Shown in pieces: positions 1 to 50,003 of a stretch of DNA of 50,003 nt. The DNA comes from Bacillota bacterium (lineage in GTDB: Bacteria; Bacillota; Clostridia; Peptostreptococcales; Anaerovoracaceae): assembly GCA_017459895.1 (NCBI GenBank), contig JAFUCA010000013.1, forward strand, positions 1-50,003, given 5' to 3'. The notes beneath the pieces are model-generated. The model did not search any database and had not been told where the DNA came from. It saw nothing but the letters and a program-made list of their open reading frames with translations. Positions within the stretch are counted from its first letter, which is position 1, and every line of letters starts with the position of its first letter. The position numbers and the translations under genes are program-made.

Positions 1-84
1 ACCGATTATTCTGGATATTTCCGATATTCGGTAGCCCTTTTTTCCTAAGTCTCTGATATTATTTACTTGGGACATATTGAGCAT
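1..84 (-). CDS. istA: IS21-family transposase IstA, 5' end only (cut by window edge)
   Basis: The 28 visible codons read MLNMSQVNNIRDLGKKGYRI followed by SEISRIIG. This is the typical N-terminal helix-turn-helix start of IS21-type IstA (the MLxMSQVxxIRDLxxxGYRISEIA pattern). A strong ribosome binding site (GGAGGAAAGG on the minus strand, about 86-100) sits 5-8 nt before the ATG. IstA is the integrase-fold transposase that works with the ATPase IstB; the catalytic DDE domain and istB lie beyond the left edge, so whether the element is intact is unknown. The family call comes from the N-terminal motif alone. Confidence 0.75.
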   Translation of the reverse strand, partial: MLNMSQVNNIRDLGKKGYRISEISRIIG

Positions 85-157
85 TTCCTTTCCTCCTTCG
101 ATCAGATTGGTCTCTAATCAAAGGATATTGGTTTTGGACTTGCCGTTCAATATGTCC
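70..157. repeat. 11-bp inverted repeat bracketing the istA ribosome binding site
   Basis: GGACATATTGA (70-80) and TCAATATGTCC (147-157) are perfect inverted copies. One arm lies in codons 2-5 of istA and the other in its leader, so an istA mRNA could fold with the ribosome binding site in the loop. It may equally be a transposase-binding repeat near the element end. Confidence 0.5.
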
Positions 158-170
158 TGCTTTTTTTGAG

Positions 171-199
171 GAATTCCCTATGCTGATAATGGGGAATTC
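171..199. repeat. Short inverted repeat, possible IS-end hairpin
   Basis: GAATTCCC (171-178) faces GGGAATTC (192-199) across a 13-nt spacer. It sits between istA and the truncated surface-protein fragment, where the end of an inserted element would be expected. No target-site duplication can be identified because only one side is in the window. Confidence 0.4.
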
Positions 200-211
200 T
201 GCACGCTCTTT

Positions 212-418
212 TTGGGTAATCCTATTGTACTACACACATCCGGTGGAAAAGCCAAAGCAAAAAAGGCTCTGAAAATCAATGCAAAGACTGGCAAGATCAC
301 TGTGAAAAAGAAGACGAAGAAGGGGACCTATATAGTAAAAGTTACCGTTAAGGCTGCTGGCACGAAGGAATTTAAGCCTGGAAGTAAAACCGTCAATGTT
401 ACCTTGAAGGTGAAGTAG
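212..418 (+). pseudogene. 3' stump of a secreted surface protein (Ig-like/BIG-type C-terminal repeat)
   Basis: The reading frame ends in a basic, beta-rich stretch with the pattern LKINAKTGKITVKKKTKKGT, then YIVKVTVKAAG and KTVNVTLKVK. That layout is common at the C-termini of large Clostridial extracellular proteins built from Ig-like or leucine-rich repeats. There is no signal peptide, no ribosome binding site at the first ATG, and only 68 codons, while the parent proteins are hundreds of residues long. It lies directly downstream of an IS21-type end, so the simplest reading is that transposition or deletion removed the 5' part. Family assignment rests on repeat style, not on a catalytic motif. 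Confidence 0.55.
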
Positions 419-510
419 AAATGACGAAGCTGCCAGCATAATTCATCGTATTATCAGTGACATAAATAACAGCTTCCTGGATAGTATAAAGTGAAGGGAG
501 GTGTATGATT

Positions 511-699
511 ATGAATGAACAGATGAAACTCTCTAAAAAGGAACAGATGGCCCAGTATATCGCCAGCGCCAGACCCTATGTGAAGAAAGAACCGCTTGCG
601 TTTGATTTAAGGGGATATGCTATATACGTGAAGGAAAAGAACCTGGATGCAAAGGATATTTCGTCCGAAACCATGGCGCAGTTTCAGGTGAAAGATTAA
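511..699 (+). CDS. Small conserved hypothetical protein (62 aa)
   Basis: A 62-residue soluble protein of unknown function, mostly charged helices, beginning MNEQMKLSKKEQMAQYIASA and ending in an acidic tail. The sequence resembles short hypothetical proteins seen in accessory regions of Clostridia, but no function is recognised. An ATG at 505 is also in frame; 511 is preferred because GGAGG (497-501) is 9 nt upstream of it but only 3 nt upstream of 505. A hairpin with a T tract follows at 756-796. No membrane segment or metal motif is visible. Confidence 0.6.
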   Translation: MNEQMKLSKKEQMAQYIASARPYVKKEPLAFDLRGYAIYVKEKNLDAKDISSETMAQFQVKD

Positions 700-723
700 C
701 ACTGTTTTACACACTAGTTTTCG
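699..723 (+). repeat. Left copy of a ~25-bp direct repeat flanking the toxin-antitoxin module
   Basis: This copy (ACACTGTTTTACACACTAG then TTTTCG) matches 1770-1795 at about 22 of 25 positions with a one-base gap. The TTTACACA core resembles the ends of some transposable elements, IS256-like ends for example, but no transposase is present. Confidence 0.4.
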
Positions 724-755
724 ATGACCGCCTATCAGGGCATGAGAAAAACAAG

Positions 756-796
756 AACCGGCACGAGTTACCAAAGACGGAAAGCGTGCCGGTTTT
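756..796 (+). terminator. Rho-independent terminator after the 62-aa protein gene
   Basis: AACCGGCACG (756-765) pairs perfectly with CGTGCCGGTT (785-794), followed by a short T tract. Confidence 0.7.
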
Positions 797-852
797 AGAT
801 ATTGGAGGTTTTATGATCATCAGAATAACACCGGCAGTTTATTTCAATATGA

Positions 853-881
853 CATTCAGAGTGACAATGGCACTCTGAATG
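853..881. repeat. Perfect 11-bp hairpin in the 700-1039 gene-free stretch
   Basis: CATTCAGAGTG (853-863) and CACTCTGAATG (871-881) form a perfect stem with a 7-nt loop; a T6 run follows at 895-900, rather far for a classic terminator. A tiny 21-codon frame with a good GGAGG (813-878) ends inside the stem, so a leader-peptide arrangement is conceivable. Between 700 and 1039 I otherwise see only the 756-796 terminator, the left direct repeat and the promoter at 982-1014. Confidence 0.45.
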
Positions 882-981
882 GCGTCGATGATACTTTTTT
901 ATGAGAATCGTTTTGTGTGGGAATGGACAGGGAGTGCGTATAGCAACAGGGGACGGCTTCTATCTCAGATAATGTAATCAT

Positions 982-1014
982 TTGATTGCAAATGCAATCA
1001 ATATCTGTTACAAT
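982..1014 (+). promoter_or_regulatory. Toxin-antitoxin promoter with palindromic operator
   Basis: TTGATTGCAAATGCAATCAA (982-1001) is a perfect 8-bp inverted repeat with a 4-nt spacer. A -35 (TTGCAA, 986-991) lies inside it, 17 nt before a -10 (TACAAT, 1009-1014). A dimeric antitoxin bound here would block RNA polymerase, the usual autorepression scheme of type II modules. The binding protein is inferred. Confidence 0.65.
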
Positions 1015-1039
1015 AAATCTGCAAAAGGAGGGAAACATC

Positions 1040-1321
1040 ATGGCAAGTGCATTAGTTCAATTCCGTACAGATGAAACTGAAAAGATTGAAGCAATACAGA
1101 TATGTGAAAAACTAGGAATGAATCTCCCGGCATATCTGCGGATGTGTATGTCAAGGCTGATAAGGGAGCAGGGGGTTCCTTTTAGCATGAAACTAGAAAC
1201 AGAGGAGGATAATCCGGGAATAGCGGCAATGCGTAAAGCAAGTCGAATTGCTGAGGAACGCGGTATTTCTGACATGTCACTTGACGAGATCAATGCAGAA
1301 ATTGCCGAGGCAAGAAAGTAG
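1040..1321 (+). CDS. RelB/DinJ-family antitoxin
   Basis: A 93-residue protein beginning MASALVQFRTDETEKIEAIQ. The N-terminal beta strand plus two helices (about residues 1-45, including LGMNLPAYLRMCMSRLI) is the ribbon-helix-helix DNA-binding pattern of RelB/DinJ antitoxins; the acidic C-terminal half would wrap the toxin. The start at 1040 is chosen over an upstream in-frame ATG at 986 because AAAGGAGGG lies 6-10 nt before it and 986 lies inside the promoter palindrome. The toxin gene follows 6 nt after the stop. The likely role is neutralising the PIN nuclease and repressing its own operon. Confidence 0.85.
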   Translation: MASALVQFRTDETEKIEAIQICEKLGMNLPAYLRMCMSRLIREQGVPFSMKLETEEDNPGIAAMRKASRIAEERGISDMSLDEINAEIAEARK

Positions 1322-1327
1322 GGTTCT

Positions 1328-1753
1328 ATGAAGTATTACGCGGTAATAGATACGAATGTTCTGGTTTCGGCAATGTTAAAGTGGCGTTCCGTTCCGGGCA
1401 GTGTAATGGAATTTGTGCTTAATGGGATTATTGTTCCTGTTCTGAATGAAGACATTGTATCTGAATATCGAACAGTATTATCCAGGCCAAAGTTTGGACT
1501 TACAGATGATATTATTACAGATATTATAGAATCAATAGAAGATGCAGGGCTCCATGTTGATGCAGAAACAATCAATATTGATCTGCCAGACCCAAAAGAT
1601 CGAGTTTTTTACGAAGTTGTCATGGAAGAGAGAAAAGAGGAAGATGCGTATCTTGTAACTGGAAATATAAAGCATTTTCCTGACAGACCATTTATAGTTA
1701 CACCTAGACAAATGATAGATATTATTTTGGAAGACATTAGCTCAATAGATTAG
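1328..1753 (+). CDS. PIN-domain ribonuclease toxin (VapC-like, COG1569 type)
   Basis: A 141-residue single-domain protein. The N-terminal VIDTNVLVSA strand gives the first acidic residue (D8); further candidate metal ligands are E46, D88/D91 (LPDPKDR) and D106 (EEDAYLVTGN), followed by the H116-containing NIKHFPDRPF loop. This spacing fits PIN nucleases, Mg-dependent RNases that act as toxins. Pairing with a DinJ/RelB-type antitoxin in a two-gene operon (6-nt gap) fits the putative toxin component, PIN family group. All expected acidic residues are present, so it looks functional. The RNA target is unknown. Confidence 0.85.
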   Translation: MKYYAVIDTNVLVSAMLKWRSVPGSVMEFVLNGIIVPVLNEDIVSEYRTVLSRPKFGLTDDIITDIIESIEDAGLHVDAETINIDLPDPKDRVFYEVVMEERKEEDAYLVTGNIKHFPDRPFIVTPRQMIDIILEDISSID

Positions 1754-1769
1754 TATCATCAAGATTTTT

Positions 1770-1795
1770 ACACTTTTTTTACACAAAAGTTTTCG
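1770..1795 (+). repeat. Right copy of the direct repeat flanking the toxin-antitoxin module
   Basis: Matches 699-723. The two copies lie about 1.07 kb apart and enclose the terminator, the palindromic promoter and both genes. The rest of the 1754-2066 gap holds no convincing ORF; an imperfect hairpin-like stretch occurs around 1915-1965. Confidence 0.4.
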
Positions 1796-2066
1796 CAAGG
1801 TACCTCAAACGGCCACAAGTAGTCATGTTATGACAAGCCAGAGCAAAGGCTTGGAGTTGAGTTCCTTCTTTGTGAGTATTGACGGTTGGTAGCACTTTCG
1901 ACAATACACGATAAAAGAAAAGAACGCTACTCCTTTTTCTTATGAAAAACGAATAACGTTCGGAAAGATGGCTGGCCGCTCTAGTTATCGCGCCAGCGAT
2001 TTAGTACAATAATGCTGACAATGAAAGCAGACAAACACATCTTATTTGAAGAGTGAAGGAGATATA

Positions 2067-3077
2067 ATGAGCAGAATCGGTGACGTGTTAAGACAATACG
2101 AAGAACTTGGGATATGGCAGCAGCTGGACTATGATAAATTCTATCTGTATTCAATCATCACGCATTCTACTGCAATTGAGGGATCCACAGTTTCAGAGGT
2201 TGAAAACCAGCTTTTGTTCGATGAAGGAATCAGTTCTGACAAGCCGATCCATGAGCAGCTTATGAACCTCGACTTGAAAAAGGCCTATGAGGAAGCTTTT
2301 GCAATTGCAGATCGTCATGAAACGATTACCGTTGAATTGTTGTGTTTTCTTTCCAGTATCGTAATGAAGAATACTGGTTCTCTGTATAATACGATTGCCG
2401 GTACATTCAACAGTGCAGAAGGTGAACTGCGCCTTTTGAATGTCAGCGCGGGACGCGGAGGCAAAAGCTACATGGCTTGGCAGAAGGTACCCGACAGACT
2501 GGGAGACTTTTGCGAGTGGCTGAATGAAGCCAGGAAAGGAATCGACGAAAAAGATCCGGAGTCAGTGTACAGGATGAGTTTTGAAGCGCACTACCGGATG
2601 GTTACGATTCATCCATGGGCTGATGGAAACGGCAGGATGGCACGCCTTGTGATGAATATGATCCAGCGTGAAGCGGGTATGATTCCGTCTATCGTAAAAA
2701 AAGAGAAGCGGGCGGAGTATATCCAGAGCTTGTCCGATTCGCAGACGGAAGGGAATGAGTCCATATTCATTGACTTTATGCTGAAGCACCATATTGAAAA
2801 TATTGAGGAACAGATAGTAGAGTATCAGGAGTCTGTCAAAAATGATACTATAAAAGCAGCAAATGATACTTTAAATGATACTTTAAATCTGCCGCCAAAG
2901 GAGCAGGAAGTGTTCGGCATCATTAAAGCAAATCCGGATGTTACGATTAATGGAATCATTGCAGAATCAGGATTCAGCAGACCAACGGTAACCAGAGCAA
3001 TCAGTACGTTAAAAGAAAAATCATTCATAAAGCGTATTGGCTCCAGGAAATCAGGTTCATGGAAAGTCATCCGATAG
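2067..3077 (+). CDS. Fic-domain protein with C-terminal winged helix
   Basis: A 336-residue protein. The Fic core carries the complete motif HPWADGNGRMAR (residues 182-193) with catalytic H182 and the anion-binding DGNGR loop, so it should transfer AMP, or another phosphate group, to a protein hydroxyl. Residues 34-39 (STAIEG) match the (S/T)xxxE(G/N) inhibitory motif N-terminal to the core; E38 would obstruct ATP, as in class II self-inhibited Fic proteins. Residues about 275-336 form a winged-helix DNA-binding domain (SGFSRPTVTRAISTLKEK), after an NDTLNDTLN linker. Start 2067 is chosen because GAAGGAGA lies just upstream; a TTG at 2046 is less likely. Targets are unknown. Confidence 0.9.
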   Translation: MSRIGDVLRQYEELGIWQQLDYDKFYLYSIITHSTAIEGSTVSEVENQLLFDEGISSDKPIHEQLMNLDLKKAYEEAFAIADRHETITVELLCFLSSIVMKNTGSLYNTIAGTFNSAEGELRLLNVSAGRGGKSYMAWQKVPDRLGDFCEWLNEARKGIDEKDPESVYRMSFEAHYRMVTIHPWADGNGRMARLVMNMIQREAGMIPSIVKKEKRAEYIQSLSDSQTEGNESIFIDFMLKHHIENIEEQIVEYQESVKNDTIKAANDTLNDTLNLPPKEQEVFGIIKANPDVTINGIIAESGFSRPTVTRAISTLKEKSFIKRIGSRKSGSWKVIR

Positions 3078-3116
3078 TTCAGTTCGAATCAGACTGGGAC
3101 TTATTACAAACGCTTA

Positions 3117-3659
3117 AAGGAGCCATACCTCGGAACAGAGGAACATGGAATCTATGAACTGGATGAGGGTCTGTTTGAAGATGCTCTCGCTGTAGCTGAA
3201 GAGAAGAACTGTCAGGTGTGTATCCATGCCATGGGCGGTCAGACAATTGATAAAGTCATCCGCCGGCTGAGCAGGTCCGCTCGCCGCAGCGCTGGACGCC
3301 TCTCGGCCCCGGCGTTTCGCATGGAACACATTACAGAGCCTTCTGAAAGGGCGATTCGTATCGCGGCAGATCATAATATCTGGTTCTCTTTGCAGCCTGA
3401 TTTTCTGTATTCAGAGACCGAGAGTTATTTAAGCAATCTTGGTCCGGAGCGCACAAAAGAAACATATCCTGTCAAGACTTTGCTCAATGAAGGGGTGAAT
3501 ATATCGCTGTCAACAGACGCACCTGCAACATCCTGGGCGGCTCCATCGGATCCATGGATGAACCTCAAAGCGGCAGTCACGAGGACTGCTTACGAAGGAA
3601 CAGACTGCGGACAGGATCAAAGGCTGGACATAACTAATATTGAATCAAAGGAGATCTGA
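3117..3659 (+). pseudogene. Amidohydrolase (YtcJ-like) remnant, truncated at both ends
   Basis: The open frame carries internal amidohydrolase-3 motifs: KEPYLGTEEHG, CQVCIHAMGGQTIDKVI (family CIHAMGDxAID), FRMEHITEPS, ISLSTDAPATSW and the TAYEGTDCGQDQRLD block. The N-terminal half with the first metal-binding HxH is missing, and after the last motif the frame runs into a short unrelated tail and a terminator. Full members are about 540 residues; about 180 remain. It follows the fic stop codon in the same frame without a start of its own, so it is best read as a decayed or recombined fragment. A copy of the CAAAGGCTGG motif (3618-3627) lies exactly where homology stops. Confidence 0.75.
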
Positions 3660-3687
3660 AGTCATTGACACTTCAAATCTCCTTTTT
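3647..3687 (+). terminator. Strong rho-independent terminator
   Basis: AAAGGAGATCTGAAGT (3647-3662) pairs with ACTTCAAATCTCCTTT (3670-3685) with one mismatch, then T5. Confidence 0.8.
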
Positions 3688-3813
3688 GACATAGAATTGT
3701 CTGCATTTAATCAGGCCCTGTAAAGAATGTTGGGGGGTGGCGGATACTCCAGGGGATGTATGATATACTATGAGCAAAGAAAACGATAAATCGGCATTTG
3801 AAGGGGTGAGATT

Positions 3814-4722
3814 TTGACAATCCAATTCTTAAAATATATAGTTTCTGTAGCTGAGATTGGTTCTATTACGGAGGCAGCAAAACAACTTCATATTTCTCAG
3901 CCAAGTTTATCGGCAGCATTGAAGGAAGCAGAGAAGGAAATCGGCTTTAAGATATTCACAAGAAACCGCAGTGGTATCGCATTGACGAAAGAAGGTGTGG
4001 AATTCCTTGGATATGCGAGGCAGGTGATCCAGGAAATGAACCTTCTGGAAGACCGATTCATTTTGAGCAAACCTGAGAAGCAGCGCTTCTGTGTTTCGAC
4101 GCAACATTATACCTTCACAGCGAATGCGTTTGTTGAAATGGTTCAGAAGTTCTGCCAGGAACGATTTGAGTTTATCCTTAATGAAACTCAGACACATCAG
4201 ATATTAGCGGATGTGAAGAACCGTTTTTGCGATCTGGGAATCATTTATTTGTGCGACAGAAATAAGTCGTTCCTGCGAAAAACAATGAATGAGATGGGAC
4301 TGAGCTTCCATGAACTGTTTTCTGCTTCTCCGCATGTTTTCCTGCGAGCAAAGCATCCTCTGGCTGGGAAAGAATCTGTTACGCTGAAAGACCTGCAGGC
4401 ATATCCCAGATTGAATTTCCTTCAGGGAAGTTACGAGTCAGCGGATTTTTCGGAGGAACCGTTCAGCACAGAACTCTCAGAAAAAGAAATCCGTGTCAGT
4501 GACCGAGCGGCCATCGTAAATCTGATGATTGGACTTGACGGATATACCATATCAAGCGGAATCTTTCCGAAATACCTGCAGGGACGAGAGATTGTTTCAG
4601 TGCCTCTTGCGGAGAAGGAGACCATGCATATTGGTTATGTGCTTTGTAAGGGCCAGAGTCTGTCAGAACTTGGATCGATCTATGTGGATGCATTAAAAAA
4701 ATATGCCCCACAACAAGAATAG
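3814..4722 (+). CDS. LysR-family transcriptional regulator
   Basis: A 302-residue protein with the LysR winged helix-turn-helix at residues 1-60 (VAEIGSITEAAKQLHISQPS, then LSAALKEAEKEIG) and a type 2 periplasmic-binding-like effector domain from about 90 to 295. The start codon is TTG; AAGGGGTGAG lies 6-8 nt upstream and no better start exists. It is followed after 94 nt by a LysE-type exporter on the same strand, with an imperfect palindrome between them, so the exporter is the likely target. The effector is probably an amino acid or similar small molecule (inference from the neighbour). Confidence 0.9.
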   Translation: MTIQFLKYIVSVAEIGSITEAAKQLHISQPSLSAALKEAEKEIGFKIFTRNRSGIALTKEGVEFLGYARQVIQEMNLLEDRFILSKPEKQRFCVSTQHYTFTANAFVEMVQKFCQERFEFILNETQTHQILADVKNRFCDLGIIYLCDRNKSFLRKTMNEMGLSFHELFSASPHVFLRAKHPLAGKESVTLKDLQAYPRLNFLQGSYESADFSEEPFSTELSEKEIRVSDRAAIVNLMIGLDGYTISSGIFPKYLQGREIVSVPLAEKETMHIGYVLCKGQSLSELGSIYVDALKKYAPQQE

Positions 4723-4733
4723 ACAGAAGCTAT

Positions 4734-4760
4734 GGTAAAACATATAAAATAAGTGTTACC
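4734..4760. promoter_or_regulatory. Imperfect palindrome upstream of the LysE-type gene, candidate LysR operator
   Basis: GGTAAAAC (4734-4741) and GTGTTACC (4753-4760) are inverted at 7 of 8 positions across 11 AT-rich bases. The spacing suits a LysR-type site. The assignment is positional inference. Confidence 0.4.
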
Positions 4761-4816
4761 TATATATCTCCGTTTTGCAGTATGATGATATCAACGCTGT
4801 GAAAGGAGATTCTGGT

Positions 4817-5404
4817 ATGCCTGGATATGTGCTGACGAATTTTTTTGTTTATGCGATTGTGAATGCATTTACACCGGGACCGGGGAATATACTGGCGCTA
4901 AATACAGTGACCAACTATGGATGGAAGAAAGGAAAACCGCTCTTTTTTGGAATATTCACAGGCTACTACTTGGTTCAGATCATCTGTGCCATTTTTGTAT
5001 ACGGAGTAGGTTCATTCCTTCCAAATGCTTTGAAGGTAATGAAATATGTCGGAGCTGCTTACATCCTTTGGCTTGCAATCCATATTGCCGTAAGCAAGCC
5101 GGAAGTCAGCGAAGAGCAGGGTTCAGCCTCATTCATGAAAGGTTTCCTGCTGCAGTTTGTAAATATTAAGATTTATATGTTTGGGATCACAGCGCTGACA
5201 GGGTTCATTACGTCATATAGTAAGGCATTGTGGATTCTGGTCGGGTTTGAACTCCTGATTGCTACGATTGGGACGATTGCCACATCAACATGGATCGGTG
5301 CCGGACTTCTGATACAGAAATTCTACATAAAGCATTACCGGATTATTAATATCATTCTGGCATTGACCCTGGTTGAATGCATATGGGGTATGCTGCGAGT
5401 GTGA
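4817..5404 (+). CDS. LysE/RhtB-family amino-acid exporter
   Basis: A 195-residue polytopic membrane protein with about six hydrophobic segments. The N-terminal family signature FTPGPGNILALN is present (residues about 17-28), followed by the YGWKKG cytoplasmic loop and FVNIKIYMFG, typical of LysE/RhtB exporters, which use the proton motive force to export amino acids or related metabolites. The start at 4817 fits AAAGGAGA 8 nt upstream and gives the usual family length; an earlier ATG at 4775 would add a non-family extension. It sits downstream of the LysR gene, a classic regulator/exporter arrangement. The substrate cannot be read from sequence. Confidence 0.88.
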   Translation: MPGYVLTNFFVYAIVNAFTPGPGNILALNTVTNYGWKKGKPLFFGIFTGYYLVQIICAIFVYGVGSFLPNALKVMKYVGAAYILWLAIHIAVSKPEVSEEQGSASFMKGFLLQFVNIKIYMFGITALTGFITSYSKALWILVGFELLIATIGTIATSTWIGAGLLIQKFYIKHYRIINIILALTLVECIWGMLRV

Positions 5405-5567
5405 TAATTCCGGTTTGTGAAGGTGATTATAGGCGCCATGCACAAACACGCTATTATGAGTTGCATTACATTCACAGATGCAGCGGCAAATCGGGATCTG
5501 CAGATATGCTGCTGAACTTCATAACAGGAACGGCAATTCGAGCTTTTCGCGGTCTGGAGCACATCGA

Positions 5568-5745
5568 ATCTCGAAAACATCCTCATGCAAAGGCTGGCCA
5601 GAGCTTTCGTTCGAGATCTGGTCGAGTTCAAAGAAATGAAATCTCGAATGAGTTCGACAGATGCTTTTGAAACAGTCAGAAATAATGGATCGCAGAAGGG
5701 ATTTTCGAGATTTCATCCTCTTTATAAGGTCAATATCTCGAAAAC
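5568..5745. repeat. Cluster of five ATCTCGAA/TTCGAGAT repeats forming two matched hairpins
   Basis: ATCTCGAA occurs at 5568, 5641 and 5735, and its complement TTCGAGAT at 5610 and 5704. The last four form two inverted pairs (5610/5641 and 5704/5735) with identical 31-nt start-to-start spacing. The second pair extends to TTTTCGAGAT/ATCTCGAAAA. Frames in the surrounding 5405-5785 stretch resemble no protein, so I treat it as non-coding with structured repeats. Confidence 0.6.
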
Positions 5746-5785
5746 TCCTTGCCGGTCCTCTTCGATATCGATGTGAGAAACCGTT

Positions 5786-6001
5786 ATGAATTTAGAAGTG
5801 GAGCAGGGAAGCAGCATATCGGTCATCTTGACCGAAGGCGTTCGAAGGTGGCCTGGATTCCTCTGCCCAGGTCCCGCTCCGAGATCCGCAGCAGCCGGAG
5901 GAGGGATTCCCCGGTCAGATCATTCACGGATCCGCACGGGACAGAAGATCGTGGTCGATGGAAGCAATGGATACGTGGAATTACAAAGCCATGAGGAATA
6001 A
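5786..6001 (+). pseudogene. Possible degraded PEP-utilising (phosphohistidine) domain fragment
   Basis: Only the end of this frame is suggestive: RIRTGQKIVVDGSNGYVELQ resembles the last strand of PEP-utilising enzyme mobile domains (GIP...RIxTGxxVxVDGxxGxVxIL), and a GGGIP lies just upstream, as if the intervening 10-15 residues had been lost. The rest shows no homology I recognise and no ribosome binding site is evident. It may be chance similarity. Confidence 0.25.
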
Positions 6002-6175
6002 TTATGCGGTATGATTATCATGTAGGTTGCATTTCATACCGATAGGAAACTAAGTATGTAAATCGTTGCAGATCTATGATAAAGAAGAAGCGAAGAGGGG
6101 GCAATAACTGTCTCCTCTGTTTAATTTCGCTTGCAGACCCTACTGGAGAATGCCATCGAACAGACATAACTCAAT

Positions 6176-6294
6176 CTTCCCACACCTCATGAACTTCCCA
6201 CGAAAGACGGGATCTGCTCGGTTATGGGAAAAAAGTCTCATAAACGAGCAGACTTGACCTTTCGTGAAACTCGACGATGCTGAGGTGTGGGAAG
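6176..6294. repeat. 119-bp nested inverted repeat (three coaxial stems)
   Basis: CTTCCCACACCTCA (6176-6189) pairs perfectly with TGAGGTGTGGGAAG (6281-6294). Inside it CACGAAAG (6199-6206) pairs with CTTTCGTG (6259-6266), and inside that CTGCTCG (6214-6220) pairs with CGAGCAG (6245-6251). A smaller hairpin (CGGTATGA 6007-6014, TCATACCG 6034-6041) lies upstream. No ORF is present. It could be a small non-autonomous mobile element or a structured RNA, and it marks the step from AT-rich accessory DNA to GC-rich DNA. Confidence 0.65.
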
Positions 6295-6311
6295 TTTAAA
6301 TTAATAATTCA

Positions 6312-6354
6312 TTAACAAATCGCAAACGTTCAGGAAACATGCCGCCGCTATACT
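6312..6354 (+). promoter_or_regulatory. Tandem 11-bp repeats plus -10, candidate response-regulator operator (zinc-ribbon gene)
   Basis: AACAA, AACGT and AACAT start at 6314, 6325 and 6336, exactly 11 bp apart, and the last ends 8 nt before a -10 TATACT (6349-6354). The arrangement matches that at 6775-6816. OmpR/PhoB-family regulators bind such direct repeats in place of a -35. Confidence 0.55.
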
Positions 6355-6402
6355 CTGAGCCAAGAACAGTAAAGAAAGCAACGCCGGAAAGGAGCAACAA
6401 AG

Positions 6403-6771
6403 ATGACAAACGTAATGGGAAAGTGCTGCGCGATGACAGCGTCGGCGATGAACGGAATGAAGCGATCCGCATCCAACTGCAGGAAGGACGGCAATATCGC
6501 AGATCAGCAGAAGCGGATTAATGACCTGACGATGGAGATCGGCAGACTGACGATAAGAAAGCTGGACGAAGGGCAGACCGCGGAGGAGCCGGTTCTGGAG
6601 CGTTATCGCCGGATCATCGAAGCCAGAGAGAAAATCGCAGCCAATGAGCAGGCGAAGGATGTGAGAAAAGTTGTCTGCCCGGTCTGCGGTGAGAAGACCA
6701 TTTCCGGAATGCGCTACTGCGGCAGATGCGGCGCCGAGCTCGATCGCGGGGCAATCGCAAAAAACCGGTAA
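6403..6771 (+). CDS. Zinc-ribbon protein with N-terminal coiled-coil segment
   Basis: A 122-residue protein of unknown function. The C-terminus carries a four-cysteine zinc ribbon: CPVCGE (C92, C95) and YCGRCGAE (C106, C109). Residues about 33-85 are charged and heptad-like, predicting a coiled coil. The N-terminus (about 1-30) is unusually rich in Met, Ala and Cys. The start at 6403 follows AAAGGAG at a good distance. It lies just upstream of the two-component system, and its promoter shares the tandem AACAT repeats found before the regulator gene, so the two are likely co-regulated. No enzymatic motif is seen. Confidence 0.75.
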   Translation: MTNVMGKCCAMTASAMNGMKRSASNCRKDGNIADQQKRINDLTMEIGRLTIRKLDEGQTAEEPVLERYRRIIEAREKIAANEQAKDVRKVVCPVCGEKTISGMRYCGRCGAELDRGAIAKNR

Positions 6772-6774
6772 ACA

Positions 6775-6816
6775 TTAACATCTGTTAACATTTCAGAAAC
6801 ATTTCTGTAGTACAAT
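6775..6816 (+). promoter_or_regulatory. Tandem AACAT repeats plus -10, candidate autoregulatory operator
   Basis: AACAT starts at 6777, 6787 and 6798 (10- and 11-bp steps), and the last copy ends 8 nt before TACAAT (6811-6816), the same distance as in the zinc-ribbon promoter. A second promoter-like TTGACA lies near 6824-6829. The response regulator downstream is the obvious candidate binder (inference). Confidence 0.55.
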
Positions 6817-6884
6817 AAAGTCGTTGACATAGAGCAGCGGCTTTGTTGTATGTTATTGAATCTATTATTTCAGGAGTTATCATC

Positions 6885-7556
6885 ATGATCCGCATACTTA
6901 TCGTGGAGGACGATCCGGATATGAACCGGACATTATGCACATATCTAAACAGAAACGGCTATGAGACCGAAGGGTGCCTCTCGGCAGCGGAGGCTTATGA
7001 TGCAATTTATGGCAGCCGCTTTGATATGATCATCTCAGACATTATGATGCCTGATATAGACGGATTTGAAATGGTTGAGAGCATACGCCGCATCGATCAG
7101 ATGATTCCGATTCTGTTCGTAACGGCCAGGGATGATCTGGACGCGAAGCGGATGGGCTTTCGCATCGGGATCGACGACTACATGACCAAACCCATCGATC
7201 TGCAGGAACTGGTCATGCGGATCGAAGCCATCGCCCGCAGAGCGAAGATCTCAGCCGAGAAAAAAATTCAGATCGGATCTCTGACCCTCGATCAGGATGA
7301 AAGAGCGGCTTACGTTGACAGCGAGGAGATACCGCTTACCGCACGGGAGTTCAATATTCTCTTCAAGCTCCTCTCTTATCCCAGGAAGACGTTTACCAGA
7401 TCCCAGCTGATGGAGGAATTCTGGGATGCGGATTCGGACTCCGGACCGCGGGTCGTGGATGTATATATCACGAAGATCCGGGATAAGATGTCGGCCTGTC
7501 AGGACTTCGAGATCGTTACCGTCCATGGAATGGGATATAAGGCGGTGCTGCGATGA
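6885..7556 (+). CDS. OmpR/PhoB-family response regulator
   Basis: A 223-residue two-domain protein. The receiver domain (1-120) has the acidic pair D9/D10, phospho-acceptor D52 (ISDIMMPD), and a TKP lysine in DDYMTKPID. The C-terminal winged helix (about 125-223) contains LTAREFNILFKLLSYP and VDVYITKIRDKM, typical of OmpR-type DNA-binding domains. Start 6885 is preferred over an upstream TTG because CAGGAG lies 8 nt before it and the protein then begins directly with MIRILIVEDD. It overlaps the histidine kinase gene by 4 nt (ATGA), so the two are co-translated. It probably binds the tandem repeats at 6312-6340 and 6775-6802. Confidence 0.95.
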   Translation: MIRILIVEDDPDMNRTLCTYLNRNGYETEGCLSAAEAYDAIYGSRFDMIISDIMMPDIDGFEMVESIRRIDQMIPILFVTARDDLDAKRMGFRIGIDDYMTKPIDLQELVMRIEAIARRAKISAEKKIQIGSLTLDQDERAAYVDSEEIPLTAREFNILFKLLSYPRKTFTRSQLMEEFWDADSDSGPRVVDVYITKIRDKMSACQDFEIVTVHGMGYKAVLR

Positions 7557-8614
7557 GCAAAGGCTGGAAAGTCCGCGAAAACAAGCGTTCCAGATGGTAT
7601 CGGAACGCGATTCTGTATTTCGTACTGGCGGGTTTTATCGTGACCTGCAATTTCCTGCTGTTCTTTCACTTCGCGCCGATGAGCCTGCAGGAGTCCAAAT
7701 CCGCTGCGATGATGACGCTTGGGAATGTCCTGTTTATGGCAATTCTGTTTTCTCTGGCGGATATTCTGAGGCGATATCTCACATTTACCAGGCCTCTGCG
7801 CCGCATCCAGGAAGGAATCGATAAGGTGGTTTCCGGTGACTTCACCACGAGGATCCAGCCGCTGAAGGGCCCGGGAGCGTCGATCTATAATCCTGTTATT
7901 GAAGGGCTTAACAAGATGACCGCTGATCTCGGGAGCGTAGAAACACTCCGCACGGACTTTATCTCCAATGTTTCCCATGAACTGAAGACCCCGCTTGCAG
8001 CGATCCAGAACAACAGCACCCTGCTGCAGGATCCGCAGATCACGGAAGAAGAGCGTCAGCGGTATGCGAAGGCCATCACTGCGCAGACGAGCCGGCTGTC
8101 CCTTTTGATCTCAAATATCCTGAAGCTGAACAAGCTGGAGAATCAGCAGATCTTCCCAGCCTTTGCATCGGTCGACCTGACGGAATCCGTCTGCAGCAGC
8201 ATGATCAGCTTCGAACATGCATGGGAAGAGAAAGAGATCGAGATCCATACATCGTTTGACGACACCCTCCAGGTAAGCGCTGATCCGGACATGCTATCCA
8301 TCGTCTGGAACAATCTCATGTCAAACGCTGTGAAATTCACGCCGGAGAAGGGAACGATCACCATTGAGACCTTGCGGAAGCCCGGCCGGCCGGCAGTACG
8401 CATTAAGGATACCGGCTGCGGCATGGATGAGGAGACGCAGAAGAACATCTTCCGCAAGTTCTATCAGGGCGACACGTCACACGCCGCGGAGGGAAACGGT
8501 CTTGGACTGGCACTGGTCCGCAGGATCTGCGAGATTCACGGGTGCGAGATCACTGTAAACAGCCGTGTCGGGGCGGGAACTGAATTTATTATTGCATTCC
8601 CGGAGCAGAATTAG
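7553..8614 (+). CDS. Sensor histidine kinase
   Basis: A 353-residue membrane kinase. Two hydrophobic segments (about 21-40 and 54-71) enclose only a very short external loop, so it may sense a membrane or intramembrane signal. A HAMP-like linker (75-130) leads to the HisKA dimerisation domain with phospho-acceptor H142 in SNVSHELKTPLAA, then the ATPase domain with N box (NNLMSNAVKFTP), DTGCGMDEE and GNGLGLALV. It partners the regulator encoded just upstream (4-nt overlap). The short sensor loop resembles intramembrane-sensing kinases of Bacillota; the ligand is unknown. A CAAAGGCTGG copy forms its codons 3-5. Confidence 0.95.
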   Translation: MSKGWKVRENKRSRWYRNAILYFVLAGFIVTCNFLLFFHFAPMSLQESKSAAMMTLGNVLFMAILFSLADILRRYLTFTRPLRRIQEGIDKVVSGDFTTRIQPLKGPGASIYNPVIEGLNKMTADLGSVETLRTDFISNVSHELKTPLAAIQNNSTLLQDPQITEEERQRYAKAITAQTSRLSLLISNILKLNKLENQQIFPAFASVDLTESVCSSMISFEHAWEEKEIEIHTSFDDTLQVSADPDMLSIVWNNLMSNAVKFTPEKGTITIETLRKPGRPAVRIKDTGCGMDEETQKNIFRKFYQGDTSHAAEGNGLGLALVRRICEIHGCEITVNSRVGAGTEFIIAFPEQN

Positions 8615-8635
8615 TCAATCTTGTAACATAGGCGA

Positions 8636-8983
8636 CTATTCTCCCGGTATGGGGACTCCCGCCAGTTCGAAGTAGTGTTCGCCCCAGCTGCAGAGGGACT
8701 CTACGATTGGGACCAGAGTTTCGCCAAATTCTGTCAGTGAGTATTCTGTTTTCGGAGGAACGACTGGATAGAGGACGCGGTTGATCACGCCGTCTTCTTC
8801 CAGTTCTTTTAATTGTTTGCTCATCATCCGGGGCGTTGCTTGGGGGATGGCCTTCTGGATCTCGTTGTATCTGCGGGTCCGGCCGATCAGTTCATAGACG
8901 ATCTGCGCCTTGTATTTGCCGCCGATCACGTCCATGGCGGCCTCCACCGGACAGTTGTAGCTTTTGATCTTCTCGATATTCAT
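8636..8983 (-). CDS. HxlR-family transcriptional regulator
   Basis: A 115-residue winged-helix protein with the HxlR layout: an N-terminal Cys (C11 in YNCPVEAAMDVIGGKYKAQI), GRTRRYNEIQKAIP, then ATPRMMSKQLKELEEDGVIN and PPKTEYSLTEFGETL. GGGAGA precedes its ATG. It converges with the histidine kinase and diverges from the FMN oxidoreductase gene at 9137, the usual position for an HxlR regulator controlling a redox enzyme. Some relatives sense reactive electrophiles or quinones through the N-terminal cysteine; C11 would allow this here (inference). Confidence 0.9.
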   Translation of the reverse strand: MNIEKIKSYNCPVEAAMDVIGGKYKAQIVYELIGRTRRYNEIQKAIPQATPRMMSKQLKELEEDGVINRVLYPVVPPKTEYSLTEFGETLVPIVESLCSWGEHYFELAGVPIPGE

Positions 8984-8996
8984 ATCGCGTCTCCCA

Positions 8997-9063
8997 ACTA
9001 TACATTTTGATAGTATGTCACATAAAAGTGCGTTCTTGTCATAATGTTAATTTCGGCTATAAT
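8997..9063 (+). promoter_or_regulatory. Divergent promoter region with inverted repeat, candidate HxlR operator
   Basis: ACTAT (8997-9001) and ATAGT (9010-9014) form a short inverted repeat. A plus-strand promoter TTGTCA (9036-9041), 16 nt, TATAAT (9058-9063) then drives the oxidoreductase. Binding of the HxlR protein is inferred from position only. Confidence 0.5.
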
Positions 9064-9136
9064 TATATTCAAGACGGATCGGATTGTCAAATCAAACCCA
9101 GGAAAGTTGACATATATTCACGGAGGAATTGAAATA

Positions 9137-9685
9137 ATGGGAAAGAACATAGTCATTCTGAACGGAAGCCCGCGCAGGCGCGGAAACACTTCTGCACTGA
9201 CTGCAGAGTTCAAGCGCGGAGCAGAAGAGGCCGGAAACAATGTAACAGAATTCCATCTGTCATCCATGAAGATCAATGGATGCATCGGCTGCTGGAAAGG
9301 CGGCAGAGACCCGGAGCATCCGTGCTCCCAGAGGGACGACATGGAGATGATCTATCCGGTGTACAGAGAGGCGGACATCGTGGTATTGGCATCACCTCTG
9401 TACTACTGGTTCATCTCCGGGTTCCTGAAGAATGCCTTCGACCGGCTGTTCGCCATCGCTGAATGTGATCCGAATTACCGCAATCCGGTCAAGGAGTCCG
9501 TGCTGATCATGGCGGCGGAAGGAGCGGGCTTTGAAGAGTCCGTCCACTGGTATGATCATCTGGAAGATCATATCGGGTGGAAGAGCCTGGGCAAGATCCT
9601 GTGCGGGCACGTGACACAGCCGGGAGATACCGAGGGGAAAGCGGAACTTGAGAAAGCGTATGAGCTTGGGAAATCAATTTTTTAG
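9137..9685 (+). CDS. NADPH-dependent FMN reductase / flavodoxin-fold oxidoreductase
   Basis: A 182-residue flavodoxin-like protein. The FMN phosphate-binding loop is LNGSPRRRGNTSAL (about residues 7-20); INGCIGCWKGG (about 46-56) is the iron-sulfur-flavoprotein-like cysteine region seen in this family, and ASPLYYWFISGFLKNAFDR contributes to the flavin site. The start at 9137 follows GGAGG; an in-frame ATG at 9044 lies between the promoter elements and is rejected. The likely role is NAD(P)H-dependent reduction of quinones or other electrophiles, under control of the divergent HxlR gene. The NTF2-like gene follows after 12 nt, so they form an operon. Confidence 0.88.
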   Translation: MGKNIVILNGSPRRRGNTSALTAEFKRGAEEAGNNVTEFHLSSMKINGCIGCWKGGRDPEHPCSQRDDMEMIYPVYREADIVVLASPLYYWFISGFLKNAFDRLFAIAECDPNYRNPVKESVLIMAAEGAGFEESVHWYDHLEDHIGWKSLGKILCGHVTQPGDTEGKAELEKAYELGKSIF

Positions 9686-9697
9686 GAGGACATGAGA

Positions 9698-10090
9698 ATG
9701 AGAGCACCAATCAGTGAGTACAAAGCAGTAGAAGAAGCGGCAATGAAGTTTGTGAAGAGCGTAGCGGAAGGAAACAGCAAGTACGCGAAGGAAATGTTCA
9801 CCGACGAAGCCGTACTGTTCGGTTTTCTCGATGGAGAGCTGGAGCACGGATCCATCGAGCAGTTCTATCACAATGTGGATACTGTAGCCGCGGGTGATGA
9901 TTTCCAGGCAAGAGTGGATGTCGTGCTGGTGGAGGAAACGCTGGCCGTGGTACGTGTCCTGGAAGAAGGATGGGGCAGCCGGATCGATTTCACGGATGTT
10001 CTGCTTCTGCTGAAGATGGATGGAGAGTGGAAGTGTGTCGCCAAGGCGTACAACCAGAACTCCGATACGATTGAGGCAAAGCAGGATTAG
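9698..10090 (+). CDS. NTF2-like / lumazine-binding-like fold protein
   Basis: A 130-residue soluble protein with the cone-shaped NTF2-like pattern: helix (AVEEAAMKFVKSVAEGNSKY), LFTDEAVLFGFLDGELEHGS, then beta strands ending in LLLLKMDGEWKCVAKAYNQ. Such proteins bind small hydrophobic ligands or act as isomerase-like accessory proteins; no specific function can be assigned. The ATG at 9698 is preferred because GGAGG lies 8 nt upstream; the ATG at 9692 is only 2 nt from it. It is co-transcribed with the FMN oxidoreductase and is followed by a strong terminator. Confidence 0.8.
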   Translation: MRAPISEYKAVEEAAMKFVKSVAEGNSKYAKEMFTDEAVLFGFLDGELEHGSIEQFYHNVDTVAAGDDFQARVDVVLVEETLAVVRVLEEGWGSRIDFTDVLLLLKMDGEWKCVAKAYNQNSDTIEAKQD

Positions 10091-10133
10091 CCCACGGAGG
10101 ACGAACAGAAGTACTGCATCGATGGCTGTTACA

Positions 10134-10172
10134 GGCGCTCTTTACATCTTTAATGTAAGGAGCGCCGTTTTT
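10134..10172 (+). terminator. Rho-independent terminator
   Basis: GGCGCTCTTTACAT pairs with ATGTAAGGAGCGCC, with one mismatch, around a CTTTA loop, followed by T5. It ends the oxidoreductase/NTF2 operon. Confidence 0.85.
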
Positions 10173-10218
10173 AATGGATAAAGAAAATCCGAGCCGCATG
10201 GCAATCGCCCCAGCGTTC

Positions 10219-10227
10219 TGGTACAAT
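10219..10227 (+). promoter_or_regulatory. Extended -10 promoter (TGGTACAAT)
   Basis: TGG immediately precedes TACAAT. It lies between the terminator at 10134-10172 and the G5/3D gene, so that gene has its own promoter and an initiation codon at 10174 is unlikely. Confidence 0.55.
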
Positions 10228-10284
10228 AGGTATAATAAAGCGGAGGATAACGTCGGGACCATAAAGAGCGAAATCACAGATCAA

Positions 10285-11301
10285 ATGAGAAATCTACTGA
10301 ACAACAGACAAATGACCAATCTCCTTCTCTTCCTGCTCGCGCTGAATGTCGTGGTGACTGGGATCGTAGGATTCGTCAAATGGGACACATACGCCCTGTC
10401 GCCGGACGGACAGCACATCAAACGGGCCTATGCGGTCAAGGCAGGAGCGGATCTTCTGGGCTACACACCATCCAGAGTGGAAGCTGAGGAAGCAGTGAAG
10501 GATATGATCAACGAATACGTCGGTGATATGGTTCTGACAGAAGGCAAAACCAATCTTGACATTCAGTATGAGGAGCTGAAATTCGGCAAACACCTGCAGA
10601 CGCAGAAGGGTCGGGATCTCGCAGAGCAGGTCCTGAAAGAGCCGGCCAGTGAGATCATCATTACCGGAACCGCTTTGGAGACGGAAGTTATTGAGAAAGA
10701 TACGGTAATGAAAGAAACCGATGAACTCATGAAGGGGGAGACGGAGATCCGGCAGGAAGGCGAGGACGGCGAACGGAGCATATCGTCGGATGTGATCATC
10801 GAAAACGGCAAGGTGACCAGCAAGAAGACCATTGAGAAAAAAGTCATCAAAGAAGACAAAGACAAGATCGTCATGGTCGGTACGAAGCTGGACGATGGGC
10901 TGAATGAGGATGGTTCCTATCGGTTTGTGCACTGCAGCGTGGAAGAAGATATCGAAAACTCGGAAGAATACCAGGCCATTCAGGGGGCTTTTGACTATAA
11001 CGGTCCTGTCCTTTCCAGGTCCAGAGGGAGTATCAGCGGACCGTCCGGCAAAGAGACCTATTATAATCTGAACATGTCCGGCTGCATTAGTATCATGAAC
11101 GGCCGCGGCTATAGCGAGCCTTACTGGGTAAGATCGGACGGCGTCAAAATGTATGGCTATTACGTCATGTGCGCCGCCGGTCTCGGAATCAGACCCAAGG
11201 GAACCATTGTTGAATCCAGTACGGGCCTTGCCATCGTCGTGGATACCGGGGGTTTCGCCTCCCGAAATCCCCGGCAGCTGGACATCGCGGTTACGTGGTA
11301 A
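10285..11301 (+). CDS. G5- and 3D-domain cell-envelope protein
   Basis: With this start the protein has 338 residues. A single hydrophobic signal-anchor (LLLFLLALNVVVTGIVGFV, about residues 12-30) is followed by a charged linker, a G5 domain (ENGKVTSKKTIEKKVIKEDK...IVMVGTK) and a C-terminal 3D/RlpA-like beta-barrel ending in RNPRQLDIAVTW. 3D-type barrels with the conserved aspartates occur in lytic transglycosylase-like enzymes; G5 domains bind glycans. The likely site is the outer face of the membrane, acting in cell-wall remodelling. The start is uncertain: an ATG at 10174 precedes the promoter, 10285 lacks an obvious Shine-Dalgarno, and GCGGAGGA at about 10240 has no standard start codon after it. 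Confidence 0.82.
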   Translation: MRNLLNNRQMTNLLLFLLALNVVVTGIVGFVKWDTYALSPDGQHIKRAYAVKAGADLLGYTPSRVEAEEAVKDMINEYVGDMVLTEGKTNLDIQYEELKFGKHLQTQKGRDLAEQVLKEPASEIIITGTALETEVIEKDTVMKETDELMKGETEIRQEGEDGERSISSDVIIENGKVTSKKTIEKKVIKEDKDKIVMVGTKLDDGLNEDGSYRFVHCSVEEDIENSEEYQAIQGAFDYNGPVLSRSRGSISGPSGKETYYNLNMSGCISIMNGRGYSEPYWVRSDGVKMYGYYVMCAAGLGIRPKGTIVESSTGLAIVVDTGGFASRNPRQLDIAVTW

Positions 11302-11358
11302 GTGCCGTCTCGCTCGTCGGGTCGTATTAAGAACATGAGGAGATAAGAAACCGCAGCC

Positions 11359-13053
11359 TCACCGGACCGCCCGGATCATCTCCAGTACCTCATCCCGGAT
11401 CCGGCCGTTGACGGCAGCCGCCTGCGCGCCGTCTTCCCGGCAGGAGTAGAAATAGAACTTGATCTTTGGCTCGGTGCCGCTGGGGCGGATGGCAAACCAG
11501 CTGCCGCCTTCCAGAAACAGCCGGATGGCATTCTGGGGCGGGATATCCTCATATCCGTCGATGTAGTCGATGATCTGAGTGACCGTAAGGCCCGCGATCT
11601 GCTGGGGCAGGTTCTGCCGCAGCCAGGACATCATCCGGCCGATCCGCTGGGTCCCTTCGATTCCTTCCAGAACGAGATTCGGCTCATCCTCGGCGAAATA
11701 CCCGTAGGTCCGGTAGATATCCTGCAGCACGTCCCACAGACTTTGGCCGTGTCTGCGGTAATAAGCGGCGGCTTCAGCCACCAGCATCCCCGCGGAGATG
11801 CCGTCCTTTTCGCGGATGTCCTCACAGGCGGCATAGCCGATGGATTCCTCATAGCCGAACAGATAGGTGTAGCCGTGCTCCTGCAGCCAGGGGATCTTGC
11901 CGCAGATGTTTTTGAAGCCGGTCAGTGTCTCGAACATCTCCACGCCGTAAGCTTTCGCGATGATGGTGGACAGGGTGGAGGTGACGATGGATTTGACCAT
12001 CGCGCCTTTGACAGGGAGTGTGCCGGCCTTCGCGCGGCCTTCGAGTATGTAGTTAACCAGAAGGTAGCCGGTCTGGTTGCCGTTGAGAGGGATGTAGCTG
12101 CCCTGATCATCCCGGATCTCGATGGCAAACCGGTCTCCGTCGGGGTCGGTGGCCAGCAGAAGCTCGGCGCCGGTTTCCCGTCCGTAGGCTTCGCTCAGTG
12201 CAAAGGCTGCCGGATCCTCCGGGTTGGGATAGCCGACGGTGGAGAAGTCCGGGTCGGGATCCTTCTGTTCGGGGACGATCATCCAGTTTGTGAAGCCGCG
12301 ATCCGCCAGCATTTGCGCGAAGGGAACGCTGCCGCATCCGTTGATGGGGGTGTAGATAAGGGGAATCGAAAGATCCAGTTCCTCTCCGCTGTGGATAGCG
12401 AGGCTCTCCACCTTGTCCAGATATTCCCGGTCAAAATCCGGTCCGAGAATGGTGATCCGCCCGAGCCGCAGGGCTTCGTCGTAATCCATGATCTTCACGT
12501 CCTGCCACAGGTCGATTCTGCGGATCGCTTCACTCATGCCGTCCGCGATCTCGGAGGAAACCTGACAGCCGTCCTCCCAGTAAGCTTTGTAGCCGTTGTA
12601 TTCCTTCGGGTTATGAGAGGCGGTGATCATGATGCCGGAGATCGTGCCCAGACGGCGGATGGTGAATGCCAGCTGAGGCGTCGTGCGGATGTCGTCGTAG
12701 GTGTACACCCGGATGCCGTTGGCCGCGAAGACCGACGCGGTCAGCTCGCAGAACTCTCCGGAGCCATGGCGGGGATCCCGGGCGAGGGCGACACCCCGCT
12801 CCATGGCGCTGCGTCCGCGGGAGACGATAAAGTCCGCGATCCCCTGGGTCGCCTTGCCGACGGTGTACCGGTTCATCCGGTTCGTGCCGGCGCCGACCTT
12901 GCCGCGAAGGCCTGCGGTGCCGAAGGTCAGATCCTGATAGAACCGGTCCTCCATCTCTTCCTTATTTCCCGCGATGCCGAGAAGCTCCTGCTTCATCGGA
13001 TCGGAATCCTCCAGGTGGTCCAGCCACTGCTGATATCTGTTCTGATACTCCAT
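11359..13053 (-). CDS. pgcA: Phosphoglucomutase (alpha-D-phosphohexomutase family)
   Basis: A 564-residue enzyme interconverting glucose 1-phosphate and glucose 6-phosphate for sugar-nucleotide and polysaccharide synthesis. The catalytic phosphoserine lies in TASHNPKEYNGYK (S146); the Mg loop is TDPDGDRFAI (D303, D305, D307); the sugar loop GYEESIGYAACEDIREKDG and the phosphate-binding RPSGTEPKIKFYF at the C-terminus are all present. The start at 13053 is preferred because AAAGGAG lies just upstream; a TACAAT -10 lies further up. Phosphomannomutase activity is possible, but the length and domain layout match the PgcA-type Bacillota enzyme. Confidence 0.93.
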   Translation of the reverse strand: MEYQNRYQQWLDHLEDSDPMKQELLGIAGNKEEMEDRFYQDLTFGTAGLRGKVGAGTNRMNRYTVGKATQGIADFIVSRGRSAMERGVALARDPRHGSGEFCELTASVFAANGIRVYTYDDIRTTPQLAFTIRRLGTISGIMITASHNPKEYNGYKAYWEDGCQVSSEIADGMSEAIRRIDLWQDVKIMDYDEALRLGRITILGPDFDREYLDKVESLAIHSGEELDLSIPLIYTPINGCGSVPFAQMLADRGFTNWMIVPEQKDPDPDFSTVGYPNPEDPAAFALSEAYGRETGAELLLATDPDGDRFAIEIRDDQGSYIPLNGNQTGYLLVNYILEGRAKAGTLPVKGAMVKSIVTSTLSTIIAKAYGVEMFETLTGFKNICGKIPWLQEHGYTYLFGYEESIGYAACEDIREKDGISAGMLVAEAAAYYRRHGQSLWDVLQDIYRTYGYFAEDEPNLVLEGIEGTQRIGRMMSWLRQNLPQQIAGLTVTQIIDYIDGYEDIPPQNAIRLFLEGGSWFAIRPSGTEPKIKFYFYSCREDGAQAAAVNGRIRDEVLEMIRAVR

Positions 13054-13113
13054 AGCGTTTCTCCTTTCGCCCTCTCTATTGTACACGGAATCGGCTGCGG
13101 GGTCTATCGACAG

Positions 13114-13150
13114 TTGATTTTTATCCGGAAGTTAGTTATAATGAACTAAC
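13114..13150 (+). promoter_or_regulatory. Sigma-A promoter overlapped by a perfect palindrome
   Basis: TTGATT (13114-13119), 17 nt, TATAAT (13137-13142). The -10 sits inside GTTAGTTATAATGAACTAAC (13131-13150), a 7-bp perfect inverted repeat with a 6-nt spacer. A repressor bound here would occlude the -10. The TTAG...CTAA half-sites resemble DtxR/IdeR-family iron boxes; the identity is inference. Confidence 0.6.
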
Positions 13151-13179
13151 CAAAGATCAACAGGAAAGAAGGTGCTTTT

Positions 13180-13557
13180 ATGGCAACGATTATCATCATT
13201 TGCGCGGTTCTTCTGATCGCTTTCGCGGTTTACCGGACGATCCAGAAATTCCGGGGCAAGGCGAAGGACAGCTGCTGCGGCACGCCGGAAGTGAAATCCG
13301 TGCGAAAGGTCGAGGACACGGACCGTTCGCACTATCCGTATCACTACACTTTATCGATCGAAGGCATGCATTGCTCGAACTGCGCCCGGACGGTGGAGAA
13401 TGAGCTGAACTCCATGGAAGGCGTCTGGGGTCAGGTCAATCTGGGACGGGGAGAAGCGAAGGTCCTGGCCAAGAGCGAACGGTCCCGTGAGGAGTTCTCG
13501 AAGATCCTCGCCCGAAAGGATTATACGGTTACCGGATTCGCGGCGGAAAATCAATAA
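13180..13557 (+). CDS. Membrane-anchored heavy-metal-associated (HMA) domain protein
   Basis: A 125-residue protein: one N-terminal transmembrane helix (3-18), a short basic stretch with a CC pair (32-33), and a C-terminal ferredoxin-like HMA domain with the metal site GMHCSNC (C65, C68). The N-terminal half resembles the FeoB-associated Cys-rich membrane protein type; the HMA half resembles copper or zinc chaperones and P-type ATPase N-domains. No metal ATPase or feo gene is adjacent, so it is a stand-alone gene. The palindrome over its promoter suggests metal-responsive repression. The likely role is metal delivery at the membrane (inference). Confidence 0.8.
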   Translation: MATIIIICAVLLIAFAVYRTIQKFRGKAKDSCCGTPEVKSVRKVEDTDRSHYPYHYTLSIEGMHCSNCARTVENELNSMEGVWGQVNLGRGEAKVLAKSERSREEFSKILARKDYTVTGFAAENQ

Positions 13558-13576
13558 ACAGAATAGCGTCTGACTC

Positions 13577-13605
13577 TTGCCATGCTGCCCGGGCAGTGGT
13601 ACAAT
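13577..13605 (+). promoter_or_regulatory. Promoter of the thiamine operon
   Basis: TTGCCA (13577-13582), 17 nt, then TACAAT (13600-13605) preceded by TGG, an extended -10. Transcription would start just upstream of the TPP riboswitch. Confidence 0.7.
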
Positions 13606-13617
13606 CCATAGTAACAA

Positions 13618-13705
13618 CACAAGCCAGGGGAGCGAAAGCTGAGAGTCCGATCTTCGGAGACCCTTATTACCTGATCCGGATAATGCCGGCGCAGGGAAGC
13701 GGAAT
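13618..13705 (+). ncRNA. TPP riboswitch (THI element)
   Basis: The conserved aptamer blocks appear in order: AGGGGAGC, GCTGAGAG, a variable hairpin with TTCG loop, GACCCTTATTACCTGATC, CGGATAATGCCGGCG and CAGGGAAGCGG. These are the THI-box helices that bind thiamine pyrophosphate. The aptamer is followed 13 nt later by an intrinsic terminator and then the thiamine transport genes, so it should act by transcription termination when TPP is abundant. Confidence 0.95.
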
Positions 13706-13717
13706 AAGAAACATCTC

Positions 13718-13747
13718 AAGCGCTCCTTTTCGTATGAGCGCTTTTTG
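13718..13747 (+). terminator. Riboswitch expression-platform terminator
   Basis: AGCGCTC (13719-13725) pairs with GAGCGCT (13736-13742), then TTTTTG. It lies directly after the TPP aptamer. A CAAAGGCTGG copy follows at 13758. Confidence 0.85.
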
Positions 13748-13794
13748 TTTGTCCGCGCAAAGGCTGGACAGGGGCGCAGAAAGGAGAACAGTCA

Positions 13795-14091
13795 ATGGAA
13801 GCAAGCGTAGCAATTCAGTCACTGCCGCAGGCACCCGATGATGAGGAGCTGTGCCGGATCGTCGACGAGGTGATCGACTACATCGCGCAGCAGGGGTATA
13901 ACTATTATGTCGGCCCCTTTGAAACCACCATCGAAGGTCCCTATGATGCGCTGATGGATATCGTGAAGGAGTGTCAGCACATCGCGATCCGGGCCGGCGC
14001 ACCATCCGTCGCCGCCTACGTCAAGATCAGTTACAAGCCGGAAGGCGAGGTCCTGAGCATTGAAAAGAAAATCGGCAAATACCACGAATAA
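13795..14091 (+). CDS. Thiamine-binding protein, MTH1187/YkoF-like
   Basis: A 98-residue protein with the COG0011 (formerly DUF77) ferredoxin-like fold: SVAIQSLPQ, IVDEVIDYIAQQGYNYYVGP, FETTIEGPYDALMDIVKECQ, then AYVKISYKPEGEVLSIEKKI. Members bind thiamine or its hydroxymethylpyrimidine part. It is the first gene after the TPP riboswitch and overlaps the permease gene by 32 nt, so it belongs to the uptake operon, perhaps as a cytoplasmic sink or sensor for the imported pyrimidine. AAAGGAG precedes the ATG. Confidence 0.88.
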   Translation: MEASVAIQSLPQAPDDEELCRIVDEVIDYIAQQGYNYYVGPFETTIEGPYDALMDIVKECQHIAIRAGAPSVAAYVKISYKPEGEVLSIEKKIGKYHE

Positions 14092-14854
14092 TCTGTATCC
14101 GGTGATATCCGTTCTGGCGATCCTGGCGCTCTGGGAATGCCTGTCGGTCCTGGAGATAGTACCGAATTTCATGCTGCCTTCCCCGGCGGAAACGGTGAAG
14201 GCATTCGTCCATGACTTCGGACTGCTGATGTACCACTCCAGGGTAACCTTGGCGGAAACGTTGGTGGGAACGGTCACAGGGATCTCCATCGGATTTCTGG
14301 CAGCCTGCCTGATGGACCGGTGGGAGCCCGCCTACAAGGCCATGTACCCGCTGATCGTCCTGACCCAGACCATTCCGGCGGTTGCCATTGCGCCGCTGCT
14401 GGTGCTCTGGTTCGGGTACCGGATGACGCCAAAGATCATCCTGATCATTCTGATCACCTTTTTCCCGATCGCCATCGGAATGCTGGACGGATTCCGGAAT
14501 GTAGACCGGGATGCAGTCAACCTGATGCGGTCCATGGGCGCCAGCCGATGGCAGATCTTCCGGCACATCAAATTCCCCAGCGCGCTGCCCAATTTCTTCT
14601 CGGGCCTGCGCATCACGGTGGCCTACGCGGTCGTAGGCGCGGTGCTGGCGGAGTGGCTGGGCGGATTCGCAGGACTGGGCGTGTATATGACCCGGGTCAA
14701 AAAATCATTTGCCTATGACAAGATGTTTGCGGTGATCTTCCTGATCTCCATCATCAGCCTGCTTCTGATCTGGCTGGTGAATGCGCTGCAGAAGCGGTGC
14801 ATGCCCTGGGAGCGGGAAGAGGCAGCAGGCAGCGAACAGGAAACGATCAAATAA
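14060..14854 (+). CDS. thiX: Thiamine-precursor ABC transporter, permease
   Basis: A 264-residue BPD_transp_1-type permease (SsuC/TauC/ThiX group) with about six hydrophobic segments. The cytoplasmic EAA-like loop is FRNVDRDAVNLMRSMGASRW, then FPSALPNFFSGLRI. The start codon is TTG, overlapping the preceding gene; a GAGG about 10 nt upstream would serve it, and starting later would remove the first hydrophobic segment. It lies between the thiamine-binding gene and the solute-binding lipoprotein, with the ATPase last. The substrate, probably a hydroxymethylpyrimidine, is inferred from the riboswitch and ThiY-type receptor. Confidence 0.88.
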   Translation: MKRKSANTTNNLYPVISVLAILALWECLSVLEIVPNFMLPSPAETVKAFVHDFGLLMYHSRVTLAETLVGTVTGISIGFLAACLMDRWEPAYKAMYPLIVLTQTIPAVAIAPLLVLWFGYRMTPKIILIILITFFPIAIGMLDGFRNVDRDAVNLMRSMGASRWQIFRHIKFPSALPNFFSGLRITVAYAVVGAVLAEWLGGFAGLGVYMTRVKKSFAYDKMFAVIFLISIISLLLIWLVNALQKRCMPWEREEAAGSEQETIK

Positions 14855-14877
14855 GAATAAAAGAAAGCAGGTAAGAT

Positions 14878-15900
14878 ATGAAGAAGAAACTATTAGCAGC
14901 ACTCGTCTGCCTGGTGATGGCCAGCCTTTGCCTGGCGGGCTGCGGATCGGAGCAGGCGGCAGAAGAGGATACCGCGGGCACCGACAACACGAAGATCACC
15001 TTCGTGCTCGACTGGACACCGAACACCAACCACACCGGCGTGTATGTCGCGCAGGAGCTGGGGTATTTTGAGGAAGCGGGACTGGATGTGGAAGTCGTGC
15101 AGCCGCCCGATGACGGCGCGGAGACCATGGTCGGCTCCGGACAGGCCCAGTTCGGTGTGTCCTTCCAGGATTACATGGTGCCGGCTCTGAGCGGATCGGA
15201 GAAGACCATCCCGATCACGGCGGTGGCCGCGATCCTGCAGCACAATCTTTCCGGTATCATGTCCGCGAAGGGGAACGGAATCACCAGCCCGAAGGGACTG
15301 GAGGGAAAGTCCTACGCTACCTGGGAGCTGCCCATCGAGCAGGCGATCCTGAAGGAGTGCGTGGAGGAAGACGGCGGTGACTTCAGCAAGGTGGAACTGA
15401 TCCCGGAGACCATCGACGATGAAGTGTCCGCGCTGAAGGCCGGTCAGATCGACAGCATCTGGGTGTATTACGGATGGGCCGGCGTCAATGCCGAGGTCAA
15501 GGACTTCCCGATCGATTACTTCGCCTTCAAGGATATCGATGAAGCCTTTGACTATTATTCGCCGGTGATCATCGCCAACGATGACTTTCTGGCCAGCGAT
15601 CCGGATACCGCGAAGGCCTTCCTGGCAGCGGTGAGCAAGGGCTATGAATACGCGGCAGAGAATCCGCAGGAAGCTGCGGACATTCTGGTCAAGGCCAACC
15701 CGGAGGTCGACGCGGATCTGGCCCTGGCGAGCCAGAAGTATCTGGCGGATCAGTACATTGCCGATGCGGATCAGTGGGGCGTGATCAACGCGGACCGCTG
15801 GAACGGGTTCTATCAGTTCATCAACGAGAAGGGACTGGCAGAGGAAGAGATCCAGATGGATTACGGATTCTCCAACGACTATCTGCCGGCAGCGAAATAA
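14878..15900 (+). CDS. thiY: Thiamine-precursor ABC transporter, substrate-binding lipoprotein
   Basis: A 340-residue lipoprotein. The signal peptide ends in CLAGC, with lipidated C22. The mature part is NMT1/THI5-like: FVLDWTPNTNHTGVYVAQEL, GYFEEAGLDVEVVQPP, SGQAQFGVSFQD, then YATWELPIEQAILK. The DWTPNTNHTG pocket motif is characteristic of ThiY proteins, which bind N-formyl-4-amino-5-aminomethyl-2-methylpyrimidine. Anchored outside the membrane, it would hand the ligand to the ThiX permease. It starts 23 nt after the permease and ends 1 nt before the ATPase start. A CAAAGGCTGG copy lies antisense inside its signal peptide (14921-14930). Confidence 0.92.
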   Translation: MKKKLLAALVCLVMASLCLAGCGSEQAAEEDTAGTDNTKITFVLDWTPNTNHTGVYVAQELGYFEEAGLDVEVVQPPDDGAETMVGSGQAQFGVSFQDYMVPALSGSEKTIPITAVAAILQHNLSGIMSAKGNGITSPKGLEGKSYATWELPIEQAILKECVEEDGGDFSKVELIPETIDDEVSALKAGQIDSIWVYYGWAGVNAEVKDFPIDYFAFKDIDEAFDYYSPVIIANDDFLASDPDTAKAFLAAVSKGYEYAAENPQEAADILVKANPEVDADLALASQKYLADQYIADADQWGVINADRWNGFYQFINEKGLAEEEIQMDYGFSNDYLPAAK

Positions 15901-15901
15901 G

Positions 15902-16645
15902 ATGAGCCACAAGCTGGAAACCCGCAGTATCACCATGCGGTTCGGTGACAAAAAGGTCATTGAGGATGTATCCATCGCGGTGGATCAGGGGGAGCTGGTC
16001 AGTCTGCTGGGGGTTTCCGGCAGCGGCAAGACCACGCTGTTCAACTGCATCTCCGGGATCTACCGTCCCACGGAAGGCAGCGTTCTTCTGGACGGTGAGG
16101 ACATCACAGGCACGACCGGCCGCATCAGCTACATGCTCCAGAAGGATCTGCTGCTGCCCTACAAGACCATCGAGGACAATGTGGCACTGCCCCTGGTCAT
16201 CCGGGGAATGGCGAAGAAGGAAGCAAGAGCGCAGGCGGCGGCCCATTTCGGGGAATTCGGCCTTGCCGGAACACAGAAGCAGTACCCGAAGCAGCTGTCC
16301 GGCGGCATGCGGCAGCGGGCGGCCCTGCTGCGAACGTATCTGTTCTCAGACAATGTGGCGCTGCTGGATGAGCCGTTTTCGGCGCTGGATACGATCACGA
16401 AGGGTAAGATCCATCGGTGGTACCTGGATGTGATGGAGAAGATCCGGCTGACGACGGTGTTCATCACCCATGACATCAACGAGGCGATCCTGCTGTCCGA
16501 CCGGATCTACATCATGACGGGGGCCCCCGGGCAGATCCGGGACGAGATACGGATCCGAACGCCCCGCGCCCAAAGGCTGGAGTACGATCTGACGGATGAG
16601 TTCATGGAGTACAAGCGGCAGATCATGGGACTGCTGGAGAGTTAA
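15902..16645 (+). CDS. thiZ: Thiamine-precursor ABC transporter, ATPase
   Basis: A 247-residue ABC ATPase: Walker A GVSGSGKTT (37-45), Q-loop in YMLQKDLLLPYKT, signature LSGGMRQRAALLRTY, Walker B VALLDEPFSALD, and a switch histidine in TTVFITHDINEA. The closest groups are SsuB/TauB/ThiZ ATPases. It is the last gene of the riboswitch-controlled operon, one base after the lipoprotein stop codon. A hairpin with T tract follows. It energises uptake of the pyrimidine precursor. Confidence 0.92.
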   Translation: MSHKLETRSITMRFGDKKVIEDVSIAVDQGELVSLLGVSGSGKTTLFNCISGIYRPTEGSVLLDGEDITGTTGRISYMLQKDLLLPYKTIEDNVALPLVIRGMAKKEARAQAAAHFGEFGLAGTQKQYPKQLSGGMRQRAALLRTYLFSDNVALLDEPFSALDTITKGKIHRWYLDVMEKIRLTTVFITHDINEAILLSDRIYIMTGAPGQIRDEIRIRTPRAQRLEYDLTDEFMEYKRQIMGLLES

Positions 16646-16660
16646 TAAAGACAACGGAAG

Positions 16661-16692
16661 GGATGCGTCGTTTCAGGCGGCGCATTCTTTTA
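16661..16692. terminator. Bidirectional terminator between thiZ and the MFS gene
   Basis: ATGCGTCG (16663-16670) pairs with CGGCGCAT (16678-16685) with one G-T pair, and T-rich bases follow. It separates two convergent units. Confidence 0.65.
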
Positions 16693-18087
16693 TTACGTGC
16701 GTTTTCTCTGGAGGGACATGAAGGTGCCGACGATGCAGATTCCGGTGAAGATCCAGTAACAGAAATGCATGGTCCCCTCGAACTGCTCCAGCGAGGCCTG
16801 CTGCAGGGTCAGGGAACCGAGACGGGCATTGACCACGATCGTGGTGATGGCGATGCCGCTGGTCTGGCCCAGGGTGCGCATGGTGGCCAGGACCGAGCTT
16901 GCCACCCCGTAGTGCGCCTGATCCACGCAGCTCATAATGGAACTGGTGTTGGGCGAGGAGAACAGGGCGGAGCCGACCCCGGCGGTGAGAAGTCCGCAGA
17001 TGACGGCCCACAGCGGAGTGCCGTGACCCACAAGGGCGAAGAATGCCAGGCAGGCCGCACTGACCGCCATGCCCGCGCTCGCCAGCTTATACGGCGGGAT
17101 CCGGTCCGAAAGGGCACCGGCCCGCGTGGTCAGCAGGGACATCATCAGAGGCGTGGAGATCAGGATCAGTCCGGCGGTCTGGGAGTCGAATCCGAGATCC
17201 AGCTGCAGGTAGAGGGACATGAAATAGCTGACACTGAATATGGCGGCATAATTGAACAGCGCCGCCAGATTCGACAGAGTATAGACCGGCGTGGTGCGGA
17301 AGATGCGCACGTCGATCACCGGATCCGAAGATCGGAGCTCGGTGCGCACGAAGAGCGCCCCCAGGACGATGCCGCAGAAGATCAGAGCCCAGGGCCACCA
17401 TCCGGCGCCGATGCTGGCAAATCCGAACATCGTGCAGCAGATCATCACGATGAACAGGAAGATACCGGAGATATCCTGCCTCCGGCCGGATCCCCGGGAG
17501 GGGAGATCCTCCCGCCAGGGCAGGTGGATGATCGCAGGGATCAGCGACAGCCCTACCGCCAGTGCAACGATCAGAAAAATGCTGTGCCATCCGAACCAGT
17601 GGTTGATGAATCCGGAAAGAACCGGTCCGCAGGCCAGACCGACGTAGGTCCCGGACAGCATCCGTCCGATGGCGGCGCCGCGCTGCTGCGGCGGGTAGCA
17701 GGCCACGATGATGGCGGTGTTGGTGGCGAAGATCATCGAGGCGCCGGTTCCCTGCAGGATGCGCATGACCAGCATCAGAGAGAAGCTGTTCACCAGAAAA
17801 CAGGCAAGGGAAGACAGACAGAGCAGGGACAGGCCCAGAAGGAATACCCGGTTCTTGCCGGTGGAATCGGCCAGCTTGCCGAAGGGCACCGACAGACCGC
17901 AGGTGGTCAGGGAGTAAACGGTGATGATCCAGCCGATGGTGCCGGCGCTCACGTTGAGATCCGCGCTCATCGAGGGCACGACAATGTTGACTGCGCTTCC
18001 CAGGAAGGAAGAGCAGAAGGATGTGGCGATGATGACCCGGGTAATGGTCCGGCGGCGTTTTTCACTGGTTTGGGGGATGTTCTGCAT
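16693..18087 (-). CDS. MFS multidrug efflux transporter (DHA2-like, 14 TM)
   Basis: A 464-residue polytopic protein. The first helix carries SAVNIVVPSMSADLNVSAGT; helix 2 to loop GLSVPFGKLADSTGKNRVFL is the MFS A-motif, and MRILQGTGASMIFATNTAII contains the antiporter-type motif. The length and number of hydrophobic segments fit the DHA2 drug:proton antiporter group. No drug can be named. The start at 18087 lies exactly 6 nt downstream of a TTGATT-17-TATACT promoter, and no Shine-Dalgarno fits, so translation is probably leaderless. It diverges from the hypB genes. Confidence 0.88.
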   Translation of the reverse strand: MQNIPQTSEKRRRTITRVIIATSFCSSFLGSAVNIVVPSMSADLNVSAGTIGWIITVYSLTTCGLSVPFGKLADSTGKNRVFLLGLSLLCLSSLACFLVNSFSLMLVMRILQGTGASMIFATNTAIIVACYPPQQRGAAIGRMLSGTYVGLACGPVLSGFINHWFGWHSIFLIVALAVGLSLIPAIIHLPWREDLPSRGSGRRQDISGIFLFIVMICCTMFGFASIGAGWWPWALIFCGIVLGALFVRTELRSSDPVIDVRIFRTTPVYTLSNLAALFNYAAIFSVSYFMSLYLQLDLGFDSQTAGLILISTPLMMSLLTTRAGALSDRIPPYKLASAGMAVSAACLAFFALVGHGTPLWAVICGLLTAGVGSALFSSPNTSSIMSCVDQAHYGVASSVLATMRTLGQTSGIAITTIVVNARLGSLTLQQASLEQFEGTMHFCYWIFTGICIVGTFMSLQRKRT

Positions 18088-18093
18088 GAGAAG

Positions 18094-18122
18094 AGTATAA
18101 TCCTTTCGGCGGCAAGAATCAA
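18094..18122 (-). promoter_or_regulatory. Leaderless-type promoter of the MFS gene
   Basis: On the minus strand: TTGATT (18122-18117), 17 nt, TATACT (18099-18094), 6 nt, ATG (18087). The expected transcription start coincides with the start codon. Confidence 0.7.
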
Positions 18123-18153
18123 TTGAAAAACGGGCGGCTTTTGCCCCGCCGGG

Positions 18154-18172
18154 CCAGCCTTTGTGGTATACT
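18154..18172 (+). promoter_or_regulatory. Extended -10 promoter of the hypB genes, abutting the CAAAGGCTGG motif
   Basis: CCAGCCTTTG (18154-18163, motif on the minus strand) runs directly into TGGTATACT (18164-18172). The -10 TATACT is at 18167-18172. Confidence 0.55.
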
Positions 18173-18220
18173 GGCAGTGCCACTCATTGAGTGGCAGAAC
18201 GACAGAAAGGGTACAAGGCC

Positions 18221-18916
18221 ATGGATGTGAGAACGATAGAGCTTAAGAAGACGATCCTCGAGGACAACGACCGGGACGCGGACCTGCTCCGGCAGCAGCT
18301 GCGGGATGAGGGGACGTATTATCTGAACGTGATGTCCTCCCCCGGAAGCGGCAAGACCACGACGCTGATCCGGACGATCCGCACGCTGCAGGACATGGCG
18401 GCCGGGCAGCAGAAGGAGAGCCTGAGGATCGGCGTGATGGAGGCGGACATCGACAGCGACGTGGACGCCAGGACCATCATCGAGGAGACCGGCGTGCCGG
18501 CGGTGCAGCTGCATACCGGAGGCATGTGTCATCTGGATGCGGACATGTCCCGGCAGGGGCTTGCGGAGCTCGGCGCGAAGGATCTGGATCTGGTGTTCCT
18601 GGAGAACGTGGGAAATCTGGTCTGTCCGGCGGAGTTCGATACGGGGGCGGTGAAGAGCGTCGTGATCCTTTCGGTTCCGGAGGGGGACGATAAACCGCTG
18701 AAGTATCCCCTGATGTTTCAGGAGGTGGACGCGGTGCTGGTGAATAAGATCGATGCGGCACCGGTGTTCGATTTCGATGAGGAACGGTTTCGGAAGAACC
18801 TTCAGACCTGCAATGCGGATGCGCCGGTGTTCTTCCTCTCGGCGGCCACCGGAGAAGGCGCGCAGCAGTGGTGCGGGTGGCTGGATGAACAGGTGCGGAA
18901 TTTTCTTGGGAGATGA
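18221..18916 (+). CDS. hypB: HypB-type nickel-chaperone GTPase, copy 1
   Basis: A 231-residue SIMIBI-class GTPase. It shows a P-loop SSPGSGKTT (39-47), EADIDSDVDA, the metal-site region HTGGMCHLDADM (C103, H104), ENVGNLVCP (C135) and the NKID guanine motif (LVNKIDAAP). In HypB proteins the Cys-His pair and the later Cys bind Ni/Zn at the dimer interface during hydrogenase or other nickel-enzyme maturation; all three are kept here. There is no N-terminal CxxCGC site and no His-rich tail. The start at 18221 follows GAAAGGG; an upstream GTG (18191) is less likely. A second hypB follows directly; no hypA or hydrogenase gene is in the window. Confidence 0.9.
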   Translation: MDVRTIELKKTILEDNDRDADLLRQQLRDEGTYYLNVMSSPGSGKTTTLIRTIRTLQDMAAGQQKESLRIGVMEADIDSDVDARTIIEETGVPAVQLHTGGMCHLDADMSRQGLAELGAKDLDLVFLENVGNLVCPAEFDTGAVKSVVILSVPEGDDKPLKYPLMFQEVDAVLVNKIDAAPVFDFDEERFRKNLQTCNADAPVFFLSAATGEGAQQWCGWLDEQVRNFLGR

Positions 18917-18918
18917 CA

Positions 18919-19587
18919 ATGGCAGTAAAAGTAATCGACGTGAACGTCGGCATATTTGACGAAAATGACCGGATCGCGGAGGAGGTCCGCGGGAAGAACC
19001 GGGAGAACGGAACGTTTATGATCAACATCATGGCATCGCCGGGAGCGGGAAAGACCTCGACTCTGCTGCGGACCATCGATGCGCTGAAGGGGGATTTCCG
19101 CATCGGCGTGATGGAGGCGGATATCGAAGCCAGTGTGGATGCGGAGAAGATGGAGGCGGCGGGCGTGCGCTCGATCCAGGTGCATACCGGCGGAGAGTGC
19201 GCGATGGATGCGTCCATGGTGCAGCAGACCCTGCAGCAGTTCGAGACTTCCGATCTGGACCTGCTGTTTATGGAGAACGTAGGGAATCTGGTCTGCACGG
19301 CGGAGCAGGATACGGGCGCCCATGTGAACGTGGAGATCCTGTCCCTTCCCGAGGGAGACGACAAGCCGCTGAAGTACCCGCTGATGTTTCGGGTCTGTCA
19401 GTGCGTCCTGATCAATAAGATCGATACGCGCTCCTACTTCGCCTTCGACGACGCGGCGGTGACCGAACGGATTCACCGGCTCAACCCCCAGGCGGAGATC
19501 TTCTTCGTTTCCGCCAAGACCGGAGAGGGCTTTGATGACTGGATCCGCTGGATCCGGGAGCAGGCAGCGAAGGAGATGGGGAAATGA
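18919..19587 (+). CDS. hypB: HypB-type GTPase, copy 2 (diverged metal site)
   Basis: A 222-residue paralogue of the preceding gene, clearly related along its whole length. The P-loop is MASPGAGKTS (38-47), with EADIEASVDA and LINKID preserved, so GTP binding should be intact. The metal region reads HTGGECAMDASM: C94 is kept but the adjacent histidine of copy 1 is replaced by A95, and ENVGNLVCT keeps C126 but loses the proline. This predicts altered nickel or zinc binding. GGGAG lies 6 nt before the 18919 ATG (an alternative ATG is at 18913). It overlaps butyrate kinase by 4 nt, so the two are translationally coupled. Confidence 0.88.
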   Translation: MAVKVIDVNVGIFDENDRIAEEVRGKNRENGTFMINIMASPGAGKTSTLLRTIDALKGDFRIGVMEADIEASVDAEKMEAAGVRSIQVHTGGECAMDASMVQQTLQQFETSDLDLLFMENVGNLVCTAEQDTGAHVNVEILSLPEGDDKPLKYPLMFRVCQCVLINKIDTRSYFAFDDAAVTERIHRLNPQAEIFFVSAKTGEGFDDWIRWIREQAAKEMGK

Positions 19588-20669
19588 GCGGAGAGAGGCA
19601 ATACCGGATCCTGACGATCAATCCGGGATCCACATCCACAAAGATCGCTGTCTTTGAGGACGAAAAAGAATTGTTCGGTGAGACGCTCCGCCACAGCGCC
19701 GAGGAACTGGACGTCTTTGAGTCCATTGCGGATCAGTGGGAGTTTCGCAGAGGACTGGTGCTGGACGCGCTGCGGGAGCACGGCATGGGAGCACGCGACA
19801 TGGACGCGGTCTGCTGCCGGGGCGGGTTGATTCGGCCCATTCCCAGCGGCACCTACCGGGTGAACGAAGCCATGCTCCGGGACTGCAGAGAAGGTTTCAT
19901 GGGACATCATGCCAGCAACCTGGGAGCACTGATCGGGCATCAGCTGCAGGAGGAGACCGGCGTGCCGGCCTTCGTGGTGGATCCGCCCTCGGTGGATGAG
20001 ATGTCCGCCAGCGCCTGCTATTCGGGACATCCCCTGATTCGGCGCACCAGCCTGTTTCATGCCCTGAATCAGAAAGCCGTCGCCCGAAGGTATGCCGCCG
20101 AGACCGGACGCCGCTATGAGGATCTGAATCTGATCGTCTGCCACATGGGCGGAGGTGTTTCCGTGGGAGCGCATGCCGGCGGCCGGGTGGTGGATACGGA
20201 GAACGCCTTCGGCGGTGAGGGCCCCTTCACCCCGGGCCGGGCCGGGAGCATGCCGGTCAATGAGATCATAGAACTGTGCTTCTGCGGAGAGCACAGCCGG
20301 GAGGAGATCCTGGACATGATGACCCGGGAGGGCGGAATGCTCGCCTACGCGGGAACCACCAACGTGCAGGAGCTGGTAAGCAGCGCGCAGGAGGGAAACG
20401 GGGCAGTCCGCGAGGTTCTGGAGGCATTCTGCTATCAGGTGGCGAAGGAGATCGCCGCCATGTCCGTCGCTGCGCCGGGAAACATCGACCAGATCCTTCT
20501 GACCGGCGGCATCGCCTACAGCGCTCCCATCACGGAGCGGCTGCGGGCCCAGACCGAATGGATCGCGCCCGTCACCATCTATCCGGGGGAAGACGAGATG
20601 CTCTCCCTGGCGCAGGGAGCCCTCCGGGTGCTCCGGGGGGAGGAAGAAGCGAAGGAATACCGGCCCTGA
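19584..20669 (+). CDS. buk: Butyrate kinase
   Basis: A 361-residue acetokinase-family enzyme converting butyryl phosphate and ADP to butyrate and ATP. It shows the N-terminal phosphate site ILTINPGSTSTKIAVFEDE, the central CHMGGGVSVGAHAGGRVVDT, GEGPFTPGRAGS and the C-terminal DQILLTGGIAYS. The length equals the family norm. The ATG overlaps the TGA of the second hypB. Phosphotransbutyrylase, the usual partner, is not adjacent. Branched-chain fatty acid kinases share these motifs, so isobutyrate or isovalerate could also be substrates. A bidirectional terminator follows. Confidence 0.93.
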   Translation: MSGERQYRILTINPGSTSTKIAVFEDEKELFGETLRHSAEELDVFESIADQWEFRRGLVLDALREHGMGARDMDAVCCRGGLIRPIPSGTYRVNEAMLRDCREGFMGHHASNLGALIGHQLQEETGVPAFVVDPPSVDEMSASACYSGHPLIRRTSLFHALNQKAVARRYAAETGRRYEDLNLIVCHMGGGVSVGAHAGGRVVDTENAFGGEGPFTPGRAGSMPVNEIIELCFCGEHSREEILDMMTREGGMLAYAGTTNVQELVSSAQEGNGAVREVLEAFCYQVAKEIAAMSVAAPGNIDQILLTGGIAYSAPITERLRAQTEWIAPVTIYPGEDEMLSLAQGALRVLRGEEEAKEYRP

Positions 20670-20674
20670 CAATC

Positions 20675-20708
20675 AAAAACCGACCTGCCGCGCAGATCGG
20701 TTTTTTTC
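20675..20708. terminator. Bidirectional terminator between buk and the DUF3048 gene
   Basis: AACCGACCTG pairs with CAGATCGGTT (one mismatch) around CCGCG; A5 precedes and T7 follows, so it can serve both convergent units. Confidence 0.85.
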
Positions 20709-20727
20709 TTAGTATCCAGGAAGCGGT

Positions 20728-22005
20728 TTATTCCGCGGCTTCCGTTTCGGTGGTTTCACCGCCGTCCTCTGTGCCGTCCGCTCCCTCGGCATCATCGGCC
20801 GGCTCCTCCATCGGCTCGTTCGGGATGATCTCCAGCTCTCCGCCATTGTTGTCGGATGCCCAGCCGATCCAGGTCTTGCCCGGGTTCAGATTCGCGTAGA
20901 CGACTGCCGCCTTAACGGCTGCATCGATCTCCTCCTGCGTCTTGCCCTCATCGGTAGCGGCGGCTTCCGCTTCGGCCTTCGCGGCTTCGGTCGCGTCCGC
21001 GTCGATCAGATACAGCTTATGCTTCTTGATCTTCCATTCGATGTTCTTGACGGTTCCCTGGCTGAAGAGCTTGCCTTCACCGCCTCCCAGAGCGTAGTCG
21101 CAGTAGGTGACGCTGCCGGTGCTGCCGGGGCCTTCGTAATTGTCCTTGGTGATGTATTCGGTGTCGTCAAAGAGGACCAGAAGATTGTCCCGCTTCAGAT
21201 CGTTCTTGAACGCGTCGGTGTGATACTGCTGATCTTCTTCGTTATAAGTCCAGACCTTGGTCTCCCAGTTGGTCTGCTTGGAGAACTGCAGACGGATCTC
21301 ATCGGCCTGAATGTTGCTCATGAGCTCCGCAGTTTCGTTGAAGTTCAGCTTGGTCGGGATCTTCGGCTCGGTGCGGCAGCCATACTCCTCAATAGCGGCG
21401 GGGACTTTGTCGCCGTACAGGATGCCGGTATGCTCCATGGAGACGCCCCGGGAGGAATCCCGGTCGAACAGACCGCATTCGTTGGCGAAACTCATCTGGT
21501 TGATGTGGTCGATGTTGTCGTCCTTGAAGACCGTTGAGGCGCCCACGTACAGTCCCTTGGAATGGCTCATGCCCCAGTGGATGAAAATGGAATCAAAGCA
21601 CTCCGAAAACCGGATGAACGGGGGACGGGCGCTTCTCAGCGGTCCCACCTGCTCCGGCATCTTATTGTAGTCGGAGAAGAACCAGAGGGTCCGGGTGATG
21701 CCGCCTTCCACTTCGCCTTCCAGAATGATGTCCGGGGAGTACTCCTCGTCATCCATGCCCCACTGAGGTCTGGCATCCGGAGAGTTCTCCACGACGACCG
21801 CGACGATCCTCTGGTTGATGGCGTTCTCGTCGTAGCCCTGTTCGGCGGTAGCCCCGGTCAGGGGGTTGGTGATCGGTTCCGGCTCCGGCGGTGGAGCAGC
21901 CGCTTCTTCATTGCTGCCGGAGCAGGCGGTCAGCAGAAATGCACCGCCGGCACAGGCGAGCGCAGCGGCGAGAACCAGCGCTGCAACTATTTTTGAATTC
22001 TTCAT
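20728..22005 (-). CDS. DUF3048-domain lipoprotein (YerB-like)
   Basis: A 425-residue lipoprotein with a hydrophobic N-terminus ending in LLTAC (C28 lipidated). A Pro/Glu-rich linker is followed by the two-part DUF3048 fold: QRIVAVVVENSPDARPQWGM, EGEVEGGITRTLWFFSDY, GPLRSARPPFIRF, and a C-terminal part with GGGEGKLFSQGTVKNIEWKI. The end is a low-complexity acidic Glu/Thr/Ala tail. The function of DUF3048 is not established; the domain is common in Bacillota envelopes. AGGAG precedes the ATG. It stands alone, convergent with buk and divergent from the non-coding RNA candidate. Confidence 0.88.
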   Translation of the reverse strand: MKNSKIVAALVLAAALACAGGAFLLTACSGSNEEAAAPPPEPEPITNPLTGATAEQGYDENAINQRIVAVVVENSPDARPQWGMDDEEYSPDIILEGEVEGGITRTLWFFSDYNKMPEQVGPLRSARPPFIRFSECFDSIFIHWGMSHSKGLYVGASTVFKDDNIDHINQMSFANECGLFDRDSSRGVSMEHTGILYGDKVPAAIEEYGCRTEPKIPTKLNFNETAELMSNIQADEIRLQFSKQTNWETKVWTYNEEDQQYHTDAFKNDLKRDNLLVLFDDTEYITKDNYEGPGSTGSVTYCDYALGGGEGKLFSQGTVKNIEWKIKKHKLYLIDADATEAAKAEAEAAATDEGKTQEEIDAAVKAAVVYANLNPGKTWIGWASDNNGGELEIIPNEPMEEPADDAEGADGTEDGGETTETEAAE

Positions 22006-22050
22006 AATGTAATCTCCTGATTGTCAGATGATAACTTAACTCCTATGATA

Positions 22051-22075
22051 CAACAAATGGCAACAAATGGCAACC
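22051..22075. repeat. Short tandem repeat, CAACAAATGG x2.4
   Basis: The 10-mer occurs at 22051-22060 and 22061-22070, with a partial copy after it. It lies in the upstream region of the DUF3048 gene. Confidence 0.6.
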
Positions 22076-22118
22076 AAAGCCTTTGCTTCAGAAAAACACA
22101 AAAAAACAAAGAAAGCTA

Positions 22119-22146
22119 TTGCAATTTTCTGAAAATATGGTAATAT
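22119..22146 (+). promoter_or_regulatory. Promoter of the non-coding transcript
   Basis: TTGCAA (22119-22124), 16 nt, TAATAT (22141-22146), the latter preceded by TGG, the extended -10 typical of this window. Start expected near 22153. Confidence 0.55.
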
Positions 22147-22152
22147 AGAGTC

Positions 22153-22450
22153 ACAGAAAGGACAAAGACCTCTCGAGTCAATAGATTCAGGAAGTTATAG
22201 CCAGAGGAGCGGCCTTACGAGAGAGCCTGACAAGCAGGACGCGAAATAAGAAGAAAGAGGCAGACGCGAAGTACAACTGAATAGAGGATCTTGAAACTGA
22301 GAAGATTCGGCCGGGTGATCGGACGGGATGCCTTGAACCGGAGGACACCGAGGTAGAATCAGAGAAAGGAAGTGAGAGAAGTGAGGGTTTTACAGATCGA
22401 CAGATAACGGGCTGCGAGGAAGAGAAGAAACGAATCGCAGCCCATTTTTT
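22153..22450 (+). ncRNA. Candidate structured non-coding RNA, family not recognised
   Basis: About 300 nt between a promoter and an intrinsic terminator contain no convincing ORF on either strand. The plus strand is purine-rich and can form several stems: CCTCT/AGAGG near 22170-22215, GGATCTT/GAAGATTC near 22285-22310, and TGCCTTG/CGAGGTA near 22330-22355, besides the terminator. It does not show the hallmark blocks of tmRNA, RNase P RNA, SRP RNA, 6S RNA or cobalamin riboswitches. It ends about 60 nt before the metal ABC transporter genes and could be their leader instead, but an extra TGGTATACT promoter (22460-22468) lies between. Confidence 0.5.
22409..22450 (+). terminator. Terminator of the candidate RNA
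   Basis: GGGCTGCGA (22409-22417) pairs perfectly with TCGCAGCCC (22435-22443), followed by A and T6. Confidence 0.85.
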
Positions 22451-22510
22451 ATGTTTTTGTGGTATACTGTTTTGACGGTACAATTCCTGTGAGGAAGAGA
22501 GGCAGAGACG

Positions 22511-23221
22511 ATGACGCTGCTCCAGGCGGACAATTTAGCGGTAGGATACGATTCAACCCCGGTGGTGCGGGGGATTTCCTTTGCCGTGGAGGCGGGGGAT
22601 TACCTGTGCATCGTCGGAGAAAACGGCTCCGGCAAGACCACGCTCATGAAGACCCTGCTGGGACTGCAGGATCCCATCGAAGGACGGATCATCCGAGGGG
22701 AGAACCTGGGGAAGGATGAGATCGGCTATCTGCCCCAGCAGACGCAGATCCAGAAGGATTTTCCCGCTTCCGTGCGGGAGGTCGTTCTGTCGGGCTGTCA
22801 GGCAAAGGCTGGCTTTCGTCCCTTCTATAACCGTCAGGAAAAGGAAACCGCTGCGAGGAACATGGAGCGGATGGGGATCGCAGAGCTCGCGGATCGCTGC
22901 TACCGGGACCTGTCCGGAGGGCAGCAGCAGCGGGTCCTGCTGGCAAGAGCCCTGTGCGCGGCAGAGAAGATCCTGCTGCTGGATGAGCCGGTCTCCGGTC
23001 TGGATCCGAAGGTGACCGCGGAGATGTACGCCCTGATCCGTCAGCTGAATGAGGATGGGGTCACGATCCTCATGATCTCCCACGATATCGACGAGGCGCT
23101 GGGATTCGCGACGCACATTCTGCATGTCAGCGACCATGTCTTCTTCGGAACCAGGGAGGCGTTTTTAAGCAGCGAGGAAGGCCGCAGATTCACCGGATGG
23201 GAAGGAGGAACTGTCGAATGA
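22511..23221 (+). CDS. Metal ABC transporter ATPase (zinc/manganese type)
   Basis: A 236-residue ABC ATPase of the ZnuC/MntB group: Walker A GENGSGKTT (36-44), IGYLPQQTQIQKDFPASVRE (the QQxxxxxxFP pattern typical of these ATPases), signature LSGGQQQRVLLARAL, Walker B ILLLDEPVSGLD and MISHDIDEA. Its stop codon overlaps the permease start (ATGA). No substrate-binding lipoprotein gene is adjacent, so the receptor must be encoded elsewhere. Zinc is the likeliest substrate given FolE2 nearby; manganese or iron is possible. Confidence 0.9.
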   Translation: MTLLQADNLAVGYDSTPVVRGISFAVEAGDYLCIVGENGSGKTTLMKTLLGLQDPIEGRIIRGENLGKDEIGYLPQQTQIQKDFPASVREVVLSGCQAKAGFRPFYNRQEKETAARNMERMGIAELADRCYRDLSGGQQQRVLLARALCAAEKILLLDEPVSGLDPKVTAEMYALIRQLNEDGVTILMISHDIDEALGFATHILHVSDHVFFGTREAFLSSEEGRRFTGWEGGTVE

Positions 23222-24060
23222 TCGCTCAGCTCATCGAATACATGCAGTATCCTTTCGTCGTCTATGCGATGATCGTCGGCTGTCTGATCGCTCTTTGTTC
23301 ATCCCTTCTCGGGGTGACGCTGGTGCTGAAGCGGTTCTCCTTTATCGGAGACGGTCTGAGCCATGTGGCTTTCGGGGCACTGGCCATTGCCAGCGTTCTG
23401 AAGATGAGCAATCAGATGCTGCTGATCCTGCCGATCACGATGATCAGCGCCGTGCTGCTGCTTCGCTCCGGACAGAGACGTCAGATCAAGGGCGATGCCG
23501 CGCTGGCGATGATCTCTGTGGGAGCGCTGGCCTTCGGATATCTGATCATGAATGTTTTTTCCACCTCGTCCAATCTGTCGGGAGACGTCTGCAGCACTCT
23601 GTTCGGATCCACTTCGATCCTGACCCTGACCGGACAGGAGGTCGCCATGTGCGCCGGATTATCCATTGCGGTGATCATCCTTTATGTGCTGCTGTACAAC
23701 AAGATCTTCTCGGTGACCTTTGATGAGGACTTCGCCAGAGCCACCGGTACGCGGGCGGATCTGTACAATCTGATCATCGCCATCGTGATCGCCGTGATCA
23801 TCGTCGTTGCCATGAGTCTGGTGGGGGCCCTTCTGATCTCGGCGCTGGTGGTTTTCCCGGCGCTTTCCGCGATGCGGCTTCTGCGCAGCTTTCGCTCCGT
23901 GACCATCTGCTCCGCCGTCATCTCCGTGCTCTGCGCATTCTTCGGGATCGTTATCTCGATCCTGGCAGGGACACCGGTGGGCTCAACCATCGTGGCGATC
24001 GATGTACTGGCATTTTTGATCTGCTGGATCGCCGGCCGAATCATGGGCACATCCGCGTAA
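23218..24060 (+). CDS. Metal ABC transporter permease, ABC-3 family
   Basis: A 280-residue integral membrane protein with about eight to nine hydrophobic helices. It shows the ABC-3 hallmarks LGVTLVLKRFSFIGDGLSHV and AFGALAIASVL near the N-terminus, and SLVGALLISALVVFPALSAM near the C-terminus. These permeases import zinc, manganese or iron. The start at 23218 overlaps the ATPase stop codon, with GGAGG upstream. It forms a two-gene unit with the ATPase; larE follows 26 nt later and may be co-transcribed. Confidence 0.9.
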   Translation: MIAQLIEYMQYPFVVYAMIVGCLIALCSSLLGVTLVLKRFSFIGDGLSHVAFGALAIASVLKMSNQMLLILPITMISAVLLLRSGQRRQIKGDAALAMISVGALAFGYLIMNVFSTSSNLSGDVCSTLFGSTSILTLTGQEVAMCAGLSIAVIILYVLLYNKIFSVTFDEDFARATGTRADLYNLIIAIVIAVIIVVAMSLVGALLISALVVFPALSAMRLLRSFRSVTICSAVISVLCAFFGIVISILAGTPVGSTIVAIDVLAFLICWIAGRIMGTSA

Positions 24061-24086
24061 TCCGGACAGAACGACAGGTAAAATGA

Positions 24087-24950
24087 ATGGATCATACTTT
24101 GAATGAAAAATACGAAAAGCTGCAGCGGATCCTTCGGGAATGCGGCGGCGCGGCGGTGGCGTTTTCCAGCGGGGTGGACTCGACCTTCCTTCTGAAAGCG
24201 GCCCGCGATGCGCTGGGTGAAAACGTGCTGGCGATTACAACGACAGCGCCCTATTTCCCTGCCCGGGAATCCGAAGAGACCAGGCGGTTCTGTGAGGAGC
24301 AGGGGATCCGCCATATCGTGGCGGATTTTGACGGGCTGTCCATCCGGGAGATCCGGGAAAACCCCCCGGACCGGTGTTATTATTGTAAGAAAGCGCTGTT
24401 TCAGAATATGAAGCGGATCGCCGGCAGCGAGGGAAGCTATGTTCTCATGGAGGGCTCCAATACCGACGATGATGGGGATTTCCGTCCGGGCCACCGCGCG
24501 ATCCGGGAGCTGGGGATCCGAAGCCCGCTGCGGGAGGCGGGACTGTCCAAGGCGGACATCCGAAGCCTGTCAAAGGAGATGGGCCTTGCTACCTGGAACA
24601 AGCCATCCTTTGCATGTCTTGCTTCCCGGTTCCCTTACGGAGAAGAGATTCATGAGGAGAAGCTGCGGATGGTGGAGCAGGCGGAGGATTATCTGCTGAG
24701 CCGGGGGTTCACCCAGATGCGGGTAAGGATCCACGAAGGCAGAAACGGCGATTCCATCGCCCGGATCGAACTTCCCGAAGAGGACATCGGCCGGCTCGCG
24801 GATGCGGAGCTCAGGGCGCAGATCCGGGAGAAGCTTGCGGGCATCGGGTTTTCCTATGTTTCATTGGATCTGGCAGGGTTTCAGAGCGGAAGCCTGAACC
24901 GGGGACTGGATCAGGACACCCTTCGAAGGGGAATGGCCTCCGCCGACTGA
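24087..24950 (+). CDS. larE: ATP-dependent sacrificial sulfur transferase LarE
   Basis: A 287-residue PP-loop enzyme: SSGVDSTFLL (27-36) binds ATP. LarE adenylates and thiolates a pyridinium dicarboxylate nucleotide for the nickel-pincer cofactor of lactate racemase-type enzymes. C177 in KPSFACLASRFPYG aligns with the sacrificial cysteine of the Lactobacillus plantarum protein (C176). C97 and C100 (RCYYCKK) add a Cys-x2-Cys pair that could help hold an iron-sulfur cluster, as reported for some LarE proteins (inference). No larA, larB or larC is in the window. It follows the metal transporter by 26 nt. Confidence 0.9.
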   Translation: MDHTLNEKYEKLQRILRECGGAAVAFSSGVDSTFLLKAARDALGENVLAITTTAPYFPARESEETRRFCEEQGIRHIVADFDGLSIREIRENPPDRCYYCKKALFQNMKRIAGSEGSYVLMEGSNTDDDGDFRPGHRAIRELGIRSPLREAGLSKADIRSLSKEMGLATWNKPSFACLASRFPYGEEIHEEKLRMVEQAEDYLLSRGFTQMRVRIHEGRNGDSIARIELPEEDIGRLADAELRAQIREKLAGIGFSYVSLDLAGFQSGSLNRGLDQDTLRRGMASAD

Positions 24951-24973
24951 GACTTCACAGCCGGCCTGTTTTT

Positions 24974-24982
24974 TGGTACAAT
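24974..24982 (+). promoter_or_regulatory. Extended -10 promoter of queD-folE2
   Basis: TGGTACAAT, with TACAAT at 24977-24982. The 45-nt leader has a small CGCTCC/GGGGAACGC hairpin, but nothing I recognise as a preQ1 riboswitch. Confidence 0.55.
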
Positions 24983-25027
24983 GAATCATAACGCTCCGCA
25001 AGGGGAACGCAGAAAGGAAAAACCCTC

Positions 25028-25393
25028 ATGATCCTGATCAAGGAATTCGAATTTGATGCCGCCCACAATCTGATCCACTACCATGGCAAGTGCGAACGGC
25101 TGCACGGGCATACTTACAAGCTGGTTGTGAAACTGGAAGGTGTGCGGGGTCCGGAGGATATGGTCTACGATTTCACGCAGCTGAAGCGTCTGGTGAAGGA
25201 ACAGGTGCTGGAGGAGTTTGATCATCATTATATCAATGATTTCATCCCGCAGCCCACAGCGGAGAATATCGCGGTCTATATCTGGGACAAGCTGGAGCCG
25301 CTGGTGCGCACAGACAACGCGCGCCTGTATGAGATCGAGGTGTGGGAGACCAGGACATCCGGCATCATTTACAGGGGTGAGGAGGCACGATGA
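25028..25393 (+). CDS. queD: 6-carboxy-tetrahydropterin synthase QueD
   Basis: A 121-residue T-fold enzyme. Zinc ligands are H13 (FDAAHNL), H26 and H28 (LHGHTY), and the catalytic cysteine is C22 (GKCERLHG). It also shows EEFDHHYIND and PTAENIAVYIWDKL, both typical of QueD. It converts dihydroneopterin triphosphate to 6-carboxy-tetrahydropterin in queuosine precursor synthesis. It overlaps folE2 by 4 nt, which supplies the substrate. queC and queE are not in the window. Confidence 0.93.
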   Translation: MILIKEFEFDAAHNLIHYHGKCERLHGHTYKLVVKLEGVRGPEDMVYDFTQLKRLVKEQVLEEFDHHYINDFIPQPTAENIAVYIWDKLEPLVRTDNARLYEIEVWETRTSGIIYRGEEAR

Positions 25394-26169
25394 AGGACGT
25401 TCAGAACGAGAAAGATACCAGAAACATCTATCTGCATCAGGTAGGAATACGGGACCTGAAGTATCCCGTCGTGATCCGAAACGGCGAAGGAGAGACCTTC
25501 CCGGTCACGGCACAGATCAGCCTTTCCGCCGATCTGGAGCCGCAGCAGAAGGGGACGCACATGTCCCGGTTCGTGGAGGTGCTGACCCAGTACAATCAGA
25601 TGGACCTTCCCACCATCCGCCAGCTTCTGGAAGCCATCCGGGAGCGTCTGGAGGCGAGAAACAGCTTCTGCCGGTTTCAGTTCGACTACTATATCTGGAA
25701 GAAGTCTCCGGTGACCGGCAGGGAATCCTATCTGGCGCTGGAGGTTGAATACAAGGGAGCGTTGCGGGATGACGAGCTGGACTTTCATATGACGGTCCGC
25801 ACACCGGTCACCACTCTCTGCCCCTGCTCCAAGGAAATATCCGACTACTCGGCGCACAATCAGCGGGCGATCGTTTCCATCACGATACGGACGAATCAGT
25901 ACATCTGGATCGAGGATGTATCCAGGGTCGCCGAGGCGGCTGCGTCCTGCCCGGTGTACTCTCTGCTGAAGCGGCCGGATGAGAAATACGTGACGGAGTA
26001 CGCCTACGATCATCCCAAGTTCGTGGAGGATGTTGCCAGAGACGCGAAGCTGCTGATCGACGGCATGGAGGAAATGGAAGGCGTCGAGAGCTATGTGATC
26101 GAGGTCGAAAGTCTGGAGAGCATACACAATCATTCCGCCTATGCGAAGGTGGAGGGATTCAGAGTATAA
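25390..26169 (+). CDS. folE2: GTP cyclohydrolase FolE2 (type IB)
   Basis: A 259-residue enzyme making dihydroneopterin triphosphate from GTP for folate and queuosine. It shows GTHMSRF, LCPCSKEISDYSAHNQR (C144, C146, H156 region) and the C-terminal VEVESLESIHNHSAYAKVEG. Type IB enzymes work with manganese or iron in place of zinc, and in Bacillus subtilis the homologue is expressed in zinc starvation under Zur. Translational coupling to queD (ATGA overlap) points to the tetrahydropterin branch of queuosine. The closeness of a zinc-type ABC transporter supports a zinc-limitation role (inference). Confidence 0.93.
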   Translation: MKDVQNEKDTRNIYLHQVGIRDLKYPVVIRNGEGETFPVTAQISLSADLEPQQKGTHMSRFVEVLTQYNQMDLPTIRQLLEAIRERLEARNSFCRFQFDYYIWKKSPVTGRESYLALEVEYKGALRDDELDFHMTVRTPVTTLCPCSKEISDYSAHNQRAIVSITIRTNQYIWIEDVSRVAEAAASCPVYSLLKRPDEKYVTEYAYDHPKFVEDVARDAKLLIDGMEEMEGVESYVIEVESLESIHNHSAYAKVEGFRV

Positions 26170-26205
26170 ACAATTACCGTTCATATGTGAGGAAAGGAGA
26201 AAGCA

Positions 26206-26529
26206 ATGGATCTGGTAAAGAAGATTGAAGGACTGAAGGATAAGGCAGAAGAGGTTCTGGATAAGACAGACGTTGATGATAAGCTCATCGCGAAGGCCGG
26301 AGAACTCAAGGGCAAGGCTCAGGCGGCACTGGACAAGACAGACGTCGACGATAAGCTGATCGCCAAGGCCAAGGAAGTCAAGGACAAGGCAGAAGGCTCG
26401 GTACAGGGCGCTCTGGACAAGACCGACATTGACGATAAGCTCAAGGCCAAGGCCAAGGAAGCTCTGGATAAGACCGATATCGATGACAAGCTCATCGCGA
26501 AAGCGAAAGAGATCAAAGAAAAGATCTGA
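26206..26529 (+). CDS. Repeat protein with four LDKTDxDDKL units
   Basis: A 107-residue, highly charged, Cys- and Trp-free protein made almost wholly of repeats. LDKTDVDDKLIAKA occurs at residues 18-31 and 42-55, and LDKTDIDDKL(K/I)AKA at 70-83 and 87-100, joined by Lys/Glu/Ala linkers. The pattern predicts long amphipathic helices, similar in feel to LEA-like or apolipoprotein-like proteins; no known function is recognised. GAAAGGAG precedes the ATG. The EcsC-family gene starts 2 nt after its stop, so the two are translationally linked and may work together at a membrane surface (inference). Confidence 0.8.
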   Translation: MDLVKKIEGLKDKAEEVLDKTDVDDKLIAKAGELKGKAQAALDKTDVDDKLIAKAKEVKDKAEGSVQGALDKTDIDDKLKAKAKEALDKTDIDDKLIAKAKEIKEKI

Positions 26530-26531
26530 TA

Positions 26532-27284
26532 ATGGACGAAAAAGAAATCAGACGGCAGCTGCGAAAGGTCCGGCACAAGGAGACGGAGATCCTGACGAGG
26601 AGCCGGTTTGCCAAAGGTGTCAATCTGGAGAGCATCCTGAACAAATACATTCCGGATTCTCTCGAAAACACATTGAACACGGCGTTCCGCGAGGCGTTTC
26701 GGCTCATCTTCGATAAGGGCAGCGGGATCATCGGCAAGACCTTTAACGAACAGAAGATCCGCTCCGGCGGAGGATCCGAAGCGCAGGCTCAGAAGCAGTG
26801 GATGACCGACATGCTCCTGACCAGTGTGGAGGGCACCGGCCTCGGACTGATCGGGGTCGGGCTTCCGGATATCGCGGTATTCACCGGAATGCTTCTGCGG
26901 TCCATCTATCAGACGGCAGCGAGCTATCAGTTCGAGTACACGACAAAAACGGAGCAGGTGTTCATTCTGAAGCTGATCGAAGGGGCGCTGGCCAGAGGGA
27001 AGCGGGCTGAGGAGCTGAGCAGTGAGGTGGATGCTCTGATGCGCCGCATCGACCGGGAAAACTACGACTATTACGGCAACATCAACGAACAGATCGAAGC
27101 GGCAGCCAAGGCCCTTTCGGATGAGACTCTCTATCTGAAATTTGTACAGACCATTCCCATCGTCGGCATCGCGGGGGGATTGTCCAACCCCATCTACCTG
27201 AACAAGGTAAAAAACTATGCCGATGTGAAATACCGTAAGCGCCGGCTGCTCATCCAGCAGAGGCAGGCACGGGACAATGCGTAA
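26532..27284 (+). CDS. EcsC-family protein
   Basis: A 250-residue protein carrying the EcsC family core: SVEGTGLGLIGVGLPDIAVF, TGMLLRSIYQTAASYQFEY and EQVFILKLIEGAL. Two amphipathic or weakly hydrophobic segments (about 95-120 and 200-225) suggest peripheral membrane association. EcsC takes its name from the third gene of the Bacillus ecs locus, where the other two genes form an ABC transporter; its own biochemical role is not settled, and no ABC genes of that kind are here. It is directly coupled to the repeat-protein gene upstream and followed by a strong terminator. Confidence 0.85.
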   Translation: MDEKEIRRQLRKVRHKETEILTRSRFAKGVNLESILNKYIPDSLENTLNTAFREAFRLIFDKGSGIIGKTFNEQKIRSGGGSEAQAQKQWMTDMLLTSVEGTGLGLIGVGLPDIAVFTGMLLRSIYQTAASYQFEYTTKTEQVFILKLIEGALARGKRAEELSSEVDALMRRIDRENYDYYGNINEQIEAAAKALSDETLYLKFVQTIPIVGIAGGLSNPIYLNKVKNYADVKYRKRRLLIQQRQARDNA

Positions 27285-27297
27285 ACGCATAGAGAAG

Positions 27298-27350
27298 ACC
27301 TCGATTGAATGCAGAATCCCAAAAAGGGACTTGATTCAAATCGAGGTTTT
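27298..27350 (+). terminator. Rho-independent terminator after the EcsC gene
   Basis: ACCTCGATTGAAT (27298-27310) pairs with ATTCAAATCGAGGT (27334-27347) with one bulge, followed by T4. Confidence 0.8.
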
Positions 27351-27354
27351 GTGT

Positions 27355-27394
27355 CATACTATAAAGACTGGTGTAAAAGTAGAACTATAGTATG
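27355..27394. promoter_or_regulatory. 9-bp inverted repeat in the leader of the ArsB/NhaD-type gene
   Basis: CATACTATA (27355-27363) and TATAGTATG (27386-27394) are perfect inverted copies 22 nt apart. They contain -10-like hexamers on both strands and could be an operator or an mRNA stem. Confidence 0.45.
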
Positions 27395-27419
27395 AGGTTG
27401 AGTTTAGAAGGAGAGTACT

Positions 27420-28700
27420 ATGACAGCAACACAAATCATTGCGCTTGCAATCTTCGTCGCAGTCATCGCGGTCATCGTATCCGAGAAGCTGCACAGAGCT
27501 GCCTGCGCGCTGATCGGCGCCATGCTTCTGGTATTGATCGGTATTCTGGAGCCGAAGGAGGCCCTGGATTTCATCGATTTTAATACTATAGGCGTACTCA
27601 TCGGCATGATGATGTTTGTCGCCGTTGTCAAGAATTCGGGTCTGTTCGAATTCCTTGCGGTAAAATCCGCGAAGATCGCCAAGGGAAACCCCTGGCGGAT
27701 CATGATCGCATTCATGATCATCACAGCGGTGCTTTCGGCATTCCTGGATAACGTTACCACCGTCCTGCTGATCGGACCGATGACCTTCAGCATCTGTCAG
27801 AAGCTGGAGCTGAATCCGGTTCCGTATCTGATGACCCAGATCATTTCGTCCAACGTCGGCGGTACCGGCACCCTGATCGGTGACCCGCCGAACATCATGC
27901 TGGGAAGCGCGGCGAATATCAGCTTCCTGCAGTTCGTCATGTACGACGGACCGATCGTTGTCATCACCATGGTGGCGACGGTATTCGCCTTCAAGTTCAT
28001 CTACAAGAAGGGACTGTCCGTCTCCCCGGAGAAGATGGAACTGATCATGCAGATGAATGAGGGAGAGATGATCAAGGACCGCGTCCTGTTCATCAAGAGC
28101 GTCATTATGATCTTCCTGGTTGCTGTCGCGTTCCTGCTGCATGATACGCTGGAGCTGAAGACCAGCATCATCGCGCTGTCCTGCGCGGCCCTGATGATCA
28201 TGATCGGAAAGCAGGACGTCGAGGAGACGGTCCACGACGTTGAGTGGCCGACCATCGTATTCTTCGCCTTCCTGTTCATCGTGGTTGGAGGTCTGGAGAA
28301 GGTGGGTCTGATCCATATGCTGGCGGAGACACTGATCAACGCCACCGGATCCCATTACGTGATCCTGATGATCGTCATTCTGTGGGTGTCCGCGATCTGC
28401 TCCGCGGTCCTGGACAACATCCCGTTCGTCGCGACCCTGATCCCGCTGATCCTGACCATGGAGGCGGAGGGCATCGACGTATGGCCGCTCTGGTGGGCGG
28501 TTTCCATCGGAGCCTGCTTCGGCGGCAACGGTACCATCATCGGTGCGTCCGCCAACGTCGTACTGACCGGTATCGCCGGCAGAAGAGGTTATCCGATCAC
28601 CTTCGTGGACTTCCTGAAGATCGGAGCGCCGATGATGCTTCTGTCCATCGTACTGGCCACCGGTTATCTGCTCGTTATATTCGGCAGGTACTGGGGATAG
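27420..28700 (+). CDS. ArsB/NhaD-type ion transporter (SLC13-like permease)
   Basis: A 426-residue membrane protein with about 11-12 helices. Two inverted-repeat signatures are clear: AFLDNVTTVLLIGPMT with GGTGTLIGDPPNIMLGSAA in the first half, and AVLDNIPFVATLIPLILTME with GGNGTIIGASANVVLTGIA in the second. This symmetrical layout is the ion transporter superfamily fold of ArsB, NhaD and P-protein homologues; the substrate (sodium/proton exchange, arsenite or a dicarboxylate) cannot be decided. AAGGAGAG precedes the ATG. It is a single-gene unit with a terminator on each side and an inverted repeat in its leader. Confidence 0.85.
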   Translation: MTATQIIALAIFVAVIAVIVSEKLHRAACALIGAMLLVLIGILEPKEALDFIDFNTIGVLIGMMMFVAVVKNSGLFEFLAVKSAKIAKGNPWRIMIAFMIITAVLSAFLDNVTTVLLIGPMTFSICQKLELNPVPYLMTQIISSNVGGTGTLIGDPPNIMLGSAANISFLQFVMYDGPIVVITMVATVFAFKFIYKKGLSVSPEKMELIMQMNEGEMIKDRVLFIKSVIMIFLVAVAFLLHDTLELKTSIIALSCAALMIMIGKQDVEETVHDVEWPTIVFFAFLFIVVGGLEKVGLIHMLAETLINATGSHYVILMIVILWVSAICSAVLDNIPFVATLIPLILTMEAEGIDVWPLWWAVSIGACFGGNGTIIGASANVVLTGIAGRRGYPITFVDFLKIGAPMMLLSIVLATGYLLVIFGRYWG

Positions 28701-28740
28701 TCCGGGAAGGCCCGAAAACCGACACAAACGTAGAATCGAA

Positions 28741-28772
28741 GAGGGAATTGCCATTGACAATTCCCTTTTTTT
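28741..28772 (+). terminator. Rho-independent terminator
   Basis: GAGGGAATTG pairs with CAATTCCC, followed by T7. Its loop and 3' arm also contain TTGACA (28754-28759), 17 nt before GATATT (28777-28782), a possible promoter for the next gene. Confidence 0.8.
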
Positions 28773-28827
28773 GTACGATATTAGTATTGTACGTATCAAA
28801 TACAGAAACCTTCCGGGGGTGCGGATC

Positions 28828-29487
28828 ATGATCAGAGAAATTACTATCAATACCCACAGCAGCATTCGGATTCAGGGGGATCAGGTCATTTATTTCGACC
28901 CGTTTCAGATCACCGAGGAAACCCATGACGCGGATGTGATCTTTATCACCCACGATCACCACGATCACTTCGAACCGGCGTCCATCGAGAAGATCCTGAA
29001 GGACGATACGATGATGGTTCTTCCCAGAACGTGCTTTGAAAGCTGGACCAGCTCCGGCCTGATCGTGACGCAGGTGATCCAGCTGGATCCGGAGGAGAAG
29101 ATCGATATGGGAGGATTTCAGATCGAAACCGTTCCCGCCTACAATCATCTGAAGCCGTTTCATCCGAGGAAGAAGGGCTGGCTGGGATACATCGTCACGG
29201 CAGAGGGCCGCAGGATCTACGTCGCCGGGGATACGGACGTGACCGATGAGAACCGTCAGGTCCGCTGCGATATCGCCTTCGTCCCGGTGGGCGGCAAGTA
29301 CACCATGAACGCTGCAAAGGCTGCAGAGCTGATCAATGAGATCGAGCCGGAGATCGCCGTTCCCACCCACTATGGCAGTGTCGTCGGCAGGGAAACGGAC
29401 GGTCAGGATTTCAAGGCGGCGGTGAAGGAAGGGATCCGTGTTCCCCTGCTGATCCGGCCGGAGAAGGAAGATACAAGCGAACAATAA
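28828..29487 (+). CDS. MBL-fold metal-dependent hydrolase (UPF0173/UlaG-like)
   Basis: A 219-residue metallo-beta-lactamase-fold protein. The metal motif HxHxDH is THDHHDHF (H42, H44, D46, H47), with further ligands in YNHLKPFHP, YVAGDTDVTDE and PTHYGSVVG. The compact size and AGDTD motif fit the UPF0173/L-ascorbate-6-phosphate lactonase-like group. The physiological substrate is unknown. The start at 28828 (MIREITINTH) follows a GGGGGTGCGG stretch; an upstream ATG at 28771 would lie in the terminator. An acyl-CoA ligase gene follows after 22 nt. Confidence 0.87.
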   Translation: MIREITINTHSSIRIQGDQVIYFDPFQITEETHDADVIFITHDHHDHFEPASIEKILKDDTMMVLPRTCFESWTSSGLIVTQVIQLDPEEKIDMGGFQIETVPAYNHLKPFHPRKKGWLGYIVTAEGRRIYVAGDTDVTDENRQVRCDIAFVPVGGKYTMNAAKAAELINEIEPEIAVPTHYGSVVGRETDGQDFKAAVKEGIRVPLLIRPEKEDTSEQ

Positions 29488-29509
29488 TAAGAAATGGAGA
29501 TACAGGTTT

Positions 29510-31150
29510 ATGCCAATTACTGACTTGCTGGTAAGGAATGCGAAAGAGTATGGAGATGAAGTCGCGCTGATCGAGATCAATCCGGATGCGGAGGATTCCC
29601 AGCGCCGTACATGGAAGGAGTTTTCTCTGATCGAGTCCAATCCTCACGATGTGGGACGAAAGGAAATGACCTGGAAGGATTTTGACGTCCGGGCGAACCG
29701 GTTCGCCAACTTCCTGCTGACCCGGGGGATCAAGAAGGGGGATAAGATCGCCATCCTGATGATGAACTGTCTGGACTGGCTTCCGGTCTACTTCGGAATA
29801 CTGAAGACGGGAGCGCTGGCGGTGCCCCTGAATTTCCGGTACACCTCCGATGAGATCAAATACTGCCTGAAGAAGGCGGACTGCACGGGCCTGGTGTTCG
29901 GCTCGGAATTCGTCGGCCGTATTGAGAACATCTGTGACCGGATCCCGGATGTGAATCTGCTGCTGTATGTAGGAGAGGACTGTCCAGTCTTTGCAGAAAG
30001 CTACGACCAGTACATCGAATACTGCTCCTCGAAGGCACCGGACATTCGTCTGACCGACGATGATTTCGGAGCGATCTATTTCTCTTCGGGAACCACGGGA
30101 TTCCCCAAGGCGATCCTCCACAAGCACCGGAGCCTCACCCACTCGGCGAGGTGCGAGCAGAAGCACCACGGGCAGACCAGAGATGACTGCTTCCTCTGCA
30201 TCCCGCCCCTGTACCATACCGGCGCCAAGATGCACTGGTTCGGCAGCCTGCAGGCGGGCAGCCGGGCGGTCATCCTCAAGGGCACCAAGCCGGAGTTCAT
30301 TCTGAAAGCGGCTTCCGAGGAGCACTGCACCATCGTATGGCTGCTGGTGCCCTGGGCTCAGGACATCCTGGATGCCATCGACAGCGGCGCCGTGAATCTG
30401 AATGATTATCAGCTGGATCAGTGGCGGCTGATGCACATCGGAGCGCAGCCGGTACCCCCCAGCCTGATCAAGCGCTGGAAGAAGGTCTTCCCGGATCACG
30501 ACTACGATACCAATTACGGACTCAGCGAGTCCATCGGACCGGGATGCGTGCATCTTGGGATCGAGAACATTCATAAGGTCGGTGCCATCGGCAAGGCCGG
30601 ATACGGATGGGAGACCAGGATCATCGGTCCTGACGGGCTGGATATCATGAAACCGGGACAGGTCGGCGAGCTGGCGGTCTACGGCCCCGGCGTCATGACC
30701 TGCTACTACAACGATGAGGAAGCGACGGATGAGGTGCTGAAGAACGGCTGGCTCTACACCGGAGATATGGCAGAGATGGACGAGGACGGTTTCATCTATC
30801 TGGTCGACCGTAAGAAAGATGTCATCATTTCCGGCGGAGAGAACATCTACCCGGTTCAGATCGAGGACTTCCTGCGCAAGCACGATGACATCAAGGACGT
30901 AGCGGTCATCGGACTGGCGGACGCCAGACTGGGTGAGATCGCCGCCGCCATCATCGAACTGAAGGAGGGAAGGGAAACCTATGAGGAGGAGATCGAGGAA
31001 TTCTGCCTGGATCTGCCGAGGTATAAGAGACCGAGAAAGATCATCTTTGCCGATGTTCCCAGAAATCCCACCGGCAAGATCGAGAAACCTCTGCTGCGAA
31101 AGAAATACGCGGCGGAAGGTCTGGTTGCAAAAGAGATCGAAAAAGGTTAA
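29510..31150 (+). CDS. AMP-forming acyl-CoA ligase with an internal N-terminal duplication
   Basis: A 546-residue ANL-superfamily ligase. It shows the P-loop-like YFSSGTTGFPKA (about 187-198), NYGLSESIGPG, the GWLYTGDMAEMDEDGFIYLV hinge region, RKKDVIISGGENIYP and the C-terminal catalytic lysine in NPTGKIEKPLL. It should activate a carboxylic acid via an acyl-AMP to the CoA thioester; the chain length is not predictable. Residues 19-38 and 39-58 are a diverged tandem copy (LIExNP...TWK(E/D)F twice), so the N-terminus is about 20 residues longer than in relatives. It forms a likely operon with the MBL gene. Confidence 0.9.
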   Translation: MPITDLLVRNAKEYGDEVALIEINPDAEDSQRRTWKEFSLIESNPHDVGRKEMTWKDFDVRANRFANFLLTRGIKKGDKIAILMMNCLDWLPVYFGILKTGALAVPLNFRYTSDEIKYCLKKADCTGLVFGSEFVGRIENICDRIPDVNLLLYVGEDCPVFAESYDQYIEYCSSKAPDIRLTDDDFGAIYFSSGTTGFPKAILHKHRSLTHSARCEQKHHGQTRDDCFLCIPPLYHTGAKMHWFGSLQAGSRAVILKGTKPEFILKAASEEHCTIVWLLVPWAQDILDAIDSGAVNLNDYQLDQWRLMHIGAQPVPPSLIKRWKKVFPDHDYDTNYGLSESIGPGCVHLGIENIHKVGAIGKAGYGWETRIIGPDGLDIMKPGQVGELAVYGPGVMTCYYNDEEATDEVLKNGWLYTGDMAEMDEDGFIYLVDRKKDVIISGGENIYPVQIEDFLRKHDDIKDVAVIGLADARLGEIAAAIIELKEGRETYEEEIEEFCLDLPRYKRPRKIIFADVPRNPTGKIEKPLLRKKYAAEGLVAKEIEKG

Positions 31151-31213
31151 AATAGCTCTACCGTTATTGCTTTGAACCGGCGCGGCGGAACGCGCGAAGA
31201 AAGGACGACAATC

Positions 31214-31372
31214 ATGAAGTATGTATGTGACCTGTGTGGATGGGAATACGACGAAGAAGCCGGATATCCGGATGGCGGCATCGCTCCGGGAACCCCGTGG
31301 GCGGAAGTTGCAGAGGATTTTGAGTGCCCTCTGTGCGGAGCATCCAAGGATCAGTTCAGCGAAGACGAATAA
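31214..31372 (+). CDS. Rubredoxin
   Basis: A 52-residue electron carrier with one iron bound by four cysteines: CDLCGWEYD (C5, C8) and CPLCGASK (C38, C41). GWEYDEEAGYPDGGIAPGTP is the family-specific core. The start at 31214 (GAAAGGAC upstream) gives the canonical length; a TTG at 31172 is rejected. It is monocistronic, between the acyl-CoA ligase and a terminator, and typical of anaerobes, where it feeds peroxide or superoxide reductases or other redox partners. Confidence 0.95.
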   Translation: MKYVCDLCGWEYDEEAGYPDGGIAPGTPWAEVAEDFECPLCGASKDQFSEDE

Positions 31373-31390
31373 TCCCGTTTGCGAAAGAGA

Positions 31391-31423
31391 AGGGGCTGCG
31401 GCATAAGCTGTGGCCCTGTTTTT
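31391..31423 (+). terminator. Rho-independent terminator after rubredoxin
   Basis: GGGGCTGCGGC pairs with GCTGTGGCCC using G-U pairs, around an ATAA loop, followed by TGTTTTT. Confidence 0.7.
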
Positions 31424-31437
31424 GATAAGGAGAGAAC

Positions 31438-32190
31438 ATGAGACTCATTTCGTGGAATGTGAACGGCCTGCGGGCCGCGATGGGAAAGGGTTTTCTGGAG
31501 TTTGTCCGGGAGCAGGATCCGGATGTCATCTGCGTTCAGGAAACGAAGATGCAGGAAGGGCAGGCTGAGGTACCCCTGGAGGGATACCATCAGTACTGGT
31601 GCTCCGCGGAGAAGAAGGGTTATTCGGGTACGGCTGTTTTCACGAAGCGGCAGCCGCTGTCGGTAAGCTATGGCATCGGGATCGATGTCCACGACCATGA
31701 AGGCCGGGTGATCACAGCGGAATACGAGGACTTTTATCTGGTCAATGTCTATGTGCCGAACTCCCAGAATGAGCTGAAGCGGCTGGATTACCGGATGCAG
31801 TGGGAGGATGACTTCCGCAGCTACCTGAAATCGCTGGAGGCGGACAAGCCGGTCATCACCTGCGGCGATTTCAATGTTGCCCACAGGGAGATCGATCTGA
31901 AGAATCCGAAGACCAACCGCAGGAATGCGGGATTTACCGATGAGGAACGGGAGAAGATGACCGAGCTGCAGGAGGCGGGATTCATCGATACCTGGCGGTA
32001 TTTCTATCCGGATACCGAAGGGGTCTATTCCTGGTGGAGCTACCGGTTCAATGCGCGCAAGAATAACGCCGGATGGCGGATCGACTACTTTCTCGTTTCC
32101 CGGGCTCTGGAAGAACGGCTTGGGAAGGCGGAGATCCTGACCGAAGTCATGGGCAGCGATCACTGCCCGGTCACACTGGAGATCCGGTAG
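31438..32190 (+). CDS. exoA: Exodeoxyribonuclease III / AP endonuclease
   Basis: A 250-residue endonuclease/exonuclease/phosphatase-fold enzyme for base-excision repair. It shows [14 protein letters not shown] (N7), QETKMQ (catalytic metal Glu), [33 protein letters not shown] and the terminal GSDHCPV with catalytic Asp-His. The length is typical. AAGGAG precedes the ATG. Its 3' end overlaps the convergent radical SAM gene by 31 nt. Confidence 0.95.
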
Positions 32191-33278
32191 GTCCCCCGGG
32201 GCAGATCCGGATCAACGCAATATCGGATCGAAAGCAAAGGATACTTCTCAGCGAAGTATTTTTTGTTTGCGCCGCCGTGACCGACCATGTTGGAGAAGGA
32301 TTCGCCGCAGCAGGAAAAGAGGAGCCGCCTGCGGGATCCTCCGGTGCTCCCGCTCGCAACACCGGCGGTGCTCCCGCTCGCAACACCGGCGGTGCTCCCG
32401 GACAGTAACGCCTGCAGCTGATGCTCCAGATCCTCTCGGGCGAGCTCTCCCTCCACCAGCTGACGAAAGGCGGGGTGAAACGAGTGCCCGCAGGTCCTGC
32501 GGTTTTCGGAGGTCTCCGAGATCAGATCCGTGCTCTTGAGCCCGACCCGCAGGATCGTGATGCCGGCATCGTCCAGAATGCGGTACATCTCCTTCGTGAC
32601 GGCAACGGCCTCTTCTGTGGTCAGGGGATGATAGAGCCCTGCGGCGTAGCGGCGGGCAAGCTCCGTGTCCTCCAGCACGACCGTCGGGTAAAGGCGGGCC
32701 AGGGAAGGTCCGATCTTCACGGTCTGACGTGCGGAGTCAATGCATTTTTCCGGGCTGTCCTGGGGAAGGCCGATCATCAGCTGGATGCCAAGCTCGAATC
32801 CGTATTCTTTGATCAGATCACAGGCGCGGTACACGTCCTCGGCGGTATGACCCCGGCGGCTTGCGCGAAGGACCTCCGGGTCAAAGGACTGCACGCCCAG
32901 CTCGATGATGTCCACGCCATAGGCGCGCAGCTGATCGAGGATGGGAGCATCGATGTAATCGGGACGGGTGGAGAGATGGATCTTATCGATTCGTCCCTGA
33001 TCCTTGTATTCCTTCGTGACAGCAAGAAACGCGGCCTGTTCCTCCATGGGAAGGCCGGTAAAGCTCCCTCCGTAAAACGCGGCTTCGATCGTTTCCAGCC
33101 CCGATCCGGACCCGTCCAGCCTTTGCATGGTGGAGAGCCACTGGTCCAGAATGCGCCGTACGTCCTGAGGTGTGACGTCCGGCTGACGCGCTGTGATCGC
33201 CCGCTGATTGCAGAAGACACAGGCGTGGCCGCAGCCGCGGTGCGGTATGAAAATCGGTATGATCGCGTGCTTTTTCAT
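32160..33278 (-). CDS. Radical SAM protein, Elp3/YhcC-like
   Basis: A 372-residue radical SAM enzyme. The cluster motif is [12 protein letters not shown] (C16, C20, C23), followed by [23 protein letters not shown] and [13 protein letters not shown], which match the Elp3-like radical SAM family of unassigned bacterial proteins. A low-complexity Gly/Ser/Thr/Ala stretch at about residues 293-315 comes from a 24-bp tandem repeat in the DNA. No Shine-Dalgarno precedes the ATG; a TGATACAAT -10 ends 9 nt before it, so the leader is at most a few bases. Substrate unknown; tRNA or protein modification is possible. Confidence 0.87.
32343..32400. repeat. 24-bp in-frame tandem repeat (2.4 copies)
   Basis: A 24-bp unit starting GGTGCTCCCG occurs at 32343-32366 and 32367-32390, identical, with 10 bases of a third copy to 32400. 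On the minus strand each unit adds eight residues (AGVASGST-like) to the radical SAM protein. Copy number could vary between strains without breaking the frame. Confidence 0.85.
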
Positions 33279-33287
33279 GACGTAAAT

Positions 33288-33323
33288 ATTGTATCACAAA
33301 TGCTCCGGAGGCTGTGGTAAAAT
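33288..33323. promoter_or_regulatory. Divergent pair of short-leader promoters
   Basis: Minus strand: TACAAT (33293-33288) ends 9 nt before the radical SAM ATG. Plus strand: TGG then TAAAAT (33318-33323) ends exactly 6 nt before the deacetylase ATG at 33330. Both genes lack a Shine-Dalgarno. The whole divergent region is only 51 bp. Confidence 0.65.
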
Positions 33324-33329
33324 ATACCC

Positions 33330-34640
33330 ATGAGTATCAGACACAATGCCATTACCCGCAGATTTGAATCCCGCAGAAAAAAACCCGCAGACCGCAGACT
33401 TCTGATTCCGGTCATCGTTGCGGGTGTCTTCGTTTTTGGCATCGCTCTGATGGGGATCCACTACTATTCGGAGCAGACGTATCTTTTCCTGAATGGAGAG
33501 GCCGAAATGACGGTGGGCCTGCAGGGCGTCTTTGAAGATCCCGGGGTAACGGCAAAGAGCTGGGGCCGTGATGTTTCCGATCAGACGGAGATCACCGGCG
33601 GACCGGACTTGAAGACCCCGGGAGAATACTGCGTCACCTATACGTCCGGAGACCTGCATGTGGAGCGGACGGTTACCGTGCTGGACCACATGGTGCCGGA
33701 GCTGAAGCTGAAAGGCGACCGGAACATCTCCATGAAGCTGGGAGAGACCTTTGAGGAGCCGGGGTATACGGCTTCGGATGACAGCGGCAGGGATCTGACG
33801 GATCAGGTTCAGGTCTCGGAGCAGTCATTTGACCGGGCGGGGACATGGAAGATCCGCTATACCGTCAGCGACAGGGAAGGCCGGAAGACCCGCCTCACCC
33901 GAAAGGTGACGATTGAGCCCAATACGGAATACGAGACCCCGGGGCTTCCGATCTGTATGTATCACTACGTATACGATGAGAATGATCCGCCCGATGATGT
34001 CAACGGGCGCTATAAAAACTACATCAGCCGGCAGGATCTGATCGAGGAGATGAACTGGCTGAACGAGGAAGGGTATTACTATCCCAGCTGGGAGGAGGTC
34101 CGGGACTATGTGGACGGTAAACTCCTGCTTCCGGCGAAAAGCATCGTGCTCACCTTCGATGACGGGGAATATGCGACGCTGGATCAGCTCATCCCCATCG
34201 TGGAGCAGACCCATGTGCCGGTTACCAGCTTCCTGATCACGGAGCATGCCGGTGAGAAGAAGGTGAAACAATACAGAAGTGAATACCTGCGCTTCGAGTC
34301 CCATACCCACGGGCTGCATCACGCCGGGGGCGCGGCAGGCTACCGGGGAATGCTCCCGGTGATCGATTATGAGAGCGGTCTGGCGGATCTGAAGAAATCC
34401 ATCGAGATCTGCGGCAGCGGGCTGGCCATCGCTTACCCCTACGGGGATTACAATGAGAACACCCGTCAGATCACCGAAGCGGCAGGCTTTCTCGTGGGTG
34501 TTACGACCCAGTTCGGCAACGCCCGTCCGGGAATGAATCCGTTGGCCCTTCCGCGGATACGCATGTGGCAGGATCAGACGCTGGAATACTTCCAGAGAAA
34601 CGTCGCTCCTCCGCAGACTCCGGAGCCGGCGGTTCAGTAG
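33330..34640 (+). CDS. Membrane-anchored polysaccharide deacetylase with Ig-like repeats
   Basis: A 436-residue protein: a cytoplasmic basic tail, one transmembrane anchor (about 24-44), two DUF5011-like Ig domains (about 52-118 and 125-193, each with GxxFExPG and ending in TVTV or KVTI), and a NodB domain (about 200-425). NodB motifs visible: SIVLTFDDGEYATLDQL (catalytic DD) and ESHTHGLHH (metal histidines), with AYPYGDYN as motif 3. It likely removes N-acetyl groups from peptidoglycan or another wall glycan outside the cell. The mRNA appears leaderless (ATG 6 nt after the -10). Confidence 0.9.
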   Translation: MSIRHNAITRRFESRRKKPADRRLLIPVIVAGVFVFGIALMGIHYYSEQTYLFLNGEAEMTVGLQGVFEDPGVTAKSWGRDVSDQTEITGGPDLKTPGEYCVTYTSGDLHVERTVTVLDHMVPELKLKGDRNISMKLGETFEEPGYTASDDSGRDLTDQVQVSEQSFDRAGTWKIRYTVSDREGRKTRLTRKVTIEPNTEYETPGLPICMYHYVYDENDPPDDVNGRYKNYISRQDLIEEMNWLNEEGYYYPSWEEVRDYVDGKLLLPAKSIVLTFDDGEYATLDQLIPIVEQTHVPVTSFLITEHAGEKKVKQYRSEYLRFESHTHGLHHAGGAAGYRGMLPVIDYESGLADLKKSIEICGSGLAIAYPYGDYNENTRQITEAAGFLVGVTTQFGNARPGMNPLALPRIRMWQDQTLEYFQRNVAPPQTPEPAVQ

Positions 34641-34673
34641 TTTGGTTTGGTCTTTTATCCACGGCGGCTTTGT

Positions 34674-34681
34674 GGTAAAAT
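34674..34681 (+). promoter_or_regulatory. Leaderless-type promoter of the uracil-DNA glycosylase gene
   Basis: TGG-TAAAAT (-10 at 34676-34681) is followed by 6 nt and the ATG at 34688; no Shine-Dalgarno fits. A weak -35 (TTTATC) lies 16 nt upstream. Confidence 0.65.
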
Positions 34682-34687
34682 AGCCCC

Positions 34688-35359
34688 ATGGTTCACATCG
34701 GAAACAGCTGGGACGAGAAGCTCAGAGGAGAATTTGATAAGGATTATTACCTGCAGCTGCGGGAATTTCTGAAAGAGGAGTACGCCAGCCGGACCGTTTT
34801 TCCGGGCATGTACGATATTTTCAACGCACTGAAGTACACACCCTACGAGGAGGTCCGGGCGGTGATTCTGGGACAGGATCCCTATCACGAGCCGGGACAG
34901 GCCCACGGGCTGTGTTTTTCTGTGCAGAAAGGCGTGCCCGCGCCCCCGTCTCTGGTGAATATCTTCCGGGAGCTGAAGGAGGATCTGGGGATCGATCCGC
35001 CGTCCCACGGGTGTCTGGAGAGCTGGGCGAGAAACGGTGTGCTTCTGCTCAATACCGTTCTGACGGTACGGGAGCATGCGGCCCATTCCCACAAGGGCAA
35101 AGGCTGGGAGATCTTTACCGATCGTGTGATCCGGCTGCTGAACGAGCGCCCGGAGCCGATGGTGTTCATTCTGTGGGGAAGACCTGCCGGAATGAAGGCG
35201 GACCTGATCACATCGCCTCAGCACGAGATCATTACAGGGGCGCATCCGAGTCCGCTGTCGGCTCACCGGGGATTCTGGGGCGGCCGGTATTTTTCCCGGA
35301 CCAATGATTTTCTGGTGCGGTCGGGAAGCCAGCCCATCGACTGGAGGATTCCGGAATGA
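34688..35359 (+). CDS. ung: Uracil-DNA glycosylase, family 1
   Basis: A 223-residue enzyme removing uracil from DNA. It shows the water-activating loop ILGQDPYHEPGQAHGLCFSV (catalytic D64), VLLLNTVLTVR, FILWGRPAG (uracil-specificity region) and the minor-groove loop AHPSPLSAHRGFWGG. The length is standard. Translation probably starts on a leaderless mRNA. It overlaps the LysO-type exporter gene by 4 nt (ATGA), an unexpected operon partner. Confidence 0.95.
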   Translation: MVHIGNSWDEKLRGEFDKDYYLQLREFLKEEYASRTVFPGMYDIFNALKYTPYEEVRAVILGQDPYHEPGQAHGLCFSVQKGVPAPPSLVNIFRELKEDLGIDPPSHGCLESWARNGVLLLNTVLTVREHAAHSHKGKGWEIFTDRVIRLLNERPEPMVFILWGRPAGMKADLITSPQHEIITGAHPSPLSAHRGFWGGRYFSRTNDFLVRSGSQPIDWRIPE

Positions 35360-36441
35360 AGCTGCTTCTGATCTACTGGGCATTTCTGATCATCGGATAT
35401 GCCGCAGGCAGCGGGCTGCGAAGAGCGGAGAAACACGTCGGATCGCTGCCCGCGTGCATGATGGTGACGGTCTACTGTCTTTGTTTTGTCATGGGTCTGC
35501 GCATGGGCGTCAACGAGCAGGTGACATCGAATCTGGGTGTCATCGGGCTGCAGGCGCTGGTGATCACGTTCTTCTGTATCACCGGAAGCATGCTGGCCAT
35601 TTTCGGTGCCCGCCGGATCCTGCGGATGGACCGCTATGGAGACCGGATCCTTCCGGAAGACTGCACAGTCCGCAGGCCGGAGGGCCGCGGGGCGGACCGA
35701 GAGTTGGACCGCGGAGCGGCGGCATCCGGCGGCACCGGGCGAAAGGAGCCTGGCGGCAGCCAGCCGGAGGATGCTGAAGGCACTCAGCCGGAGGATGGCA
35801 GCGGCCTGGATGTGCGAAGCACGCTGATCCTGCTGTCGGTGGTGGCTGCCGGAATGCTCATCGGAGCATTCATCCTGGCCAGGCGGGGGGAGGTCTTCCT
35901 GTTCTGGTTTGACGGCGCCAGCAATATGACGATGGTGGTGGTCCTGTGCGTACTCATGTTTCTGGTGGGACTGGACATGGGTTATTCCGGCAACGCGATC
36001 GAGAACCTGCGGACCGCCGGTGTGAAGATGCTGATCTTCCCCGTCGCCACGATGGTCGGAACCATGGTTTTCGGCATCGGTGCCTGCCTGATCCTGGGAT
36101 TCACCCTGCGGGAGAGCGCGGCGATCCCCATCGGTTTCGGCTGGTACAGCTACGCACCCATCGTTATTGCGGGTGCCGGACAGCAGTACATTGTAGCCAG
36201 CGCTGTTTCCTTCATGCACAACGTGATCCGGGAGGTATCCGGGATCATCCTGATTCCGGTAGCGGCGAAGAAGTTCGGATACCTGGAGGCAACCAGCATT
36301 CCGGGCATTGCGGCGATGGACGTCTGTATGCCCATCGTCGGGCGTGCCTGCCGGGAGGATACAATGATCTATTCATTCAGCATCGGGCTGATCATGTGCG
36401 TCGTCACATCCGTCGGAGTTCCGTTGATTATGGGAGTATAA
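35356..36441 (+). CDS. lysO: LysO-family lysine exporter (DUF340)
   Basis: A 361-residue membrane protein with a split layout: an N-terminal DUF340-like part (helices at about 1-20, 30-50, 60-85) and a C-terminal part with conserved LVGLDMGYSGN, IPIGFGWYSYAPIVIAGA and SFMHNVIREVSGII. LysO exports lysine or thialysine in E. coli. The cytoplasmic linker (about residues 100-155) is unusually long, Gly/Glu/Pro-rich and low-complexity, unlike the rest. The ATG overlaps the ung stop codon; typA starts 6 nt after its end. Confidence 0.88.
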   Translation: MKLLLIYWAFLIIGYAAGSGLRRAEKHVGSLPACMMVTVYCLCFVMGLRMGVNEQVTSNLGVIGLQALVITFFCITGSMLAIFGARRILRMDRYGDRILPEDCTVRRPEGRGADRELDRGAAASGGTGRKEPGGSQPEDAEGTQPEDGSGLDVRSTLILLSVVAAGMLIGAFILARRGEVFLFWFDGASNMTMVVVLCVLMFLVGLDMGYSGNAIENLRTAGVKMLIFPVATMVGTMVFGIGACLILGFTLRESAAIPIGFGWYSYAPIVIAGAGQQYIVASAVSFMHNVIREVSGIILIPVAAKKFGYLEATSIPGIAAMDVCMPIVGRACREDTMIYSFSIGLIMCVVTSVGVPLIMGV

Positions 36442-36447
36442 AGATAT

Positions 36448-38361
36448 ATGAGCGAGAAACAGAAAATCATCAACATTGCAGTCATTGCCCACGTCGATGC
36501 CGGCAAATCCACCCTGGTGGATGCCTTCCTGAATCAGAGCGGCGTATTCCGCGAGAATCAGCAGGTGGTCGACTGTGTCATGGACAGCGACGATATCGAG
36601 CGGGAGCGGGGCATTACCATCTATTCCAAGAACTGCTCCGTCATGCACGGGGATGTGAAGATCAACATCGTCGATACGCCGGGACACGCGGATTTTTCGT
36701 CGGAGGTCGAGCGGATCATCAAGACGGTGGATACGGTCATTCTGCTGGTGGATTCCAGCGAAGGCCCGATGCCGCAGACCCGGTTCGTGCTGAAGAAATC
36801 CCTGGAGCAGGGACTTAATCCGATCCTGCTGATCAACAAGATCGACAAGAAGGATGCCCGGATCGATGAGGTGGTGGATGAGGTCTATGAGCTGTTCATG
36901 GATCTGGAGGCAAATGACGAACAGCTGGATTTCCCGATTCTCTACGGCATCGCCCGGCAGGGCATCGTGGTCCGCGATCCCTCCGAGGTCAGCGGAATGA
37001 CGGTGGAGAGCGGCGCCGGACAGGTGGATCATGAGGGGAAACCCATGAAGATCAAGAAGTCGGCCAAGGGCATGAACGGCCTGGACATCACACCGCTGTT
37101 TGAAACCATCATTGAGCACTGTGAGCCGTATCCGGACCGGAACGAGGAGCCTCTGCAGCTGCAGATCTCGGCGCTGGCTTACGATGACTACATCGGCCGG
37201 CTGGGCATCGGCCGGGTCACCAAGGGCATCGTGAAGGAAGCGAGTACCGTTTCCGTGGCCGGAGAAGGGGGCGCGGTGAAGGAGCGGAAGATCAACCAGG
37301 TCTTCGTGTACCGCGGACTGAAGCGGGTGCCGACCGAACAGGCGGAGGCGGGAGACATCGTTGTGGTTTCCGGCATCTCCGACATTTCCATCGGCGAGAC
37401 CATCTGCGCTCAGGGTCAGCCGGATCCGCTGCCGATGATCTCCATCGAGGAGCCGACCCTGTCCATGTATTTCATGGTCAACAAATCCCCCTTCGCCGGC
37501 AAGGTGGGTAAGTTCGTCACCTCCCGCCACATCCGGGAGCGTCTGATGAAGGAACTGGAGGTGAACGTGGGTCTGCGGGTCGAGGAGACCGATTCCACCG
37601 ACAGCTTCAAGGTCTCCGGCAGGGGCGAGCTGCATCTGTCGATCCTGATCGAGAACATGCGGCGGGAAGGCTATGAGCTGGCGGTCTCCAAGCCGGAGGT
37701 CATCATGCGAAAGGATGAAAAAGGCCGGATGCTGGAGCCGATCGAGGAGGTCGTGATCGATGTGCCCGACGAATACTCCGGTTCGGTCATCTCCAAGCTG
37801 AACATCCGCAAGGGAATGATGCAGCAGATGAGAAGCGAGAACGGTTACACCCGGCTGGAATACCTGGCGCCCACCAGAGGCCTGCTGGGCTACCGCAGCG
37901 AGTTCATCAATGACACGAGAGGCGAAGGCACTATGGTCCGCCGCTTCGAGAAGTTCGATGCCTTCGCCGGTGAGATCCCGCAGCGGATCAACGGCGTTGC
38001 CATCGCTCAGGAGGAGGGAGTCACCACGCCCTACGCGATCTTTAACATCGCGGAGCGGGTGCAGATGTTCGTGGAGCCCGGCACCCATGTGTACGAAGGC
38101 ATGATCGTAGGGATGAACGCCCGCAGCGACGACATGGTGGTCAATCCCTGCAAGGCGAAGAAGGCGACCAATATGCGCGCGGCCGGAAGCGACGAGAACA
38201 TCAAGCTGGCGCCCGCCAGAGTGTTCACGCTGGAAGAGGCGCTGGAGTTCATCGACGACGATGAGCTGGTGGAGATCGTTCCGGACGACATCCGCCTGAG
38301 AAAGAAGATCCTCTCCGAGCTGGACCGCCGGCGGGATGCGCGAAAGTCCCGGAACGGATAG
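36448..38361 (+). CDS. typA: Ribosome-associated GTPase TypA/BipA
   Basis: A 637-residue translational GTPase: G1 AHVDAGKST (14-22), G2 RERGITI, G3 DTPGHADF, G4 NKIDKKDAR, then domains II, III and V, and the BipA-specific C-terminus (TRGLLGYRSEFINDTRGEGT). It acts on ribosomes in assembly and stress adaptation. It is somewhat longer than the usual 605-615 residues, with an extra stretch after the GTPase domain (VESGAGQVDHEGKPMKIKKS, about residues 190-210). A GGGAG is the only ribosome binding site candidate and is distant. Confidence 0.95.
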   Translation: MSEKQKIINIAVIAHVDAGKSTLVDAFLNQSGVFRENQQVVDCVMDSDDIERERGITIYSKNCSVMHGDVKINIVDTPGHADFSSEVERIIKTVDTVILLVDSSEGPMPQTRFVLKKSLEQGLNPILLINKIDKKDARIDEVVDEVYELFMDLEANDEQLDFPILYGIARQGIVVRDPSEVSGMTVESGAGQVDHEGKPMKIKKSAKGMNGLDITPLFETIIEHCEPYPDRNEEPLQLQISALAYDDYIGRLGIGRVTKGIVKEASTVSVAGEGGAVKERKINQVFVYRGLKRVPTEQAEAGDIVVVSGISDISIGETICAQGQPDPLPMISIEEPTLSMYFMVNKSPFAGKVGKFVTSRHIRERLMKELEVNVGLRVEETDSTDSFKVSGRGELHLSILIENMRREGYELAVSKPEVIMRKDEKGRMLEPIEEVVIDVPDEYSGSVISKLNIRKGMMQQMRSENGYTRLEYLAPTRGLLGYRSEFINDTRGEGTMVRRFEKFDAFAGEIPQRINGVAIAQEEGVTTPYAIFNIAERVQMFVEPGTHVYEGMIVGMNARSDDMVVNPCKAKKATNMRAAGSDENIKLAPARVFTLEEALEFIDDDELVEIVPDDIRLRKKILSELDRRRDARKSRNG

Positions 38362-38474
38362 AGCTTCGCAAAAATGCTCGGTGGTTTCCCGCCGCTGACC
38401 CTGCAAAGGCTGGCCAGCACGTTACCAAATTCTGGCATTATTGTACCTGAACATGCTTTCAGAGTGATTTTTAC

Positions 38475-38524
38475 AATGATCTGCTGCGGTTTTTGAACCT
38501 AAACCGTAGTTCAGATCATTTTTT
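38475..38524 (+). terminator. Rho-independent terminator after typA
   Basis: AATGATCTG (38475-38483) pairs with CAGATCATT (38512-38520), with an inner CGGTTT/AAACCG stem, followed by T6. The typA-NTPase gap (38362-38706) also holds a CAAAGGCTGG copy at 38404, the inverted repeat at 38566-38614 and a minus-strand terminator; it is clearly AT-richer than its flanks and has no ORF. Confidence 0.8.
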
Positions 38525-38565
38525 ACAATATCGGCCCGTCTCAGCTCCATGTCATGCTGACCGGT

Positions 38566-38614
38566 CAGTCAATAATCGATAAAAAATGCTTATACAGATT
38601 CGATTTATTGACTG
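38566..38614. repeat. 10-bp inverted repeat in the typA-NTPase gap
   Basis: CAGTCAATAA (38566-38575) and TTATTGACTG (38605-38614) are perfect inverted copies, with TCGA next to each arm on the inside. Function unknown. Confidence 0.5.
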
Positions 38615-38660
38615 AAGAAAAATATCTTTGTAAATATCCATCTGAACTCCCGATTTGGTT

Positions 38661-38699
38661 CAAAAAGCCCCTTCCGGTTTTGTAAAAAATCATCGGAAG
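38661..38699 (-). terminator. Terminator of the NTPase gene (minus strand)
   Basis: On the minus strand CTTCCG and CGGAAG pair across a T-rich loop, followed by GGGGC and T5. Confidence 0.5.
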
Positions 38700-38706
38700 T
38701 CCCGAA

Positions 38707-39321
38707 TCAGGTACAAAAACGGATGCTTTTGATAAACCGGGAGACGGTCCGGATTACATCGGATGTACACTCATCTGAACCGAAGCGATCGTAGCGGAGG
38801 ATATTCCCGCCCAGTTCCTCTGTGATCCTCCGGCGCAGACGAAGATTGGCTTCGGCGACCGGCTGATTATCATAGGACCGTTCCAGCCGCCGGGCATCCG
38901 CTGTCTGCTTCAGGACGCCCAGACAGGGAATCCTGCCGGACAGAGTATCATAAAGCGCGCTCCGAAAGGTTTCACAGAGAAGCTCGGAGCCGCCGATCTC
39001 ATCCAGAAGGATCAGCGGACAGGAGGAGGGAGCCTGCAGCAGACGGACCCCGGCAGTGTCGAACACCGACTGGTTCTTATAAGTAGTCCCGTCCGGACAG
39101 AAGTATTTGAAGGTATCCTCCGTGATTCCCCGGTCGGCTGCCGCGGGAGGTGTGACGGCAGCGGCACCGATGCGAAATCCCAGCGTGACACCGTCAGGGG
39201 CGATCAGCCGCTGGCTGGTGAATCCGCCGCATTCTTTCAGGTGTTCGCCCAAAACCTGTCGTATCAGTGTTGATTTGCCCGTTTGGATCGGGCCCTCTAA
39301 AAACAGAATTTTTTTCTCCAT
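38707..39321 (-). CDS. THEP1-like nucleoside-triphosphatase / P-loop NTPase
   Basis: A 204-residue P-loop protein: Walker A EGPIQTGKSTLIRQ (about 9-22), GGFTSQRL, and Walker B-like PLILLDEIGGSELLCETFRS. These match the NTPase_1 family (THEP1-type nucleoside-triphosphatases and related small kinases). The C-terminal half is more variable. The biological role is unknown. The ATG lies exactly 6 nt after a TATACT -10 (with TTGTTT 17 nt upstream) and has no Shine-Dalgarno, so the mRNA is probably leaderless. It is transcribed alone, convergent with typA. Confidence 0.82.
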   Translation of the reverse strand: MEKKILFLEGPIQTGKSTLIRQVLGEHLKECGGFTSQRLIAPDGVTLGFRIGAAAVTPPAAADRGITEDTFKYFCPDGTTYKNQSVFDTAGVRLLQAPSSCPLILLDEIGGSELLCETFRSALYDTLSGRIPCLGVLKQTADARRLERSYDNQPVAEANLRLRRRITEELGGNILRYDRFGSDECTSDVIRTVSRFIKSIRFCT

Positions 39322-39327
39322 ACATTC

Positions 39328-39356
39328 AGTATATCCTCAGATCGTTGAAAAAACAA
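39328..39356 (-). promoter_or_regulatory. Leaderless-type promoter of the NTPase gene
   Basis: Minus strand: TTGTTT (39356-39351), 17 nt, TATACT (39333-39328), 6 nt, ATG (39321). Confidence 0.7.
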
Positions 39357-39400
39357 GAAACAGGCACTAGGAGAAAATGGTAAAAAATGTTAACTTGGCA

Positions 39401-39428
39401 TTGACAAGACGATTCCGATCGGTATAAT
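39401..39428 (+). promoter_or_regulatory. Near-consensus sigma-A promoter
   Basis: TTGACA (39401-39406), 16 nt, TATAAT (39423-39428). It is the best consensus match in the window, and the first gene after it is a 44-codon ORF. Confidence 0.75.
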
Positions 39429-39490
39429 AATAATACGATCTGCGCGGATTGAATTTATTTCATCGTTAAAAGCAGAAGGGATTGAGATCA

Positions 39491-39625
39491 ATGTTGGATA
39501 ATGAAGATAAGAGATGGATATGCGAGGTTCTGAAACAGAATAATACAGAACTGGAAACTCGCCTGACACAGCGGATGGATCGGATGGACGGGCGAATGGC
39601 CGAAAACGTCATCAAAAAGTTTTAA
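39491..39625 (+). CDS. 44-residue small protein, coiled-coil-like
   Basis: A short frame beginning MLDNEDKRWICEVLKQNNTE and continuing LETRLTQRMDRMDGRMAENV to a basic end (IKKF). It is rich in Glu, Arg and Met with heptad-like spacing, reminiscent of short coiled-coil segments of Bacillota and phage proteins (R-M-D-R-M-D-G-R-M). GAAGGGATTGAG stands upstream of the ATG and a near-consensus promoter precedes it. It ends 4 nt before a Crp-type palindrome. It may be a genuine small protein or the remnant of a larger coiled-coil gene; no function is assigned. Confidence 0.55.
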   Translation: MLDNEDKRWICEVLKQNNTELETRLTQRMDRMDGRMAENVIKKF

Positions 39626-39628
39626 GAA

Positions 39629-39672
39629 ATGTTGGCACGCCAACATACAGAACCTCTGCACGGGTGTATCAT
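39629..39672 (+). promoter_or_regulatory. Crp/Fnr-type palindrome with -10 at class II distance
   Basis: ATGTTGGCACGCCAACAT (39629-39646) is a perfect 8-bp inverted repeat. A -10 (TATCAT, 39667-39672) follows 20 nt later, placing the palindrome centre near -41.5. The flanking bases (TCAAAAAGTT, then AGAAATGTT) repeat those before the Crp/Fnr gene. Confidence 0.65.
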
Positions 39673-39716
39673 AAGTGCAGATAAAGCGATTGATTATTGA
39701 CTTTTGTGACTTGCGG

Positions 39717-39747
39717 CAGAGAGACGGACTTCGGTTCCGTCTCTCTG
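39717..39747 (+). repeat. 12-bp perfect hairpin in the methyltransferase leader
   Basis: CAGAGAGACGGA (39717-39728) pairs with TCCGTCTCTCTG (39736-39747) around a 7-nt loop. Only scattered Ts follow (TGTCTTTGC), so it may be a weak terminator, an attenuator or an mRNA-stabilising stem. Confidence 0.65.
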
Positions 39748-39772
39748 TGTCTTTGCGGGAGGAAACACGATT

Positions 39773-40606
39773 ATGGAACGAATCGACTGGAACCGGCTCT
39801 GGCAGGAATACTGCGCGGAAGAAGAAATGAAAGAGGACCGTGCCTTCTGGGATGAGTTCGCTCCGAGCTACCGAAAAAAAAGAGCGGCGGGGGAAGATCC
39901 GTACGTCGAGCAGTTTTATGAGTATTCCGGGTTTGAGCCGGGGGAAACGATCTTTGATATGGGCTGCGCCTCCGGAACGCTGGCGATCCCCTTCGCAGAG
40001 AAAGGCCATGAGGTGTACGCGGCGGATTTCAGCCCGGAAATGCTGAAGCAGCTGATGGCGGGGGCGCAGGAGGCGGGCGTTTCGGAGCGGATCCATCCCA
40101 TCCGGCTGGACTGGAATGAGGACTGGACCGCCCGGCCCGACCTGCCTTTGTGCGATGTCGCGCTCTCCTCCCGATCCTTCATAACCCGTGATCTGGCCGG
40201 TGCGATCCGTAAGCTGGAGTCCGTTGCCCGCCGCAGGGTCTGCATCGGGGCCTGGGATGAACCGGCGAAGGGATACGACCGATACGCGGCTCGTTATATC
40301 GGGTATGAACGGCCGGGCTATTCCTGCTATTTCTTTATCATGAACGAACTGATGGACCGGGATCTGTTCCCAGAACTTCACTTCATCCGGCAATCCTTCC
40401 GTCTGAGACGGTATGAAAGCAGGGAGGATGCGCTGCGTACCCAGACCGCCGCATTTCAGTACGGGCTCACCGATGAGCAGATGCAAAGGCTGGAGCAATA
40501 CATTGAGGAGCACCTGGTGCGGTGCGATGAGGCAGGCAGGCAGTACTGGAGGCTTGATCACAGCGACGAATCCACCATAGCGCATATCCGGTGGGATGTG
40601 AGGTGA
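39773..40606 (+). CDS. Class I SAM-dependent methyltransferase
   Basis: A 277-residue protein. SAM motif I is FDMGCASGTLAIPFAEKGHE (about 61-80), motif II VYAADFSPEMLKQL, and motif IV-like CDVALSSRSF. The C-terminal half contains FFIMNELMDRDLFPELHFIR, typical of the uncharacterised small-molecule methyltransferases of Clostridia. The substrate is unknown. GGGAGG precedes the ATG. The gene lies downstream of a Crp-type palindrome that is repeated before the next gene, a Crp/Fnr regulator, so it is a likely member of that regulon (inference). Confidence 0.85.
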   Translation: MERIDWNRLWQEYCAEEEMKEDRAFWDEFAPSYRKKRAAGEDPYVEQFYEYSGFEPGETIFDMGCASGTLAIPFAEKGHEVYAADFSPEMLKQLMAGAQEAGVSERIHPIRLDWNEDWTARPDLPLCDVALSSRSFITRDLAGAIRKLESVARRRVCIGAWDEPAKGYDRYAARYIGYERPGYSCYFFIMNELMDRDLFPELHFIRQSFRLRRYESREDALRTQTAAFQYGLTDEQMQRLEQYIEEHLVRCDEAGRQYWRLDHSDESTIAHIRWDVR

Positions 40607-40649
40607 TCGGAACCGGGAGTGCAGACAATTTGTCAAAAAGTTATCAGAA

Positions 40650-40692
40650 ATGTTTGCAGAACAACATTTTTGATTTGCTTTTCGTGTATACT
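40650..40692 (+). promoter_or_regulatory. Crp/Fnr-type site and -10 before the regulator gene
   Basis: ATGTTTGCAGAACAACAT (40650-40667) resembles the palindrome at 39629; a -10 TATACT (40687-40692) follows 19 nt later and the ATG 6 nt after that. The site centre lies near -41 and overlaps where a -35 would be, as for class II activation. Autoregulation is inferred. Confidence 0.6.
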
Positions 40693-40698
40693 ATAGTT

Positions 40699-41397
40699 AT
40701 GCAAATCAAACATCTGGAGAACATCATAGGCAGCGGGCTGTTCCGGTATCTCAGGAAATCCGATTATATCGACGCGCTTGAACAGCTGAACATTACGAAC
40801 AAGAGCTACAAAAAGGGCGAGATCATCTACTACGAAGGGGATATCATCGACGCTCTTTGTATTGTGGAACGGGGCAGCGTCCGGGGGGAGAAGACCTATC
40901 CGAACGGAGAGATCCACATCGTTTCGATCTTTGATGAGGGATCGATCTTCTGCCTTGAGGTTTCGGTGTCCAGAATGAAGACCACACCCATCGACATCAT
41001 CGCCAACGAGCAGTGCCGGGTGATCTATATCTCCATGCAGTCGATTGAGGCATCTGCATTCAGCGATAAGATGCACAGCGCCCTGATCGAGATGCTGGCC
41101 GACGACAATATCCGCATGACCCATAAGGTCGAGATCCTGGCGGAGCGGGGCCTGCGCAGCCGTGTGCTGGTCTACCTGAACGTTCTGGCGAGAAAGTCGG
41201 GAACGGATACGGTCAGCGTGAAAATGAGCCGCGAGCAGATGGCCCAGTATCTGTGCGTCAACCGCAGCGCCCTGTCCAATGAGCTGAACAAGATGAAGCG
41301 GGAAGGCCTGATCGACTTCAAACGGGGCCAGTTCCGGCTGCTGAAGCCTCTCGTGGATCCTGCCGATCAAACAGAGGATCCCTCAGAAAGCATCTGA
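40699..41397 (+). CDS. Crp/Fnr-family transcriptional regulator
   Basis: A 232-residue protein: cyclic-nucleotide-binding-like barrel (about 20-120: GEIIYYEGDIIDALCIVERG, FDEGSIFCLEV), dimerisation helix and a C-terminal HTH_Crp (SREQMAQYLCVNRSALSNEL, about 175-194). It lacks the N-terminal cysteine cluster of Fnr, so it does not bind a 4Fe-4S centre that way; heme- or effector-binding HcpR/DNR-like behaviour is possible. The start at 40699 is chosen because a TATACT -10 ends 6 nt upstream; the frame is open further up but has no ribosome binding site. The mRNA is probably leaderless and autoregulated. Confidence 0.88.
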   Translation: MQIKHLENIIGSGLFRYLRKSDYIDALEQLNITNKSYKKGEIIYYEGDIIDALCIVERGSVRGEKTYPNGEIHIVSIFDEGSIFCLEVSVSRMKTTPIDIIANEQCRVIYISMQSIEASAFSDKMHSALIEMLADDNIRMTHKVEILAERGLRSRVLVYLNVLARKSGTDTVSVKMSREQMAQYLCVNRSALSNELNKMKREGLIDFKRGQFRLLKPLVDPADQTEDPSESI

Positions 41398-41426
41398 AAT
41401 TTGTGATAGTATTTTTCCTCAGGAAA

Positions 41427-41477
41427 TGGTAAAATAATTTATCTGTATCGTTTTATTTTTGTTTTTTTGCGCGATAC
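41427..41477 (+). promoter_or_regulatory. Extended -10 promoter and leader hairpin of pyruvate carboxylase
   Basis: TGG-TAAAAT (-10 at 41430-41435) starts a ~70-nt leader. Within it GTATCG (41445-41450) pairs with CGATAC (41472-41477), with long T runs in the loop. Confidence 0.55.
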
Positions 41478-41511
41478 GGACGATTTTAATATACAAAAAG
41501 GAGACTTAGAT

Positions 41512-44500
41512 ATGGAAGAAATCAGGAAATTCAAGCGCGTGCTCGTTGCCAACCGCGGTGAGATCGCGATCCGGATTTTCAGAGCCTGTAAGGAGCTTGG
41601 TATCAGGAGCGTTGCGATCTATTCCGCAGAGGACAAGAACACACTGTTCCGGACCAAGGCGGATGAGTCCTACCAGATCGGCCGGGGCAAGGCACCGGTC
41701 GATGCGTATCTGGCCATTGATGAGATCATCGATCTGGCCAAATCCAAGGGGATCGAGGCGATCCATCCGGGATATGGTTTTCTTTCCGAAAATACAGCCT
41801 TTGCGAAGGCCTGTGAAGCGGCGGGCATCGTGTTCATCGGACCGGATTATCACATGATGGATAATCTGGGTGACAAGGTGAAATCCAAGATCATTGCAAA
41901 CTCCGTGGGAGTTCCGACGATTCCGGGCAATACGGAGACCGTTCCGGATGTGGAGACGGCGCTGGCCTTCGCGGAGGACTGCGGATATCCGGTCATGCTC
42001 AAGGCAGCGGCCGGCGGCGGCGGACGGGGCATGCGGATCGTGCGCGGCGCAGAGGAGATGAAGGATCAGTTTATCAGTGCCAGAAGCGAAGCCGCCAAGG
42101 CCTTCGGCATCGACGATATCTTCATCGAGAAATATCTGGAGCGGCCGAAGCACATCGAGGTGCAGGTGCTGGGAGACAACCACGGCAATGTGGTCCATCT
42201 CTATGAACGGGACTGTTCCATCCAGCGGCGGCATCAGAAAGTCATCGAGTTCACCCCGGCCCTGAACATTTCCGACGAGCTGCGCCAGCGGCTCTGCCAG
42301 GATGCCATTAAGATCGCGAAGGCCGTCGATTACCGGAGCGCCGGAACGGTAGAGTTCCTGATCGATAAGGACGAAAACCACTACTTCATCGAGATGAATC
42401 CGCGGATCCAGGTGGAGCATACCGTGACCGAGATGACCACCGGGATCGATCTGGTTCAGTCCCAGATCCTGATCGCCGAGGGGTATGCTCTCGACTCGCC
42501 GCAGGTCGGCATCGTGCAGGAGCAGATTCAGCCCAGAGGCTATGCGATCCAGTGCCGTGTGACGACCGAGGATCCGATGAACGGATTCGCGCCGGATACC
42601 GGTGTCATCACGAAGTACAACAGCCCGGGGGGCTTTGGCATCCGGCTGGATGCCGGCAACGCCTTCGTCGGGGCGGAGATCTCTCCGTACTACGACAGCC
42701 TTCTGGTCAAGGTGACCTCCTGGGCGAGGAATTTCGCGGACGCGGCGGAAAAGGCCGGCCGCGCGCTGAAGGAAATGAATGTCAAGGGCGTCAAGACCAA
42801 CCGTACCTTCCTGCTGAACGTGCTGAACCACCCGGTCTTCCGGGAGGGCGGATGCGATACCGGGTTCATCGCCGATCATCCGCAGCTTCTGAACGTTCAG
42901 CCGAAGGAAGATAAGGAACTGAAGGTCCTGACCTTCCTGGGAGAGAAGTACGTCAACGGCAACCGGGGCGTCAAACCCGATTTCAACGTGCCCGTATTCC
43001 CGCGGATCAAACCGGGTGAGATCCAGCCTTTGCGCGGAACGAAACAGCTGATCGATGAGAAGGGGCCGGAGGGCGTCGTCGAATGGATACGGGGGCAGGA
43101 GAAGCTGCTGATGACCGATACCAGCATGCGGGATGCCCAGCAGTCCCTGATGGCGACCCGTGTGCGGACCGTGGATATGGAGAAGATCGCCCCGGCGGTC
43201 GCGCTGTACGGCAGAGACCTGTTCTCCCTGGAGATGTGGGGCGGAGCGACCTTTGATACGGCATTCCGGTTCCTGAACGAATCCCCCTGGGAGCGTCTGG
43301 AAACGCTGCGGGAGAAGATCCCCAACATCATGTTCCAGATGCTGCTGCGGGGTGCCAATGCCGTCGGCTACAAGAACTACCCGGATAACGTGATCCGCCG
43401 GTTCGTGAAGGAAGCGGCTGCCTCCGGAATCGACGTGTTCCGCATCTTCGATTCCCTCAACTGGATCGAAGGCATGAGCGTGGCGCTGGACGAAACCCTG
43501 AACCAGGGCAAGCTGGCGGAGGCCTGCATCTGCTATACGGGCGACATTCTCGACGAGAAACGGGATAAATACAGTTTGCAGTATTATGTCAACATGGCGA
43601 AGGAACTGGAGAAACGGGGCTCTCACATCCTCGGAATCAAGGATATGTCCGGTCTGATCAAGCCGATGGCGGCCCAGAAACTGATCACGGCGCTGAAGAA
43701 CGAGATCGGCATTCCGATCCATCTGCATACCCACGATACCAGCGGCAATGGCGTGGCGACCCTGATGATGGCCGCCGGCGCCGGAGTGGATATCGTCGAC
43801 GCAGCCTTCAACAGCATGTCCGGACTGACCAGTCAGCCGGCTCTGAACTCCATCGCAGCTGCGCTGGACGGAACGGACCGCGACCCGGGCCTGGACATGG
43901 ATGGGATCCAGAGGATCTCCGATTACTGGGCTGATGTGCGTCCGGTCTATAAGCAGTTCGAATCGGACATGCAGACCGGATCGGCTGAGATCTACAAATA
44001 CGAGATGCCGGGAGGACAGTACTCCAACCTGAAGTCCCAGGTGGAGAGCTTCGGCCTCGGACATAAGTTCCAGGAAGTCAAGGATATGTACAAGACCGTC
44101 AACGAGATGCTGGGAGACATCGTCAAGGTCACCCCGTCCTCCAAGGCAGTGGGCGACATGGCGATCTTCATGGTGCAGAACGATCTGACGCCGGACAACA
44201 TCTACGAGAAGGCGAAGGACATCGACTTCCCGGATTCCATCGTTTCCTTCTTCGAGGGAATGATGGGCCAGCCGGTGGGCGGTTTCCCGGATAAGCTCCA
44301 AAAGCTGGTGCTCCACGGCAAAGAGCCGATCACCTGCCGGCCGGGCGAGCTGCTGCCGGACGAAGATTTCGACGGAATCAAACAGATGCTCCGGGAGAAG
44401 CACGGCCTGGAAGGCACCGAGCAGGAAGCGCTGAGCTACGCGCTGTACCCGAAGGTCTTCGAGGACTACCTGGATTCTCTCAAGAAAAAGGGCAACTTCC

Positions 44501-44952
44501 GCCTGATGGGCAGCGATATCTTCTTCCACGGCCTGAGAGAAGGGGAGACCTGTGAGGTCAAGGTCCGGGAAGGCAAGGAGCTGGTGGTGCGCCTGTCCAA
44601 TGCCCGTGATATGGACGAGGAGGGCTACCGGGATGTGGTCTTCGAGGTCAACGGACTGAGAAGCGCGGTCAAGATCAAGGACGAAGCGGCATCCATCGTG
44701 CAGTCCGGATCGCAGATCATCTATGCAGACACCGAGGATCCGGCGGAGATCGGCGCCAACATCCCGGGGACGATCCTGAAGGTTCTGGTTGCCGAGGGCG
44801 ACGAGGTCGAGGAGAAGCAGCCCATCGCCGTCATCGAGGCGATGAAAATGGAAACGAACATCCTCGCGTCCATGAAGGGAACCGTCGACAAGATCTACGT
44901 CCGTGAGGGACAGCAGGTCAAAGCCGGCGAGATGGTCGTGAAGCTGAAGTAA
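41512..44952 (+). CDS. pyc: Pyruvate carboxylase (single-chain)
   Basis: A 1146-residue biotin enzyme making oxaloacetate from pyruvate, bicarbonate and ATP. Biotin carboxylase (1-450): RVLVANRGEIAIRIFRACKE, AAAGGGGRGMRIV, EMNPRIQVEHTVTEM. Carboxyltransferase (about 525-800): LLMTDTSMRDAQQSLMATRV, FRIFDSLNWIEG, HLHTHDTSGNGV. C-terminal biotinyl domain with VIEAMKMETNI, the lysine being biotinylated. The length is the family norm. The start at 41512 follows AAAAGGAG; an upstream frame start (41467) is rejected. It supplies C4 acids for anabolism or succinate formation. A small membrane protein gene follows 15 nt later. Confidence 0.97.
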   Translation: MEEIRKFKRVLVANRGEIAIRIFRACKELGIRSVAIYSAEDKNTLFRTKADESYQIGRGKAPVDAYLAIDEIIDLAKSKGIEAIHPGYGFLSENTAFAKACEAAGIVFIGPDYHMMDNLGDKVKSKIIANSVGVPTIPGNTETVPDVETALAFAEDCGYPVMLKAAAGGGGRGMRIVRGAEEMKDQFISARSEAAKAFGIDDIFIEKYLERPKHIEVQVLGDNHGNVVHLYERDCSIQRRHQKVIEFTPALNISDELRQRLCQDAIKIAKAVDYRSAGTVEFLIDKDENHYFIEMNPRIQVEHTVTEMTTGIDLVQSQILIAEGYALDSPQVGIVQEQIQPRGYAIQCRVTTEDPMNGFAPDTGVITKYNSPGGFGIRLDAGNAFVGAEISPYYDSLLVKVTSWARNFADAAEKAGRALKEMNVKGVKTNRTFLLNVLNHPVFREGGCDTGFIADHPQLLNVQPKEDKELKVLTFLGEKYVNGNRGVKPDFNVPVFPRIKPGEIQPLRGTKQLIDEKGPEGVVEWIRGQEKLLMTDTSMRDAQQSLMATRVRTVDMEKIAPAVALYGRDLFSLEMWGGATFDTAFRFLNESPWERLETLREKIPNIMFQMLLRGANAVGYKNYPDNVIRRFVKEAAASGIDVFRIFDSLNWIEGMSVALDETLNQGKLAEACICYTGDILDEKRDKYSLQYYVNMAKELEKRGSHILGIKDMSGLIKPMAAQKLITALKNEIGIPIHLHTHDTSGNGVATLMMAAGAGVDIVDAAFNSMSGLTSQPALNSIAAALDGTDRDPGLDMDGIQRISDYWADVRPVYKQFESDMQTGSAEIYKYEMPGGQYSNLKSQVESFGLGHKFQEVKDMYKTVNEMLGDIVKVTPSSKAVGDMAIFMVQNDLTPDNIYEKAKDIDFPDSIVSFFEGMMGQPVGGFPDKLQKLVLHGKEPITCRPGELLPDEDFDGIKQMLREKHGLEGTEQEALSYALYPKVFEDYLDSLKKKGNFRLMGSDIFFHGLREGETCEVKVREGKELVVRLSNARDMDEEGYRDVVFEVNGLRSAVKIKDEAASIVQSGSQIIYADTEDPAEIGANIPGTILKVLVAEGDEVEEKQPIAVIEAMKMETNILASMKGTVDKIYVREGQQVKAGEMVVKLK

Positions 44953-44967
44953 GAAGGAGGCGACCGA

Positions 44968-45198
44968 ATGTTTGACGGACCTATTGGCAAGATCATACTG
45001 TTCTGGATCTTCATGATCGGCGCCCTGTTCTTCGCAAGGGTTCTGGGCTTCAACGGAGATACGAAAACTACCGTGATATTCCTGATCGCCTGCGCCCTGA
45101 TCTATGTAGTCTGGGTCATAGGCCGGGTCATGGCGAAACGCCGGCGGGAGAACGAGGAATATACGGGCCCTGCGCCGAAGAAGGGGAAGCGCAGATAA
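44968..45198 (+). CDS. Small membrane protein (76 aa, two TM helices)
   Basis: A 76-residue protein with two hydrophobic helices (about 8-27 and 34-54) separated by a short GFNGDTKT loop, and a very basic C-terminal tail (MAKRRRENEE ... KKGKRR). No family is recognised. A perfect AAGGAGGCG lies before the ATG, 15 nt after the pyc stop, so it is co-transcribed with pyruvate carboxylase. The basic tail suggests cytoplasmic contact with nucleic acid, ribosome or acidic lipids (inference). Confidence 0.75.
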   Translation: MFDGPIGKIILFWIFMIGALFFARVLGFNGDTKTTVIFLIACALIYVVWVIGRVMAKRRRENEEYTGPAPKKGKRR

Positions 45199-45215
45199 AC
45201 GGACCCAGAGAATAA

Positions 45216-45255
45216 AAAAAGAGGCTGCCGCCGCAGAGGCGGGCCTCTTTTTTGA
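45216..45255. terminator. Bidirectional terminator between pyc and the L,D-transpeptidase gene
   Basis: AAAAAGAGGC and its partner GCCTCTTTTTT flank CCGCC/GGCGG, giving a long stem with A and T tracts on either side. Confidence 0.85.
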
Positions 45256-45267
45256 AGTTTCGCGCGT

Positions 45268-46665
45268 TTAGTAATGGACAATCACCGGTGTCCCGTAATC
45301 CACCATCTCGTAGAGCTTCGGGATGGTCGAGGGGGGCATGTTGACGCAGCCGTGGCTGCCGTTTGTGATCCAGATGTCCCCGCCGAATTCGGTGCGCCAG
45401 CTGGCGTCATGCATTCCGTAGGATCCGCCGAGAAATGCCATCCAGTAGTGGACGAAGCTGGAATACTTGCTTCCGTCGATGTTCCTTCCTTTCAGGTTGA
45501 TATCCCGGGCCTTGTTCAGGACAGAGTACAGGCCCGTTGGGGTGGTGGTGCCGTAGTTGCGGCAGCCGGTAACAACATCACTGGAAAATGCCTTCCTGCC
45601 GTCCTTGAAAAAGATCAGCTTCTGCTTCGTGACGTCGATATCGATGTAGGTATTGCCGATGTTCAGGGAGTACTCTCCGTACCCGGTGGTCGCCCAGACC
45701 GGCTGGCGGGAAACGTCCTTGTGGGAATTGATGTCCTCAATCAGCTGAGCGGCTTCCCCCTCCTGATCCACCGACCATCCGTAGGTGCCGTTATCGATAT
45801 CGAAGGTCTTGCCGGTGAGGGAGGTGAAGCTTCGCTTCCTGCCGACATTGTCGTATTTATCGGCGATCCCGGCAACGAATTTCGCGACCGCTTCCGGATC
45901 CGCTTCCCCGGAAAGGTTGTCCTGCATCAGCGCCTCCAGATCCTGGCGGGTGATCGTCATGGAATCCTCTCCCAGGTCATAGACGATCTTCTGGTTCAGA
46001 TACGTCCGGCAGAACGTCTGGTAGGCCAGCAGCTGCGGATCATCGCTCTTGACTTCGGGAATGGCGGTGTAATTCGACTCGTCGTACTGAAACACCGTTT
46101 CCCCCAGTTCGATGCAGGTCAGGATGTCCTGAAAAAACTTCTCCGTATCCGGCTTGCTCCCGTAGACCTCCTCGACGATCCTGAAGTCCGGATCGTTCAG
46201 ATCGACATAGGCATCCGTCGTTTCGGTGACGGTCCCGCGCTGCAGGTAATTCGATTCGAGGACGCTTTTTTTGAATTTCCGGCCCACCTTGTCCACCTTC
46301 ATCGGAATGCGGACCGATACCGGCACATTCAGATAGTGGTTCATCGCAGACAAGACCTTGTGGTTCTTTTTGACGTTTCGGACCTGGTCGCCGATATTAT
46401 AGGTGCACTTCACGTTGCGGATCGTGCCCAGAGGCTCATCCATGGTGCCGGTCACCAGGATGTCGCCGGCATTCCACGCCTCCGTGATGGTATCGATGGC
46501 ATCATCATAATCCATATCATAGACCCGCACGCCATTGATAATATAGCCTGCAGGAAAATGCCGGTCGGTATAATCGGCGGTGGACAGGTATTTCGATGTC
46601 ATCGCGCCCAGCGCTCCGGCGCAGATGCAGATCAGTACAGCAATAAATATCAGTGCTTTTCTCAT
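45268..46665 (-). CDS. L,D-transpeptidase (YkuD) with peptidoglycan-binding domain
   Basis: A 465-residue exported protein: an N-terminal signal-anchor (MRKALIFIAVLICICAGALG), a PG_binding_4-like domain repeated over about 30-300, and a C-terminal YkuD domain. The catalytic region is visible as YGMHDASWRTEFGG and ITNGSHGCVNMP, with the active-site cysteine in SHGCVN. It would form 3-3 cross-links or attach groups to peptidoglycan outside the cell. The ATG at 46665 is preferred because AGAGG lies 6 nt upstream; the ATG at 46671 directly abuts that site. Confidence 0.9.
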   Translation of the reverse strand: MRKALIFIAVLICICAGALGAMTSKYLSTADYTDRHFPAGYIINGVRVYDMDYDDAIDTITEAWNAGDILVTGTMDEPLGTIRNVKCTYNIGDQVRNVKKNHKVLSAMNHYLNVPVSVRIPMKVDKVGRKFKKSVLESNYLQRGTVTETTDAYVDLNDPDFRIVEEVYGSKPDTEKFFQDILTCIELGETVFQYDESNYTAIPEVKSDDPQLLAYQTFCRTYLNQKIVYDLGEDSMTITRQDLEALMQDNLSGEADPEAVAKFVAGIADKYDNVGRKRSFTSLTGKTFDIDNGTYGWSVDQEGEAAQLIEDINSHKDVSRQPVWATTGYGEYSLNIGNTYIDIDVTKQKLIFFKDGRKAFSSDVVTGCRNYGTTTPTGLYSVLNKARDINLKGRNIDGSKYSSFVHYWMAFLGGSYGMHDASWRTEFGGDIWITNGSHGCVNMPPSTIPKLYEMVDYGTPVIVHY

Positions 46666-46797
46666 AGTCATCCTCTTCGTACAGATTGGCAGAACGTGTG
46701 CAAAAAAGCAGAACGCACATACCAGATATAGTATATTTGATTTGCGGGATGTTTTAAAGAAAAATCTGGATTAATACTTAAAAAACACATCGGACAG

Positions 46798-46806
46798 TGG
46801 TAGAAT
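46798..46806 (+). promoter_or_regulatory. dnaE: Extended -10 promoter of dnaE
   Basis: TGG-TAGAAT, with the -10 at 46801-46806, about 30 nt before the ATG, leaving room for GGAAAGGA. Confidence 0.5.
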
Positions 46807-46837
46807 AACATCATATATTTCGGAAAGGACGGGCTCG

Positions 46838-49800
46838 ATGGCGTTCACACACCTTCATGTACATACCGAATACAGCCTGCTGGACGGAGCATCCAGGATC
46901 AGCGATATCGTGGCCAGAGCGAAGGAACTGGGCATGGATTCGCTGGCGATTACGGATCACGGGGTCATGTTCGGGGTCATTGATTTTTATCGGGAGTGTC
47001 AGAAACAGGGCATCCATCCGGTCATCGGCTGTGAGGTCTACACCGCGGCGAGAACCCGTTTCGATAAGGATGCGGAGAAGGATAAACTGATGGGCCATCT
47101 GGTGCTTCTGGCCGAAACGGATCAGGGGTACCGAAACCTGATGAAGATCGTTTCGGAGAGCTTCCGTCATGGCTTCTACTACAAACCGCGGGTCGACAGG
47201 GAACTGCTGAAGCAGTATTCCGAGGGTCTGATCGCGCTCTCCGCATGTCTTGCGGGAAATGTGCAGCGCTGCCTTCTGAACGGGAATTACGAGGGCGCCC
47301 GCGCAGAAGCGCTGGAGATGTCCCGGATCTTCGGGGAGGGGAACTTCTTCCTGGAGCTGCAGGATCAGGGTCTGGAGGAAGAGGCCAGGATTCTGCCGGA
47401 TATGATCCGCCTCCATGAAGAGACGGGCCTGCCTTTGGTCGCGACCAACGATGTGCATTACGTTCGCCAGGAGGATGCGAAGGCGCAGGATGTGCTGATG
47501 TGCATCCAGACGGGTGCGACGATCGATGAGCCGAACCGGATGCGTTTTCAGGGCGATCAGTTCTATCTGAAATCCGAAGAGGAGATGCGTCTTCTGTTCG
47601 CCGGATTCCCCGAAGCGCTGGAAAATACGCACAGGATCGCCCAGCGCTGCAATGTGGAATTCACCTTCGGAGAGCTTCACCTGCCGGATTTCACGGCCCC
47701 GGAGGGCATGACCAACCGGGAATATCTGCGTCATCTGTGCGAAACCGGTCTCAGGGAGCGGTACGGAAGTCCCGATGCGTCCCTCATCCAAAGGCTGGAC
47801 TACGAGCTGACGACCATCGAGAACATGGGATACGTCGAGTATTTTCTCATTGTCTGGGATTTCATCAATTACGCGAAGAGCCGGAACATCATGGTCGGGC
47901 CGGGCCGGGGGTCCGCTGCGGGAAGCATCGTTGCCTATACCCTGCGGATCACAGACGTCGACCCGATCAAATACGGACTGATCTTTGAACGGTTCCTGAA
48001 TCCGGAGCGGGTCAGCATGCCGGATATCGACATCGACTTCTGCTACGAACGGCGGGGGGAAGTCATCGATTACGTTACAGAGAAATACGGCGCGGACAAT
48101 GTATCCCAGATCATCACCTTCGGCACCATGAAGGCGAAGCAGGCGGTGCGGGATGTCGGACGGGTGCTGAATGTCAGCTATCAGGACACGGATGCCATCG
48201 CCAAGGCCATTCCTTTCGCGCTGAACATGACCATCGACCGGGCCCTGGACATGAGTCCGGATCTCAAGGCGAAATATGAAGAGGACGTTCAGGCGCGCCA
48301 GGTCATCGACATGGCGAAGGCGATCGAAGGAATGCCCCGGCACGCTTCGACCCATGCGGCGGGCGTCGTGATCTCGAAGAAAGCCCTGGACGAATACGTT
48401 CCGCTCTATCTGACCGATAAGGGTCTGGCGACCCAGTTCAATATGACGACCATCGAGGAGCTGGGGCTTCTCAAGATGGACTTTCTGGGTCTGCGAAATC
48501 TGACGATCATACGGGATGCCCTCGAAATGATCGAAACGAATCATGGGGTGAAGATCGATTTCGCTCAGATGGAATACGATGATCCGAAGGTGTACGAGAC
48601 CATCTCCGGCGGCAACACCATGGGGATCTTCCAGCTGGAGAGCGGCGGGATGACCTCCTTCATGAAGAATCTGAAGCCGGACTGCTTTGAAGATATCGTT
48701 GCGGGGATTGCGCTGTACCGGCCGGGTCCGATGGCATCGATTCCCACCTATATCGATAACAAGAAGAATCCCCAGCATGTCACCTACATTCACGAGAGCC
48801 TGCGGCCGATCCTGGACGTTACCTACGGCTGCATGGTCTATCAGGAGCAGGTCATGCAGATCGTCCGGGATCTGGGCGGTTATTCCTACGGCCGGTCCGA
48901 TCTGGTCCGCCGGGCCATGAGCAAGAAGAAACGGGCGGTCATGCTGGAGGAGAAGGAGATCTTCATCCACGGCAAAACCGATGAACAGGGAAATGTGGAG
49001 ATCGCCGGATGCGTGAGAAACGGGATTCCCCAGGAAGCGGCAGAGGAGATCTACAATCAGATGATCAGCTTCGCCGAATACGCATTCAACAAATCCCATG
49101 CGGCGGCTTACGCCGTATTGGCATATGAGACGGCGTATCTGAAGACCCACTATCCGGTGGAGTTTATGGCAGCGCTGATGACCAGCGTCATGGGAGATGC
49201 CGCTTCGATGGCGAACTACATCCACAACTGCCGGGAGATGGGGATCGAGGTGCTTCCTCCGGACATCAATGAGAGCAGCGAGAAGTTCACCTGCCTCTAC
49301 GATAAAGATGATACCCGGCGTCAGCACGGCAAGATCCGTTTCGGACTGCTGGGCATCAAGAATCTGGGAAAAGGCGCCATCGAGGCCATCATCGAGGCCA
49401 GGGAGCAGAAGGGCTGTCCGGCCGACATCTTCCGCTTCATTGAGAATCTCGACATCCATAGGGTCAACCGCAAGGGAATCGAGAGCCTGATCAAGGCAGG
49501 CGCGCTGGATTGCCTGAGCGGCAGCCGCGCGGCCCATCTGGTCGTCTATGAGAGGCTGCTGGATGCGGCGCAGTCCGATGCCAAGCACAATATCGAAGGC
49601 CAGCTGTCCCTCTTTCAGATCAATGCGGACGCGATGGAGGAGAGTTCCGTGCGGCCTCAGCTGCCGGACGTAGCGGAATTCGGTCAGGATGTGCTGATCG
49701 CGCAGGAGAAGGAAATGCTGGGTGTCTACATCACGGCTCATCCCCTGCAGGAGTACGACGAAATGATCTCCCGGTTGGTAACCGTCACCTCCGGCCAGCT

Positions 49801-50003
49801 TTTGGAGGTACTGGATCAGGAGAACGAAGGAATGGAGGCGGCCGCGGATGCAGAGGTCACGGACGGTATGATCGCCACCATGGCCGGTATCGTCACCGGG
49901 AAGAAGACCCTGATCACGAAAAACAATCAGCTGATGGCCTTGGTCGATCTGGAGGATCTCTACGGCACCGTCGAGGTCGTGGTCTTCCCCAATATCTATG
50001 AGA
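46838..50003 (+). CDS. dnaE: DNA polymerase III alpha subunit DnaE (3' end beyond the window)
   Basis: 1055 codons are visible. The PHP domain starts FTHLHVHTEYSLLDGASRIS (residues about 3-22) and shows AITDHGVMFG and ATNDVHYV. The polymerase core has VGPGRGSAAGSIVAYTLRIT and PDIDIDFCYERRGEVIDYV with the catalytic aspartates, then LYRPGPMASIPTYID. The tandem HhH region (about 880-910) and the start of the OB domain follow. It is a DnaE-type replicative polymerase without the PolC exonuclease insertion. GAAAGGA precedes the ATG. The frame is intact to the last base, so the missing C-terminus is only due to the window edge. Confidence 0.97.
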   Translation, partial: MAFTHLHVHTEYSLLDGASRISDIVARAKELGMDSLAITDHGVMFGVIDFYRECQKQGIHPVIGCEVYTAARTRFDKDAEKDKLMGHLVLLAETDQGYRNLMKIVSESFRHGFYYKPRVDRELLKQYSEGLIALSACLAGNVQRCLLNGNYEGARAEALEMSRIFGEGNFFLELQDQGLEEEARILPDMIRLHEETGLPLVATNDVHYVRQEDAKAQDVLMCIQTGATIDEPNRMRFQGDQFYLKSEEEMRLLFAGFPEALENTHRIAQRCNVEFTFGELHLPDFTAPEGMTNREYLRHLCETGLRERYGSPDASLIQRLDYELTTIENMGYVEYFLIVWDFINYAKSRNIMVGPGRGSAAGSIVAYTLRITDVDPIKYGLIFERFLNPERVSMPDIDIDFCYERRGEVIDYVTEKYGADNVSQIITFGTMKAKQAVRDVGRVLNVSYQDTDAIAKAIPFALNMTIDRALDMSPDLKAKYEEDVQARQVIDMAKAIEGMPRHASTHAAGVVISKKALDEYVPLYLTDKGLATQFNMTTIEELGLLKMDFLGLRNLTIIRDALEMIETNHGVKIDFAQMEYDDPKVYETISGGNTMGIFQLESGGMTSFMKNLKPDCFEDIVAGIALYRPGPMASIPTYIDNKKNPQHVTYIHESLRPILDVTYGCMVYQEQVMQIVRDLGGYSYGRSDLVRRAMSKKKRAVMLEEKEIFIHGKTDEQGNVEIAGCVRNGIPQEAAEEIYNQMISFAEYAFNKSHAAAYAVLAYETAYLKTHYPVEFMAALMTSVMGDAASMANYIHNCREMGIEVLPPDINESSEKFTCLYDKDDTRRQHGKIRFGLLGIKNLGKGAIEAIIEAREQKGCPADIFRFIENLDIHRVNRKGIESLIKAGALDCLSGSRAAHLVVYERLLDAAQSDAKHNIEGQLSLFQINADAMEESSVRPQLPDVAEFGQDVLIAQEKEMLGVYITAHPLQEYDEMISRLVTVTSGQLLEVLDQENEGMEAAADAEVTDGMIATMAGIVTGKKTLITKNNQLMALVDLEDLYGTVEVVVFPNIYE

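Follow-up and report, generated by a model that had tools for sequence, protein, structure and literature searches.

A DNA word with lineage-specific dialects, over-represented in a clade of Clostridia, as a putative DNA uptake sequence

Copies of the word in the window

The window, i.e., the whole stretch of 50,003 nucleotides that was analyzed, contains 15 exact copies of the word CAAAGGCTGG, 10 on the plus strand and 5 on the minus strand. This number and the strand distribution had been claimed in an earlier note on this DNA, and every copy was found where it had been placed. Eleven of the 15 copies share the form GCAAAGGCTGG, verifying that most of them have one extended form. Genes were called with our own script, which missed some genes and was poor in the first 6 kb of the window, and the reading frames were assessed for the 11 copies that lie within script-called genes. 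Three of these encode K-G-W, four Q-R-L, and one A-K-A-G, while three are antisense, so that at least three frames and three antisense positions are occupied, as had been proposed. Pfam matches also supported the annotation of the histidine kinase, ABC ATPase, methyltransferase and DNA polymerase III alpha genes as hosts.

The first copy (3618..3627, plus) is located in an amidohydrolase-like ORF (3216-3659), close to its 3' end; the script had overlooked this ORF, and the copy is therefore corrected here to a genic one. The second (5588..5597, plus) is preceded by TG, yielding TGCAAAGGCTGG, and lies outside the gene calls in the poorly called first 6 kb. Two copies are found in the histidine kinase gene, one at its start, sense and encoding K-G-W (7558..7567, plus), and one antisense with the form TGCAAAGGCTGG (8156..8165, minus). 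The next copy (13758..13767, plus) is outside of called genes. It had been described as lying just after a TPP terminator; a TPP riboswitch aptamer (13616-13714) does end 44 bp before its start, but a simple scan of 13400-14000 found no terminator. Further copies are antisense within an NMT1/THI5-like gene (14921..14930, minus), sense as Q-R-L in an ABC transporter ATPase gene, with the form CCAAAGGCTGG (16571..16580, plus), sense as K-G-W close to the start of an MFS transporter gene (18154..18163, minus), and sense as A-K-A-G in an ABC transporter ATPase gene (22803..22812, plus).

For most of the remaining copies, loci of related genomes could be aligned. The copy in a radical SAM gene (33116..33125, minus, sense, Q-R-L) is kept in G011 and G010, but not in G001 and G012, and that in the uracil-DNA glycosylase gene (35098..35107, plus, sense, K-G-W) is kept in G011 and G001 and reads CAAGGGCTGG in G010. 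One copy with the form TGCAAAGGCTGG directly follows the BipA/TypA gene, outside of called genes (38404..38413, plus). The copy in the methyltransferase gene (40484..40493, plus, sense, Q-R-L) reads CAAAAGCTGG in G011. The antisense copy in a pyruvate carboxylase-like gene (43023..43032, minus) is kept in G011, but not in G010, G001 and G012, and the last one, in the DNA polymerase III alpha gene (47789..47798, plus, sense, Q-R-L), is kept in all three aligned relatives (G011, G010, G001). Taken together, 12 of 22 word sites were kept in aligned DNA of four relatives, compared to about 3.4 expected, a baseline that still contains protein constraint; alignments under 70% identity or 250 bases had been dropped.

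In 100 dinucleotide shuffles of the window the word occurred 0.07 times on average and at most twice. Markov models predicted between 0.10 (order 1) and 0.40 copies (order 5), i.e., an excess of about 150-fold, in agreement with the earlier value, or of 37-fold with the order-5 model, the expectation of which is inflated by the word copies themselves.

Abundance, reading frames and strands in the genome

The genome that contains the window (G000; 2.5 Mb, 55 contigs, 93% complete) looks like a metagenome-assembled genome. It contains 791 copies of the word, 395 forward and 396 reverse, or one per 3.2 kb (0.32 per kb), and only 7 copies of the reversed word. The number is thus not near expectation. 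In 539 kb of this genome, 179 exact copies were found and 1.65 expected, an about 100-fold over-representation. The consensus around the copies is TGCAAAGGCTGG. In the surroundings of 142 copies, the information outside of the word was concentrated in the 2 bp upstream and the 2 bp downstream of the word, and weak preferences (at most 0.17 bits) were seen at -5 and at offsets 15-17 from its first base, the latter for C/G. Contig L100 is a duplicate of a part of G000:C34 with 3 words; it is included in the consensus, flank and dialect tallies, but not in the frame, strand and position-spectrum counts. The genome also contains other intergenic repeat arrays. Two tyrosine recombinase sites sit among housekeeping genes, and no mobile element was recognized in which a depletion of the word, typical of uptake sequences, could have shown. 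The word copies could derive from a small mobile element that was once repeated, for which the presence of repeat arrays might speak, but the information is largely confined to 2 bp on each side, and copies lie within conserved genes and are frequently retained at aligned positions, so that such an origin is very improbable.

Of the 179 copies, 145 are in called genes, where they occupy all six frames, and 34 are outside, which is an upper bound because the caller missed some genes. In each of the six frames and in DNA outside called genes the word was at least 65-fold more frequent than composition-matched permuted words (0.1-0.6 per class; controls holding CAAA or TTTG were left out). As the earlier note had argued from the window, amino-acid constraint is therefore insufficient as an explanation. 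The codon usage points in the same direction. Gln-Arg-Leu was spelled CAA-AGG-CTG in 29 of 56 cases (0.2 expected), although CAA accounts for only 4.6% of the Gln codons and AGG for 10.5% of the Arg codons, compared to 41.9% for CGG; the use of AGG in the Q-R-L copies is indeed unusual, as had been noticed. The word also encodes 34 of 45 QPL and 13 of 14 KGW tripeptides. Word copies thus override codon choice.

The word could be suspected to result merely from mutation or from a bias in codons or amino acids, as several word-spelled tripeptides are about twofold more common than predicted from amino-acid composition, and as GCAAAGGCA, the form prevalent in some relatives (see below), is most common in the frame spelling Ala-Lys-Ala. 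The CKG tripeptide was not enriched (10 versus 9.4), and SLQ was left out of this comparison. The enrichment in six frames and outside called genes and the use of the rare codons CAA and AGG rule out a codon string. In addition, the excess of the word is restricted to one clade among the loci tested, and decayed neighbors are missing at the core positions: at five positions only 9 one-mismatch copies were found compared to 18.8 expected (539 kb, 179 exact copies), and thus no decayed copies beyond chance, while variants were in excess at the other positions. The rigid core is therefore formed by AAA, C and G, and variants are tolerated elsewhere. A codon- or mutation-driven origin can hardly be upheld.

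The word and its dialects are asymmetric and not palindromic. The copies were spaced randomly rather than evenly (CV 0.95, compared to 0.97 under random placement). Inverted pairs are frequent among the DNA uptake sequences (DUS) of Neisseria, where they are linked to terminators. Here, four pairs within 60 bp were found versus 3.6 expected, two of them inverted; pairs are not enriched, and a role as inverted-pair terminators was rejected.

Chi sites are short, lineage-specific, abundant and strongly biased to the leading strand. The word resembles them in the first three respects, and it could be a Chi-like site, controlling an AddAB-type nuclease-helicase and maintained because it serves the repair of double-strand breaks. 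However, the exact word had no leading-strand bias in its own genome (94:77 leading:lagging, p 0.22), and CAAARGCTG was distributed 141:141; this test covered 515 of 539 kb, after the removal of 10-kb blocks that had a weak skew or were shorter than 5 kb. The motif (10-12 bp) is also longer than the Chi sites of Firmicutes, which have 5-7 bp. A mild leading bias was observed for the core GCAAAGGC in species with loose tails (90:56, p 0.006), and GCAAARGCA was close to significance in species with the A dialect (99:73, p 0.056), which would be in line with a Chi-like function. Strand symmetry in the window's genome disfavors Chi as well as KOPS, the near-absolute strand polarity of which is absent here, and overall a Chi-like function is considered quite unlikely.

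Core and dialects in related genomes

Among the 36 other congeners, 28 carry many copies of the core GCAAAGGC. It exceeds its reversed control also in most outgroups, and is only about twofold above it in G012 and G032; the core excess has therefore to be judged by density. The tails are lineage-specific: -TGG in the window's genome, -A(A/G) in many congeners, and loose in others. Accordingly, the counts of CAAAGGCTGG and GCAAAGGCA were 791 and 45 in G000, but 8 and 557 in G007, and 13 and 577 in G020. A BipA tree was built from the window and 36 of the 80 BipA loci, and the core-enriched loci formed one clade of Clostridia near Anaerovoracaceae (support 100/99); this tree bears on core enrichment. 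In the word-poor genomes G022, G023, G024, G031, G019 and G009, no top-listed 10-mer had more than 6 copies (17-40 kb each; sizes of relatives are rounded values). A fixed core, lineage-specific tails and core enrichment in one clade are thus combined, as in uptake sequences with dialects. Together with the absence of strand bias in the window's own genome, the dialects around a fixed core favor an uptake sequence over Chi. The genome-wide signal of the Chi or uptake kind suspected earlier is supported by the count, the indifference to reading frame and the clade-limited distribution seen in the related genomes, with uptake as its putative function.

A further candidate explanation is that the word is the target of a chromosome-organizing or DNA-modifying protein (a nucleoid protein, an orphan or defense methylase, or another binder) that selects for many copies. 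The core-plus-tail design and the turnover between species would suit a changing DNA-binding protein. Methylases are compatible with an asymmetric word, since some of them (Type III, BREX) have asymmetric sites. Cyanobacterial HIP1 is likewise extremely over-represented genome-wide in one lineage, but it is palindromic and the word is not, and a strand polarity of the KOPS type is lacking. Separate selection on about 800 sites, overriding codons and leaving no decayed core copies, would moreover be difficult without a copying bias. Such a target is unlikely, yet it deserves more weight than a Chi-like site.

Comparison with uptake systems and a putative function

Taken together, Chi, KOPS, a palindromic site and codon bias all fit less well than an uptake sequence with dialects, and TGCAAAGGCTGG is probably a DNA uptake sequence, i.e., a self-recognition tag for natural transformation. 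Uptake sequences (USS) of Pasteurellaceae have T-rich flanks at helical spacing. The word shares with them the non-palindromic nature and the rigid core, but it differs in lineage and has only the weak C/G preference at offsets 15-17. An effect of USS on proteome composition is reportedly the subject of a paper that PMC7811141 cites. For Neisseriaceae, the excerpt of PMC3630211 describes the DUS as an over-represented 10-12-mer with hundreds to thousands of copies and with dialects that have a fixed common core and follow phylogeny; it gives 1900 copies in 2.2 Mb. The similarities include over-representation, a fixed core with dialects, both orientations and positions inside genes. In contrast, the sequence and the phylum differ, an excess of inverted pairs is not seen, the density is lower (0.32 versus about 0.86 per kb calculated from these numbers), and no ComP-like receptor was identified for the putative uptake role.

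The genome encodes ComEC (G000:C8:79351) and ComEA (G000:C11:16019). This machinery is not specific to word-rich species, as both proteins are also encoded in the word-poor G022, G023, G024 and G031. Among six word-rich genomes that are 74-90% complete, ComEC had no match in G010, G032, G033 and G036, and ComEA none in G035 and G012. A gene cluster of G000 combines a PilC-like platform, small pilin-like proteins and a PilT-like ATPase, and in this respect resembles the monoderm competence type IV pilus (ComG). It differs in that it also encodes a DUF4860 protein and a transglutaminase-like lipoprotein, and its role in DNA uptake would be hypothetical; of 27 genomes of the genus, 3 had matches to canonical N-methyl pilins (Pfam), but G000 had none. 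Of 17 loci with this type IV pilus (T4P)-like operon, L166 was excluded because of its short length. The other 16 had an identical gene order, and the divergence followed groups. In 20 of the 49 genomes of the genus, including the word-rich G030 (98% complete) and G021 (96%), the platform gene was not matched, while it is present in the word-poor G019, G024 and G031. The A dialect, in turn, accompanies two very different operon classes (G016/G017 versus the rest). As its occurrence is not correlated with that of the word, the operon is only a candidate for the dialect determinant. A second T2SSE-type ATPase, which we take to be Tad judging by length and match, is also found in the word-poor G019, G022, G023 and G024.

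If the word is an uptake sequence, a surface DNA-binding part of the uptake machinery would prefer word-bearing DNA, and ComEA and ComEC would then bring one strand inside. Word-bearing fragments would enter the chromosome by recombination more often, so that copies would accumulate and damaged copies would be replaced. A pilin encoded in the T4P-like operon or a protein of the Tad pilus may act as the binder, as may another component; for monoderm competence pili, DNA binding is described as a property of the minor-pilin tip (excerpt of PMC12040237). Shifts of the binder's specificity in a lineage would be followed by the genome, and the resulting dialects would bias exchange to close kin.

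According to the excerpt of PMC7811141, a strong uptake preference has been described for two Gram-negative families, and nothing related by title to the word itself was found among the matches listed in the open PMC literature. Judging from the genomes, we cautiously favor an independently evolved, species-discriminating uptake code in Clostridia, with one origin, several dialects and at least 29 species (G000 and 28 congeners), by which gut bacteria of this clade may recognize the DNA of their own kind in natural transformation. If true, it would be a third, independent case, making self-recognition by a DNA word a repeatable outcome of transformation, and it would be evidence for natural transformation in these gut Clostridia. 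As the dialects split species of one genus, they would also offer a handle for finding the receptor from sequence. Even with another function, a mechanism is required to explain why hundreds of copies of such a clade-specific code are maintained.

Abundance of the word and its reading frames

The 15 copies of the 10-bp word CAAAGGCTGG that the earlier note had reported for the window (10 plus, 5 minus) were all recovered where it had placed them, against a shuffle mean of 0.07. The note had also suspected a genome-wide signal, and this was borne out in the source genome, G000 (2,495,951 bases, 55 contigs, 93% complete; contig 54 begins with the window). The word occurred 791 times, 395 forward and 396 reverse, versus 7 times for its backwards-read letters. 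In 539 kb of G000, with a duplicate contig omitted, 179 exact copies were present and 1.65 were expected from an order-3 model. The 9-kb contig 14 (L100) duplicates part of the larger contig 34, and thus the assembly contains some redundancy.

The claimed independence of reading frame held as well. The 179 copies were distributed over the sense frames (28/39/14), the antisense frames (14/15/35) and sequence outside called genes (34), while permuted words yielded 0.1 to 0.6 per class. This disfavours codon bias as the explanation. CAA makes up 4.6% of the Gln codons in G000 and AGG 10.5% of the Arg codons, yet word-coded Gln-Arg-Leu uses AGG, as had been noticed before: the tripeptide was written CAA-AGG-CTG in 29 of 56 cases (expected 0.2). 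Gln-Pro-Leu was spelled by the word in 34 of 45 cases and Lys-Gly-Trp in 13 of 14. Several word-spelled tripeptides were about twice as frequent as expected from composition; no such excess was found for Cys-Lys-Gly. Copies in six frames and outside called genes, together with the rare codons imposed, show that the word is a signal at the DNA level.

Structure of the motif

The flanks were profiled for 142 copies from 421 kb of G000 (the window and 20 further stretches, duplicate contig included). Upstream, G was found at -1 in 100 copies and T at -2 in 86, giving the consensus TGCAAAGGCTGG, and G was scarce at -5. Directly downstream there was a weaker preference for A/C, then for C/G, and C/G was weakly favoured at offsets 15-17, counted from the word's first base. 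This profile disfavours a repeat as the source of the copies.

One-mismatch copies (539 kb) were in excess at the fifth (45), last (68), eighth (29), sixth (24) and first letter (21), with 2.2 to 6.2 expected at each. No such excess was seen at the three A or at the C and G of CTG (total 9 versus 18.8 expected). These positions appear strictly required, with no build-up of decayed copies. Intervals between copies were random, and close pairs (at most 60 bp) were not enriched in the 539 kb (4 versus 3.6 expected).

Other repeats were also seen. Palindromic arrays in contigs 6 and 3 of G000 (L082 18287-18547, L084 17489-17645, L088 10440-10680) have the unit CGTGACAA-N13to15-TTGTCACG and a period of 52 bp, and one encloses CAAAGGCTGA, which differs from the word at one position. 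CGTGACAA occurred 58 times in 26 stretches scanned; it was absent from the fetched stretches of the congeners G001, G010 and G011. L004, a contig piece of a relative, carries 73-bp repeat arrays with AGGTGTGAC at both ends (1-300 and 13900-14255). CGGGAGCA(C) was over-represented in G000 (91 in 472 kb), partly due to a 24-bp repeat at window 32345-32400, and was noted also for G010 and G024. At window 16663-18183 long ORFs overlap on opposite strands; the minus-strand ORF encodes an MFS transporter, and the plus-strand ORF had no Pfam match at 1e-5.

Dialects among congeners and apparent origin

Among the 36 congeners the complete word was abundant in three (G001 375, G010 388, G011 477), slight in G012 (41) and present in 0 to 26 copies in the remaining 32. 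Its 8-bp core, GCAAAGGC, reached at least about 190 per Mb in 28 of the 36 (genome sizes rounded). It stayed at or below about 115 per Mb in eight (G005, G009, G019, G022, G023, G024, G028, G031) and about 81 per Mb in 24 genomes of the order that belong to other families. In G012 and G032 it was only about twice its reversed control, as the 8-mer control is not negligible. Compared with an order-2 model, CAAARGC was 1.9- to 5.0-fold in excess in stretches of word-rich species and 0.3- to 1.4-fold of expectation in G009, G019, G022, G023, G024 and G031; the ratios of 2.1 in G005 and 2.3 in G028 stem from just 6 and 11 copies, respectively.

The tail of the core was -TGG in G000, G001, G010 and G011, A followed by A/G in G003, G007, G014, G016, G017 and G020, a less sharp A in G004, G008, G015, G021 and G029, and T in G034. 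In G013, G018, G027, G030, G032 and G033 the core was strong and had little tail. Whole-genome counts of CAAAGGCTGG versus GCAAAGGCA confirmed this split seen in the flanks: 791 versus 45 in G000, 375 versus 115 in G001, 8 versus 557 in G007, 13 versus 577 in G020, and 7 versus 497 in G016. Across 158 genomes of the order, TGCAAAGGC had 584 copies in G000, or 234 per Mb, and a density of no more than about 40 per Mb in any of the others, among which word-poor G019 was the sole congener.

The closest records were uncultured Clostridia, several of them from ruminant or horse guts according to their titles; Anaerovorax, Emergencia and Hornefia were more distant. By coordinate, G011 corresponds to a record of isolate SRR873601_bin.129 and G010 to one of isolate RGIG2569 (goat jejunum). 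In a maximum-likelihood tree of 37 BipA rows, drawn from outside the word-poor congeners, all 18 rows labelled for an at least 2.5-fold CAAARGC excess fell within one 19-row clade (support 100/99). The nineteenth row, L026, is a 3-kb contig holding one copy. The tree required 2 label changes versus a shuffle mean of 12.8, and 0 of 500 shuffles were that low. The simplest reading is a single origin of core enrichment, followed by tail changes. Where G000 was aligned with four relatives (78-83% identity), 12 of 22 word sites were exactly kept (G011 6/8, G010 2/5, G001 3/6, G012 1/3), and about 3.4 were expected from all 10-mers there, protein constraint included. Gains and losses were also seen.

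Strand symmetry, competence genes and a putative uptake role

With leading strands assigned by GC skew, the word had no significant strand bias in G000 (94 leading, 77 lagging, p 0.22), and CAAARGCTG was found 141:141; for comparison, the median share of common 8-mers on their stronger strand was 0.65. Leading:lagging counts in A-dialect species were 64:48 for GCAAAGGCA (p 0.16) and 99:73 for GCAAARGCA (p 0.056), and in loose-tail species 90:56 for GCAAAGGC (p 0.006) and 63:51 for GCAAAAGC (p 0.30). The even use of both strands disfavours Chi sites and segregation motifs, and the asymmetric sequence of the word disfavours palindromic words of the HIP1 kind.

G000 carries genes for ComEC and ComEA. 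A ComEC match was present in 30 of the 36 congeners and missing from G009, G010, G019, G032, G033 and G036; of these six, word-poor G019 is 97% complete and the word-rich ones 79-81%. Of the 49 genomes of the genus, 43 had ComEA above the cut-off. G000 also has a T4P-like operon (L153 7062-11891) encoding a transglutaminase-like lipoprotein, a PilC-like platform, four small pilin-like/DUF4860 proteins and a PilT-like ATPase, with identical gene order in 16 loci inspected; a canonical N-methyl pilin had no match in G000. The platform gene was matched in 29 of the 49 genomes, among them word-poor G019, G024 and G031, and had no match in word-rich G030 and G021. A second T2SSE-type ATPase of G000 presumably belongs to a Tad system. 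Tad pili are tied to DNA uptake in Micrococcus luteus. A tie of Tad pili to DNA uptake is also described for Liberibacters (PMC8513845).

Preferential uptake has been described in Pasteurellaceae and Neisseriaceae, and most other competent bacteria tested are described as accepting DNA of any sequence (PMC7811141); the matches listed from the open-access literature included no case in Bacillota. It is possible that a DNA-binding or DNA-modifying protein of some other kind targets the word. The word's frame independence, strand symmetry, non-palindromic form, rigid core, lineage-specific tails, apparently single origin and displacement of codons are the picture of DNA uptake sequences, and these sequence features point to a putative role of the word in DNA uptake.
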